NCBI GenBank assembly: GCA_032622095.1 | Contig: CP136069.1 | Span: forward strand, 35,810,194 to 35,874,193 | Direction of reading: 5' to 3' | Length of the DNA: 64,000 bases | DNA from: Siphonodentalium dalli | Lineage: Eukaryota; Mollusca; Scaphopoda; Gadilida; Siphonodentaliidae | Part shown: in pieces, positions 1-64,000 of the stretch | Numbering within the stretch: position 1 is the stretch's first letter | Layout of the letters: every line of letters starts with the position of its first letter | Position numbers and translations under genes: made by a program | Notes under the pieces: model-generated | What the model was told of the DNA's origin: nothing | The model's database searches: none | The model's input: the letters and a program-made list of their open reading frames with translations, nothing else

Positions 1-20
1 CACGGTTTGGCTAATGAGCA

Positions 21-50
21 GGGGTTGGGAGTTGGATAATTGGGGTGGGG
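21..50 (+). other. G-rich tract with G-quadruplex potential (one per monomer)
   Basis: Four G-runs of at least three lie within 30 bases: GGGG, GGG, GGGG and GGGG, separated by loops of 2, 12 and 1 nt. The long middle loop contains another GG. The tract therefore misses the strict rule of loops up to 7 nt but meets long-loop or two-tetrad quadruplex models. It is present in essentially every monomer, always on the + strand, at 214-bp spacing. Common variants weaken or alter one run, such as GGGATGGGG, GGGGTAGGG, GGGGCGGGG and GGGTGGGG. Quadruplex formation is inferred, not shown. Confidence 0.6.
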
Positions 51-69
51 CAGGCTGTTTGAGGCCCCA
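46..69. other. Inverted repeat TGGGGC / GCCCCA, 12-nt loop
   Basis: TGGGGC at 46-51 is the exact reverse complement of GCCCCA at 64-69, leaving a 12-nt loop, so single strands can form a short GC-rich hairpin. It overlaps the end of the G-rich tract, so the two structures would compete. Several subtypes keep a stem with altered arms: GGGCC/GGCCC in monomers with TGGGCCAGG and TTTTAAGGCCCC, and GGGGCG/CGCCCC in monomers with GGGGCGGGG and GACGCCCC. Others break it (GAGGTCCC, GAGGCCTC, GAGTCCCC, GAGGCCCAAT), so strict conservation is not supported. Confidence 0.55.
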
Positions 70-176
70 TAAAATGCCCAGTATTTTTGAAAGCGACTGT
101 ACATTGCATCTGCACGGGCAAAATCACTTTAACGTTTTGGACACTTTTATCGTATCAATGTGCAAGCAGGCATGTT

Positions 177-182
177 TCGCGA
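177..182. other. TCGCGA palindrome (NruI site), one per monomer
   Basis: The perfect hexamer TCGCGA carries two CpGs and recurs in almost every monomer, so NruI digestion should give a 214-bp ladder. Losses are mainly CpG transitions to TCGCAA (for example near 18950, 22795, 26647, 29638, 31137 and 41843) or TCGTGA (near 29851, 31350, 34135 and 39700). Another loss is TCCCGA near 19585. Because the losses sit at matching positions of HOR copies, most were copied by amplification rather than arising independently. Confidence 0.85.
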
Positions 183-318
183 TAGGACGGCACATTCGGT
201 CGCAGGCCGGACCTCACGGTTTGGCTAATGAGCAGGGGTTGGGAGTTGGATAATTGGGGTGGGGCAGGCTGTTTGAGTCCCCATAAAATGCCCAGTATTT
301 TTGAAAGCGACTGTACTT

Positions 319-328
319 TGCATATGCA
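319..328. other. 10-bp palindrome TGCATATGCA specific to one subtype
   Basis: The common sequence is TGCATCTGCA. In the subtype at 228-441 and its relatives, one C-to-A change makes a perfect 10-bp palindrome containing CATATG. Examples are the monomers starting at 2999, 4487, 6629, 9403, 10462, 11949, 13007, 15352, 16423, 29473 and 30972. Many of these copies also have ACAGGC instead of ACGGGC. It marks a monomer lineage; no function is implied. Confidence 0.8.
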
Positions 329-530
329 CAGGCAAAATCCCTTTAACGTTTTGGACACTTTTATCGTATCAATGTGCAAGCAGGCATGTTTCGCGATAGG
401 ACGGCACATTCGGTCGCAGGCCGAACCTCACGGTTTGGCTAATGAGCAGGGGTTGGGAGTTGGATAATTGGGGTGGGGCAGGCTGTTTGAGGCCCCATAA
501 AATGCCCAGTATTTTTGAAAGTGACTGTAC

Positions 531-550
531 TTTGCATCTGCACGGGCAAA
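531..550. other. Inverted repeat TTTGC / GCAAA, 10-nt loop
   Basis: TTTGC (531-535) and GCAAA (546-550) are reverse complements separated by 10 nt. The dyad exists in all monomers with GTACTTTGC. It shortens to TTGC/GCAA in those with GTACATTGC, the most frequent dimorphism in the window. Weak hairpin potential only. Confidence 0.5.
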
Positions 551-2629
551 ATCCCGTTAACGTGTTGGACACTTTTATCGTATCAATGTGCAAGCAGGCA
601 TGTTTCGCGATAGGACGGCACATTCGGTCGCAGGCCGAACCTCACGGTTTGGCTAATGAGAAGGGGTTGGGAGATGGATAATTGGGGTGGGGCAGGCTGT
701 TTTGAGGCCCCATAAAATGCCCAGTATTTTTGAAAGCGACTGTACTTTGCATCTGCACGGGCAAAATCCCTTTAACGTTTTGGACACTTGTATCGTATCA
801 ATGTGCAAGCAGGCATGTTTCGCGATAGGACGGCACATTCGGTCGCAAGCCGGACCTCACGGTTTGGCTAATGAGCAGGGGTTGGGAGTTGGATAATTGG
901 GGTGGGGCAGGCTGTTTGAGGCCCCATAAAATGCCCAGTATTTTTGAAAGTGACTGTACTTTGCATCTGCACGGGCAAAATCCCTTTAAGGTTTTGGACA
1001 CTTTTATCGTATCAATGTGCAAGCAGGCATGTTTCGCGATAGGACGGCACATTCTGTCGCAGGCCGGACCTCACTGTTTGGCTAATGAGCAGGGGTTGGG
1101 AGTTGGATAATTGGGGTGGGGCAGGCTGTTTGAGGCCCCATAAAATGCCCATTATTATTGAAAGCGACTGTACATTGCATCTGCACGGGCAAAATCCCTT
1201 TAACGTTTTGGACACTTTTATCGTATCAATGTGCAAGCAGGCATGTTTCGCGATAGGATGGCACATTCGGTCGCAGGCCGAACCTCACGGTTTGGCTAAT
1301 GAGCAGGGGTTGGGAGTTGGATAATTGGGGTGTGGCAGGCTGTTTGAGGCCCCATAAAATGCCCAGTATTTTTGAAAGTGACTGTACTTTGCATCTGCAC
1401 GGGCAAAATCCCTTTAAGGTTTTGGACACTTTTATCGTATCAATGTGCAAGCAGGCATGTTTCGCGATAGGACGGCACATTCTGTCGCAGGCTGGACCTC
1501 ACTGTTTGGCTAATGAGCAGGGGTTGGGAGTTGGATAATTGGGGTGGGGCAGGCTGTTTGAGGCCCCATAAAATGCCCATTATTATTGAAAGCGACTGTA
1601 CATTGCATCTGCACGGGCAAAATCCCTTTAACGTTTTGGACACTTTTATCGTATCAATGTGCAAGCAGGCATGTTTCGCGATAGGATGGCACATTCGGTC
1701 GCAGGCCGAACCTCGCGATTTGGCTAATGAGCAGGGGTTGGGAGTTGGATAATTGGGGTGGGGAAGGCTGTTTGAGGCCCCATAAAATGCCCAGTATTTT
1801 TGAAAGCGACTGTACTTTGCATCTGCACGGGCAAAATCCCTTTAAGGTTTTGGACACTTTTATCGTATCAATGTGCAGGCAGGCATGTTTCGCGATAGGA
1901 TGGCACATTCGGTCGAAGGCCGAACCTCACGGTTTGGCTAGGAGCAGGGGTTGGGAGTTGGATAATTGGGGTGGGGCAGGCTGTTTGAGGTCCCATAACA
2001 TGCCCAGTATTTTTGAAAGCGACTGTACTTTGCATCTGCACGGGAAAAATCCCTTTAACGTTTTGGACACTTTTATCATATCAATGTGCAATCAGGCATG
2101 TTTCGCGATAGGACGGCACATTCGGTCGCAGGCCGAACCTCACGGTTTGGCTAATGAGCAGGGGTTGGGAGTTGGATAATTGGGGTGGGGCAGGCTGTTT
2201 GAGGCCTCATAAAATGCCCAGTATTTTTGAAAGCGACTGTACTTTGCATCTGCACAGGCAAAATCCCTTTAACGTTTTGGACACTTTTATCGTATCAATG
2301 TGCAAGCAGGCATGTTTCGCGATAGGACGGCACATTCGGTCGCAGGCCGAACCTCACGGTTTGGCTAATGAGCAGGGGTTGGGAGTTGGATAATTGGGGT
2401 GGGGCAGGCTGTTTGAGGCCTCATAAAATGCCCAGTATTTTTGAAAGCGACTGTACTTTGCATCTGCACGGGAAAAATCCCTTTAACGTTTTGGACACTT
2501 TTATCGTATCAATGTGCAAGCAGGCATGTTTCGCGATAGGACGGCATATTCGGTCGCAGGCCGGACCTCACTGTTTGGCTAATGAGCAGGGGTTGGGAGT
2601 TGGATAATTGGGGTGGGGCAGGCTGTTTG

Positions 2630-2640
2630 AGGCCCCAGTA
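2630..2640. repeat. 11-bp deletion defining a 203-bp monomer subtype
   Basis: The common CCCCATAAAATGCCCAGTA becomes CCCCAGTA, removing 11 bp between two CCCA copies, so replication slippage or microhomology deletion is likely. The same allele occurs in the monomers starting at 2582, 3641, 8986, 10045, 11532, 12591 and 14935. It is absent right of about 15.1 kb, so it is a marker of the left region only. Confidence 0.9.
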
Positions 2641-4272
2641 TTTTTGAAAGCGACTGTACTTTGCATTTGCACCGGCAAAATCCCTTTAACGTTTTGGACA
2701 CTTGTATCGTATCAATGTGCAAGCAGGCATGTTTCGCGATAGGACGGCACATTCGGTCGCAGGCCGGACATCACGGTTTGGCTAATGAGCAGGGGTTGGG
2801 AGTTGGATAATTGGGGTGGGGCAGGCTGTTTGAGGCCCCATAAAATGCCCAGTATTTTTGAAAGCGACTGTACATTGCATCTGCACGGGCAAAATCACTT
2901 TAACGTTTTGGACACTTTTATCGTATCAATGTGCAAGCAGGCATGTTTCGCGATAGGACGGCACATTCGGTCGCAGGCCGGACCTCACGGTTTGGCTAAT
3001 GAGCAGGGGTTGGGAGTTGGATAATTGGGGTGGGGCAGGCTGTTTGAGGCCCCATAAAATGCCCAGTATTTTTGAAAGCGACTGTACTTTGCATATGCAC
3101 AGGCAAAATCCCTTTAACGTTTTGGACACTTTTATCGTATCAATGTGCAAGCAGGCATGTTTCGCGATAGGACGGCACATTCGGTCGCAGGCCGAACCTC
3201 ACGGTTTGGCTAATGAGCAGGGGTTGGGAGTTGGATAATTGGGGTGGGGCAGGCTGTTTGAGGCCTCATAAAATGCCCAGTATTTTTGAAAGCGACTGTA
3301 CTTTGCATCTGCACAGGCAAAATCCCTTTAACGTTTTGGACACTTTTATCGTATCAATGTGCAAGCAGGCATGTTTCGCGATAGGACGGCACATTCGGTC
3401 GCAGGCCGAACCTCACGGTTTGGCTAATGAGCAGGGGTTGGGAGTTGGATAATTGGGGTGGGGCAGGCTGTTTGAGGCCTCATAAAATGCCCAGTATTTT
3501 TGAAAGCGACTGTACTTTGCATCTGCACGGGAAAAATCCCTTTAACGTTTTGGACACTTTTATCGTATCAATGTGCAAGCAGGCATGTTTCGCGATAGGA
3601 CGGCATATTCGGTCGCAGGCCGGACCTCACTGTTTGGCTAATGAGCAGGGGTTGGGAGTTGGATAATTGGGGTGGGGCAGGCTGTTTGAGGCCCCAGTAT
3701 TTTTGAAAGCGACTGTACTTTGCATTTGCACGGGCAAAATCCCTTTAACGTTTTGGACACTTGTATCGTATCAATGTGCAAGCAGGCATGTTTCGCGATA
3801 GGACGGCACATTCGGTCGCAGGCCGGACATCACGGTTTGGCTAATGAGCAGGGGTTGGGAGTTGGATAATTGGGGTGGGGCAGGCTGTTTGAGGCCCCAT
3901 AAAATGCCCAGTATTTTTGAAAGCGACTGTACATTGCATCTGCACGGGCAAAATCCCTTTGACGTTTTGGACACTTTTATCGTATCAATGTGCAAGCAGG
4001 CATGTTTCGCGATAGGACGGCACATTCGGTCGCAGGCCGGACCTCACGGTTTGGCTAATGAGCAGGGGTTGGGGGAGTTGGATAATTGGGGTGGGGCAGG
4101 CTGTTTGAGGCCCCATAAAATGCCAGTATTTTTGAAAGCGACTGTACTTTGCATCTGCACGGGCAAAATCTCTTTAACGTTTTGGACACTTTTATCGTAT
4201 CAATGTACACGCAGGCATGTTTCGCGATAGGACGGCACATTCGGTCGCAGGCCGAACATCACGGTTTGGCTA

Positions 4273-6414
4273 ATGAGCAGGGGTTGGGAGTTGGATAATT
4301 GGGGTGGGGCAGGCTGTTTGAGGCCCCATAAAATCCCCAGTATTTTTGAAAGCGACTGTACATTGCATCTGCACGGGCAAAATCACTTTAACGTTTTGGA
4401 CACTTTTATCGTATCAATGTGCAAGCAGGCATGTTTCGCGATAGGACGGCACATTCGGTCGCAGGCCGGACCTCACGGTTTGGCTAATGAGCAGGGGTTG
4501 GGAGTTGGATAATTGGGGTGGGGCAGGCTGTTTGAGTCCCCATAAAATGCCCAGTATTTTTGAAAGCGACTGTACTTTGCATATGCACAGGCAAAATCCC
4601 TTTAACGTTTTGGACACTTTTATCGTATCAATGTGCAAGCAGGCATGTTTCGCGATAGGACGGCACATTCGGTCGCAGGCCGAACCTCACGGTTTGGCTA
4701 ATGAGCAGGGGTTGGGAGTTGGATAATTGGGGTGGGGCAGGCTGTTTGAGGCCCCATAAAATGCCCAGTATTTTTGAAAGTGACTGTACTTTGCATCTGC
4801 ACGGGCAAAATCCCTTTAACGTGTTGGACACTTTTATCGTATCAATGTGCAAGCAGGCATGTTTCGCGATAGGACGGCACATTCGGTCGCAGGCCGAACC
4901 TCACGGTTTGGCTAATGAGAAGGGGTTGGGAGATGGATAATTGGGGTGGGGCAGGCTGTTTTGAGGCCCCATAAAATGCCCAGTATTTTTGAAAGCGACT
5001 GTACTTTGCATCTGCACGGGCAAAATCCCTTTAACGTTTTGGACACTTGTATCGTATCAATGTGCAAGCAGGCATGTTTCGCGATAGGACGGCACATTCG
5101 GTCGCAAGCCGGACCTCACGGTTTGGCTAATGAGCAGGGGTTGGGAGTTGGATAATTGGGGTGGGGCAGGCTGTTTGAGGCCCCATAAAATGCCCAGTAT
5201 TTTTGAAAGTGACTGTACTTTGCATCTGCACGGGCAAAATCCCTTTAAGGTTTTGGACACTTTTATCGTATCAATGTGCAAGCAGGCATGTTTCGCGATA
5301 GGACGGCACATTCTGTCGCAGGCCGGACCTCACTGTTTGGCTAATGAGCAGGGGTTGGGAGTTGGATAATTGGGGTGGGGCAGGCTGTTTGAGGCCCCAT
5401 AAAATGCCCATTATTATTGAAAGCGACTGTACATTGCATCTGCACGGGCAAAATCCCTTTAACGTTTTGGACACTTTTATCGTATCAATGTGCAAGCAGG
5501 CATGTTTCGCGATAGGATGGCACATTCGGTCGCAGGCCGAACCTCACGGTTTGGCTAATGAGCAGGGGTTGGGAGTTGGATAATTGGGGTGGGGCAGGCT
5601 GTTTGAGGCCCCATAAAATGCCCAGTATTTTTGAAAGTGACTGTACTTTGCATCTGCACGGGCAAAATCCCTTTAAGGTTTTGGACACTTTTATCGTATC
5701 AATGTGCAAGCAGGCATGTTTCGCGATAGGACGGCACATTCTGTCGCAGGCCGGACCTCACTGTTTGGCTAATGAGCAGGGGTTGGGAGTTGGATAATTG
5801 GGGTGGGGCAGGCTGTTTGAGGCCCCATAAAATGCCCATTATTATTGAAAGCGACTGTACATTGCATCTGCACGGGCAAAATCCCTTTAACGTTTTGGAC
5901 ACTTTTATCGTATCAATGTGCAAGCAGGCATGTTTCGCGATAGGATGGCACATTCGGTCGCAGGCCGAACCTCGCGATTTGGCTAATGAGCAGGGGTTGG
6001 GAGTTGGATAATTGGGGTGGGGAAGGCTGTTTGAGGCCCCATAAAATGCCCAGTATTTTTGAAAGCGACTGTACATTGCATCTGCACGGGCAAAATCCCT
6101 TTGACGTTTTGGACACTTTTATCGTATCAATGTGCAAGCAGGCATGTTTCGCGATAGGACGGCACATTCGGTCGCAGGCCGGACCTCACGGTTTGGCTAA
6201 TGAGCAGGGGTTGGGGGAGTTGGATAATTGGGGTGGGGCAGGCTGTTTGAGGCCCCATAAAATGCCAGTATTTTTGAAAGCGACTGTACTTTGCATCTGC
6301 ACGGGCAAAATCTCTTTAACGTTTTGGACACTTTTATCGTATCAATGTACACGCAGGCATGTTTCGCGATAGGACGGCACATTCGGTCGCAGGCCGAACA
6401 TCACGGTTTGGCTA
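4273..6414. repeat. HOR unit 2, 10 monomers, 2,142 bp, deletion derivative of unit 1
   Basis: Monomers 4273 to 5772 match 14 to 1513 in order and subtype. The monomer at 5986 is a hybrid, and 6200 matches 4058 with the same extra GG (GGGGGAGTTGG) and the same missing C (AAAATGCCAG). The length difference from unit 1 (4,259 - 2,142 = 2,117 bp) equals the distance between the two parental monomers at 1727 and 3844. A single recombination between those two monomers explains the shorter unit. Confidence 0.88.
5986..6199. repeat. Hybrid monomer: 5' as in 1727, 3' as in 3844
   Basis: The 5' part carries the rare GGGGAAGG (A at 6023) seen in the monomer at 1727. The 3' part carries GTACATTGC (A at 6075), CTTTGACG and the GGGGGAGTT boundary of the monomer at 3844. 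The switch therefore lies between 6023 and 6075. The deleted interval equals the spacing of the parents, as expected for in-register unequal exchange or intra-array deletion. Confidence 0.85.
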
Positions 6415-8341
6415 ATGAGCAGGGGTTGGGAGTTGGATAATTGGGGTGGGGCAGGCTGTTTGAGGCCCCATAAAATGCCCAGTATTTTTGAAAGCGACTG
6501 TACATTGCATCTGCACGGGCAAAATCAATTTAACGTTTTGGACACTTTTATCGTATCAATGTGCAAGCAGGCATGTTTCGCGATAGGACGGCACATTCGG
6601 TCGCAGGCCGGACCTCACGGTTTGGCTAATGAGCAGGGGTTGGGAGTTGGATAATTGGGGTGGGGCAGGCTGTTTGAGTCCCCATAAAATGCCCAGTATT
6701 TTTGAAAGCGACTGTACTTTGCATATGCACAGGCAAAATCCCTTTAACGTTTTGGACACTTTTATCGTATCAATGTGCAAGCAGGCATGTTTCGCGATAG
6801 GACGGCACATTCGGTCGCAGGCCGAACCTCACGGTTTGGCTAATGAGCAGGGGTTGGGAGTTGGATAATTGGGGTGGGGCAGGCTGTTTGAGGCCCCATA
6901 AAATGCCCAGTATTTTTGAAAGTGACTGTACTTTGCATCTGCACGGGCAAAATCCCTTTAACGTGTTGGACACTTTTATCGTATCAATGTGCAAGCAGGC
7001 ATGTTTCGCGATAGGACGGCACATTCGGTCGCAGGCCGAACCTCACGGTTTGGCTAATGAGAAGGGGTTGGGAGATGGATAATTGGGGTGGGGCAGGCTG
7101 TTTTGAGGCCCCATAAAATGCCCAGTATTTTTGAAAGCGACTGTACTTTGCATCTGCACGGGCAAAATCCCTTTAACGTTTTGGACACTTGTATCGTATC
7201 AATGTGCAAGCAGGCATGTTTCGCGATAGGACGGCACATTCGGTCGCAAGCCGGACCTCACGGTTTGGCTAATGAGCAGGGGTTGGGAGTTGGATAATTG
7301 GGGTGGGGCAGGCTGTTTGAGGCCCCATAAAATGCCCAGTATTTTTGAAAGTGACTGTACTTTGCATCTGCACGGGCAAAATCCCTTTAAGGTTTTGGAC
7401 ACTTTTATCGTATCAATGTGCAAGCAGGCATGTTTCGCGATAGGACGGCACATTCTGTCGCAGGCCGGACCTCACTGTTTGGCTAATGAGCAGGGGTTGG
7501 GAGTTGGATAATTGGGGTGGGGCAGGCTGTTTGAGGCCCCATAAAATGCCCATTATTATTGAAAGCGACTGTACATTGCATCTGCACGGGCAAAATCCCT
7601 TTAACGTTTTGGACACTTTTATCGTATCAATGTGCAAGCAGGCATGTTTCGCGATAGGATGGCACATTCGGTCGCAGGCCGAACCTCACGGTTTGGCTAA
7701 TGAGCAGGGGTTGGGAGTTGGATAATTGGGGTGGGGCAGGCTGTTTGAGGCCCCATAAAATGCCCAGTATTTTTGAAAGTGACTGTACTTTGCATCTGCA
7801 CGGGCAAAATCACTTTAAGGTTTTGGACACTTTTATCGTATCAATGTGCAAGCAGGCATGTTTCGCGATAGGACGGCACATTCTGTCGCAGGCCGGACCT
7901 CACTGTTTGGCTAATGAGCAGGGGTTGGGAGTTGGATAATTGGGGTGGGGCAGGCTGTTTGAGGCCCCATAAAATGCCCATTATTATTGAAAGCGACTGT
8001 ACATTGCATCTGCACGGGCAAAATCCCTTTAACGTTTTGGACACTTTTATCGTATCAATGTGCAAGCAGGCATGTTTCGCGATAGGATGGCACATTCGGT
8101 CGCAGGCCGAACCTCGCGATTTGGCTAATGAGCAGGGGTTGGGAGTTGGATAATTGGGGTGGGGAAGGCTGTTTGAGGCCCCATAAAATGCCCAGTATTT
8201 TTGAAAGCGACTGTACTTTGCATCTGCACGGGCAAAATCCCTTTAAGGTTTTGGACACTTTTTATCGTATCAATGTGCAGGCAGGCATGTTTCGCGATAG
8301 GATGGCACATTCGGTCGCAGGCCGAACCTCACGGTTTGGCT
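6415..8341. repeat. HOR unit 3, first nine monomers of the left-region unit
   Basis: Monomers 6415, 6629, 6843, 7057, 7272, 7486, 7700, 7914 and 8128 repeat the order of 4273-5985 at an offset of 2,142 bp and of 14 onward at 6,401 bp. Small private differences exist, for example AATCAATTT near 6525, AATCACTTTAAGG near 7810 and an extra T near 8260. Like unit 1, this copy continues into the CCATAACATG monomer at about 8342, so it was not affected by the deletion in unit 2. Confidence 0.82.
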
Positions 8342-10889
8342 AGGAGCAGGGGTTGGGAGTTGGATAATTGGGGGTGGGGCAGGCTGTTTGAGGTCCCATA
8401 ACATGCCCAGTATTTTTGAAAGCGACTGTACTTTGCATCTGCACGGGAAAAATCCCTTTAACGTTTTGGACACTTTTATCATATCAATGTGCAATCAGGC
8501 ATGTTTCGCGATAGGACGGCACATTCGGTCGCAGGCCGAACCTCACGGTGTGGCTAATGAGCAGGGGTTGGGAGTTGGATAATTGGGGGTGGGGCAGGCT
8601 GTTTGAGGCCTCATAAAATGCCCAGTATTTTTGAAAGCGACTGTACTTTGCATCTGCACAGGCAAAATCCCTTTAACGTTTTGGACACTTTTATCGTATC
8701 AATGTGCAAGCAGGCATGTTTCGCGATAGGACGGCACATTCGGTCGCAGGCCGAACCTCACGGTTTGGCTAATGAGCAGGGGTTGGGAGTTGGATAATTG
8801 GGGTGGGGCAGGCTGTTTGAGGCCTCATAAAATGCCCAGTATTTTTGAAAGCGACTGTACTTTGCATCTGCACGGGAAAAATCCCTTTAACGTTTTGGAC
8901 ACTTTTATCGTATCAATGTGCAAGCAGGCATGTTTCGCGATAGGACGGCATATTCGGTCGCAGGCCGGACCTCACTGTTTGGCTAATGAGCAGGGGTTGG
9001 GAGTTGGATAATTGGGGTGGGGCAAGCTGTTTGAGGCCCCAGTATTTTTGAAAGCGACTGTACTTTGCATTTGCACGGGCAAAATCCCTTTAACGTTTTG
9101 GACACTTGTATCGTATCAATGTGCAAGCAGGCATGTTTCGCGATAGGACGGCACATTCGGTCGCAGGCCGGACATCACGGTTTGGCTAATGAGCAGGGGT
9201 TGGGAGTTGGATAATTGGGGTGGGGCAGGCTGTTTGAGGCCCCATAAAATGCCCAGTATTTTTGAAAGCGACTGTACATTGCATCTGCACGGGCAAAATC
9301 ACTTTAACGTTTTGGACACTTTTATCGTATCAATGTGCAAGCAGGCATGTTTCGCGATAGGACGGCACATTCGGTCGCAGGCCGGACCTCACGGTTTGGC
9401 TAATGAGCAGGGGTTGGGAGTTGGATAATTGGGGTGGGGCAGGCTGTTTGAGGCCCCATAAAATGCCCAGTATTTTTGAAAGCGACTGTACTTTGCATAT
9501 GCACAGGCAAAATCCCTTTAACGTTTTGGACACTTTTATCGTATCAATGTGCAAGCAGGCATGTTTCGCGATAGGACGGCACATTCGGTCGCAGGCCGAA
9601 CCTCACGGTTTGGCTAATGAGCAGGGGTTGGGAGTTGGATAATTGGGGTGGGGCAGGCTGTTTGAGGCCTCATAAAATGCTCAGTATTTTTGAAAGCGAC
9701 TGTACTTTGCATCTGCACAGGCAAAATCCCTTTAACGTTTTGGACACTTTTATCGTATCAATGTGCAAGCAGGCATGTTTCGCGATAGGACGGCACATTC
9801 GGTCGCAGGCCGAACCTCACGGTTTGGCTAATGAGCAGGGGTTGGGAGTTGGATAATTGGGGTGGGGCAGGCTGTTTGAGGCCTCATAAAATGCCCAGTA
9901 TTTTTGAAAGCGACTGTACTTTGCATCTGCACGGGAAAAATCCCTTTAACGTTTTGGACACTTTTATCGTATCAATGTGCAAGCAGGCATGTTTCGCGAT
10001 AGGACGGCATATTCGGTCGCAGGCCGGACCTCACTGTTTGGCTAATGAGCAGGGGTTGGGAGTTGGATAATTGGGGTGGGGCAGGCTGTTTGAGGCCCCA
10101 GTATTTTTGAAAGCGACTGTACTTTGCATTTGCACGGGCAAAATCCCTTTAACGTTTTGGACACTTGTATCGTATCAATGTGCAAGCAGGCATGTTTCGC
10201 GATAGGACGGCACATTCGGTCGCAGGCCGGACATCACGGTTTGGCTAATGAGCAGGGGTTGGGAGTTGGATAATTGGGGTGGGGCAGGCTGTTTGAGGCC
10301 CCATAAAATGCCCAGTATTTTTGAAAGCGACTGTACATTGCATCTGCACGGGCAAAATCACTTTAACGTTTTGGACACTTTTATCGTATCAATGTGCAAG
10401 CAGGCATGTTTCGCGATAGGACGGCACATTCGGTCGCAGGCCGGACCTCACGGTTTGGCTAATGAGCAGGGGTTGGGAGTTGGATAATTGGGGTGGGGCA
10501 GGCTGTTTGAGGCCCCATAAAATGCCCAGTATTTTTGAAAGCGACTGTACTTTGCATATGCACAGGCCAAATCCCTTTAACGTTTTGGACACTTTTATCG
10601 TATCAATGTGCAAGCAGGCATGTTTCGCGATAGGACGGCACATTCGGTCGCAGGCCGAACCTCACGGTTTGGCTAATGAGCAGGGGTTGGGAGTTGGATA
10701 ATTGGGGTGGGGCAGGCTGTTTGAGGCCCCATAAAATGCCCAGTATTTTTGAAAGTGACTGTACTTTGCATCTGCACGGGCAAAATCCCTTTAACGTGAT
10801 GGACACTTTTATCGTATCAATGTGCAAGCAGGCATGTTTCGCGATAGGACGGCACATTCGGTCGCAGGCCGAACCTCACGGTTTGGCTA
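8342..10889. repeat. HOR, 12 monomers, about 2,548 bp (copy 1)
   Basis: Monomer starts are about 8342, 8557, 8772, 8986, 9189, 9403, 9617, 9831, 10045, 10248, 10462 and 10676. The unit has two 203-bp monomers (8986, 10045) and two monomers with GAGGCCTCATAA in each half. Two single-G insertions (GGGGGTGGGG near 8370 and 8587) make it slightly longer than its neighbour. The same order is found at 10890-13434 at an offset of 2,546 bp: ten 214-bp monomers plus two 203-bp monomers equal 2,546. Confidence 0.85.
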
Positions 10890-11103
10890 ATGAGAAGGGG
10901 TTGGGAGATGGATAATTGGGGTGGGGCAGGCTGTTTGAGGTCCCATAACATGCCCAGTATTTTTGAAAGCGACTGTACTTTGCATCTGCACGGGAAAAAT
11001 CCCTTTAACGTTTTGGACACTTTTATCATATCAATGTGCAATCAGGCATGTTTCGCGATAGGACGGCACATTCGGTCGCAGGCCGAACCTCACGGTGTGG
11101 CTA
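10890..11103. repeat. Hybrid monomer at the start of copy 2
   Basis: The 5' end has GAGAAGG and GAGATGG (A at 10908), as in the subtype at 656 and 13435. From about 10937 it lacks that subtype's extra T and has GAGGTCCCATAACATG, as in the monomers at about 1941 and 8342. The switch lies between 10908 and about 10937, inside the G-rich tract region. It marks the junction that produced the 12-mer duplication. Confidence 0.8.
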
Positions 11104-13434
11104 ATGGGCAGGGGTTGGGAGTTGGATAATTGGGGTGGGGCAGGCTGTTTGAGGCCTCATAAAATGCCCAGTATTTTTGAAAGCGACTGTACTTTGCATC
11201 TGCACAGGCAAAATCCCTTTAACGTTTTGGACACTTTTATCGTATCAATGTGCAAGCAGGCATGTTTCGCGATAGGACGGCACATTCGGTCGCAGGCCGA
11301 ACCTCACGGTTTGGCTAATGAGCAGGGGTTGGGAGTTGGATAATTGGGGTGGGGCAGGCTGTTTGAGGCCTCATAAAATGCCCAGTATTTTTGAAAGCGA
11401 CTGTACTTTGCATCTGCACGGGAAAAATCCCTTTAACGTTTTGGACACTTTTATCGTATCAATGTGCAAGCAGGCATGTTTCGCGATAGGACGGCATATT
11501 CGGTCGCAGGCCGGACCTCACTGTTTGGCTAATGAGCAGGGGTTGGGAGTTGGATAATTGGGGTGGGGCAAGCTGTTTGAGGCCCCAGTATTTTTGAAAG
11601 CGACTGTACTTTGCATTTGCACGGGCAAAATCCCTTTAACGTTTTGGACACTTGTATCGTATCAATGTGCAAGCAGGCATGTTTCGCGATAGGACGGCAC
11701 ATTCGGTCGCAGGCCGGACATCACGGTTTGGCTAATGAGCAGGGGTTGGGAGTTGGATAATTGGGGTGGGGCAGGCTGTTTGAGGCCCCATAAAATGCCC
11801 AGTATTTTTGAAAGCGACTGTACATTGCATCTGCACGGGCAAAATCACTTTAACGTTTTGGACACTTTTATCGTATCAATGTGCAAGCAGGCATGTTTCG
11901 CGATAGGACGGCACATTCGGTCGCAGGCCGGACCTCACGGTTTGGCTAATGAGCAGGGGTTGGGAGTTGGATAATTGGGGTGGGGCAGGCTGTTTGAGGC
12001 CCCATAAAATGCCCAGTATTTTTGAAAGCGACTGTACTTTGCATATGCACAGGCAAAATCCCTTTAACGTTTTGGACACTTTTATCGTATCAATGTGCAA
12101 GCAGGCATGTTTCGCGATAGGACGGCACATTCGGTCGCAGGCCGAACCTCACGGTTTGGCTAATGAGCAGGGGTTGGGAGTTGGATAATTGGGGTGGGGC
12201 AGGCTGTTTGAGGCCTCATAAAATGCCCAGTATTTTTGAAAGCGACTGTACTTTGCATCTGCACAGGCAAAATCCCTTTAACGTTTTGGACACTTTTATC
12301 GTATCAATGTGCAAGCAGGCATGTTTCGCGATAGGACGGCACATTCGGTCGCAGGCCGAACCTCACGGTTTGGCTAATGAGCAGGGGTTGGGAGTTGGAT
12401 AATTGGGGTGGGGCAGGCTGTTTGAGGCCTCATAAAATGCCCAGTATTTTTGAAAGCGACTGTACTTTGCATCTGCACGGGAAAAATCCCTTTAACGTTT
12501 TGGACACTTTTATCGTATCAATGTGCAAGCAGGCATGTTTCGCGATAGGACGGCATATTCGGTCGCAGGCCGGACCTCACTGTTTGGCTAATGAGCAGGG
12601 GTTGGGAGTTGGATAATTGGGGTGGGGCAGGCTGTTTGAGGCCCCAGTATTTTTGAAAGCGACTGTACTTTGCATTTGCACGGGCAAAATCCCTTTAACG
12701 TTTTGGACACTTGTATCGTATCAATGTGCAAGCAGGCATGTTTCGCGATAGGACGGCACATTCGGTCGCAGGCCGGACATCACGGTTTGGCTAATGAGCA
12801 GGGGTTGGGAGTTGGATAATTGGGGTGGGGAGGCTGTTTGAGGCCCCATAAAATGCCCAGTATTTTTGAAAGCGACTGTACATTGCATCTGCACGGGCAA
12901 AATCACTTTAACGTTTTGGACACTTTTATCGTATCAATGTGCAAGCAGGCATGTTTCGCGATAGGACGGCACATTCGGTCGCAGGCCGGACCTCACGGTT
13001 TGGCTAATGAGCAGGGGTTGGGAGTTGGATAATTGGGGTGGGGCAGGCTGTTTGAGGCCCCATAAAATGCCCAGTATTTTTGAAAGCGACTGTACTTTGC
13101 ATATGCACAGGCCAAATCCCTTTAACGTTTTGGACACTTTTATCGTATCAATGTGCAAGCAGGCATGTTTCGCGATAGGACGGCACATTCGGTCGCAGGC
13201 CGAACCTCACGGTTTGGCTAATGAGCAGGGGTTGGGAGTTGGATAATTGGGGTGGGGCAGGCTGTTTGAGGCCCCATAAAATGCCCAGTATTTTTGAAAG
13301 TGACTGTACTTTGCATCTGCACGGGCAAAATCCCTTTAACGTGATGGACACTTTTATCGTATCAATGTGCAAGCAGGCATGTTTCGCGATAGGACGGCAC
13401 ATTCGGTCGCAGGCCGAACCTCACGGTTTGGCTA
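10890..13434. repeat. HOR, 12 monomers, about 2,545 bp (copy 2)
   Basis: This copy repeats the previous unit: GGCCTCATAA monomers at 11104, 11318, 12163 and 12377, 203-bp monomers at 11532 and 12591, and the private pair ACAGGCCAAAT (13007) and AACGTGATGG (13221), matching 10462 and 10676. Its first monomer is a hybrid. The monomer at about 12794 lacks one C (GTGGGGAGGCTG). Shared private variants make a recent tandem duplication of the 12-mer very likely. Confidence 0.85.
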
Positions 13435-16400
13435 ATGAGAAGGGGTTGGGAGATGGATAATTGGGGTGGGGCAGGCTGTTTTGAGGCCCCATAAAATGCC
13501 CAGTATTTTTGAAAGCGACTGTACTTTGCATCTGCACGGGCAAAACCCCTTTAACGTTTTGGACACTTGTATCGTATCAATGTGCAAGCAGGCATGTTTC
13601 GCGATAGGACGGCACATTCGGTCGCAAGCCGGACCTCACGGTTTGGCTAATGAGCAGGGGTTGGGAGTTGGATAATTGGGGTGGGGCAGGCTGTTTGAGG
13701 CCCCATAAAATGTTCAGTATTTTTGAAAGTGACTGTACTTTGCATCTGCACGGGCAAAATCCCTTTAAGGTTTTGGACACTTTTATCGTATCAATGTGCA
13801 AGCAGGCATGTTTCGCGATAGGACGGCACATTCTGTCGCAGGCCGGACCTCACTGTTTGGCTAATGAGCAGGGGTTGGGAGTTGGATAATTGGGGTGGGG
13901 CAGGCTGTTTGAGGCCCCATAAAATGCCCATTATTATTGAAAGCGACTGTACATTGCATCTGCACGGGCAAAATCCCTTTAACGTTTTGGACACTTTTAT
14001 CGTATCAATGTGCAAGAAGGCATGTTTCGCGATAGGATGGCACATTCGGTCGCAGGCCGAACCTCACGGTTTGGCTAATGAGCAGGGGTTGGCAGTTGGA
14101 TAATTGGGGTGGGGCAGGCTGTTTGATGCCCCATAAAATGCCCAGTATTTTTGAAAGCGACTGTACTTTGCATCTGCACGGGCAAAATCCCTTTAACGTT
14201 TTGGACACTTTTATCGTATCAATGTGCAAGCAGGCATGTTTCGCGATAGGACGGCACATTCTATCGCAGGCCGGACCTCACGGTTTGGCTAATGAGCAGG
14301 GGTTGGGAGTTGGATAATTGGGGTGGGGCAGGCTGTTTGAGGCCCCATAAAATGCCCAGTATTTTTGAAAGTGACTGTACTTTGCATCTGCACGGGCAAA
14401 ATCCCTTTAACGTTTTTGACACTTTTATCGTATCAATGTGCAAGCAGGCATGTTTCGCGATAGGACGGCACATTCGGTCGCAGGCCGAACCTCACGGTTT
14501 GGCTAATGAGCAGGGGTTGGCAGTTGGATAATTGGGGTGGGGCAGGCTGTTTTGAGGCCCCATAAAATGCCCAGTATTTTTGAAAGCGACTGTACTTTGC
14601 ATCTGCACGGGCAAAATCCCTTTAACGTTTTGGACACTTGTATCGTATCAATGTGCAAGCAGGCATGTTTCGCGATAGGATGGCACATTCGGTCGCATGC
14701 CGGACCTCACGGTTTGGCTAATGAGCAGGGGTTGGGAGTTGGATAATTGGGGTGGGGCAGGCTGTTTGAGGCCCCATACAATGCCCAGTATTTTTGAAAG
14801 TGACTGTACTTTGCATCTGCACGGGCAAAATCCCTTTAACGTTTTGGACACTTGTATCGTATCAATGTGCAAGCAGGCATGTTTCGCGATAGGACGGCAC
14901 ATTCGGTCGCAGGCCGGACCTCACTGTTTGGCTTATGAGCAGGGGTTGGGAGTTGGATAATTGGGGTGGGGCAGGCTGTTTGAGGCCCCAGTATTTTTGA
15001 AAGCGACTGTACTTTGCATTTGCACGGGCAAAATCCCTTTAACGTTTTGGACACTTGTATCGTATCAATGTGCAAGCAGGCATGTTTCGCGATAGGACGG
15101 CACATTCGGTCGCAGGCCGGACATCACGGTTTGGCTAATGAGCAGGGGTTGGGAGTTGGATAATTGGGGTGGGGCAGGCTGTTTGAGGCCCCATAAAATG
15201 CCCAGTATTTTTGAAAGCGACTGTACATTGCATCTGCACGGGCAAAATCACTTTAACGTTTTGGACACTTTTATCGTATCAATGTGCAAGCAGGCATGTT
15301 TCGCGATAGGACGGCACATTCGGTCGCAGGCCGGACCTCACGGTTTGGCTAATGAGCAGGGGTTGGGAGTTGGGTAATTGGGGTGGGGCAGGCTGTTTGA
15401 GGCCCCATAAAATGCCCAGTATTTTTGAAAGCGACTGTACTTTGCATATGCACAGGCAAAATCCCTTTAACGTTTTGGACACTTTTATCGTATCAATGTG
15501 CAAGCAGGCATGTTTCGCGATAGGACGGCACATTCGGTCGCAGGCCGAACCTCACGGTTTGGCTAATGAGCAGGGGTTGGGAGTTGGATAATTGGGGTGG
15601 GGCAGGCTGTTTGAGGCCCCATAAAATGCCCAGTATTTTTGAAAGTGACTGTACTTTGCATCTGCACGGGCAAAATCCCTTTAACGTTTTGGACACTTTT
15701 ATCGTATCAATGTGCAAGCAGGCATGTTTCGCGATAGGACGGCACATTCGGTCGCAGGCCGAACCTCACGGTTTGGCTAATGAGAAGGGGTTGGGAGATG
15801 GATAATTGGGGTGGGGCAGGCTGTTTTGAGGCCCCATAAAATGCCCAGTATTTTTGAAAGCGACTGTACTTTGCATCTGCACGGGCAAAATCCCTTTAAC
15901 GTTTTGGACACTTGTATCGTATCAATGTGCAAGCAGGCATGTTTCGCGATAGGACGGCACATTCGGTCGCAAGCCGGACCTCACGGTTTGGCTAATGAGC
16001 AGGGGTTGGGAGTTGGATAATTGGGGTGGGGCAGGCTGTTTGAGGCCCCATAAAATGCCCAGTATTTTTGAAAGTGACTGTACTTTGCATCTGCACGGGC
16101 AAAATCCCTTTAAGGATTTGGACACTTTTATCGTATCAATGTGCAAGCAGGCATGTTTCGCGATAGGACGGCACATTCTGTCGCAGGCCGGACCTCACTG
16201 TTTGGCTAATGAGCAGGGGTTGGGAGTTGGATAATTGGGGTGGGGCAGGCTGTTTGAGGCCCCATAAAATGCCCAGTATTATTGAAAGCGACTGTACATT
16301 GCATCTGCACGGGCAAAATCCCTTTAACGTTTTGGACACTTTTATCGTATCAATGTGCAAGCAGGCATGTTTCGCGATAGGACGGCACATTCGGTCGCAG

Positions 16401-17066
16401 GCCGGACCTCACGGTTTGGCTAATGAGCAGGGGTTGGGAGTTGGATAATTGGGGTGGGGCAGGCTGTTTGAGGCCCCATAAAATGCCCAGTATTTTTGAA
16501 AGCGACTGTACTTTGCATATGCACAGGCAAAATCCCTTTAACGTTTTGGACACTTTTATCGTATCAATGTGCAAGCAGGCATGTTTCGCGATAGGACGGC
16601 ACATTCGGTCGCAGGCCGAACCTCACGGTTTGGCTAATGAGCAGGGGTTGGGAGTTGGATAATTGGGGTGGGGCAGGCTGTTTGAGGCCCCATAAAATGC
16701 CCAGTATTTTTGAAAGTGACTGTACTTTGCATCTGCACGGGCAAAATCCCTTAAACGTTTTGGACACTTTTATCGTATCAATGTGCAAGCAGGCATGTTT
16801 CGCGATAGGACGGCACATTCGGTCGCAGGCCGAACCTCACGGTTTGGCTAATGAGAAGGGGTTGGGAGATGGATAATTGGGGTGGGGCAGGCTGTTTTGA
16901 GGCACCATAAAATGCCCAGTATTTTTGAAAGCGACTGTACTTTGCATCTGCACGGGCAAAATCCCTTTAACGGTTTTGGACACTTTTATCGTATCAATGT
17001 GCAAGCAGGCATATTTCGCGATAGGACGGCACATTCGGTCGCAGGCCGGACCTCACGGTTTGGCTA
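13435..17066. repeat. Mosaic of left-region subtypes with a 1,071-bp local repeat
   Basis: Monomers start at 13435, 13650, 13864, 14078, 14292, 14506, 14721, 14935 (203-bp type), 15138, 15352, 15566, 15780, 15995, 16209, 16423, 16637 and 16851. Subtypes are those of the units to the left in partly new order. The triplet 15352/15566/15780 recurs at 16423/16637/16851 with an offset of 1,071 bp (five monomers plus one extra T). The monomer at 16851 carries a further inserted G (AACGGTTTTGG). Private changes include TTGGCAGTTGG at about 14093 and 14519 and AATGTTCAG near 13711. Confidence 0.75.
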
Positions 17067-17922
17067 ATGAGCAGGGGTTGGGAGTTGGATAATTGGGGTG
17101 GGGCAGGCTGTTTGAGGCCCCATAAAATGCCCAGTATTTTTGAAAGTGACTGTACTTTGCATCTGCACGGGCAAAATCCCTTTAACGTTTTGGACACTTG
17201 TATCGTATCAATGTGCAAGCAGGCATGTTTCGCGATAGGACGGCACATTCGGTCGCAGGCCGGACCTCACGGTTTGGCTAATGAGCAGGGGTTGGGAGTT
17301 GGATAATTGGGATGGGGCAGGCTGTTTGAGGCCCCATAAAATGCCCAGTATTTTTGAAAGTGACTGTACTTTGCATCTGCACGGGCAAAATCCCTTTAAC
17401 GTTTTGGACACTTGTATCGTATCAATGTGCAAGCAGGCATGTTTCGCGATAGGACGGCACATTCGGTCGCAGGCCGGACCTCACGGTTTGGCTAATGAGC
17501 AGGGGTTGGGAGTTGGATAATTGGGGTGGGGCAGGCTGTTTGAGGCCCCATAAAATGCCCAGTATTTTTGAAAGTGACTGTACTTTGCATCTGCACGGGC
17601 AAAATCCCTTTAACGTTTTGGACACTTGTATCGTATCAATGTGCAAGCAGGCATGTTTCGCGATAGGACGGCACATTCGGTAGCAGGCCGGACCTCACGG
17701 TTTGGCTAATGAGCAGGGGTTGGGAGTTGGATAATTGGGGTGGGGCAGGCTGTTTGAGGCCCCATAAAATGCCCAGTATTTTTGAAAGTGACTGTACTTT
17801 GCATCTGCACGGGCAAAATCCCTTTAACGTTTTGGACACTTGTATCGTATCAATGTGCAAGCAGGCATGTTTCGCGATAGGACGGCACATTCGGTCGCAG
17901 GCCGGACCTCACGGTTTGGCTA
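17067..17922. repeat. Run of four nearly identical single monomers
   Basis: Monomers at 17067, 17281, 17495 and 17709 are the same subtype (AAAGTGACT with CACTTGTATC). They differ from each other only by changes such as GGGATGGGG near 17311 and GGTAGCAGG near 17679. This is simple monomer-level amplification with no HOR, unlike the regions on both sides. It also marks the boundary between the left and central subtype sets. Confidence 0.85.
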
Positions 17923-18350
17923 ATGAGCAGGGGTTGGGAGTTGGATAATTGGGGTGGGGCAGGCTGTTTGAGGCCCCATAAAATGCCCAGTATTTTTGAA
18001 AGCGACTGTACATTGCATCTGCACGGGCAAAATCCCTTTAACGTTTTGGACACTTTTATCGTATCAATGTGCAAGCAGGCATGTTTCGCGATAGGATGGC
18101 ACATTCGGTCGCAGGCCGGACCTCACGGTTTGGCTAATGTGCAGGGGTTGGGAGTTGGATAATTGGGGTGGGGCAGGCTGTTTGAGGCCCCATAAAATGC
18201 CCAGTATTTTTGAAAGCGACTGTACTTTGCATCTGCACGGGCAAAATCCCTTTAACGTTTTGGACACTTTTGTCGTATCAATGTGCAAGCAGGCATGTTT
18301 CGCGATATGACGGCACATTCGGTCGCAGGCCGGACCTCACGGTTTGGCTA
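17923..18350. repeat. Two transitional monomers
   Basis: The monomer at 17923 has GTACATTGC and GGATGG. The one at 18137 has AATGTGCAGG instead of AATGAGCAGG, CTTTTGTCG and GATATGACGG. They precede the central 11-mer HOR. The pair corresponds by position to 21775 and 21989 at an offset of 3,852 bp but is less similar than the monomers that follow. Confidence 0.7.
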
Positions 18351-20704
18351 ATGAGCAGGGGTTGGGAGTTGGATAATTGGGGCGGGGCAGGCTATTTGAG
18401 GCCCCATGAAATGCCTAGTATTTTTGAAAGCGACTGTACTTTGCATCTGCACAGGCAAAATCCCTTTAACGTTTTTGACACTTTTATCGTATCAATGTGC
18501 AAGCAGGCATGTTTCGCGATAGGACGGCACATTCGGTCGCATTCCGAACCTCACGGTTTGGCTAATGAGCAGGGGTTGGGAGTTGGATAATTGGGTGGGG
18601 CAGGCTGTTTTAAGGCCCCATTAAATGCCCAGTATTTTTGAAAGCGACAGTACTTTGCATCTGCACGAGCAAAATCCCTTTAACGTTTTGGACACTTGTA
18701 TCGTATCAATGTGCAAGCAGGCATGTTTCGCGATAGGACGGCACATTCGGTCGCAGGCCGGACCTCACGGTTTGGCTAATGAGCAGGGGTTGGGAGTTGG
18801 ATAATTGGGGTGGGGCAGGCTGTTTGAGGCCCCATAAAATGCCTAGTATTTTTGAAAGCGACTGTAATTTGCATATGCACAGGCAAAATCTCTTTAACGT
18901 TTTGGACACTTTTATCGTATCAATGTGCAAGCAGGCATGTTTCGCAATAGGACGGCACATTCGGTCGCAGGCGGACCTCACGGTTTGGCTAATGAGCAGG
19001 GGTTGGGAGTTGGATAATTGGGGCGGGGCAGGCTATTTGAGGCCCCATAAAATGCCTAGTATTTTTGAAAGCGACTGTACTTTGCGTATGCACGGGCAAA
19101 ATCCCTTTAACGTTTTTGACACTTTTATCGTATCAATGTGCAAGCAGGCATGTTTCGCGATAGGACGGCACATACGGTCGCAGGCCGAACCTCACGGTTT
19201 GGCTAATGAGCAGGGGTTGGGAGTTGGATAATTGGGATGGGGCAGGCTGTTTTGAGGCCCCATAAAATGCCCAGTATTTTTGAAAGCGACTGTACTTTGC
19301 ATCTGCACGGACAAAATCCCTTTAACGTTTTGGACACTTTTATCGTATCAATGTGCAAGCAGGCATGTTTCGCGATAGGACGGCACATTCGGTCGCAGGC
19401 CGGACCTCACGGTTTGGCTAATGAGCAGGGGTTGGGAGTTGGATAATTGGGGTGGGGCAGGCTGTTTGAGGCCCCATAAAATACCCAGTATTTTTGAAAG
19501 CGACTGTACATTGCATCTGCACGGGCAAAATCCCTTTAACGTTTTGGACACTTTTATCGTATCAATGTGCAAGCAGGCATGTTTCCCGATAGGATGGCAC
19601 ATTCGGTCGCAGGCCGGACCTCACGGTTTGGCTAATGAGCAGGGGTTGGGAGTTGGATAATTGGGGTGGGGCAGGCTGTTTGAGGCCCCATAAAATGCCC
19701 AGTATTTTTGAAAGCGACTGTACTTTGCATCTGCCCGGCAAAATCCCTTTAACGTTTTGGACACTTTTATCGTATCAATGTGCAAGCAGGCATGTTTCGC
19801 GATAGGACGGCACATTCGGTCGCAGGCCGGACCTCACGGTTTGGCTAATGAGCAGGGGTTGGGAGTTGGATAATTGGGGTGGGGCAGGCCGTTTTAAGGC
19901 CCCATAAAATGCCCAGTATTTTTGAAAGCGACTGTACTTTGCATCTGCACGGGCAAAATCCCTTTAACGTTTTGGACACTTGTATCGTATCAATGTGCAA
20001 GCAGGCATATTTCGCGATAGGACGGCACATTCGGTCGCAGGCCGGACCTCACTGTTTGGCTAATGAGCAGGGGTTGGGAGTTGGATAATTGGGGTGGGGC
20101 AGGCTGTTTGAGGCCCCATAAAATGCCCAGTATTTTTGAAAGTGACTGTACTTTGCATCTGCACGGGCAAAATCCCTTTAACGTTTTGGACACTTGTATC
20201 GTATCAATGTGCAAGCAGGCATGTTTCGCGATAGGACGGCACATTCGGTCGCAGGCCGGACCTCACGGTTTGGCTAATGAGCAGGGGTTGGGAGTTGGAT
20301 AATTGGGGTGGGGCAGGCTGTTTGAGGCCCCATAAAATGCCCAGTATTTTTGAAAGCGACTGTACATTGCATCTGCACGGGCAAAATCCCTTTAACGTTT
20401 TGGACACTTTTATCGTATCAATGTGCAAGCAGGCATGTTTCGCGATAGGATGGCACATTCGGTCGCAGGCCGGACCTCACGGTTTGGCTAATGAGCAGTG
20501 GTTGGGAGTTGGATAATTGGGGTGGGGCAGGCTGTTTGAGGCCCCATAAAATGCCCAGTATTTTTGAAAGCGACTGTACTTTGCATCTGCACGGGCAAAA
20601 TCCCTTTAACGTTTTGGACACTTTTATCGTATCAATGTGCAAGCAGGCATGTTTCGCGAACTGACGGCACATTCGGTCGCAGGCCGGACCTCACGGTTTG
20701 GCTA
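18351..20704. repeat. Central HOR, 11 monomers, 2,354 bp (copy 1)
   Basis: Monomers start at 18351 (CCATGAAATGCCTAG, GCATTCCGAACC), 18565 (CCATTAAATG, GACAGTACT), 18779 (GCAGGCGGACC, 1 bp short), 18993, about 19206 (GGGATGGGG plus extra T), 19421 (AAATACCCAG), 19635 (CTGCCCGGCAAA, 1 bp short), 19849 (GGCCGTTTTAAGG), 20063, 20277 and 20491. The same series starts again at 22203 at an offset of 3,852 bp. 20919 and 23273 also hold equivalent monomers 2,354 bp apart, which gives the intact unit length. Confidence 0.82.
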
Positions 20705-20918
20705 ATGAGCAGGGGTTGGGAGTTGGATAATTGGGGTGGGGCAGGCTATTTGAGGCCCCATGAAATGCCTAGTATTTTTGAAAGCGACTGTACTTTGCAT
20801 CTGCACAGGCAAAATCCCTTTAACGTTTTTGACACTTTTATCGTATCAATGTGCAAGCAGGCATGTTTCGCGATAGGACGGCACATTCGGTCGCAGGCCG
20901 GACCTCACGGTTTGGCTA
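20705..20918. repeat. Hybrid monomer at the 11-mer / 7-mer junction
   Basis: The 5' part matches 18351 and 22203 (CCATGAAATGCCTAG, GCACAGGC, CGTTTTTGAC). The 3' end has GCAGGCCGGACC, as in the monomer at about 19206, instead of GCATTCCGAACC. The switch lies between about 20831 and 20894. Fusion of these two monomers removes exactly the four monomers missing from the 7-mer. Confidence 0.75.
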
Positions 20919-22202
20919 ATGAGCAGGGGTTGGGAGTTGGATAATTGGGGTGGGGCAGGCTGTTTGAGGCCCCATAAAATACCCAGTATTTTTGAAAGCG
21001 ACTGTACATTGCATCTGCACGGGCAAAATCCCTTTAACGTTTTGGACACTTTTATCGTATCAATGTGCAAGCAGGCATGTTTCGCGATAGGATGGCACAT
21101 TCGGTCGCAGGCCGGACCTCACGGTTTGGCTAATGAGCAGGGGTTGGGAGTTGGATAATTGGGGTGGGGCAGGCTGTTTGAGGCCCCATAAAATGCCCAG
21201 TATTTTTGAAAGCGACTGTACTTTGCATCTGCCCGGCAAAATCCCTTTAACGTTTTGGACACTTTTATCGTATCAATGTGCAAGCAGGCATGTTTCGCGA
21301 TAGGACGGCACATTCGGTCGCAGGCCGGACCTCACGGTTTGGCTAATGAGCAGGGGTTGGGAGTTGGATAATTGGGGTGGGGCAGGCCGTTTTAAGGCCC
21401 CATAAAATGCCCAGTATTTTTGAAAGCGACTGTACGTTGCATCTGCACGGGCAAAATCCCTTTAACGTTTTGGACACTTGTATCGTATCAATGTGCAAGC
21501 AGGCATATTTCGCGATAGGACGGCACATTCGGTCGCAGGCCGGACCTCACTGTTTGGCTAATGAGCAGGGGTTGGGAGTTGGATAATTGGGGTGGGGCAG
21601 GCTGTTTGAGGCCCCATAAAATGCCCAGTATTTTTGAAAGTGACTGTACTTTGCATCTGCACGGGCAAAATCCCTTTAACGTTTTGGACACTTGTATCGT
21701 ATCAATGTGCAAGCAGGCATGTTTCGCGATAGGACGGCACATTCGGTCGCAGGCCGGACCTCACGGTTTGGCTAATGAGCAGGGGTTGGGAGTTGGATAA
21801 TTGGGGTGGGGCAGGCTGTTTGAGGCCCCATAAAATGCCCAGTATTTTTGAAAGCGACTGTACATTGCATCTGCACGGGCAAAATCCCTTTAACGTTTTG
21901 GACACTTTTATCGTATCAATGTGCAAGCAGGCATGTTTCGCGATAGGATGGCACATTCGGTCGCAGGCCGGACCTCACGGTTTGGCTAATGAGCAGTGGT
22001 TGGGAGTTGGATAATTGGGGTGGGGCAGGCTGTTTGAGGCCCCATAAAATGCCCAGTATTTTTGAAAGCGACTGTACTTTGCATCTGCACGGGCAAAATC
22101 CCTTTAACGTTTTGGACACTTTTATCGTATCAATGTGCAAGCAGGCATGTTTCGCGAACTGACGGCACATTCGGTCGCAGGCCGGACCTCACGGTTTGGC
22201 TA
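20705..22202. repeat. Central HOR, 7-monomer derivative, 1,498 bp
   Basis: After one hybrid monomer (20705), monomers 20919, 21133, 21347, 21561, 21775 and 21989 repeat 19421-20704 at an offset of 1,498 bp. They share AAATACCCAG, CTGCCCGGCAAA, GGCCGTTTTAAGG, GAGCAGTGG and CGCGAACTGACGG. Relative to the 11-mer it lacks four monomers (2,354 - 1,498 = 856 bp). The composite period of 3,852 bp is the sum of the two unit lengths. Confidence 0.82.
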
Positions 22203-24342
22203 ATGAGCAGGGGTTGGGAGTTGGATAATTGGGGTGGGGCAGGCTATTTGAGGCCCCATGAAATGCCTAGTATTTTTGAAAGCGACTGTACTTTGCATCT
22301 GCACAGGCAAAATCCCTTTAACGTTTTTGACACTTTTATCGTATCAATGTGCAAGCAGGCATGTTTCGCGATAGGACGGCACATTCGGTCGCATTCCGAA
22401 CCTCACGGTTTGGCTAATGAGCAGGGGTTGGGAGTTGGATAATTGGGTGGGGCAGGCTGTTTTAAGGCCCCATTAAATGCCCAGTATTTTTGAAAGCGAC
22501 AGTACTTTGCATCTGCAAGGGCAAAATCCCTTTAACGTTTTGGACACTTGTATCGTATCAATGTGCAAGCAGGCATGTTTCGCGATAGGACGGCACATTC
22601 GGTCGCAGGCCGGACCTCACGGTTTGGCTAATGAGCAGGGGTTGGGAGTTGGATAATTGGGGTGGGGCAGGCTGTTTGAGGCCCCATAAAATGCCCAGTA
22701 TTTTTGAAAGCGACTGTACTTTGCATATGCACAGGCAAAATCTCTTTAACGTTTTGGACACTTTTATCGTATCAATGTGCAAGCAGGCATGTTTCGCAAT
22801 AGGACGGCACATTCGGTCGCAGGCGGACCTCACGGTTTGGCTAATGACCAGGGGTTGGGAGTTGGATAATTGGGGCGGGGCAGGCTATTTGAGGCCCCAT
22901 AAAATGCCTAGTATTTTTGAAAGCGACTGTACTTTGCGTATGCACGGGCAAAATCCCTTTAACGTTTTTGACACTTTTATCGTATCAATGTGCAAGCAGG
23001 CATGTTTCGCGATAGGACGGCACATACGGTCGCAGGCCGAACCTCACGGTTTGGCTAATGAGCAGGGGTTGGGAGTTGGATAATTGGGATGGGGCAGGCT
23101 GTTTTGAGGCCCCATAAAATGCCCAGTATTTTTGAAAGCGACTGTACTTTGCATCTGCACGGGCAAAATCCCTTTAACGTTTTGGACACTTTTATCGTAT
23201 CAATGTGCAAGCAGGCATGTTTCGCGATAGGACGGCACATTCGGTCGCAGGCCGGACCTCACGGTTTGGCTAATGAGCAGGGGTTGGGAGTTGGATAATT
23301 GGGGTGGGGCAGGCTGTTTGAGGCCCCATAAAATACCCAGTATTTTTGAAAGCGACTGTACATTGCATCTGCACGGGCAAAATCCCTTTAACGTTTTGGA
23401 CACTTTTATCGTATCAATGTGCAAGCAGGCATGTTTCGCGATAGGATGGCACATTCGGTCGCAGGCCGGACCTCACGGTTTGGCTAATGAGCAGGGGTTG
23501 GGAGTTGGATAATTGGGGTGGGGCAGGCTGTTTGAGGCCCCATAAAATGCCCAGTATTTTTGAAAGCGACTGTACTTTGCATCTGCCCGGCAAAATCCCT
23601 TTAACGTTTTGGACACTTTTATCGTATCAATGTGCAAGCAGGCATGTTTCGCGATAGGACGGCACATTCGGTCGCAGGCCGGACCTCACGGTTTGGCTAA
23701 TGAGCAGGGGTTGGGAGTTGGATAATTGGGGTGGGCCAGGCCGTTTTAAGGCCCCATAAAATGCCCAGTATTTTTGAAAGCGACTGTACTTTGCATCTGC
23801 ACGGGCAAAATCCCTTTAACGTTTTGGACACTTGTATCGTATCAATGTGCAAGCAGGCATATTTCGCGATAGGACGGCACATTCGGTCGCAGGCCGGACC
23901 TCACGGTTTGGCTAATGAGCAGGGGTTGGGAGGTGGATAATTGGGGTGGGGCAGGCTGTTTGAGGCCCCATAAAATGCCCAGTATTTTTGAAAGTGACTG
24001 TACTTTGCATCTGCACGGGCAAAATCCCTTTAACGTTTTGGACACTTGTATCGTATCAATGTGCAAGCAGGCATGTTTCGCGATAGGACGGCACATTCGG
24101 TCGCAGGCCGGACCTCACGGTTTGGCTAATGAGCAGGGGTTGGGAGTTGGATAATTGGGGTGGGGCAGGCTGTTTGAGGCCCCATAAAATGCCCAGTATT
24201 TTTGAAAGCGACTGTACATTGCATCTGCACGGGCAAAATCCCTTTAACGTTTTGGACACTTTTATCGTATCAATGTGCAAGCAGGCATGTTTCGCGATAG
24301 GATGGCACATTCGGTCGCAGGCCGGACCTCACGGTTTGGCTA
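22203..24342. repeat. Central HOR, third copy (10 of 11 monomers)
   Basis: Monomers 22203 to 24129 match 18351 to 20277 one by one at an offset of 3,852 bp, including the 1-bp deletions in 22631 and 23487 and the GCATTCCGAACC allele. New private changes include GACCAGGGG near 22848 and GTGGGCCAGG in 23701. The eleventh monomer (GAGCAGTGG type) is replaced by a different monomer at 24343. Confidence 0.82.
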
Positions 24343-26267
24343 ATGAGCAGGGTTGGGAGTTGGATAATTGGGGTGGGGCAGGCTGTTTGAGGCCCCATAA
24401 CATACCCAGTATTATTGAAAGCGACTGTACTTTGCATCTGCACGGGCAAAATCCCTTTAACGTTTTGGACACTTGTATCGTATCAATGTGCAAGCAGGCA
24501 TATTTCGCGATAGGACGGCACATTCGGTCGCAGGCCGGACCTCACGGTTTGGCTAATGAGCAGGGGTTGGGAGTTGGATAATTGGGGTGGGGCAGGCTGT
24601 TTGAGGCCCCATAAAATGCCCAGTATTTTTGAAAGTGACTGTACTTTGCATCTGCACGGGCAAAATCCCTTTAACGTTTTGGACACTTGTATCGTATCAA
24701 TGTGCAAGCAGGCATGTTTCGCGATAGGACGGCACATTCGGTCGCAGGCCGGACCTCACGGTTTGGCTAATGAGCAGGGGTTGGGAGTTGGATAATTGGG
24801 GTGGGGCAGGCTGTTTGAGGCCCCATAAAATGCCCAGTATTTTTGAAAGCGACTGTACATTGTATCTGCACGGGCAAAATCCCTTTAACGTTTTGGACAC
24901 TTTTATCGTATCAATGTGCAAGCATGCATGTTTCGCGATAGGATGGCACATTCGGTCGCAGGCCGGACCTCACGGTTTGGCTAATGAGCAGGGGTTGCGA
25001 GTTGGATAATTGGGGTGGGGCAGGCTGTTTGAGGCCCCATAAAATGCCCAGTATTATTGAAAGCGACTGTACTTTGCATCTGCACGGGCAAAATCCCTTT
25101 AACGTTTTTGACCCTTTTATCGTATCAATGTGCAAGCAGGCATGTTTCGCGATAGGACGGCACATTCGGTCGCAAGCCGAACTTCACGGTTTGGCTAATG
25201 AGCAGGGGTTGGGAGTTGGATAATTGGGGTGGGCCAGGCTGTTTTAAGGCCCCATAAAATGCCCAGTATTTTTGAAAGCGACTGTACTTTGCATCTGCAC
25301 GGGCAAAATCTCTTTAACGTTTTGGACACTTGTATCGTTTCAATGTGCAAGCAGGCATGTTTCGCGATAGGACGGCACATTCGGTCGCAGGCCGGACCTT
25401 ACGGTTTTTGCTAATGAGCAGGGGTTGGGAGTTGGATAATTGGGGTGGGGCAGGCTGTTTGAGGCCCCATAAAATGCCCAGTATTTTTGAAAGTGACTGT
25501 ACTTTGCATCTGCACGGGCAAAATCCCTTTAACGTTTTGGACACTTTTATCGTATCAATGTGCAAGCAGGCATGTTTCGCGATAGGACGGCACATTCTGT
25601 CGCAGGCCGGACCTCACTGTTTGGCTAATGAGCAGGGGTTGGGTGTTGGATAATTGGGGTGGGGCAGGCTGTTTGAGGCCCCATAAAATGCCCAGTGTTT
25701 TTGAAAGCGACTGTACATTGCATCTGCACGGGCAAAATCCCTTTAACGTTTTGGACACTTTTATCGTATCAATGTGCAAGCAGGCATGTTTCGCGATAGG
25801 ATGGCACATTCGGTCGCAGGCCGGACCTCACGGTTTGGCTAATGAGCAGGGGTTGGAAGTTGGATAATTGGGTGGGGCAGGCTGTTTGATGCCCCATTAA
25901 ATGCCCAGTATTTTTGAAAGCGACTGTACTTTGCATCTGCACGGGCAAAATCCCTTTAACGTTTTGGACACTTTTATCGTATCAATGTGCAAGCAGGCAT
26001 GTTTCGCGATAGGACGGCACATTCGGTCGCAGGCCGGACCTCACGGTTTGGCTAATGAGCAGGGGTTGGGAGTTGGATAATTGGGGTGGGGCAGGCTATT
26101 TGAGGCCCCATGAAATGCCTAGTATTTTTGAAAGCGACTGTACTTTGCATCTGCACAGGCAAAATCCCTTTAACGTTTTTGACACTTTTATCGTATCAAT
26201 GTGCAAGCAGGCATGTTTCGCGATAGGACGGCACTTTCGGTCGCAGGCGGACCTCACGGTTTGGCTA
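24343..26267. repeat. Mosaic segment with a 641-bp three-monomer duplication
   Basis: The monomers at about 24343, 24556 and 24770 repeat 23701, 23915 and 24129 at an offset of 641 bp. The odd length comes from a missing G in GAGCAGGGTTGG near 24350, which also joins reading frames between neighbours. The following monomers, 24984 to about 26055, are a mixture. Private changes include CATGCATG near 24923, GACCCTTTT near 25111, TACGGTTTTTGC near 25400 and CAGTGTTTTTG (25628 monomer). Confidence 0.7.
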
Positions 26268-27122
26268 ATGAGTAGGGGTTGGGAGTTGGATAATTGGGGT
26301 AGGGCAGGCTGTTTGAGGCCCCATAAAATGCCCAGTATTTTTGAAAGCGACTGTACATTGCATCTGCACGGGCAAAATCCCTTTAACGTTTTGGACACTT
26401 TTATCGTATCAATGTGCAAGCAGGCATGTTTCGCGATAGGATGGCACATTCGGTCGCAGTCCGAACCTCACGGTTTGGCTAATGAGCAGGGGTTGGGAGT
26501 TGGATAATTGGGGTGGGGCAGGCTGTTTGAGGCCCCATAAAATGCCCAGTATTTTTGAAAGCGACTGTACTTTGCATATGCACGGGCAAAATCCCTTTAA
26601 CGTTTTGGACACTTTTATTGTATCAATGTGCAAGCAGGCATGTTTCGCAATAGGACGGCACATTCGGTCGCAGGCGGACCTCACGGTTTGGCTAATGAGT
26701 AGGGGTTGGGAGTTGGATAATTGGGGTAGGGCAGGCTGTTTGAGGCCCCATAAAATGCCCAGTATTTTTGAAAGCGACTGTACATTGCATCTGCACGGGC
26801 AAAATCCCTTTAACGTTTTAGACACTTTTATCGTATCAATGTGCAAGCAGGCATGTTTCGCGATAGGATGGCACATTCGGTCGCAGTCCGAACCTCACGG
26901 TTTGGCTAATGAGCAGGGGTTGGGAGTTGGATAATTGGGGTGGGGCCGGCTGTTTGAGGCCCCATAAAATGCCCAGTATTTTTGAAAGCGACTGTACTTT
27001 GCATATGCACGGGCAAAATCCCTTTAACGTTTTGGACACTTTTATTGTATCAATGTGCAAGCAGGCATGTTTCGCGATAGGACGGCACATTCGGTCGCAG
27101 GCCGGACCTCACGGTTTGGCTA
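26268..27122. repeat. Dimer HOR, 427 bp, two copies
   Basis: Two consecutive 427-bp units (from 26268 and 26695) each contain a monomer with GAGTAGGGGTTGG, GGGGTAGGGC and CAGTCCGAACC, followed by a monomer with GCATATGCACGGGC and TATTGTATC. The 427 bp is 214 + 213; the missing base is in GCAGGCGGACC before each GAGTAGG monomer. GTTTTAGAC near 26817 and GGGCCGGCTG near 26945 distinguish the copies. Confidence 0.82.
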
Positions 27123-28830
27123 ATGAGCAGGGGTTGGGAGTTGGATAATTGAGGTGGGGCAGGCTGTTTGAGGCCCCATAAAATGCCCATTATTTTTGAA
27201 AGCGACTGTACTTTGCATCTGACCAGGCAAAATCCCTTTAGGGTTTGGACACTTTTATCGTATCAATGTGCAAGTAGGCATGTTTCGCGATAGGACGGCA
27301 CATTCGGTCGCAGGCCGGACCTCACGGTTTGGCTAATGAGCAGGGGTTGGGAGTTGGATAATTGGGGTGGGGCAGGCTGTTTGAGGCCCATAAAATGCCC
27401 AGTATTTATGAAAGCGACTGTACTTTGCATCTGCACGGGCAAAATCCCTTTAACGTTTTGGACACTTTTATCGTATCAATGTGCAAGCAGGCATGTTTCG
27501 CGATAGGACGGCACATTCGGTCGCCGGCCGGACCTCACGGTTTGGCTAATGAGCAGGGGTTGGGAGTTGGATAATTGGGGTGGGGCAGGCTGGTTGAGGC
27601 CCCATAAAATGCCCAGTATTTTTGAAAGCGACTGTACTTTGCATCTGCACTGGCAAAATCCCTTTAACGTTTTGGACACTTTTATCGTATCAATGTGCAA
27701 GCAGGCATGTTTCGCGATAGGACGGCACATTCGCTCGCAGGCCGGACCTCACGGTTTGGCTAATGAGCAGGGGTTGGGAGTTGGATAATTGGGGTGGGGC
27801 AGGCTGTTTGAGGCCCCATAAAATGCCCAGTATTTTTGAAAGTGACTGTACTTTGCATCTGCACGGGCAAAATCCCTTTAACGTTTTGGACACTTTTATC
27901 GTATCAATGTGCAAGCAGGCATGTTTCGCGATAGGACGGCACATTCGGTCGCAGGCCGGACCTCACTTTTTGGCTAATGAGCAGGGGTTGGGAGTTGGAT
28001 AATTGAGGTGTGGCAGGCTATTTGAGGCCTTATAAAATGCCCAGGGTTTTTGAAAGCGACTGTACATTGCATCTGCACGGGCAAAATCCCTTTAAAGTTT
28101 TGGACACTTTTATCGTATCAATGTGCAAGCAGGCATGTTTCGCGATAGGATGGCACATTCGGTCGCAGGCCGGACCTCACGGTTTGGCTAATGAGCAGGG
28201 GTTGGGAGTTGGATAATTGAGGTGGGGCAGGCTGTTTGAGGCCCCATAAAATGCCCATTATTTTTGAAAGCGACTGTACTTTGCATCTGACCAGGCAAAA
28301 TCCCTTTAGGGTTTGGACACTTTTATCGTATCAATGTGCAAGTAGGCATGTTTCGCGATAGGACGGCACATTCGGTCGCAGGCCGGACCTCACGGTTTGG
28401 CTAATGAGCAGGGGTTGGGAGTTGGATAATTGGGGTGGGGCAGGCTGTTTGAGGCCCATAAAATGCCCAGTATTTTTGAAAGCGACTGTACTTTGCATCT
28501 GCACGGGCAAAATCCCTTTAACGTTTTGGACACTTTTATCGTATCAATGTGCAAGCAGGCATGTTTCGCGATAGGACGGCACATTCGGTCGCCGGCCGGA
28601 CCTCACGGTTTGGCTAATGAGCAGGGGTTGGGAGTTGGATAATTGGGGTGGGGCAGGCTGGTTGAGGCCCCATAAAATGCCCAGTATTTTTGAAAGCGAC
28701 TGTACTTTGCATCTGCACTGGCAAAATCCCTTTAACGTTTTGGACACTTTTATCGTATCAATGTGCAAGCAGGCATGTTTCGCGATAGGACGGCACATTC
28801 GGTCGCAGGCCGGACCTCACGGTTTGGCTA
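27123..28830. repeat. 1,068-bp five-monomer unit, one full and one partial copy
   Basis: The monomer at 27123 carries the distinctive CCCATTATTTTTG, CTGACCAGGC, CTTTAGGGTTTGG and AAGTAGGC and recurs at 28191, 1,068 bp later. The next two monomers also recur: one with a missing C (GAGGCCCATAAAA) and GTCGCCGGCC, and one with GGCTGGTTGAGG and GCACTGGC. The fifth monomer of the first copy (about 27977) has ACCTCACTTTTTGG upstream and GAGGCCTTATAAAATG. The second copy changes into the 1,499-bp unit after 28830. Confidence 0.8.
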
Positions 28831-31614
28831 ATGAGCAGGGGTTGTGAGTTGGATAATTGGGGTGGGGCAGGCTGTTTGAGGCCCCATAAAATGCCCAGTA
28901 TTTTTGAAAGCGACTGTAATTTGCATATGCACGGGCAAAATCCCTTTAACGTTTTGGACACTTTTATCGTATCAATGTGCAAGCAGGCATGTTTCGCGAT
29001 AGGACGGCACATTCGGTCGCAGGCCGGACCTCACGGTTTGGCTAATGAGCAGGGGTTGGGAGTTGGATAATTGGGGTGGGGCAGGCTGTTTGAGGCCCCA
29101 TAAAATGCCCAGTATTTTTGAAAGTGACTGTACTTTGCATCTGCACGGGCAAAATCCCTTTAACGTTTTGGACACTTTTATCGTATCAATGTGCAAGCAG
29201 CCATGTTTCGCGATAGGACGGCACATTCGGTCGCAGGCCGGACCTCACTTTTTGGCTAATGAGCAGGGGTTGGGAGTTGGATAATTGAGGTGTGGCAGGC
29301 TATTTGAGGCCTTATAAAATGCCCAGTGTTTTTGAAAGCGACTGTACATTGCATCTGCACGGGCAAAATCCCTTTAAAGTTTTGGACACTTTTATCGTAT
29401 CAATGTGCAAGCAGGCATATTTCGCGATAGGATGGCACATTCGGTCGCAGGCCGGACCTCACGGTTTGGCTAATGAGCAGGGGTTGGGAGTTGGATAATT
29501 GGGGTGGTGCAGGCTGTTTGAGGCCCCATAAAATGCCCAGTATTTTTGAAAGCGACTGTACTTTGCATATGCACAGGCAAAATCCCTTTAACGTTTTGGA
29601 CACTTTTATCGTATCAATGTGCAAGCAGGCATGTTTCGCAATAGGACGGCACATTCGGTCGCAGGCCGGACCTCACGGTTTGGCTAATGAGCAGGGGTTG
29701 GGAGTTGGATAATTGGGGTGGGGCAGGCTATTTGAGGCCCCATAAAATGCCCAGTATTTTTGAAAGCGACTGTACTTTGCATCTGCACGGGCAAAATCCC
29801 TTTAACGTTTTTGACACTTTTATCGTATCAATGTGCAAGCAGGCATGTTTCGTGATAGGACGGCACATTCGGTCGCAGGCCGAACCTCACGGTTTGGCTA
29901 ATGAGCAGGGGTTGGGAGTTGGATAATTGGGATGGGGCAGGCTGTTTTGAGGCCCCATAAAATGCCCAGTATTTTTGAAAGCGACTGTACTTTGCATCTG
30001 CACGGGCAAAATCCCTTTAACGTTTTGGACACTTGTATCGTATCAATGTGCAAGCAGGCATGTTTCGCGATAGGACGGCACATTCGGTCGCAGGCCGGAC
30101 CTCACGGTTTGGCTAATGAGCAGGGGTTGGGAGTTGGATAATTGGGGTAGGGCAGGCTGTTTGAGGCCCCATAAAATGCCCAGTATTTTTGAAAGCGACT
30201 GTACTTTGCATCTGCACTGGCAAAATCCCTTTAACGTTTTGGACACTTTTATCGTATCAATGTGCAAGCAGGCATGTTTCGCGATAGGACGGCACATTCG
30301 CTCGCAGGCCGGACCTCACGGTTTGGCTAATGAGCAGGGGTTGTGAGTTGGATAATTGGGGTGGGGCAGGCTGTTTGAGGCCCCATAAAATGCCCAGTAT
30401 TTTTGAAAGCGACTGTAATTTGCATATGCACGGGCAAAATCCCTTTAACGTTTTGGACACTTTTATCGTATCAATGTGCAAGCAGGCATGTTTCGCGATA
30501 GGACGGCACATTCGGTCGCAGGCCGGACCTCACGGTTTGGCTAATGAGCAGGGGTTGGGAGTTGGATAATTGGGGTGGGGCAGGCTGTTTGAGGCCCCAT
30601 AAAATGCCCAGTATTTTTGAAAGTGACTGTACTTTGCATCTGCACGGGCAAAATCCCTTTAACGTTTTGGACACTTTTATCGTATCAATGTGCAAGCAGC
30701 CATGTTTCGCGATAGGACGGCACATTCGGTCGCAGGCCGGACCTCACTTTTTGGCTAATGAGCAGGGGTTGGGAGTTGGATAATTGAGGTGTGGCAGGCT
30801 ATTTGAGGCCTTATAAAATGCCCAGTGTTTTTGAAAGCGACTGTACATTGCATCTGCACGGGCAAAATCCCATTAAAGTTTTGGACACTTTTATCGTATC
30901 AATGTGCAAGCAGGCATGTTTCGCGATAGGATGGCACATTCGGTCGCAGGCCGGACCTCACGGTTTGGCTAATGAGCAGGGGTTGGGAGTTGGATAATTG
31001 GGGTGGTGCAGGCTGTTTGAGGCCCCATAAAATGCCCAGTATTTTTGAAAGCGACTGTACTTTGCATATGCACAGGCAAAATCCCTTTAACGTTTTGGAC
31101 ACTTTTATCGTATCAATGTGCAAGCAGGCATGTTTCGCAATAGGACGGCACATTCGGTCGCAGGCCGGACCTCACGGTTTGGCTAATGAGCAGGGGTTGG
31201 GAGTTGGATAATTGGGGTGGGGCAGGCTATTTGAGGCCCCATAAAATGCCCAGTATTTTTGAAAGCGACTGTACTTTGCATCTGCACGGGCAAAATCCCT
31301 TTAACGTTTTTGACACTTTTATCGTATCAATGTGCAAGCAGGCATGTTTCGTGATAGGACGGCACATTCGGTCGCAGGCCGAACCTCACGGTTTGGCTAA
31401 TGAGCAGGGGTTGGGAGTTGGATAATTGGGATGGGGCAGGCTGTTTTGAGGCCCCATAAAATGCCCAGTATTTTTGAAAGCGACTGTACTTTGCATCTGC
31501 ACGGGCAAAATCCCTTTAACGTTTTGGACACTTGTATCGTATCAATGTGCAAGCAGGCATGTTTCGCGATAGGACGGCACATTCGGTCGCAGGCCGGACC
31601 TCACGGTTTGGCTA
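28617..31614. repeat. 7-monomer HOR, 1,499 bp, two tandem copies
   Basis: Monomers 28831, 29045, 29259, 29473, 29687 and 29901 recur at 30330, 30544, 30758, 30972, 31186 and 31400. Shared private markers are GGTTGTGAGTTGG with GTAATTTGCATATG, AAGCAGCCATG, GAGGCCTTATAAAATG, GGGGTGGTGC, TTTCGTGATAGG, and GGGATGGGG with an extra T (which makes 1,499 instead of 1,498). The first monomer of copy 2 (30116) is a hybrid. Confidence 0.85.
30116..30329. repeat. Hybrid monomer joining the two 1,499-bp units
   Basis: The 5' part has GGGGTAGGGC (A at 30149), as in the monomer at 31615 that follows the second copy. The 3' part has GTACTTTGC (T at 30205) and GCACTGGC (T at 30218), as in the monomer at 28617 that precedes the first copy. 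The switch lies between 30150 and 30204. This is the expected signature of the exchange that created the duplication. Confidence 0.8.
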
Positions 31615-34612
31615 ATGAGCAGGGGTTGGGAGTTGGATAATTGGGGTAGGGCAGGCTGTTTGAGGCCCCATAAAATGCCCAGTATTTTTGAAAGCGACTG
31701 TACATTGCATCTGCACGGGCAAAATCCCTTTAACGTTTTGGACACTTGTATCGTATCAATGTGCAACCAGGCATGTTTCGCGATAGGATGGCACATTCGG
31801 TCGCAGGCCGGACCTCACGGTTTGGCTAATGAGCAGGGGTTGGGAGTTGGATAATTGGGGCGGGGCAGGCTGTTTGACGCCCCATAAAATGCCCAGTATT
31901 TTTGAAAGCGACTGTACTTTGCATATGCACGGGCAAAATCCCTTTAACGTTTTGGACACTTTTATCGTATCAATGTGCAAGCAGGCATGTTTCGCGATAG
32001 GACGGCACATTCGGTCGCAGGCCGGACCTCACTGTTTGGCTAATGAGCAGGGGTTGGGAGTTGGATAATTGGAGTGGGGCAGGCTGTTTGAGGCCCCATA
32101 AAATGCCCAGTATTTTTGAAAGCGACTGTACATTGCATCTGCACGGGCAAAATCCATTTAACGTTTTGGACACTTTTATCGTATCAATGTGCAAGCAGGC
32201 ATGTTTCGCGATAGGACGGCACATTCGGTCGCAGGCCGGTCCTCACTGTTTGGCTAATGAGCAGGGGTTGGGAGTTGGATAATTGGGGTGGGGCAGGCTG
32301 TTTGAGGCCCCATAAAATGCCCAGTATTTTTGAAAGCGACTGTACATTGCATCTGCACGGGCAAAATCCATTTAACGTTTTGGACACTTTTATCGTATCA
32401 ATGTGCAAGCAGGCATGTTTCGCGATAGAATGGCACATTCTGTCGCAGGCCGGACCTCACGGTTTGGCTAATGAGCAGGGGTTGGGAGTTGGATAATTGG
32501 GGTGGGGCAGGCTATTTGAGGCCCCATAAAATGCCTAGTATTTTTGAAAGCGACTGTACTTTGCATCTGCACGGGCAAAATCCCTTTAACGTTTTGGACA
32601 CTTGTATCGTATCAATGTGCAAGCAGGCATGTTTCGCGATAGGACGGCATATTCGGTCGCAGGCCGGACCTCACGGTTTGGCTAATGAGCAGGGGTTGGG
32701 AGTTGGATAATTGGGGTAGGGCAGGCTGTTTGAGGCCCCATAAAATGCCCAGTATTTTTGAAAGCGACTGTACATTGCATCTGCACGGGCAAAATCCCTT
32801 TAACGTTTTGGACACTTTTATCGTATCAATGTGCAAGCAGGCATGTTTCGCGATAGGATGGCACATTCGGTCGCAGGCCGGACCTCACGGTTTGGCTAAT
32901 GAGCAGGGGTTGGGAGTTGGATAATTGGGGTGGGGCAGGCTGTTTGAGGCCCCATAAAATGCCCAGTATTTTTGAAAGCGACTGTACATTGCATCTGCAC
33001 GGGCAAAATCCCTTTAACGTTTTGGACACTTTTATCGTATCAATGTGCAAGCAGGCATGTTTCGCGATAAGACGGCACATTCGGTCGCAGGCCGGACCTC
33101 ACTGTTTGGCTAATGAGCAGGGGTTGGGAGTTGGATAATTGGGGTGGGGCAGGCTGTTTGAGGCCCCATAAAATGCCCAGTATTTTTGAAAGCGACTGTA
33201 CATTGCATCTGCACGGGCAAAATCCCTTTAACGTTTTGGACACTTTTATCGTATCAATGTGCAAGCAGGCATGTTTCGCGATAGGATGGTACATTCGGTC
33301 GCAGGCCGGACCTCACGGTTTGGCTAATGAGCAGGGGTTGGGAGTTGGATAATTGGGGTGGGGCAGGCTGTTTGAGGCCCCATAACATGCCCAGTATTTT
33401 TGAAAGCGACTGTACTTTGTATCTGCACGGGCAAAATCCCTTTAACGTTTTGGACACTTTTATCGTATCAATGTGCAAGCAGGCATGTTTCGCGATAGGA
33501 CGGCACATTCGGTCGCAGGCCGGACCTCACGGTTTGGCTAATGAGCAGGGGTTGGGAGTTGGATAATTGGGGTGGGGCAGGCTGTTTGAGGCCCCATAAA
33601 ATGCCTAGTATTTTTGAAAGCGACTGTACTTTGCATCTGCACGGGCAAAATCCCTTTAACGATTTTGACACTTTTATCGTATCAATGTGCAAGCAGGCAT
33701 GTTTCGCGATAGGACGGCACATTCGGTCGCAGGCCGAACCTCACGGTTTGGCTAATGAGCAGGGGTTGGGAGTTGGATAATTGGGGTGGGCCAGGCTGTT
33801 TTAAGGCCCCATAAAATGCCCAGTATTTTTGAAAGCGACTGTACTTTGCATCTGCACGGGCAAAATCCCTTTAACGTTTTGGACACTTGTATCGTATCAA
33901 TGTGCAAGCAGGCATGTTTCGCGATAGGACGGCACATTCGGTCGCAGGCCGGACCTCACGGTTTGGCTAATGAGCAGGGGTTGGGTGTTGGATAATTGGG
34001 GTGGGGCAGGCTGTTTGAGGCCCCATAAAATGCCCAGTATTTTTGAAAGTGACTGTACTTTGCATCTGCACGGGCAAAATCCCATTAACGTTTTGGACAC
34101 TTTTATCGTATCAATGTGCAAGCAGGCATGTTTCGTGATAGGACGGCACATTCGGTCGCAGGCCGAACCTCACGGTTTGGCTAATGAGCAGGGGTTGGGA
34201 GTTGGATAATTGGGATGGGGCAGGCTGTTTTGAGGCCCCATAAAATGCCCAGTATTTTTGAAAGCGACTGTACTTTGCATCTGCACGGGCAAAATCCCTT
34301 TAACGTTTTGGACACTTGTATCGTATCAATGTGCAAGCAGGCATGTTTCGCGATAGGACGGCACATTCGGTCGCAGGCCGGACCTCACGGTTTGGCTAAT
34401 GAGCAGGGGTTGGGAGTTGGATAATTGGGGTAGGGCAGGCTGTTTGAGGCCCCATAAAATGCCCAGTATTTTTGAAAGCGACTGTACATTGCATCTGCAC
34501 GGGCAAAATCCCTTTAACGTTTTGGACACTTGTATCGTATCAATGTGCAACCAGGCATGTTTCGCGATAGGATGGCACATTCGGTCGCAGGCCGGACCTC
34601 ACGGTTTGGCTA
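31615..34612. repeat. 13-monomer HOR, 2,784 bp (copy 1) with one leading monomer
   Basis: From 31829 the order is: GGGGCGGGG with GACGCCCC (31829), GGAGTGGGG with CCATTTAACG (32043), AGAATGGCAC (32257), GGCATATTC (32471), GGGGTAGGGC (32685), CGATAAGACGG (32899), GGATGGTAC (33113), CATAACATG with TTTGTATC (33327), AACGATTTTGAC (33541), GTGGGCCAGG with TTTTAAGG (33755), GGTGTTGG (33970), GGGATGGGG plus T (34184) and CAACCAGGC (34399). The last type also precedes the unit at 31615. Eleven 214-bp and two 215-bp monomers equal 2,784 bp. Confidence 0.85.
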
Positions 34613-36110
34613 ATGAGCAGGGGTTGGGAGTTGGATAATTGGGGCGGGGCAGGCTGTTTGACGCCCCATAAAATGCCCAGTATTTTTGAAAGCGACTGTA
34701 CTTTGCATATGCACGGGCAAAATCCCTTTAACGTTTTGGACACTTTTATCGTATCAATGTGCAAGCAGGCATGTTTCGCGATAGGACGGCACATTCGGTC
34801 GCAGGCCGGACCTCACTGTTTGGCTAATGAGCAGGGGTTGGGAGTTGGATAATTGGAGTGGGGCAGGCTGTTTGAGGCCCCATAAAATGCCCAGTATTTT
34901 TGAAAGCGACTGTACATTGCATCTGCACGGGCAAAATCCATTTAACGTTTTGGACACTTTTATCGTATCAATGTGCAAGCAGGCATGTTTCGCGATAGGA
35001 CGGCACATTCGGTCGCAGGCCGGTCCTCACTGTTTGGCTAATGAGCAGGGGTTGGGAGTTGGATAATTGGGGTGGGGCAGGCTGTTTGAGGCCCCATAAA
35101 ATGCCCAGTATTTTTGAAAGCGACTGTACATTGCATCTGCACGGGCAAAATCCATTTAACGTTTTGGACACTTTTATCGTATCAATGTGCAAGCAGGCAT
35201 GTTTCGCGATAGAATGGCACATTCTGTCGCAGGCCGGACCTCACGGTTTGGCTAATGAGCAGGGGTTGGGAGTTGGATAATTGGGGTGGGGCAGGCTATT
35301 TGAGGCCCCATAAAATGCCTAGTATTTTTGAAAGCGACTGTACTTTGCATCTGCACGGGCAAAATCCCTTTAACGTTTTGGACACTTGTATCGTATCAAT
35401 GTGCAAGCAGGCATGTTTCGCGATAGGACGGCATATTCGGTCGCAGGCCGGACCTCACGGTTTGGCTAATGAGCAGGGGTTGGGAGTTGGATAATTGGGG
35501 TAGGGCAGGCTGTTTGAGGCCCCATAAAATGCCCAGTATTTTTGAAAGCGACTGTACATTGCATCTGCACGGGCAAAATCCCTTTAACGTTTTGGACACT
35601 TTTATCGTATCAATGTGCAAGCAGGCATGTTTCGCGATAGGATGGCACATTCGGTCGCAGGCCGGACCTCACGGTTTGGCTAATGAGCAGGGGTTGGGAG
35701 TTGGATAATTGGGGTGGGGCAGGCTGTTTGAGGCCCCATAAAATGCCCAGTATTTTTGAAAGCGACTGTACATTGCATCTGCACGGGCAAAATCCCTTTA
35801 ACGTTTTGGACACTTTTATCGTATCAATGTGCAAGCAGGCATGTTTCGCGATAAGACGGCACATTCGGTCGCAGGCCGGACCTCACTGTTTGGCTAATGA
35901 GCAGGGGTTGGGAGTTGGATAATTGGGGTGGGGCAGGCTGTTTGAGGCCCCATAAAATGCCCAGTATTTTTGAAAGCGACTGTACATTGCATCTGCACGG
36001 GCAAAATCCCTTTAACGTTTTGGACACTTTTATCGTATCAATGTGCAAGCAGGCATGTTTCGCGATAGGATGGCACATTCGGTCGCAGGCCGGACCTCAC
36101 GGTTTGGCTA
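34613..36110. repeat. 7-monomer derivative, 1,498 bp
   Basis: Monomers 34613 to 35683 match the first six types of the 13-mer. The seventh (35897) resembles the GGATGGTAC type but reads GGATGGCAC and is followed directly by the first type at 36111. Six monomers of the 13-mer (2,784 - 1,498 = 1,286 bp) are absent. The GGATGGCAC end is shared with the CAACCAGGC monomer that normally closes the unit, so a hybrid origin is likely, although a point change would also fit. Confidence 0.8.
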
Positions 36111-38893
36111 ATGAGCAGGGGTTGGGAGTTGGATAATTGGGGCGGGGCAGGCTGTTTGACGCCCCATAAAATGCCCAGTATTTTTGAAAGCGACTGTACT
36201 TTGCATATGCACGGGCAAAATCCCTTTAACGTTTTGGACACTTTTATCGTATCAATGTGCAAGCAGGCATGTTTCGCGATAGGACGGCACATTCGGTCGC
36301 AGGCCGGACCTCACTGTTTGGCTAATGAGCAGGGGTTGGGAGTTGGATAATTGGAGTGGGGCAGGCTGTTTGAGGCCCCATAAAATGCCCAGTATTTTTG
36401 AAAGCGACTGTACATTGCATCTGCACGGGCAAAATCCATTTAACGTTTTGGACACTTTTATCGTATCAATGTGCAAGCAGGCATGTTTCGCGATAGGACG
36501 GCACATTCGGTCGCAGGCCGGTCCTCACTGTTTGGCTAATGAGCAGGGGTTGGGAGTTGGATAATTGGGGTGGGGCAGGCTGTTTGAGGCCCCATAAAAT
36601 GCCCAGTATTTTTGAAAGCGACTGTACATTGCATCTGCACGGGCAAAATCCATTTAACGTTTTGGACACTTTTATCGTATCAATGTGCAAGCAGGCATGT
36701 TTCGCGATAGAATGGCACATTCTGTCGCAGGCCGGACCTCACGGTTTGGCTAATGAGCAGGGGTTGGGAGTTGGATAATTGGGGTGGGGCAGGCTATTTG
36801 AGGCCCCATAAAATGCCTAGTATTTTTGAAAGCGACTGTACTTTGCATCTGCACGGGCAAAATCCCTTTAACGTTTTGGACACTTGTATCGTATCAATGT
36901 GCAAGCAGGCATGTTTCGCGATAGGACGGCATATTCGGTCGCAGGCCGGACCTCACGGTTTGGCTAATGAGCAGGGGTTGGGAGTTGGATAATTGGGGTA
37001 GGGCAGGCTGTTTGAGGCCCCATAAAATGCCCAGTATTTTTGAAAGCGACTGTACATTGCATCTGCACGGGCAAAATCCCTTTAACGTTTTGGACACTTT
37101 TATCGTATCAATGTGCAAGCAGGCATGTTTCGCGATAGGATGGCACATTCGGTCGCAGGCCGGACCTCACGGTTTGGCTAATGAGCAGGGGTTGGGAGTT
37201 GGATAATTGGGGTGGGGCAGGCTGTTTGAGGCCCCATAAAATGCCCAGTATTTTTGAAAGCGACTGTACATTGCATCTGCACGGGCAAAATCCCTTTAAC
37301 GTTTTGGACACTTTTATCGTATCAATGTGCAAGCAGGCATGTTTCGCGATAAGACGGCACATTCGGTCGCAGGCCGGACCTCACTGTTTGGCTAATGAGC
37401 AGGGGTTGGGAGTTGGATAATTGGGGTGGGGCAGGCTGTTTGAGGCCCCATAAAATGCCCAGTATTTTTGAAAGCGACTGTACATTGCATCTGCACGGGC
37501 AAAATCCCTTTAACGTTTTGGACACTTTTATCGTATCAATGTGCAAGCAGGCATGTTTCGCGATAGGATGGTACATTCGGTCGCAGGCCGGACCTCACGG
37601 TTTGGCTAATGAGCAGGGGTTGGGAGTTGGATAATTGGGGTGGGGCAGGCTGTTTGAGGCCCCATAACATGCCCAGTATTTTTGAAAGCGACTGTACTTT
37701 GTATCTGCACGGGCAAAATCCCTTTAACGTTTTGGACACTTTTATCGTATCAATGTGCAAGCAGGCATGTTTCGCGATAGGACGGCACATTCGGTCGCAG
37801 GCCGGACCTCACGGTTTGGCTAATGAGCAGGGGTTGGGAGTTGGATAATTGGGGTGGGGCAGGCTGTTTGAGGCCCCATAAAATGCCTAGTATTTTTGAA
37901 AGCGACTGTACTTTGCATCTGCACGGGCAAAATCCCTTTAACGATTTTGACACTTTTATCGTATCAATGTGCAAGCAGGCATGTTTCGCGATAGGACGGC
38001 ACATTCGGTCGCAGGCCGAACCTCACGGTTTGGCTAATGAGCAGGGGTTGGGAGTTGGATAATTGGGGTGGGCCAGGCTGTTTTAAGGCCCCATAAAATG
38101 CCCAGTATTTTTGAAAGCGACTGTACTTTGCATCTGCACGGGCAAAATCCCTTTAACGTTTTGGACACTTGTATCGTATCAATGTGCAAGCAGGCATGTT
38201 TCGCGATAGGACGGCACATTCGGTCGCAGGCCGGACCTCACGGTTTGGCTAATGAGCAGGGGTTGGGTGTTGGATAATTGGGGTGGGGCAGGCTGTTTGA
38301 GGCCCCATAAAATGCCCAGTATTTTTGAAAGTGACTGTACTTTGCATCTGCACGGGCAAAATCCCATTAACGTTTTGGACACTTTTATCGTATCAATGTG
38401 CAAGCAGGCATGTTTCGCGATAGGACGGCACATTCTGTCGCAAGCCGGACCTCACTGTTTGGCTAATGAGCAGGGGTTGGGAGTTGGATAATTGGGGTGG
38501 GGCAGGCTGTTTGAGGCCCCATAAAATGCCCAGTATTTTTGAAAGCGACTGTACTTTGCATCTGCACGGGCAAAATCCCTTTAACGTTTTGGACACTTGT
38601 ATCGTATCAATGTGCAAGCAGGCATGTTTCGCGATAGGACGGCACATTCGGTCGCAGGCCGGACCTCACGGTTTGGCTAATGAGCAGGGGTTGGGAGTTG
38701 GATAATTGGGGTAGGGCAGGCTGTTTGAGGCCCCATAAAATGCCCAGTATTTTTTAAAGCGACTGTACATTGCATCTGCACGGGCAAAATCCCTTTAACG
38801 TTTTGGACACTTGTATCGTATCAATGTGCAACCAGGCATGTTTCGCGATAGGATGGCACATTCGGTCGCAGGCCGGACCTCACGGTTTGGCTA
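36111..38893. repeat. 13-monomer HOR, 2,783 bp (copy 2)
   Basis: Monomers 36111 to 38037 match 31829 to 33755 at an offset of 4,282 bp (2,784 + 1,498). The last three differ: 38252 keeps GGTGTTGG and CCCATTAACG but ends with the ATTCTGTCGCAAGCC and ACTGTTTGG alleles, 38466 is a CACTTGTATC monomer without the extra T, and 38680 has CAGTATTTTTTAAAGC. The loss of one 215-bp monomer explains 2,783 instead of 2,784 bp. Confidence 0.84.
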
Positions 38894-41463
38894 ATGAGCA
38901 GGGGTTGGGAGTTGGATAATTGGGGCGGGGCAGGCTGTTTGACGCCCCATAAAATGCCCAGTATTTTTGAAAGCGACTGTACTTTGCATATGCACGGGCA
39001 AAATCCCTTTAACGTTTTGGACACTTTTATCGTATCAATGTGCAAGCAGGCATGTTTCGCGATAGGACGGCACATTCGGTCGCAGGCCGGACCTCACTGT
39101 TTGGCTAATGAGCAGGGGTTGGGAGTTGGATAATTGGAGTGGGGCAGGCTGTTTGAGGCCCCATAAAATGCCCAGTATTTTTGAAAGCGACTGTACATTG
39201 CATCTGCACGGGCAAAATCCATTTAACGTTTTGGACACTTTTATCGTATCAATGTGCAAGCAGGCATGTTTCGCGATAGGACGGCACATTCGGTCGCAGG
39301 CCGGTCCTCACTGTTTGGCTAATGAGCAGGGGTTGGGAGTTGGATAATTGGGGTGGGGCAGGCTGTTTGAGGCCCCATAAAATGCCCAGTATTTTTGAAA
39401 GCGACTGTACATTGCATCTGCACGGGCAAAATCCATTTAACGTTTTGGACACTTTTATCGTATCAATGTGCAAGCAGGCATGTTTCGCGATAGGATGGCA
39501 CATTCTGTCGCAGGCCGGACCTCACGGTTTGGCTAATGAGCAGGGGTTGGGAGTTGGATAATTGGGGTGGGGCAGGCTATTTGAGGCCCCATAAAATGCC
39601 TAGTATTTTTGAAAGCGACTGTACTTTGCATCTGCACGGGCAAAATCCCTTTAACGTTTTTGACACTTTTATCGTATCAATGTGCAAGCAGGCATGTTTC
39701 GTGATAGGACGGCACATTCGGTCGCAGGCCGAACCTCACGGTTTGGCTAATGAGCAGGGGTTGGGAGTTGGATAATTGGGATGGGGCAGTCTGTTTTGAT
39801 GCCCCATAAAATGCCCAGTATTTTTGAAAGCGACTGTACTTTGCATCTGCACGGGCAAAATCCCTTTAACGTTTTGGACACTTGTATCGTATCAATGTGC
39901 AAGCAGGCATGTTTCGCGATAGGGCGGCATATTCGGTCGCAGGCCGGACCTCACGGTTTGGCTAATGAGCAGGGGTTGGGAGTTGGATAATTGGGGTAGG
40001 GCAGGCTGTTTGAGGCCCCATAAAATGCCCAGTATTTTTGAAAGCGACTGTACATTGCATCTGCACGGGCAAAATCCCTTTAACGTTTTGGACACTTTTA
40101 TCGTATCAATGTGCAAGCAGGCATGTTTCGCGATAGGATGGCACATTCGGTCGCAGGCCGGACCTCACGGTTTGGCTAATGAGCAGGGGTTGGGAGTTGG
40201 ATAATTGGGGTGGGGCAGGCTGTTTGAGGCCCCATAAAATGCCCAGTATTTTTGAAAGCGACTGTACATTGCATCTGCACGGGCAAAATCCCTTTAACGT
40301 TTTGGACACTTTTATCGTATCAATGTGCAAGCAGGCATGTTTCGCGATAAGACGGCACATTCGGTCGCAGGCCGGACCTCACTGTTTGGCTAATGAGCAG
40401 GGGTTGGGAGTTGGATAATTGGGGTGGGGCAGGCTGTTTGAGGCCCCATAAAATGCCCAGTATTTTTGAAAGCGACTGTACATTGCATCTGCACGGGCAA
40501 AATCCCTTTAACGTTTTGGACACTTTTATCGTATCAATGTGCAAGCAGGCATGTTTCGCGATAGGATGGTACATTCGGTCGCAGGCCGGACCTCACGGTT
40601 TGGCTAATGAGCAGGGGTTGGGAGTTGGATAATTGGGGTGGGGCAGGCTGTTTGAGGCCCCATAACATGCCCAGTATTTTTGAAAGCGACTGTACTTTGT
40701 ATCTGCACGGGCAAAATCCCTTTAACGTTTTGGACACTTTTATCGTATCAATGTGCAAGCAGGCATGTTTCGCGATAGGACGGCACATTCGGTCGCAGGC
40801 CGGACCTCACGGTTTGGCTAATGAGCAGGGGTTGGGAGTTGGATAATTGGGGTGGGGCAGGCTGTTTGAGGCCCCATAAAATGCCTAGTATTTTTGAAAG
40901 CGACTGTACTTTGCATCTGCACGGGCAAAATCCCTTTAATTATTTTGACACTTTTATCGTATCAATGTGCAAGCAGGCATGTTTCGCGATAGGACGGCAC
41001 ATTCGGTCGCAGGCCGAACCTCACGGTTTGGCTAATGAGCAGGGGTTGGGAGTTGGATAATTGGGGTGGGCCAGGCTGTTTTAAGGCCCCATAAAATGCC
41101 CAGTATTTTTGAAAGCGACTGTACTTTGCATCTGCACGGGCAAAATCCCTTTAACGTTTTGGACACTTGTATCGTATCAATGTGCAAGCAGGCATGTTTC
41201 GCGATAGGACGGCGCATTCGGTCGCAGGCCGGACCTCACGGTTTGGCTAATGAGCAGGGGTTGGGAGTTGGATAATTGGGGTGGGGCAGGCTGTTTGAGG
41301 CCCCATAAAATGCCCAGTATTTTTGAAAGTGACTGTACTTTGCATCTGCACGGGCAAAATCCCATTAACGTTTTGGACACTTTTATCGTATCAATGTGCA
41401 AGCAGGCATGTTTCGCGATAGGACGGCACATTCTGTCGCAAGCCGGACCTCACTGTTTGGCTA
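38894..41463. repeat. 12-monomer HOR variant, 2,570 bp
   Basis: The order is the first three types (38894, 39108, 39322), then CGTTTTTGAC with TTTCGTGATAGG (39536) and GGGATGGGG plus T with GCAGTCTG and GATGCCCC (39750). It then rejoins the series at GGGGTAGGGC (39965) and continues through 40179, 40393, 40607, 40821 (TTTAATTATTTTGAC), 41035 (GGCGCATTC) and 41250. It is therefore a 13-mer relative in which other monomers replace the GGCATATTC type and the tail is shortened. Equivalent monomers in copy 2 are 2,998 bp away for the right half. Confidence 0.8.
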
Positions 41464-43602
41464 ATGAGCAGGGGTTGGGAGTTGGATAATTGGGGTGGGG
41501 CAGGCTGTTTGAGGCCCCATAAAATGCCCAGTATTTTTGAAAGCGACTGTACTTTGCATCTGCACGGGCAAAATCCCTTTAAAGTTTTGGACACTTTTAT
41601 CGTATCAATGTGCAAGCAGGCATGTTTCGCGATAGGACGGCACATTCGGTCGCAGGCCGGACCTCACGGTTTGGCTAATGAGCAGGGGTTGGGAGTTGGA
41701 TAATTGGGGTGGGGCAGGCTGTTTGAGGCCCCATAAAATGCCCAGTATTTTTGAAAGCGACTGTACTTTGCATATGCACAGGCAAAATCCCTTTAACGTT
41801 TTGGACACTTTTATCGTATCAATGTGCAAGCAGGCATGTTTCGCAATATGACGGCACATTCGGTCGCAGGCGGACCTCACGGTTTGGCTAATGAGCAGGG
41901 GTTGGGAGTTGGATAATTGGGGTGGGGCAGGCTGTTTAAGGCCCATAAAATGCCCAGTATTTTTGAAAGCGACTGTACTTTGCATCTGCACGGGCAAAAT
42001 CCCTTTAACGTTTTGGACACTTTTATCGTATCAATGTGCAAGCAGGCATGTTTCGCGATGGGACGGCACATTCTGTCGCAGGCCGTACCTCACGGTTTGG
42101 CTAATGAGCAGGGGTTGGGAGTTGTATAATTGGGATGGGGCAGGCTGTTTGAGGTCCCATAAAATGCCCAGTATTTTTGAAAGCGACTGTACTTTGCATC
42201 TGCACGGGCAAAATCCCTTTAAGGTTTTGGACACTTTTGTCGTATCAATGTGCATGCAGGCATATTTCGCGATAGGACGGCACATTCGGTCGCAGGCCGG
42301 ACCTCACGGTTTGGCTAATGAGCAGGGGTTGGGAGTTGGATAATTGGGGTGGGGCAGGCTGTTTGAGGCATCATAAAATGCCCAGTATTTTTGAAAGCGA
42401 CTGTACTTTGCATCTGCACGGGCAAAATCCCTTTAACGTTTTGGACACTTTTATCGTATCAATGTGCAAGCAGGCATGTTTCGCGATAGGACGGCACATT
42501 CGGTCGCAGGCCGGACCTCACTGTTTGGCTAATGAGCAGGGGTTGGGAGTTGGATAATTGGGGTGGGGCAGGCTGTTTGAGGCCCCATAAAATGCCCAGT
42601 ATTTTTGAAAGCGACTGTATATTGCATCTGCACGGGCAAAATCCATTTAACGTTTTGGACACTTTTATCGTATCAATGTGCAAGCAGGCATGTTTCGCGA
42701 TAGGATGGCACATTCTGTCGCAGGCCGGACCTCACGGTTTGGCTAATGAGCAGGGGTTGGGAGTTGGATAATTGGGGTGGGGCAGGCTATTTGAGGCCCC
42801 ATAAAATGCCTAGTATTTTTGAAAGCGACTGTACTTTGCATCTGCACGGGCAAAATCCCTTTAACGTTTTTGACACTTTTATCGTATCAATGTGCAAGCA
42901 GGCATGTTTCGCGATAGGACGGCATTTTCGGTCGCAGGCCGAACCTCACGGTTTGGCTAATGAGCAGGGGTTGGGAGTTGGATAATTGGGGTGGGGCAGG
43001 CTGTTTTGAGGCCCCATAAAATGCCCAGTATTTTTGAAAGCGACTGTACTTTGCATCTGCACGGGCAAAATCCCTTTAACGTTTTGGACACTTGTATCGT
43101 ATCAATGTGCAAGCAGGCATGTTTCGCGATAGGACGGCATATTCGGTCGCAGGCCGGACCTCACGGTTTGGCTAATGAGCAGGGGTTGGGAGTTGGATAA
43201 TTGGGGTGGGGCAGGCTGTTTGAGGCCCCATAAAATGCCCAGTATTTTTGAAAGCGACTGTACATTGCATCTGCACGGGCAAAATCCCTTTAACGTTTTG
43301 GACACTTTTATCGTATCAATGTGCAAGCAGGCATGTTTCGCGATAGGATGGTACATTCGGTCGCAGGCCGGACCTCACGGTTTGGCTAATGAGCAGGGGT
43401 TGGGAGTTGGATAATTGGGGTGGGGCAGGCTGTTTGAGGCCCCATAACATGCCCAGTATTTTTGAAAGCGACTGTACTTTGCATCTGCACGGGCAAAATC
43501 CCTTTAACGTTTTGGACACGTTTATCGTATCAATGTGCAAGCAGGCATGTTTCGCGATAGGACGGCACATTCGGTCGCAGGCCGGACCTCACGGTTTGGC
43601 TA
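41464..43602. repeat. Mosaic segment between two HOR domains
   Basis: Monomers start at 41464, 41678, about 41891, about 42104, 42318, 42532, 42746, about 42960, 43175 and 43389. It contains a monomer with GCATATGCACAGG, GCAATATGACGG and GCAGGCGGACC (41678), one lacking a C (GGCCCATAAAA, 41891), one with GTTGTATAATTGGGATGG and CATGCAGGCATATTTCG (42104), and one with GAGGCATCAT (42318). The last two (43175, 43389) are the GGATGGTAC and CATAACATG types of the 13-mer. No long internal period was found. Confidence 0.7.
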
Positions 43603-46072
43603 ATGAGCAGGGGTTGGGAGTTGGATAATTGGGGTGGGGCAGGCTGTTTGAGGCCCCATAAAATGCCTAGTATTTTTGAAAGCGACTGTACTTTGCATCT
43701 GCACGGGCAAAATCCCTTTAACGATTTTGACACTTTTATCGTATCAATGTGCAAGCAGGCATGTTTCGCGATAGGACGGCACATTCGGTTGCAGGCCGAA
43801 CCTCACGGTTTGGCTAATGAGCAGGGGTTGGGAGTTGGATAATTGGGGTGGGCCAGGCTGTTTGAGGCCCCATAAAATGCCTAGTATTTTTGAAAGCGAC
43901 TGTACTTTGCATCTGCACGGGCAAAATCCCTTTAACGATTTTGACACTTTTATCGTATCAATGTGCAAGCAGGCATGTTTCGCGATAGGACGGCACATTC
44001 GGTTGCAGGCCGAACCTCACGGTTTGGCTAATGAGCAGGGGTTGGGAGTTGGATAATTGGGGTGGGCCAGGCTGTTTTAAGGCCCCATAAAATGCCCAGT
44101 ATTTTTGAAAGCGACTGTACTTTGCATCTGCACGGGCAAAATCCCTTTAACGTTTTGGACACTTGTATCGTATCAATGTGCAAGCAGGCATGTTTCGCGA
44201 TAGGACGGCACATTCGGTCGCAGGCCGGACCTCACGGTTTGGCTAATGAGCAGGGGTTGGGAGTTGGATAATTGGGGTGGGGCAGGCTGTTTGAGGCCCC
44301 ATAAAATGCCCAGTGTTTTTGAAAGCGACTGTACATTGCATCTGCACGGGCAAAATCCCTTTAACGTTTTGGACACTTTTATCGTATCAATGTGCAAGCA
44401 GGCATGTTTCGCGATAGGATGGCACATTCGGTCGCAGGCCGGACCTCACGGTTTGGCTAATGAGCAGGGGTTGGCAGTTGGATAATTGGGGTGGGGTAGG
44501 CTGTTTGAGGCCCCATAAAATGCCCAGTATTTTTGAAAGCGACTGTACTTTGCATCTGCCTGGGCAAAATCCATTTAACGTTTTGGACACTTTTATCGTA
44601 TCAATGTGCAAGTAGGCATGTTTCGCGATAGGACGGCACATTCGGTCGCAGGCCGGACCTCACGGTTTGGCTAATGAGCAGGGGTTGGGAGTTGGATAAT
44701 TGGGGTGGGGCAGGCTGTTTGAGGCCCATAAAATGCCCAGTATTTTTGAAAGCGACTGTAATTTGCATCTGCACGGGCAAAATCCCTTTAACGTTTTGGA
44801 CACTTTTATCGTATCAATGTGCAAGCAGGCATGTTTCGCGATAGGACGGCACATTCGGTCGCCGGCCGGACCTCACGGTTTGGCTAATGAGCAGGGGTTG
44901 GGAGTTGGATAATTGGGGTGGGGCAGGCTGGTTGAGGCCCCATAAAATGCCCAGTATTTTTGAAAGCGACTGTACTTTGCATCTGCACGGGTAAAATCCC
45001 TTTAACGTTTTGGACACTTTTATCGTATCAATGTGCAAGCAGGCATGTTTCGCGATAGGACGGCACATTCTGTCGCAGGTCGTACCTCACGGTTTGGCTA
45101 ATGAGCAGGGGTTGGGAGTTGTATAATTGGGATGGGGCAGGCTGTTTGAGGCCCCATAAAATGCCCAGTATTTTTGAAAGCGACTGTACTTTGCATCTGC
45201 ACGGGCAAAATCCCTTTAAGGTTTTGGACACTTTTGTTGGATAATTGGGGTGGGCCAGGCTGTTTTAAGGCCCCATAAAATGCCTAGTATTTTTGAAAGC
45301 GACTGTACTTTGCATCTGCACGGGCAAAATCCCTTTAACGTTTTTGACACTTTTATCGTATCAATGTGCAAGCAAGCATGTTTCGCGATAGGACATTCGG
45401 TCGCAGGCCGAACCTCACGGTTTGGCTAATGAGCAGGGGTTGGGAGTTGGATAATTGGGGTGGGGCAGGCTGTTTTGAGGCCCCATAAAATGCCCAGTAT
45501 TTTTGAAAGCGACTGTACTTTGCATCTGCACGGGCAAAATCCCTTTAACGATTTTGACACTTTTATCGTATCAATGTGCAAGCAGGCATGTTTCGCGATA
45601 GGACGGCACATTCGGTCGCAGGCCGAACCTCACGGTTTGGCTAATGAGCAGGGGTTGGGAGTTGGATAATTGGGGTGGGCCAGGCTGTTTTAAGGCCCCA
45701 TAGAATGCCCAGTATTTTTGAAAGCGACTGTACTTTGCATCTGCACGGGCAAAATCCCTTTAACGTTTTGGACACTTGTATCGTATCAATGTGCAAGCAG
45801 GCATGTTTCGCGATAGGACGGCACATTCGGTCGCAGGCCGGACCTCACGGTTTGGCTAATGAGCAGGGGTTGGGAGTTGGATAATTGGGGTGGGGCAGGC
45901 TGTTTGAGGCCCCGTAAAATGCCCAGTATTTTTGAAAGTGACTGTACTTTGCATCTGCACGGGCAAAATCCCATTAACGTTTTGGACACTTTTATCGTAT
46001 CAATGTGCAAGCAGGCATGTTTCGCGATAGGACGGCACATTCTGTCGCAAGCCGGACCTCACTGTTTGGCTA
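43603..46072. repeat. HOR, 2,470 bp (copy 1)
   Basis: The unit starts with two AACGATTTTGAC monomers having CGGTTGCAGG (43603, 43817) and a TGGGCCAGG/TTTTAAGG monomer (44031). It continues with CAGTGTTTTTG (44246), GGCAGTTGG with GGGGTAGGCTG (44460), GAGGCCCATAAAA with GTAATTTGC (44674) and GGCTGGTTGAGG with GGGTAAAATC (44887). The rest is the truncated monomer at 45101, a monomer with a 5-bp deletion, and monomers at 45431, 45645 (CCATAGAATG) and 45859 (CCCCGTAAAATG). Every type recurs in the next unit. Confidence 0.85.
45101..45430. repeat. Truncated monomer pair with 94-bp and 5-bp deletions (copy 1)
   Basis: In the junction CACTTTTGTTGGATAATTGG (about 45229-45248), sequence from the CTTTTGTCG region of one monomer runs straight into the GAGTTGGATAATTGG region of the next. 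The two anchors around it are 330 bp apart instead of 428. Allowing for one extra T and a 5-bp deletion (GATAGGACATTCGG near 45389), the main deletion is 94 bp. A short TTG overlap at the junction suggests microhomology. This is the largest sub-monomer deletion in the window. Confidence 0.88.
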
Positions 46073-48756
46073 ATGAGCAGTGGTTGGGAGTTGGATAATT
46101 GGGGTGGGGCAGGCTGTTTGAGGCCCCATAAAATGCCTAGTATTTTTGAAAGCGACTGTACTTTGCATCTGCACGGGCAAAATCCCTTTAACGATTTTGA
46201 CACTTTTATCGTATCAATGTGCAAGCAGGCATGTTTCGCGATAGGACGGCACATTCGGTTGCAGGCCGAACCTCACGGTTTGGCTAATGAGCAGGGGTTG
46301 GGAGTTGGATAATTGGGGTGGGCCAGGCTGTTTGAGGCCCCATAAAATGCCTAGTATTTTTGAAAGCGACTGTACTTTGCATCTGCACGGGCAAAATCCC
46401 TTTAACGATTTTGACACTTTTATCGTATCAATGTGCAAGCAGGCATGTTTCGCGATAGGACGGCACATTCGGTTGCAGGCCGAACCTCACGGTTTGGCTA
46501 ATGAGCAGGGGTTGGGAGTTGGATAATTGGGGTGGGCCAGGCTGTTTTAAGGCCCCATAAAATGCCCAGTATTTTTGAAAGCGACTGTACTTTGCATCTG
46601 CACGGGCAAAATTCCTTTAACGTTTTGGACACTTGTATCGTATCAATGTGCAAGCAGGCATGTTTCGCGATAGGACGGCACATTCGGTCGCAGGCCGGAC
46701 CTCACGGTTTGGCTAATGAGCAGGGGTTGGGAGTTGGATAATTGGGGTGGGGCAGGCTGTTTGAGGCCCCATAAAATGCCCATTATTTTTGAAAGTGACT
46801 GTACTTTGCATCTGCACGGGCAAAATCCCATTAAAGTTTTGGACACTTTTATCGTATCAATGTGCAAGCAGGCATGTTTCGCGATAGGACGGCACATTCT
46901 GTCGCAAGCGGGACCTCACTGTTTGGCTAATGAGCAGGGGTTGGGAGTTGGATAATTGGGGTGGGGCAGGCTGTTTGAGGCCCCATAAAATGCCCAGTGT
47001 TTTTGAAAGCGACTGTACATTGCATCTGCACGGGCAAAATCCCTTTAACGTTTTGGACACTTTTATCGTATCAATGTGCAAGCAGGCATGTTTCGCGATA
47101 GGATGGCACATTCGGTCGCAGGCCGGACCTCACGGTTTGGCTAATGAGCAGGGGTTGGCAGTTGGATAATTGGGGTGGGGTAGGCTGTTTGAGGCCCCAT
47201 AAAATGCCCAGTATTTTTGAAAGCGACTGTACTTTGCATCTGCCCGGGCAAAATCCATTTAACGTTTTGGACACTTTTATCGTATCAATGTGCAAGTAGG
47301 CATGTTTCGCGATAGGACGGCACATTCGGTCGCAGGCCGGACCTCACGGTTTGGCTAATGAGCAGGGGTTGGGAGTTGGATAATTGGGGTGGGGCAGGCT
47401 GTTTGAGGCCCATAAAATGCCCAGTATTTTTGAAAGCGACTGTAATTTGCATCTGCACGGGCAAAATCCCTTTAACGTTTTGGACACTTTTATCGTACCA
47501 ATGTGCAAGCAGGTATGTTTCGCGATAGGACGGCACATTCGGTCGCCGGCCGGACCTCACGGTTTGGCTAATGAGCAGGGGTTGGGAGTTGGATAATTGG
47601 GGTGGGGCAGGCTGGTTGAGGCCCCATAAAATGCCCAGTATTTTTGAAAGCGACTGTACTTTGCATCTGCACGGGTAAAATCCCTTTAACGTTTTGGACA
47701 CTTTTATCGTATCAATGTGCAAGCAGGCATGTTTCGCGATAGGACGGCACATTCTGTCGCAGGTCGTACCTCACGGTTTGGCTAATGAGCAGGGGTTGGG
47801 AGTTGTATAATTGGGATGGGGCAGGCTGTTTGAGGCCCCATAAAATGCCCAGTATTTTTGAAAGCGACTGTACTTTGCATCTGCACGGGCAAAATCCCTT
47901 TAAGGTTTTGGACACTTTTGTTGGATAATTGGGGTGGGCCAGGCTGTTTTAAGGCCCCATAAAATGCCTAGTATTTTTGAAAGCGACTGTACTTTGCATC
48001 TGCACGGGCAAAATCCCTTTAACGTTTTTGACACTTTTATCGTATCAATGTGCAAGCAAGCATGTTTCGCGATAGGACATTCGGTCGCAGGCCGAACCTC
48101 ACGGTTTGGCTAATGAGCAGGGGTTGGGAGTTGGATAATTGGGGTGGGGCAGGCTGTTTTGAGGCCCCATAAAATGCCCAGTATTTTTGAAAGCGACTGT
48201 ACTTTGCATCTGCACGGGCAAAATCCCTTTAACGATTTTGACACTTTTATCGTATCAATGTGCAAGCAGGCATGTTTCGCGATAGGACGGCACATTCGGT
48301 CGCAGGCCGAACCTCACGGTTTGGCTAATGAGCAGGGGTTGGGAGTTGGATAATTGGGGTGGGCCAGGCTGTTTTAAGGCCCCATAGAATGCCCAGTATT
48401 TTTGAAAGCGACTGTACTTTGCATCTGCACGGGCAAAATCCCTTTAACGTTTTGGACACTTGTATCGTATCAATGTGCAAGCAGGCATGTTTCGCGATAG
48501 GACGGCACATTCGGTCGCAGGCCGGACCTCACGGTTTGGCTAATGAGCAGGGGTTGGGAGTTGGATAATTGGGGTGGGGCAGGCTGTTTGAGGCCCCGTA
48601 AAATGCCCAGTATTTTTGAAAGTGACTGTACTTTGCATCTGCACGGGCAAAATCCCATTAACGTTTTGGACACTTTTATCGTATCAATGTGCAAGCAGGC
48701 ATGTTTCGCGATAGGACGGCACATTCTGTCGCAAGCCGGACCTCACTGTTTGGCTA
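46073..48756. repeat. HOR, 2,684 bp (copy 2)
   Basis: This repeats the previous unit: 46073, 46287 and 46501 match 43603, 43817 and 44031 (offset 2,470 bp), and 46930 to 48543 match 44246 to 45859 (offset 2,684 bp). The difference of exactly 214 bp is one extra monomer at 46716 (CCCATTATTTTTG, CCCATTAAAG, CAAGCGGGACC). The private deletion scars and point variants are shared, so the duplication is recent. Confidence 0.87.
47785..48114. repeat. Truncated monomer pair, second copy of the same scars
   Basis: The identical CACTTTTGTTGGATAATTGG junction (near 47913-47932) and the identical 5-bp deletion (near 48073) recur exactly 2,684 bp after the first copy, again with 330 bp between anchors. 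The deletions therefore predate the duplication of the whole unit. Confidence 0.88.
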
Positions 48757-51700
48757 ATGAGCAGTGGTTGGGAGTTGGATAATTGGGGTGGGGCAGGCTG
48801 TTTGAGGCCCCATAAAATGCCCAGTGTTTTTGAAAGCGACTGTGCATTGCATCTGCACGGGCAAAATCCCTTTAACGTTTTGGACACTTTTATCGTATCA
48901 ATTTGCAAGCAGGCATGTTTCGCGATAGGATGGCACATTCGGTCGCAGGCCGGACCTCACGGTTTGGCTAATGAGCAGGGGTTGGGAGTTGGATAATTGG
49001 GTGGGGCAGGCTGTTTGAGGCCCCATAAAATGCCCAGTATTTTTGAAAGCGACTGTACTTTGCATCTGCACTGGCAAAATCCCTTTAACCTTTTGGACAA
49101 TTTTATCGTATCAATGTGCAAGCAGGCATGTTTCGCGATAGGACGGCACATTCGGTCGCAGGCCGGACCTCCCGGTTTGGCTAATGAGCAGGGGTTGGGA
49201 GTTGGATAATTGGGGTGGGGCAGGCTGTTTGAGGCCCCATAAAATGCCTAGTATTTTTGAAAGCGACTGTACTTTGCATCTGCACGGGCAAAATCCCTTT
49301 AACGTTTTTGACACTTTTATCGTATCAATGTGCAAGCAGGCATGTTTCGCGATAGGACGGCACATTCGGTCGCAGGCAGAATCTCACGGTTTGGCTAATG
49401 AGCAGTGATTGGGAGTTGGATAATTGGGATGGGGCAGGCTGTTTTGAGGCCCCATAAAATGCCCAGTATTTTTGAAAGCGACTGTACTTTGCATCTGCAC
49501 GGGCAAAATCCTTTTAACGTTTTGGACACTTGTATCGTATCAATGTGCAAGCAGGCATGTTTCGCGATAGGACGGCACATTCGGTCGCTGGCCGGACCTC
49601 ACGGTTTGGCTAATGAGCAGGGGTTGGGAGTTGGATAATTGGGGTGGGGCAGGCTGTTTGAGGCCCCATAAAATGCCCAGTATTTTTGAAAGCGACTGTA
49701 CTTTGCATCTGCCCGGGCAAAATCCCTTTAACGTTTTGGACACTTTTATCGTATCAATGTGCAAGCAGGCATGTTTCGCGATATGACGGCACATTCGGTC
49801 GCAGGCCGAACCTCACGGTTTGGCTAATGAGCAGGGGTTGGGAGTTGGATAATTGGGATGGGGCAGGCTGTTTTGAGGCCCCATAAAATGCCCAGTATTT
49901 TTGAAAGCGACTGTACTTTGCATCTGCACGGGCAAAATCCCTTTAACGTTTTGACACTTGTATCGTATCAATGTGCAAGCAGGCATGTTTCGCGATAGGA
50001 CGGCACATTCGGTCGCAGGCCGGACCTCACGGTTTGGCTAATGAGCAGGGGTTGGGAGTTGGATAATTGGGGTGGGGCAGGCTGTTTGAGGCCCCATAAA
50101 ATGCCCAGTATTTTTGAAAGCGACTGTACATTGCATCTGCACGGGCAAAATCCCTTTAACGTTTTGGACACTTTTATCGTATCAATGTGCAAGCAGGCAT
50201 GTTTCGCGATAGGATGGCACATTCGGTCGCAGGCCGGACCTCACGGTTTGTCTAATGAGCAGGGGTTGGGAGTTGGATAATTGGGGTGGGGCAGGCTGTT
50301 TGAGGCCCCATACAATGCCCAGTATTTTTGAAAGCGACTGTACGTTGCATCTGCCCGGGCAAAATCCCTTTAACGTTTTGGACACTTTTATCGCATCAAT
50401 GTGCAAGCAGGCATGTTTCGCGATAGGACGGCACATTCGGTCGCAGGCCGAACCTCACGGTTTGGCTAATGAGCAGGGGTTGGGAGTTGGATAATTGGGG
50501 TGGGCCATGCTGTTTTAAGGCCCCATAAAATGCCCAGTATTTTTGAAAGCGACTGTACTTTGCATCTGCATGGGCAAAATCCCTTTAACGTTTTGGACAC
50601 TTGTATCGTATCAATGTGCAAGCAGGCATGTTTCGCGATAGGACGGCACATTCGGTCGCAGGCCGGACCTCACGGTTTGGCTAATGAGCAGGGGTTGGGA
50701 GTTGGATAATTGGGGTGGGGCAGGCTGTTTGAGGCCCCATAAAATGCCCAGTATATTTGAAAGTGACTGTACTTTGCATCTGCACGGGCAAAATCCCATT
50801 AACGTATTGGACACTTTTATCGTTTCAATGTGCAAGCAGGCATGTTTCGCGATAGGACGACACATTCTTTCGCAAGCCGGACCTCACTGTTTGGCTAATG
50901 AGCAGGGGTTGGGAGTTCGATAATTGGGGTGGGGCAGGCTGTTTGAGGCCCCATATAATGCCCAGTGTTTTTGAAAGCGACTGTACATTGCATCTGCACG
51001 GGCAAAATCCCTTTAACGTTTTGGACACTTTTATCGTATCAATGTGCAAGCAGGCATGTTTCGCGATAGGATGGCACATTCGGTCGCAGGCCGGACCTCA
51101 CGGTTTGGCTAATGAGCAGGGGTTGGGAGTTGGATAATTGGGTGGGGCAGGCTGTTTGAGGCCCCATATAATGCCCAGTATTTTTGAAAGCGACTGTACT
51201 TTGCATCTGCACGGGCAAAATCCCTTTAACCTTTTGGACACTTTTATCGTATCAATGTGCAAGCAGGCATGTTTCGCGATAGGACGGCACATTCGGTCGC
51301 AGGCCGGACCTCACGGTTTGGCTAATGAGCAGGGGTTGGGAGTTGGATAATTGGGGTGGGGCAGGCTGTTTGAGGCCCCATAAAATGCCCAGTATTTTTG
51401 AAAGCGACTGTACATTGCATCTGCACGGGCAAAATCCCTTTAACGTTTTGGACACTTTTATCGTATCAATGTGCAAGCAGGCATGTTTCGCGATAGGACG
51501 GCACATTCGGTCGCAGGCCGGACCTCACTGTTTGGCTAATGAGCAGGGGTTGGGAGTTGGATAATTGGGGTGGGGCAGGCTGTTTGAGGCCCCATAAAAT
51601 GCCCAGTATTTTTGAAAGCGACTGTACATTGCATCTGCACGGGCAAAATCCATTTAACGTTTTGGACACTTTTATCGTTTCAATGTGCAAGCAGTCATGT

Positions 51701-54700
51701 TTCGCGATAGGATGGCACATTCTGTCGCAGGCCGGACCTCACGGTTTGGCTAATGAGCAGGGGTTGGGAGTTGGATAATTGGGGTGGGGCAGGCTATTTG
51801 AGGCCGCATAAAATGCCTAGTATTTTTGAAAGCGACTGTACTTTGCATCTGCACGGGCAATATCCCTTTAACGTTTTGGACACTTTTATCGTATCAATGT
51901 GCAAGCAGGCATGTTTCGCGATAGGACGGCACATTCGGTCGCAGGCCGAACCTCACGGTTTGGCTAATGAGCAGGGGTTGGGAGTTGGATAATTGGGGTG
52001 GGGCAGGCTGTTTTGAGGCCCCATAAAATGCCCAGTATTTTTGAAAGAGACTGTACTTTGCATCTGCACGGGCAAAATCCCTTTAACGTTTTGGACACTT
52101 GTATCGTATCAATGTGCAAGCAGGCATGTTTCGCGATAGGACGGCATATTCGGTCGCAGGCCGGACCTCACGGTTTGGCTAATGAGCAGGGGTTGGGAGT
52201 TGGATAATTGGGGTGGGGCAGGCTGTTTGAGGCCCCATAAAATGCCCAGTATTTTTGAAAGCGACTGTACATTGCATCTGCACGGGCAAAATCCCTTTAA
52301 CGTTTTGGACACTTTTATCGTATCAATGTGCAAGCAGGCATGTTTCGCGATAGGATGGTACATTCGGTCGCAGGCCGGACCTCACGGTTTGGCTAATGAG
52401 CAGGGGTTGGGAGTTGGATAATTGGGGTGGGGCAGGCTGTTTGAGGCCCCATAACATGCCCAGTATTTTTGAAAGCGACTGTACTTTGCATCTGCACGGG
52501 CAAAATCCCTTTAACGTTTTGGACACTTTTATCGTATCAATGTGCAAGCAGGCATGTTTCGCGATAGGACGGCACATTCGGTCGCAGGCCGGACCTCACG
52601 GTTTGGCTAATGAGCAGGGGTTGGGAGTTGGATAATTGGGGTGGGGCAGGCTGTTTGAGGCCCCATAAAATGCCTAGTATTTTTGAAAGCGACTGTACTT
52701 TGCATCTGCACGGGCAAAATCCCTTTAACGATTTTGACACTTTTATCGTATCAATGTGCAAGCAGGCATGTTTCGCGATAGGACGGCACATTCGGTTGCA
52801 GGCCGAACCTCACGGTTTGGCTAATGAGCAGGGGTTGGGAGTTGGATAATTGGGGTGGGCCAGGCTGTTTTAAGGCCCCAAAAAATGCCCAGTATTTTTG
52901 AAAGCGACTGTACTTTGCATCTGCACGGGCAAAATCCCTTTAACGTTTTGGACACTTGTATCGTATCAATGTGCAAGCAGGCATGTTTCGCGATAGGACG
53001 GCACATTCGGTCGCAGGCCGGACCTCACGGTTTGGCTAATGAGCAGGGGTTGGGAGTTGGATAATTGGGGTGGGGCAGGCTGTTTGAGGCCCCATAAAAT
53101 GCCCAGTATTTTTGAAAGTGACTGTAGTTTGCATCTGCACGGGCAAAATCCCATTAACGTTTTGGACACTTTTATCGTATCAATGTGCAAGCAGGCATGT
53201 TTCGCGATAGGACGGCACATTCTGTCGCAAGCCGGACCTCACTGTTTGGCTAATGAGCAGGGGTTGGGAGTTGGATAATTGGGGTGGGGCAGGCTGTTTG
53301 AGGCCCCATAAAATGCCCAGTGTTTTTGAAAGCGACTGTACATTGCATCTGCACGGGCAAAATCCCTTTAACGTTTTGGACACTTTTATCGTATCAATGT
53401 GCAAGCAGGCATGTTTCGCGATAGGATGGCACATTCGGTCGCAGGCCGGACCTCACGGTTTGGCTAATGAGCAGGGGTTGGGAGTTGGATAATTGGGGTG
53501 GGGCAGGCTGTTTGAGGCCCCATAAAATGCCCAGTATTTTTGAAAGCGACTGTACTTTGCATCTGCCCGGGCAAAATCCATTTAACGTTTTGGACACTTT
53601 TATCGTATCAATGTGCAAGTAGGCATGTTTCGCGATAGGACGGCACATTCGGTCGCAGGCCGGACCTCACGGTTTGGCTAATGAGCAGGGGTTGGGAGTT
53701 GGATAATTGGGGTGGGGCAGGCTGTTTGAGGCCCATAAAATGCCCAGTATTTTTGAAAGCGACTGTACTGTGCATCTGCACGGGCAAAATCCCTTTAACG
53801 TTTTGGACACTTTTATCGTATCAATGTGCAAGCAGGCATGTTTCGCGATAGGACGGCACATTCGGTCGCCGGCCGGACCTCACGGTTTGGCTAATGAGCA
53901 GGGGTTGGGAGTTGGATAATTGGGGTGGGGCAGGCTGCTTGAGGCCCCATAAAATGCCCAGTATTTTTGAAAGCGACTGTACTTTGCATCTGCACGGGCA
54001 AAATCCCTTTAACGTTTTGGACACTTTTATCGTATCAATGTGCAAGCAGGCATGTTTCGCGATAGGACGGCACATTCTGTCGCAGGCCGTACCTCACGGT
54101 TTGGCTAATGAGCAGGGGTTGGGAGTTGTATAATTGGGATGGGGCAGGCTGTTTGAGGCCCCATAAAATGCCCAGTATTTTTGAAAGCGACTGTACTTTG
54201 CATCTGCACGGGCAAAATCCCTTTAATGTTTTGGACACTTTTGTCGTATCAATGTGCAAGCAGGCATGTTTCGCGATAGGACGGCACATTCGGTCGCAGG
54301 CCGGACCTCACTGTTTGGCTAATGAGCAGGGGTTGGGAGTTGGATACTTGGGGTGGGGCAGGCTGTTTGAGGCCCCATAAAATGCCCAGTATTTTTGAAA
54401 GCGACTGTACATTGCATCTGCACGGGCAAAATCCATTTAACGTTTTGGACACTTTTATCGTATCAATGTGCAAGCAGGCATGTTACGCGATAGGATGGCA
54501 CATTCTGTCGCAGGCCGGACCTCACGGTTTGGCTAATGAGCAGGGGTTGGGAGTTGGATAATTGGGGTGGGGCAGGCTATTTGAGGCCCCATAAAATGCC
54601 TAGTATTTTTGAAAGCGACTGTACTTTGCATCTGCACGGGCAAAATCCCTTTAACGTTTTTGACACTTTTATCGTATCAATGTGCAAGCAGGCATGTTTC

Positions 54701-54964
54701 GCGATTGGACGGCACATTCGGTCGCAGGCCGAACCTCACGGTTTGGCTAATGAGCAGGGGTTGGGAGTTGGATAATTGGGGTGGGGCAGGCTGTTTTGAG
54801 GCCCAATAAAATGCCCAGTATTTTTGAAAGTGACTGTACTTTGCATCTGCACGGGCAAAATCCCTTTAACGTTTTGGACACTTGTATCGTATCAATGTGC
54901 AAGCAGGCATGTTTCGCGATAGGACGGCATATTCGGTCGCAGGCCGGACCCCACGGTTTGGCTA
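48757..54964. repeat. Mosaic segment duplicated at 60.1-64.0 kb
   Basis: Subtypes from several domains are interspersed. 48359-49390 resembles 60140-61170 (offset about 11,781 bp), and 51098-51292 matches 61378-61572 (10,280 bp). 51539-52181 matches 61605-62247 (10,066 bp), and 52610-54133 matches 62462-63985 (9,852 bp). Characteristic monomers include AACCTTTTGGAC with GGGTGGGGC (48971, 51112), GCAGTCATG (51539), GAGGCCGCAT with GGCAATATCC (51753), AAAGAGACT (about 51967) and CTGCCCGGGC (53467). The second copy is shorter by whole monomers. Confidence 0.78.
50684..51111. repeat. Two monomers with an unusual cluster of private variants
   Basis: Within about 205 bp there are many changes seen nowhere else or rarely: GTATATTTG (A at 50755), ACGTATTGG (50806), CGTTTCAATG (about 50824), GGACGACAC (50860), ATTCTTTCG (about 50870), GTTCGATAATT (50919) and CCATATAATG (about 50956). 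Typical monomers have one or two private changes. The related monomers at 60324 and 60538 lack most of them. Confidence 0.7.
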
Positions 54965-56250
54965 ATGAGCAGGGGTTGGGAGTTGGATAATTGGGGTGGG
55001 GCAGGCTGTTTGAGGCCCCATAAAATGCCCAGTATTTTTGAAAGCGACTGTACATTGCATCTGCACGGGCAAAATCCCTTTAACGTTTTGGACACTTTTA
55101 TCGTATCAATGTGCAAGCAGGCATGTTTCGCGATAGGATGGCACATTCGGTCGCAGGCCGGACCTCACGGTTTGGCTAATGAGCAGGGGTTGGGAGTTGG
55201 ATAATTGGGGTGGGGCAGGCTGTTTGAGGCCCAATAAAATGCCCAGTATTTTTGAAAGCGACTGTACTTTGCATCTGCACGGGCAAAATCCCTTTAACGT
55301 TTTGGACACTTTTATCGTATCAATGTGCAAGCAGGCATGTTTCGCGATAAGACGGCACATTCGGTCGCAGGCCGGACCTCACGGTTTGGCTAATGAGCAG
55401 GGGTTGGAAGTTGGATAATTGGGGTGGGGCAGGCTGTTTTGAGGCCCAATAAAATGCCCAGTATTTTTGAAAGCGACTGTACTTTGCATATGCACGGGCA
55501 AAATCCCTTTAACGTTTTGGACACTTGTATCGTATCAATGTGCAAGCAGGCATGTTTCGCGATAGGACGGCATATTCGGTCGCAGGCCGGACCCCACGGT
55601 TTGGCTAATGAGCAGGGGTTGGGAGTTGGATAATTGGGGTGGGGCAGGCTGTTTGAGACCCCATAAAATGCCCAGTATTTTTGAAAGCGACTGTACTTTG
55701 CATCTGCACGGGCAAAATCCCTTTAACGATTTTGACACTTTTATCGTATCAATGTGCAAGCAGGCATGTTTCGCGATAGGACGGCACATTCGGTCGCAGG
55801 CCGAACCTCACGGTTTGGCTAATGAGCAGGGGTTGGGAGTTGGATAATTGGGGTGGGGCAGGCTGTTTTGAGGCCCCATAAAATGCCCAGTATTTTTGAA
55901 AGCGACTGTACTTTGCATCTGCACGGGCAAAATCCCTTTAACGTTTTGGACACTTGTATCGTATAAATGTGCAAGCAGGCATGTTTCGCGATAGGACGGC
56001 ACATTCGGTCGCAGGCCGGACCTCACGGTTTGGCTAATGAGCAGGGGTTGGGAGTTGGATAATTGGGGTGGGGCAGGCTGTTTGAGGCCCCATAAAATGC
56101 CCAGTATTTTTGAAAGCGACTGTACATTGCATCTGAACGGGCAAAATCCCTTTAACGTTTTGGACACTTGTATCGTATCAATGTGCAAGCAGGCATGTTT
56201 CGCGATAGGACGGCATATTCGGTCGCAGGCCGGACCCCACGGTTTGGCTA
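54965..56250. repeat. Young HOR, 6 monomers, 1,286 bp (copy 1)
   Basis: The order is: GTACATTGC with GGATGG (54965), CGATAAGACGG (55179), extra T with GAGGCCCAATAAAA, GGCATATTC and GGACCCCACGG (55393), AACGATTTTGAC (55608), extra T with CGTATAAATG (55822), and CTGAACGGGC with GGACCCCACGG (56037). Four 214-bp and two 215-bp monomers equal 1,286 bp. The same six recur at 56251 and 58395 with very few differences. Confidence 0.88.
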
Positions 56251-58394
56251 ATGAGCAGGGGTTGGGAGTTGGATAATTGGGGTGGGGCAGGCTGTTTGAG
56301 GCCCCATAAAATGCCCAGTATTTTTGAAAGCGACTGTACATTGCATCTGCACGGGCAAAATCCCTTTAACGTTTTGGACACTTTTATCGTATCAATGTGC
56401 AAGCAGGCATGTTTCGCGATAGGATGGCACATTCGGTCGCAGGCCGGACCTCACGGTTTGGCTAATGAGCAGGGGTTGGGAGTTGGATAATTGGGGTGGG
56501 GCAGGCTGTTTGAGGCCCCATAAAATGCCCAGTATTTTTGAAAGCGACTGTACTTTGCATCTGCACGGGCAAAATCCCTTTAACGTTTTGGACACTTTTA
56601 TCGTATCAATGTGCAAGCAGGCATGTTTCGCGATAAGACGGCACATTCGGTCGCAGGCCGGACCTCACGGTTTGGCTAATGAGCAGGGGTTGGGAGTTGG
56701 ATAATTGGGGTGGGGCAGGCTGTTTTGAGGCCCAATAAAATGCCCAGTATTTTTGAAAGCGACTGTACTTTGCATCTGCACGGGCAAAATCCCTTTAACG
56801 TTTTGGACACTTGTATCGTATCAATGTGCAAGCAGGCATGTTTCGCGATAGGACGGCATATTCGGTCGCAGGCCGGACCCCACGGTTTGGCTAATGAGCA
56901 GGGGTTGGGAGTTGGATAATTGGGGTGGGGCAGGCTGTTTGAGGCCCCATAAAATGCCCAGTATTTTTGAAAGCGACTGTACTTTGCATCTGCACGGGCA
57001 AAATCCCTTTAACGATTTTGACACTTTTATCGTATCAATGTGCAAGCAGGCATGTTTCGCGATAGGACGGCACATTCGGTCGCAGGCCGAACCTCACGGT
57101 TTGGCTAATGAGCAGGGGTTGGGAGTTGGATAATTGGGGTGGGGCAGGCTGTTTTGAGGCCCCATAAAATGCCCAGTATTTTTGAAAGCGACTGTACTTT
57201 GCATCTGCACGGGCAAAATCCCTTTAACGTTTTGGACACTTGTATCGTATAAATGTGCAAGCAGGCATGTTTCGCGATAGGACGGCACATTCGGTCGCAG
57301 GCCGGACCTCACGGTTTGGCTAATGAGCAGGGGTTGGGAGTTGGATAATTGGGGTGGGGCAGGCTGTTTGAGGCCCCATAAAATGCCCAGTATTTTTGAA
57401 AGCGACTGTACATTGCATCTGAACGGGCAAAATCCCTTTAACGTTTTGGACACTTTTATCGTATCAATGTGCAAGCAGGCATGTTTCGCGATAAGACGGC
57501 ACATTCGGTCGCAGGCCGGACCTCACGGTTTGGCTAATGAGCAGGGGTTGGAAGTTGGATAATTGGGGTGGGGCAGGCTGTTTTGAGGCCCAATAAAATG
57601 CCCAGTATTTTTGAAAGCGACTGTACTTTGCATCTGCACGGGCAAAATCCCTTTAACGTTTTGGACACTTGTATCGTATCAATGTGCAAGCAGGCATGTT
57701 TCGCGATAGGACGGCATATTCGGTCGCAGGCCGGACCCCACGGTTTGGCTAATGAGCAGGGGTTGGGAGTTGGATAATTGGGGTGGGGCAGGCTGTTTGA
57801 GACCCCATAAAATGCCCAGTATTTTTGAAAGCGACTGTACTTTGCATCTGCACGGGCAAAATCCCTTTAACGATTTTGACACTTTTATCGTATCAATGTG
57901 CAAGCAGGCATGTTTCGCGATAGGACGGCACATTCGGTCGCAGGCCGAACCTCACGGTTTGGCTAATGAGCAGGGGTTGGGAGTTGGATAATTGGGGTGG
58001 GGCAGGCTGTTTTGAGGCCCCATAAAATGCCCAGTATTTTTGAAAGCGACTGTACTTTGCATCTGCACGGGCAAAATCCCTTTAACGTTTTGGACACTTG
58101 TATCGTATAAATGTGCAAGCAGGCATGTTTCGCGATAGGACGGCACATTCGGTCGCAGGCCGGACCTCACGGTTTGGCTAATGAGCAGGGGTTGGGAGTT
58201 GGATAATTGGGGTGGGGCAGGCTGTTTGAGGCCCCATAAAATGCCCAGTATTTTTGAAAGCGACTGTACATTGCATCTGAACGGGCAAAATCCCTTTAAC
58301 GTTTTGGACACTTGTATCGTATCAATGTGCAAGCAGGCATGTTTCGCGATAGGACGGCATATTCGGTCGCAGGCCGGACCCCACGGTTTGGCTA
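56251..58394. repeat. Young HOR, compound unit of 10 monomers, 2,144 bp
   Basis: The first five monomers repeat the 6-mer at an offset of 1,286 bp. The sixth (57323) is a hybrid, followed by types 3, 4, 5 and 6 again (57537, 57752, 57966, 58181). The unit therefore reads as a full 6-mer fused to a 4-mer (1,286 + 858 = 2,144 bp). Private differences such as GAGACCCC appear in 55608 and 57752 but not in 56894 or 59038, which suggests exchange between non-adjacent units. Confidence 0.87.
57323..57536. repeat. Hybrid monomer, type 6 / type 2 of the young HOR
   Basis: CTGAACGGGC (A at 57422) comes from type 6. CACTTTTATC (T at 57456) and CGATAAGACGG come from type 2. The switch lies between 57423 and 57456. 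Joining type 6 to type 2 skips the intervening type 1 and gives the 858-bp 4-mer. Confidence 0.85.
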
Positions 58395-59680
58395 ATGAGC
58401 AGGGGTTGGGAGTTGGATAATTGGGGTGGGGCAGGCTGTTTGAGGCCCCATAAAATGCCCAGTATTTTTGAAAGCGACTGTACATTGCATCTGCACGGGC
58501 AAAATCCCTTTAACGTTTTGGACACTTTTATCGTATCAATGTGCAAGCAGGCATGTTTCGCGATAGGATGGCACATTCGGTCGCAGGCCGGACCTCACGG
58601 TTTGGCTAATGAGCAGGGGTTGGGAGTTGGATAATTGGGGTGGGGCAGGCTGTTTGAGGCCCCATAAAATGCCCAGTATTTTTGAAAGCGACTGTACTTT
58701 GCATCTGCACGGGCAAAATCCCTTTAACGTTTTGGACACTTTTATCGTATCAATGTGCAAGCAGGCATGTTTCGCGATAAGACGGCACATTCGGTCGCAG
58801 GCCGGACCTCACGGTTTGGCTAATGAGCAGGGGTTGGGAGTTGGATAATTGGGGTGGGGCAGGCTGTTTTGAGGCCCAATAAAATGCCCAGTATTTTTGA
58901 AAGCGACTGTACTTTGCATCTGCACGGGCAAAATCCCTTTAACGTTTTGGACACTTGTATCGTATCAATGTGCAAGCAGGCATGTTTCGCGATAGGACGG
59001 CATATTCGGTCGCAGGCCGGACCCCACGGTTTGGCTAATGAGCAGGGGTTGGGAGTTGGATAATTGGGGTGGGGCAGGCTGTTTGAGGCCCCATAAAATG
59101 CCCAGTATTTTTGAAAGCGACTGTACTTTGCATCTGCACGGGCAAAATCCCTTTAACGATTTTGACACTTTTATCGTATCAATGTGCAAGCAGGCATGTT
59201 TCGCGATAGGACGGCACATTCGGTCGCAGGCCGAACCTCACGGTTTGGCTAATGAGCAGGGGTTGGGAGTTGGATAATTGGGGTGGGGCAGGCTGTTTTG
59301 AGGCCCCATAAAATGCCCAGTATTTTTGAAAGCGACTGTACTTTGCATCTGCACGGGCAAAATCCCTTTAACGTTTTGGACACTTGTATCGTATAAATGT
59401 GCAAGCAGGCATGTTTCGCGATAGGACGGCACATTCGGTCGCAGGCCGGACCTCACGGTTTGGCTAATGAGCAGGGGTTGGGAGTTGGATAATTGGGGTG
59501 GGGCAGGCTGTTTGAGGCCCCATAAAATGCCCAGTATTTTTGAAAGCGACTGTACATTGCATCTGAACGGGCAAAATCCCTTTAACGTTTTGGACACTTT
59601 TATCGTATCAATGTGCAAGCAGGCATGTTTCGCGATAGGATGGCACATTCGGTCGCAGGCCGGACCTCACGGTTTGGCTA
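58395..59680. repeat. Young HOR, 6 monomers, 1,286 bp (copy 3)
   Basis: Types 1 to 5 are intact (58395, 58609, 58823, 59038, 59252), matching 56251-57322 at an offset of 2,144 bp. The sixth monomer (59467) is a hybrid. The next monomer, 59681, is a type-2-like GAGGCCCAATAAAA variant without CGATAAGACGG. Near identity with the earlier copies indicates very recent amplification. Confidence 0.86.
59467..59680. repeat. Hybrid monomer, type 6 / type 1 of the young HOR
   Basis: CTGAACGGGC (A at 59566) is from type 6. CACTTTTATC (T at 59600) and GGATGGCAC are from type 1. The switch lies between 59567 and 59600, the same interval of the monomer as in the hybrid at 57323. The marker spacing alone sets this window, so it does not by itself show a hotspot. 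Confidence 0.82.
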
Positions 59681-60108
59681 ATGAGCAGGGGTTGGGAGTT
59701 GGATAATTGGGGTGGGGCAGGCTGTTTGAGGCCCAATAAAATGCCCAGTATTTTTGAAAGCGACTGTACTTTGCATCTGCACGGGCAAAATCCCTTTAAC
59801 GTTTTGGACACTTTTATCGTATCAATGTGCAAGCAGGCATGTTTCGCGATAGGACGGCACATTCGGTCGCAGGCCGGACCTCACGGTTTGGCTAATGAGC
59901 AGGGGTTGGGAGTTGGATAATTGGGGTGGGGCAAACTATTTGAGGCCCCATAAAATGCCTAGTATTTTTGAAAGCGACTGTACTTTGCATCTGCACGGGC
60001 AAAATCCCTTTAACGATTTTGACACTTTTATCGTATCAATGTGCAAGCAGGCATGTTTCGCGATAGGACGGCACATTCGGTCGCAGGCCGAACCTCACGG
60101 TTTGGCTA
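59681..60108. repeat. Two transitional monomers
   Basis: 59681 has GAGGCCCAATAAAA but otherwise common alleles. 59895 has the private GGGGCAAACTATTTGAGG and AACGATTTTGAC. They separate the young HOR from the duplicated right-end segment. Confidence 0.75.
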
Positions 60109-63100
60109 ATGAGCAGGGGTTGGGAGTTGGATAATTGGGGTGGGCCAGGCTGTTTTAAGGCCCCATAAAATGCCCAGTATTTTTGAAAGCGACTGTACTT
60201 TGCATCTGCACGGGCAAAATCCCTTTAACGTTTTGGACACTTGTATCGTATCAATGTGCAAGCAGGCATGTTTCGCGATAGGACGGCACATTCGGTCGCA
60301 GGCCGGACCTCACGGTTTGGCTAATGAGCAGGGGTTGGGAGTTGGATAATTGGGGTGGGGCAGGCTGTTTGAGGCCCCATAAAATGCCCAGTATTTTTGA
60401 AAGTGACTGTACTTTGCATCTGCACGGGCAAAATCCCATTAACGTTTTGGACACTTTTATCGTATCAATGTGCAAGCAGGCATGTTTCGCGATAGGACGG
60501 CACATTCTGTCGCAAGCCGGACCTCAGTGTTTGGCTAATGAGCAGGGGTTGGGAGTTGGATAATTGGGGTGGGGCAGGCTGTTTGAGGCCTCATAAAATG
60601 CCCAGTGTTTTTGAAAGCGACTGTACATTGCATCTGCACGGGCAAAATCCCTTTAACGTTTTGGACACTTTTATCGTATCAATGTGCAAGCAGGCATTTT
60701 CGCGATAGGATGGCACATTCGGTCGCAGGCCGGACCTCACGGTTTGGCTAATGAGCAGGGGTTGGGAGTTGGATAATTGGGTGGGGTAGGCTGTTTGAGG
60801 CCCCATAAAATGCCCAGTATTTTTGAAAGCGACTGTACTTTGCATCTGCACGGGCAAAATCCCTTTAACCTTTTGGACAATTTTATCGTAGCAATGTGCA
60901 AGCAGGCATGTTTCGCGATAGGACGGCACATTCGGTCGCAGGCCGGACCTCACGGTTTGGCTAATGAGCAGGGGTTGGGAGTTGGATAATTGGGGTGGGG
61001 CAGGCTGTTTGAGGCCCCATAAAATGCCTAGTATTTTTGAAAGCGACTGTACTTTGCATCTGCACGGGCAAAATCCCTTTAACGTTTTTGACACTTTTAT
61101 CGTATCAATGTGCAAGCAGGCATGTTTCGCGATAGGACGGCACATTCGGTCGCAGGCAGAACCTCACGGTTTGGCTAATGAGCAGGGGTTGGGAGTTGGA
61201 TAATTGGGGTGGGGCAGGCTGTTTGAGGCCCCATAAAATGCCCAGTATTTTTGAAAGCGACTGTACATTGCATCTGCACGGGCAAAATCCATTTAACGTT
61301 TTGGACACTTTTATCGTATCAATGTGCAAGCAGGCATGTTTCGCGATAGGATGGCACATTCGGTCGCAGGCCGGACCTCACGGTTTGGCTAATGAGCAGG
61401 GGTTGGGAGTTGGATAATTGGGTGGGGCAGGCTGTTTGAGGCCCCATATAATGCCCAGTATTTTTGAAAGCGACTGTACTTTGCATCTGCACGGGCAAAA
61501 TCCCTTTAACCTTTTGGACACTTTTATCGTATCAATGTGCAAGCAGGCATGTTTCGCGATAGGACGGCACATTCGGTCGCAGGCCGGACCTCACTGTTTG
61601 GCTAATGAGCAGGGGTTGGGAGTTGGATAATTGGGGTGGGGCAGGCTGTTTGAGGCCCCATAAAATGCCCAGTATTTTTGAAAGCGACTGTACATTGCAT
61701 CTGCACGGGCAAAATCCATTTAACGTTTTGGACACTTTTATCGTTTCAATGTGCAAGCAGTCATGTTTCGCGATAGGATGGCACATTCTGTCGCAGGCCG
61801 GACCTCACGGTTTGGCTAATGAGCAGGGGTTGGGAGTTGGATAATTGGGGTGGGGCAGGCTATTTGAGGCCGCATAAAATGCCTAGTATTTTTGAAAGCG
61901 ACTGTACTTTGCATCTGCACGGGCAATATCCCATTAACGTTTTTGACACTTTTATCGTATCAATGTGCAAGCAGGCATGTTTCGCGATAGGACGGCACAT
62001 TCGGTCGCAGGCCGAACCTCACGGTTTGGCTAATGAGCAGGGGTTGGGAGTTGGATAATTGGGGTGGGGCAGGCTGTTTTGAGGCCCCATAAAATGCCCA
62101 GTATTTTTGAAAGAGACTGTACTTTGCATCTGCCCGGGCAAAATCCCTTTAACGTTTTGGACACTTGTATCGTATCAATGTGCAAGCAGGCATGTTTCGC
62201 GATAGGACGGCATATTCGGTCGCAGGCCGGACCTCACGGTTTGGCTAATGAGCAGGGGTTGGCAGTTGGATAATTGGGGTGGGGCAGGCTGTTTGAGGCC
62301 CCATAAAATGCCCAGTATTTTTGAAAGCGACTGTACATTGCATCTGCACGGGCAAAATCCCTTTAACGTTTTGGACACTTTTATCGTATCAATGTGCAAG
62401 CAGGCATGTTTCGCGATAGGACGGCACATTCGGTCGCAGGCCGGACCTCACGGTTTGGCTAATGAGCAGGGGTTGGGAGTTGGATAATTGGGGTGGGGCA
62501 GGCTGTTTGAGGCCCCATAAAATGCCTAGTATTTTTGAAAGCGACTGTACTTTGCATCTGCACGGGCAAAATCCCTTTAACGATTTTGACACTTTTATCG
62601 TATCAATGTGCAAGCAGGCATGTTTCGCGATAGGACGGCACATTCGGTTGCAGGCCGAACCTCACGGTTTGGCTAATGAGCAGGGGTTGGGAGTTGGATA
62701 ATTGGGGTGGGCCAGGCTGTTTTAAGGCCCCATAAAATGCCCAGTATTTTTGAAAGCGACTGTACTTTGCATCTGCACGGGCAAAATCCCTTTAACGTTT
62801 TGGACACTTGTATTGTATCAATGTGCAAGCAGGCATGTTTCGCGATAGGACGGCACATTCGGTCGCAGGCCGGACCTCACGGTTTGGCTAATGAGCAGGG
62901 GTTGGGAGTTGGATAATTGGGGTGGGGCAGGCTGTTTGAGGCCCCATAAAAAGCCCAGTATTTTTGAAAGTGACTGTAGTTTGCATCTGCACGGGCAAAA
63001 TCCCATTAACGTTTTGGACACTTTTATCGTATCAATGTGCAAGCAGGCATGTTTCGCGATAGGACGGCACATTCTGTCGCAAGCCGGACCTCACTGTTTG

Positions 63101-64000
63101 GCTAATGAGCAGGGGTTGGGAGTTGGATAATTGGGGTGGGGCAGGCTGTTTGAGGCCCCATAAAATGCCCAGTGTTTTTGAAAGCGACTGTACATTGCAT
63201 CTGCACGGGCAAAATCCCTTTAACGTTTTGGACACTTTTATCGTATCAATGTGCAAGCAGGCATGTTTCGCGATAGGATGGCACATTCGGTCGCAGGCCG
63301 GACCTCACGGTTTGGCTAATGAGCAGGGGTTGGGAGTTGGATAATTGGGGTGGGGCAGGCTGTTTGAGGCCCCATAAAATGCCCAGTATTTTTGAAAGCG
63401 ACTGTACTTTGCATCTGCCCGGGCAAAATCCATTTAACGTTTTGGACACTTTTATCGTATCAATGTGCAAGTAGGCATGTTTCGCGATAGGACGGCACAT
63501 TCGGTCGCAGGCCGGACCTCACGGTTTGGCTAATGAGCAGGGGTTGGGAGTTGGATAATTGGGGTGGGGCAGGCTGTTTGAGGCCCATAAAATGCCCAGT
63601 ATTTTTGAAAGCGACTGTACTGTGCATCTGCACGGGCAAAATCCCTTTAACGTTTTGGACACTTTTATCGTATCAATGTGCAAGCAGGCATGTTTCGCGA
63701 TAGGACGGCACATTCGGTCGCCGGCCGGACCTCACGGTTTGGCTAATGAGCAGGGGTTGGGAGTTGGATAATTGGGGTGGGGCAGGCTGCTTGAGGCCCC
63801 ATAAAATGCCCAGTATTTTTGAAAGCGACTGTACTTTGCATCTGCACGGGCAAAATCCCTTTAACGTTTTGGACACTTTTATCGTATCAATGTGCAAGCA
63901 GGCATGTTTCGCGATAGGACGGCACATTCTGTCGCAGGCCGTACCTCACGGTTTGGCTAATGAGCAGGGGTTGGGAGTTGTATAATTGGGATGGGGCAGG
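60109..64000. repeat. Second copy of the 48-54 kb segment with internal losses
   Basis: Order and private alleles follow 48.3-54.2 kb, but the offset drops stepwise from about 11,781 to 10,280, 10,066 and finally 9,852 bp. Each drop is close to a whole number of monomers (7, 1, 1). From 62462 to the window end the match to 52610-54148 is almost exact, including CTGTAGTTTGC, CAGTGTTTTTG, CTGCCCGGGC, GTACTGTGC, GTCGCCGGCC, GGCTGCTTGAGG and GTTGTATAATTGGGATGG. Private changes include GCAGGCATTTTCGCG (missing base near 60697) and AAAAAGCCC near 62951. Confidence 0.83.
62248..62461. repeat. Probable hybrid monomer at the last offset change
   Basis: By position the 5' part corresponds to 52182 (GTACATTGC, A at 62337) and the 3' part to 52396 (GGACGGCAC, C at 62422). 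The offset falls from 10,066 to 9,852 bp here, a loss of one monomer. It lacks both the GGATGGTAC and CATAACATG alleles, as expected if the switch lies between 62337 and 62422. It also has a private GGCAGTTGG at its start. Confidence 0.65.

Follow-up and report, generated by a model that had tools for sequence, protein, structure and literature searches.

Higher-order repeats (HORs) of primate alpha satellite are built from distinct, diverged monomer types in a fixed order, and the unit is repeated many times. Their monomers are tens of per cent apart and the units occur in hundreds. CENP-B-binding satellites carry the CENP-B box. A centromeric satellite binds centromeric histone, and one common to the whole species would lie at a single site on each chromosome. 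Satellite arrays are prone to misassembly.

Three other systems are comparable. In the excerpt of PMC13081366 used here, the macro-dyad satellites TmSat1 and TmSat2 are placed at the likely (peri)centromeres of all Tribolium madens chromosomes, with highly conserved inversion sites. PcH-Sat of the limpet Patella caerulea is likewise an animal satellite DNA family, likened here by description only, and the title of the report suggests a Nin-SINE origin (PMC11121367). In oyster, short tandem arrays are borne by Helentrons, according to the excerpt of PMC7492417.

The window, i.e., the whole 64,000-bp stretch that was analysed, was fully covered by matches to a 214-bp monomer (64,000/64,000 bases), with no reverse-strand matches. 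The anchor sequence was counted 299 times on the forward strand and 0 times on the reverse strand, which confirms the earlier note's claim of a pure, one-orientation satellite of about 299 monomers. The dominant period was 214 bp. Of 298 units, 215 were 214 bp long, 47 were 215 bp, 26 were 213 bp, seven were 203 bp, two were 328 bp and one was 216 bp, and 192 of the 298 were distinct in sequence. The window contains 49.5% G+C and no N, and its consensus monomer has 50.5% G+C with 11 CpG. Long arrays in which a non-coding monomer is repeated head to tail are satellite DNA, and the 214-bp repeat is probably a new satellite family, although satellites of such kind are already known. Among the literature matches listed, none pointed to an already described 214-bp family; in the excerpt of PMC3018141, on human macrosatellites, "214 bp" occurs once. 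The features of the window were as follows.

1..64000, + strand: uninterrupted satellite array of 299 monomers, inside a composite domain of ~1.23 Mb (C9 34.837-36.066 Mb)
1..214, + strand: first monomer, which sets the phase used, starts CACGGTTTGGCTAATGAG and differs from the window consensus
1..6205, + strand: block duplication, lag 4,259 bp; 1-1946 copied at 99.1%
2569..15124, + strand: seven 203-bp units (11 bp below the norm) at 2569, 3628, 8973, 10032, 11519, 12578 and 14922
3691..8274, + strand: block duplication, lag 2,142 bp; 98.8%, ~2.1 copies
8560..12854, + strand: block duplications, lags 2,546, 1,487 and 1,059 bp
17533..24369, + strand: block duplications, lags 3,852, 2,354 and 1,498 bp; 98.8%, 98.0% and 98.3%
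26953..32198, + strand: block duplications, lags 1,068 and 1,499 bp; 98.0% and 98.7%, ~2.0 and 2.5 copies
31010..41851, + strand: block duplications, lags 2,784, 4,282, 1,498 and 2,998 bp; 98.5-98.9%
43223..49011, + strand: block duplications, lags 2,470 and 2,684 bp; holds two 328-bp units
45088 and 47772, + strand: the 328-bp units, each with an extra partial monomer and a local 119-bp period
54784..60144, + strand: block duplications, lags 1,286, 858 and 2,144 bp; 97.9-98.9%, up to ~2.5 copies

A constant orientation across the window would also suit an array coding for a repeated protein or a structured RNA, which we regard as extremely improbable. No stop-to-stop ORF of at least 250 aa was found. 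In a search of window positions 1-1300, no Rfam family reached the gathering score and only four weak WLE3 matches appeared, and the DNA fold of one monomer was no better than its shuffles (z 1.23).

Multi-monomer periods were evident. Blocks of seven monomers differing by 1.5% or less numbered 190, whereas shuffling the monomer order 200 times gave 0.045 on average and never more than 2. Blocks thus resemble each other more closely than single monomers do, to an extent that chance does not explain, and are HORs in the broad sense. Of the HOR periods reported earlier, twelve (4,259, 2,142, 2,546, 2,354, 1,498, 1,068, 1,499, 2,784, 2,470, 2,684, 1,286 and 858 bp) recurred at 97.9-99.1% over 1-3 kb; the 427-bp period did not hold up equally, being visible only as common 80-mers at 24-28 kb and staying below 98.5% over 1 kb. 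Longer lags also occur, e.g., 9,852 bp at 99.2% (span 52,224-54,148). The spacing of the seven 203-bp units agrees with the lags of 1,059 and 2,545/2,546 bp. The several long-period domains of the earlier note were borne out as domains; yet because each block occurs in only 1.27-2.54 copies (34 segments, lags up to 4,500), the long periods are paired block duplications and not long HOR arrays.

Collapse or chimeric joins in the assembly could change this block structure. That the long-period pattern is largely such a product, i.e., of collapse, mis-joins and false duplications, is nevertheless quite unlikely. The orientation flips described below might be joins, but the sampled sequences L001-L082 contained no N, three sequenced flips included. 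Moreover, block copies hold private differences (identity 97.7-99.1%), and separate samples on C9 and C2 showed differing block sets.

Monomer divergence was examined on 296 aligned units of the window, the two 328-bp units being excluded from the 298; for other loci, units outside 150-260 bp were excluded. Window monomers showed a mean pairwise identity of 96.2% (a difference of ~3.8%), and adjacent monomers showed the same 96.2%. Similarity was flat across lags 1-30, with no decay with distance. On average, window monomers were ~1.9% from the consensus. Tajima-like D was -2.37 in the window and was also negative in other C9 samples and C2 (-2.41, -1.80). This flat, low divergence is a star-like pattern, which points to a single recent burst followed by random block duplications. 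The C9 edge samples diverged by 1.3% (4 monomers) and 1.5% (24 monomers) against 1.9% in the window, and the outermost two C2 monomers ranked among the more diverged on C2 (2.8% and 2.3%).

Like primate alpha satellite HORs, the array consists of tandem, non-coding monomers in which period copies are more alike than neighbouring monomers. The comparison with alpha satellite in the earlier note holds as far as multi-monomer domains are concerned. It fails at the level of an alpha-satellite-like HOR array, since monomers here are only ~3.8% apart with no decay over lags 1-30, blocks reach the low copy numbers given above, and a neutral model yields a similar picture. The 214-bp array further differs from alpha satellite in showing no age layers and no exact CENP-B box, and in being absent from most contigs among the matches listed.

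The neutral model consisted of a burst plus random block duplication and deletion, with six settings in the main set and hand-tuned parameters. The best setting used 200 block duplications/deletions of up to 20 monomers and gamma site rates, in 8 runs. Observed values, with simulated ranges in brackets, were 188 (154-206) distinct monomers, 0.83 (0.81-0.94) HOR coverage, 32 (23-49) runs, 15 (13-19) lags, 3.0 (2.5-4.0) maximum copies, an adjacent/all ratio of 1.017 (0.97-1.03) and a variant count of 201 (200-258). The observed D of -2.371 fell just outside the eight simulated values (-2.48 to -2.38). Burst settings with even rates overshot the variant count (means 268-530).

Alternatively, the satellite could be old and kept in a steady state by unequal crossing-over, so that the present variation is an equilibrium. 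The plentiful block duplications would be compatible with this, and individual simulated runs of this kind got to D -2.10. Against it, all 24 settings tried (12 + 12) were either too diverse or short of variants and distinct monomers. When matched for diversity (pi 0.037), the model gave a mean D of -1.2, 83 variants and 52 distinct monomers, and the lowest mean D among the 24 settings was not below -1.64, versus -2.37 observed. The C9 edge samples were also not older. The steady-state models tried are a poor fit, while a neutral burst with block copying yields similar HOR-like runs, periods and copies; we consider an equilibrium array very unlikely. Changing "HOR domains" can thus form passively in an array with only ~4% monomer differences, and therefore such patches alone are no centromere signature.

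Variation along the monomer was uneven over all monomers (variance, p 0.005; quietest 20-bp stretch, p 0.0175). Per-site variation in the window and in other C9 monomers correlated at 0.26, a value reached in 0 of 2,000 permutations. Part of the monomer may therefore be under constraint. Conserved boxes were considered and rejected, the signal being weak and in part explained by lower mutation at A/T sites. Per position, CpG sites showed no excess of transitions (11 in 22 positions, against 47 in 86 at other C/G sites), so there is no CpG decay and a methylation imprint is rejected.

The assembly comprises nine contigs and 2.23 Gb. The satellite fills much of the C9 domain around the window, which also contains a 43-bp satellite and non-satellite islands. 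The other arrays among the matches listed were one of ~110 kb (C2) and one of 3.6 copies (C3), the latter adjoining an open reading frame. On these matches the family is confined to C2, C3 and C9 and is apparently not common to all nine chromosomes. The genome-wide count of 3,993 24-mers was roughly accounted for by the mapped arrays on C9 and C2. The consensus is common to C2 and C9, and common variants are private to each.

Orientation switched at least six times in the C9 domain by sampling, and three switches were sequenced. The large size of the domain, its changes of orientation and the additional satellite family recall TmSat1/TmSat2 as described in the excerpt of PMC13081366. In contrast to the conserved inversion sites reported there, the three sequenced C9 junctions lay at three differing monomer phases (120/79, 45/191 and 196/73), with no conserved inversion-site sequence among them. 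A fold-back origin of the flips was rejected, as the arms at two of the three junctions were 96.2-97.9% alike in the alignments listed, near the value for any two array stretches.

The array outer edges lay at phases 147 and 175 on C9, 51 and 186 on C3, and 1 at the left of C2, and no sequence common to the flanks was found at the tested boundaries. The short C3 copy outside the main arrays resembles the Helentron-borne arrays of oyster in the excerpt of PMC7492417, but the 214-bp edges differ from them in having no fixed phase or common flank where tested. Nothing here therefore indicates that a single mobile element carried the arrays. Among ten flank ORFs, Pfam gave one reverse transcriptase fragment above the cut-off, three sub-threshold matches and six without a match. 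A molluscan origin was considered because one ORF was Gly-Tyr-rich and secreted-looking; the mollusc haemocyanin domain had no match, and neither did its control.

Since divergence at the C9 edges, as sampled, does not exceed that of the window, D is strongly negative, and edge and inversion phases differ, a burst is favoured. Our main reading, held at a probability of about 0.75, is a new satellite family that amplified recently in a single burst, chiefly on chromosome 9, with later random block copying producing the "HOR" periods. A nearly uniform 214-bp array would have been laid down first, and its monomers would then each have accumulated the mutations now seen as ~1.9% from the consensus. 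Random duplication and deletion of blocks of several to ~20 monomers, as in the matching simulation, may have created the overlapping periods. Inversions with short overlaps and insertion of other repeats probably fragmented the C9 domain, leaving the observed junctions and islands. The small pieces found on C2 and C3 may have been transferred, e.g., during the repair of breaks or as circular DNA that reinserted.

Most probably the C9 block serves as heterochromatin, passive and non-coding. That it lies at the chromosome 9 centromere, or close to it, is suggested only tentatively. It is likewise possible, though doubtful, that the domain is a functional centromere or pericentromere, with the satellite as putative CENP-A-bearing DNA and the HOR patches as marks of centromere-specific homogenisation. 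A single satellite-rich domain on C9, the 43-bp satellite within it and internal orientation flips, as in the likely (peri)centromeres in the excerpt of PMC13081366, are consistent with this. On the other side, the family was on three of nine contigs among the matches listed, with the C3 copies beside an open reading frame. The exact CENP-B box was absent from both strands of the window; the best consensus match had two substitutions, a figure that carries no chance control. The HOR patches are compatible with the neutral model, a young core was not seen as the C9 edge samples were like the middle, and the searched island repeat, at C9:36,045,000, was dispersed over all nine contigs (best 40 of 3,593 candidates) rather than specific to the domain. 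Should the block prove to be the chromosome 9 centromere, it would show HOR formation at an early stage, as well as chromosome-specific centromere DNA. An evolutionarily new, chromosome-specific centromere from a single recent burst, at a stage preceding both old layers and true HOR arrays, with other chromosomes using different DNA, is unlikely; if true, one would see in nature how HOR domains start from random block copying.

A scorpion source was rejected, since TTAGG repeats, which scorpions carry, gave 0 matches and TTAGGG repeats gave 1,973 + 5,394.

The window was placed at G000:C9:35,810,194-35,874,193 in a genome assembly of 2.23 Gb and nine contigs (C1-C9). The description in the earlier note of a pure, one-orientation 214-bp satellite of about 299 monomers was confirmed. 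Monomer matches covered 64,000 of 64,000 bases, none in reverse, and an anchor word gave 299 matches on the plus strand and 0 on the minus strand. The main period was 214 bp. After cutting, 298 units were obtained, i.e., 215 of exactly 214 bp, with seven of 203 bp and two of 328 bp among the others; 192 of the 298 were distinct.

Seven-monomer blocks differing by at most 1.5% were found 190 times, whereas permuted monomer orders (n=200) gave no more than 2. The same note had divided the array into higher-order repeat (HOR) domains with different multi-monomer periods. All of its named periods recurred as lags between block copies, at 97.9-99.1% identity over 1-3 kb, except 427 bp, which was seen only as shared 80-mers. 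At lags of up to 4,500 bp, 34 segments were detected, each with 1.27 to 2.54 copies and 97.7-99.1% identity. The "HOR domains" of the window are thus block pairs, at times two and a half copies, with a block length of 858 to 4,496 bp. Longer lags also occurred, e.g., 9,852 bp with 99.2% identity across 1.9 kb. With lags of up to 12 kb and a 98.5% threshold, block copies spanned 89% of the window.

The mean identity of window monomers was 96.2%, and neighbours were no closer than distant monomers, since every lag of 1-30 monomers gave 96.1 to 96.5%. Window monomers differed by 3.2-4.1% from those sampled elsewhere on C9 and from those on C2 and C3, close to the difference among themselves (3.8%). 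Variants have a star-like spectrum, with a negative Tajima-like D in all three sets (window, -2.37; C9 samples outside it, -2.41; C2, -1.80). The distinct variants of the window were transversion-rich (119 transversions and 82 transitions), and CpG sites were not hypermutable. There was weak evidence that variation is low around monomer position 81.

Neutral histories were simulated from 296 identical monomers, which acquired mutations until their divergence was near that observed; in parallel, randomly chosen blocks were duplicated and others deleted. Steady-state models at matched diversity (pi 0.037) gave variant counts near 83 (201 observed) and about 52 distinct monomers (188 observed). 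Their mean D was about -1.2, and single runs with other settings reached -2.10. A steady-state origin is therefore a poor fit, with too few variants and distinct monomers at this diversity. Ten burst settings with even site rates, three runs each, gave the right direction of D and too many variants (means 268-530 against 201). Six more burst settings were simulated with eight runs each, the parameters being hand-tuned. The best setting had 200 events, each affecting up to 20 monomers, and uneven site rates. Its simulated ranges enclosed what was observed for distinct monomers, number of variants, HOR coverage, HOR-like runs, lags, and copies; the observed D of -2.371 fell just outside the simulated -2.48 to -2.38. 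On this basis, no process particular to centromeres has to be invoked for the changing periods.

The window held neither a stop-to-stop frame of at least 250 aa nor an exact CENP-B box. No RNA family was found in its first 1,300 bases, and the monomer showed no special fold. The simplest reading is that the array is putative passive satellite heterochromatin. The 214-bp domain could host the centromere of chromosome 9 on the general grounds of its size and single location, although we hold this somewhat doubtful.

By sampling, the family extended on C9 from 34.837 to 36.066 Mb, with an interruption of about 0.4 Mb (35.125-35.5 Mb) holding a different, 43-bp satellite. This satellite was located at G000:C9:35,197,305 to about 35.30 Mb (sampled loci L011 and L053-L056). 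A 22-base word of it gave 825 matches, every one on the plus strand, and the 100 places listed were all on C9. At least six orientation switches were found, and the domain was also interrupted by smaller islands:

C9 near 34.92, 35.55, 35.62, 35.77, and 36.045 Mb, smaller islands
C9 near 34.997 Mb, orientation switch
C9 near 35.102 Mb, orientation switch
C9 between 35.710 and 35.730 Mb, orientation switch
C9 between 35.8005 Mb and the window start, orientation switch
C9 near 35.975 Mb, orientation switch
C9 between about 35.975 and 36.000 Mb, orientation switch

The fourth switch means that the window begins less than 10 kb from an orientation change. Three sequenced flips had three different monomer phases, with match overlaps of 5, 3, and 2 bases, and mirror-copy arms were not found at the two flips tested. 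One repeat was sampled in the island near 36.045 Mb, and close matches to it lay on all nine contigs.

On C2, the family occupied about 219.264-219.281 and 219.292-219.385 Mb, on the plus strand in every sample holding it. Near the left edge of this array (sampled locus L041:3630-9623), shortened units and, in part, a 105-bp period were seen within a period of about 1,615 bp. C3 carried 3.6 copies of the monomer at about 235.967 Mb. This short array (L042:6414-7190) lies upstream of an ORF (L042:7525-7926), at a distance of about 335 bp. The small protein encoded there would have a signal-like start and Gly-Tyr-rich repeats, and it gave no Pfam match; 68-bp minisatellites flank the array on both sides (L042:1-980 and 8930-9998).

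A 24-base monomer word with at most one mismatch gave 3,117 forward and 876 reverse matches genome-wide, their places being known only among the matches listed, and 289 matches for the 299 monomers of the window. Two exact copies, in the sampled loci L024 and L025, lay outside the matches listed. The arrays were estimated at about 750 kb on C9 and 110 kb on C2, which roughly explains the word count, so no large array would be expected elsewhere in the nine contigs.

The C2 and C9 consensus was the same, with no C2 variant above 14 of 34 monomers and no listed window variant above 80 of 296. Common C9 variants occurred in at most two of the 34 C2 monomers, and common C2 variants were nearly absent from C9. 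These private variants suggest that each chromosome was homogenised separately since the arrays parted. Outer array edges started at unrelated monomer phases, and no shared flank was found among the edges compared, which argues against carriage by one mobile element. Mean divergence from consensus was 1.3% at the C9 left edge (n=4), 1.5% at the C9 right edge (n=24), and 1.7% at the C2 left edge (n=34), where the two outermost monomers were at 2.8 and 2.3%. As the window mean was 1.9%, no clear older edge layer was indicated.

TTAGGG repeats were plentiful in the genome, and neither TTAGG nor TTTAGGG repeats were found, a combination that speaks against an arthropod or typical plant source. Among the matches listed, a long TTAGGG tract began at G000:C1:276,277,252, about 0.6 Mb inside the C1 end. 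By eye, the sampled contig ends (L031-L034) were without telomere repeat, and a repeat was common to the first bases of C1 (L031) and the last bases of C9 (L034). Histone genes (at least 150 matches) lay in tandem clusters on several contigs, including C8, C5, and C9 (about 142.9-144.3 Mb).
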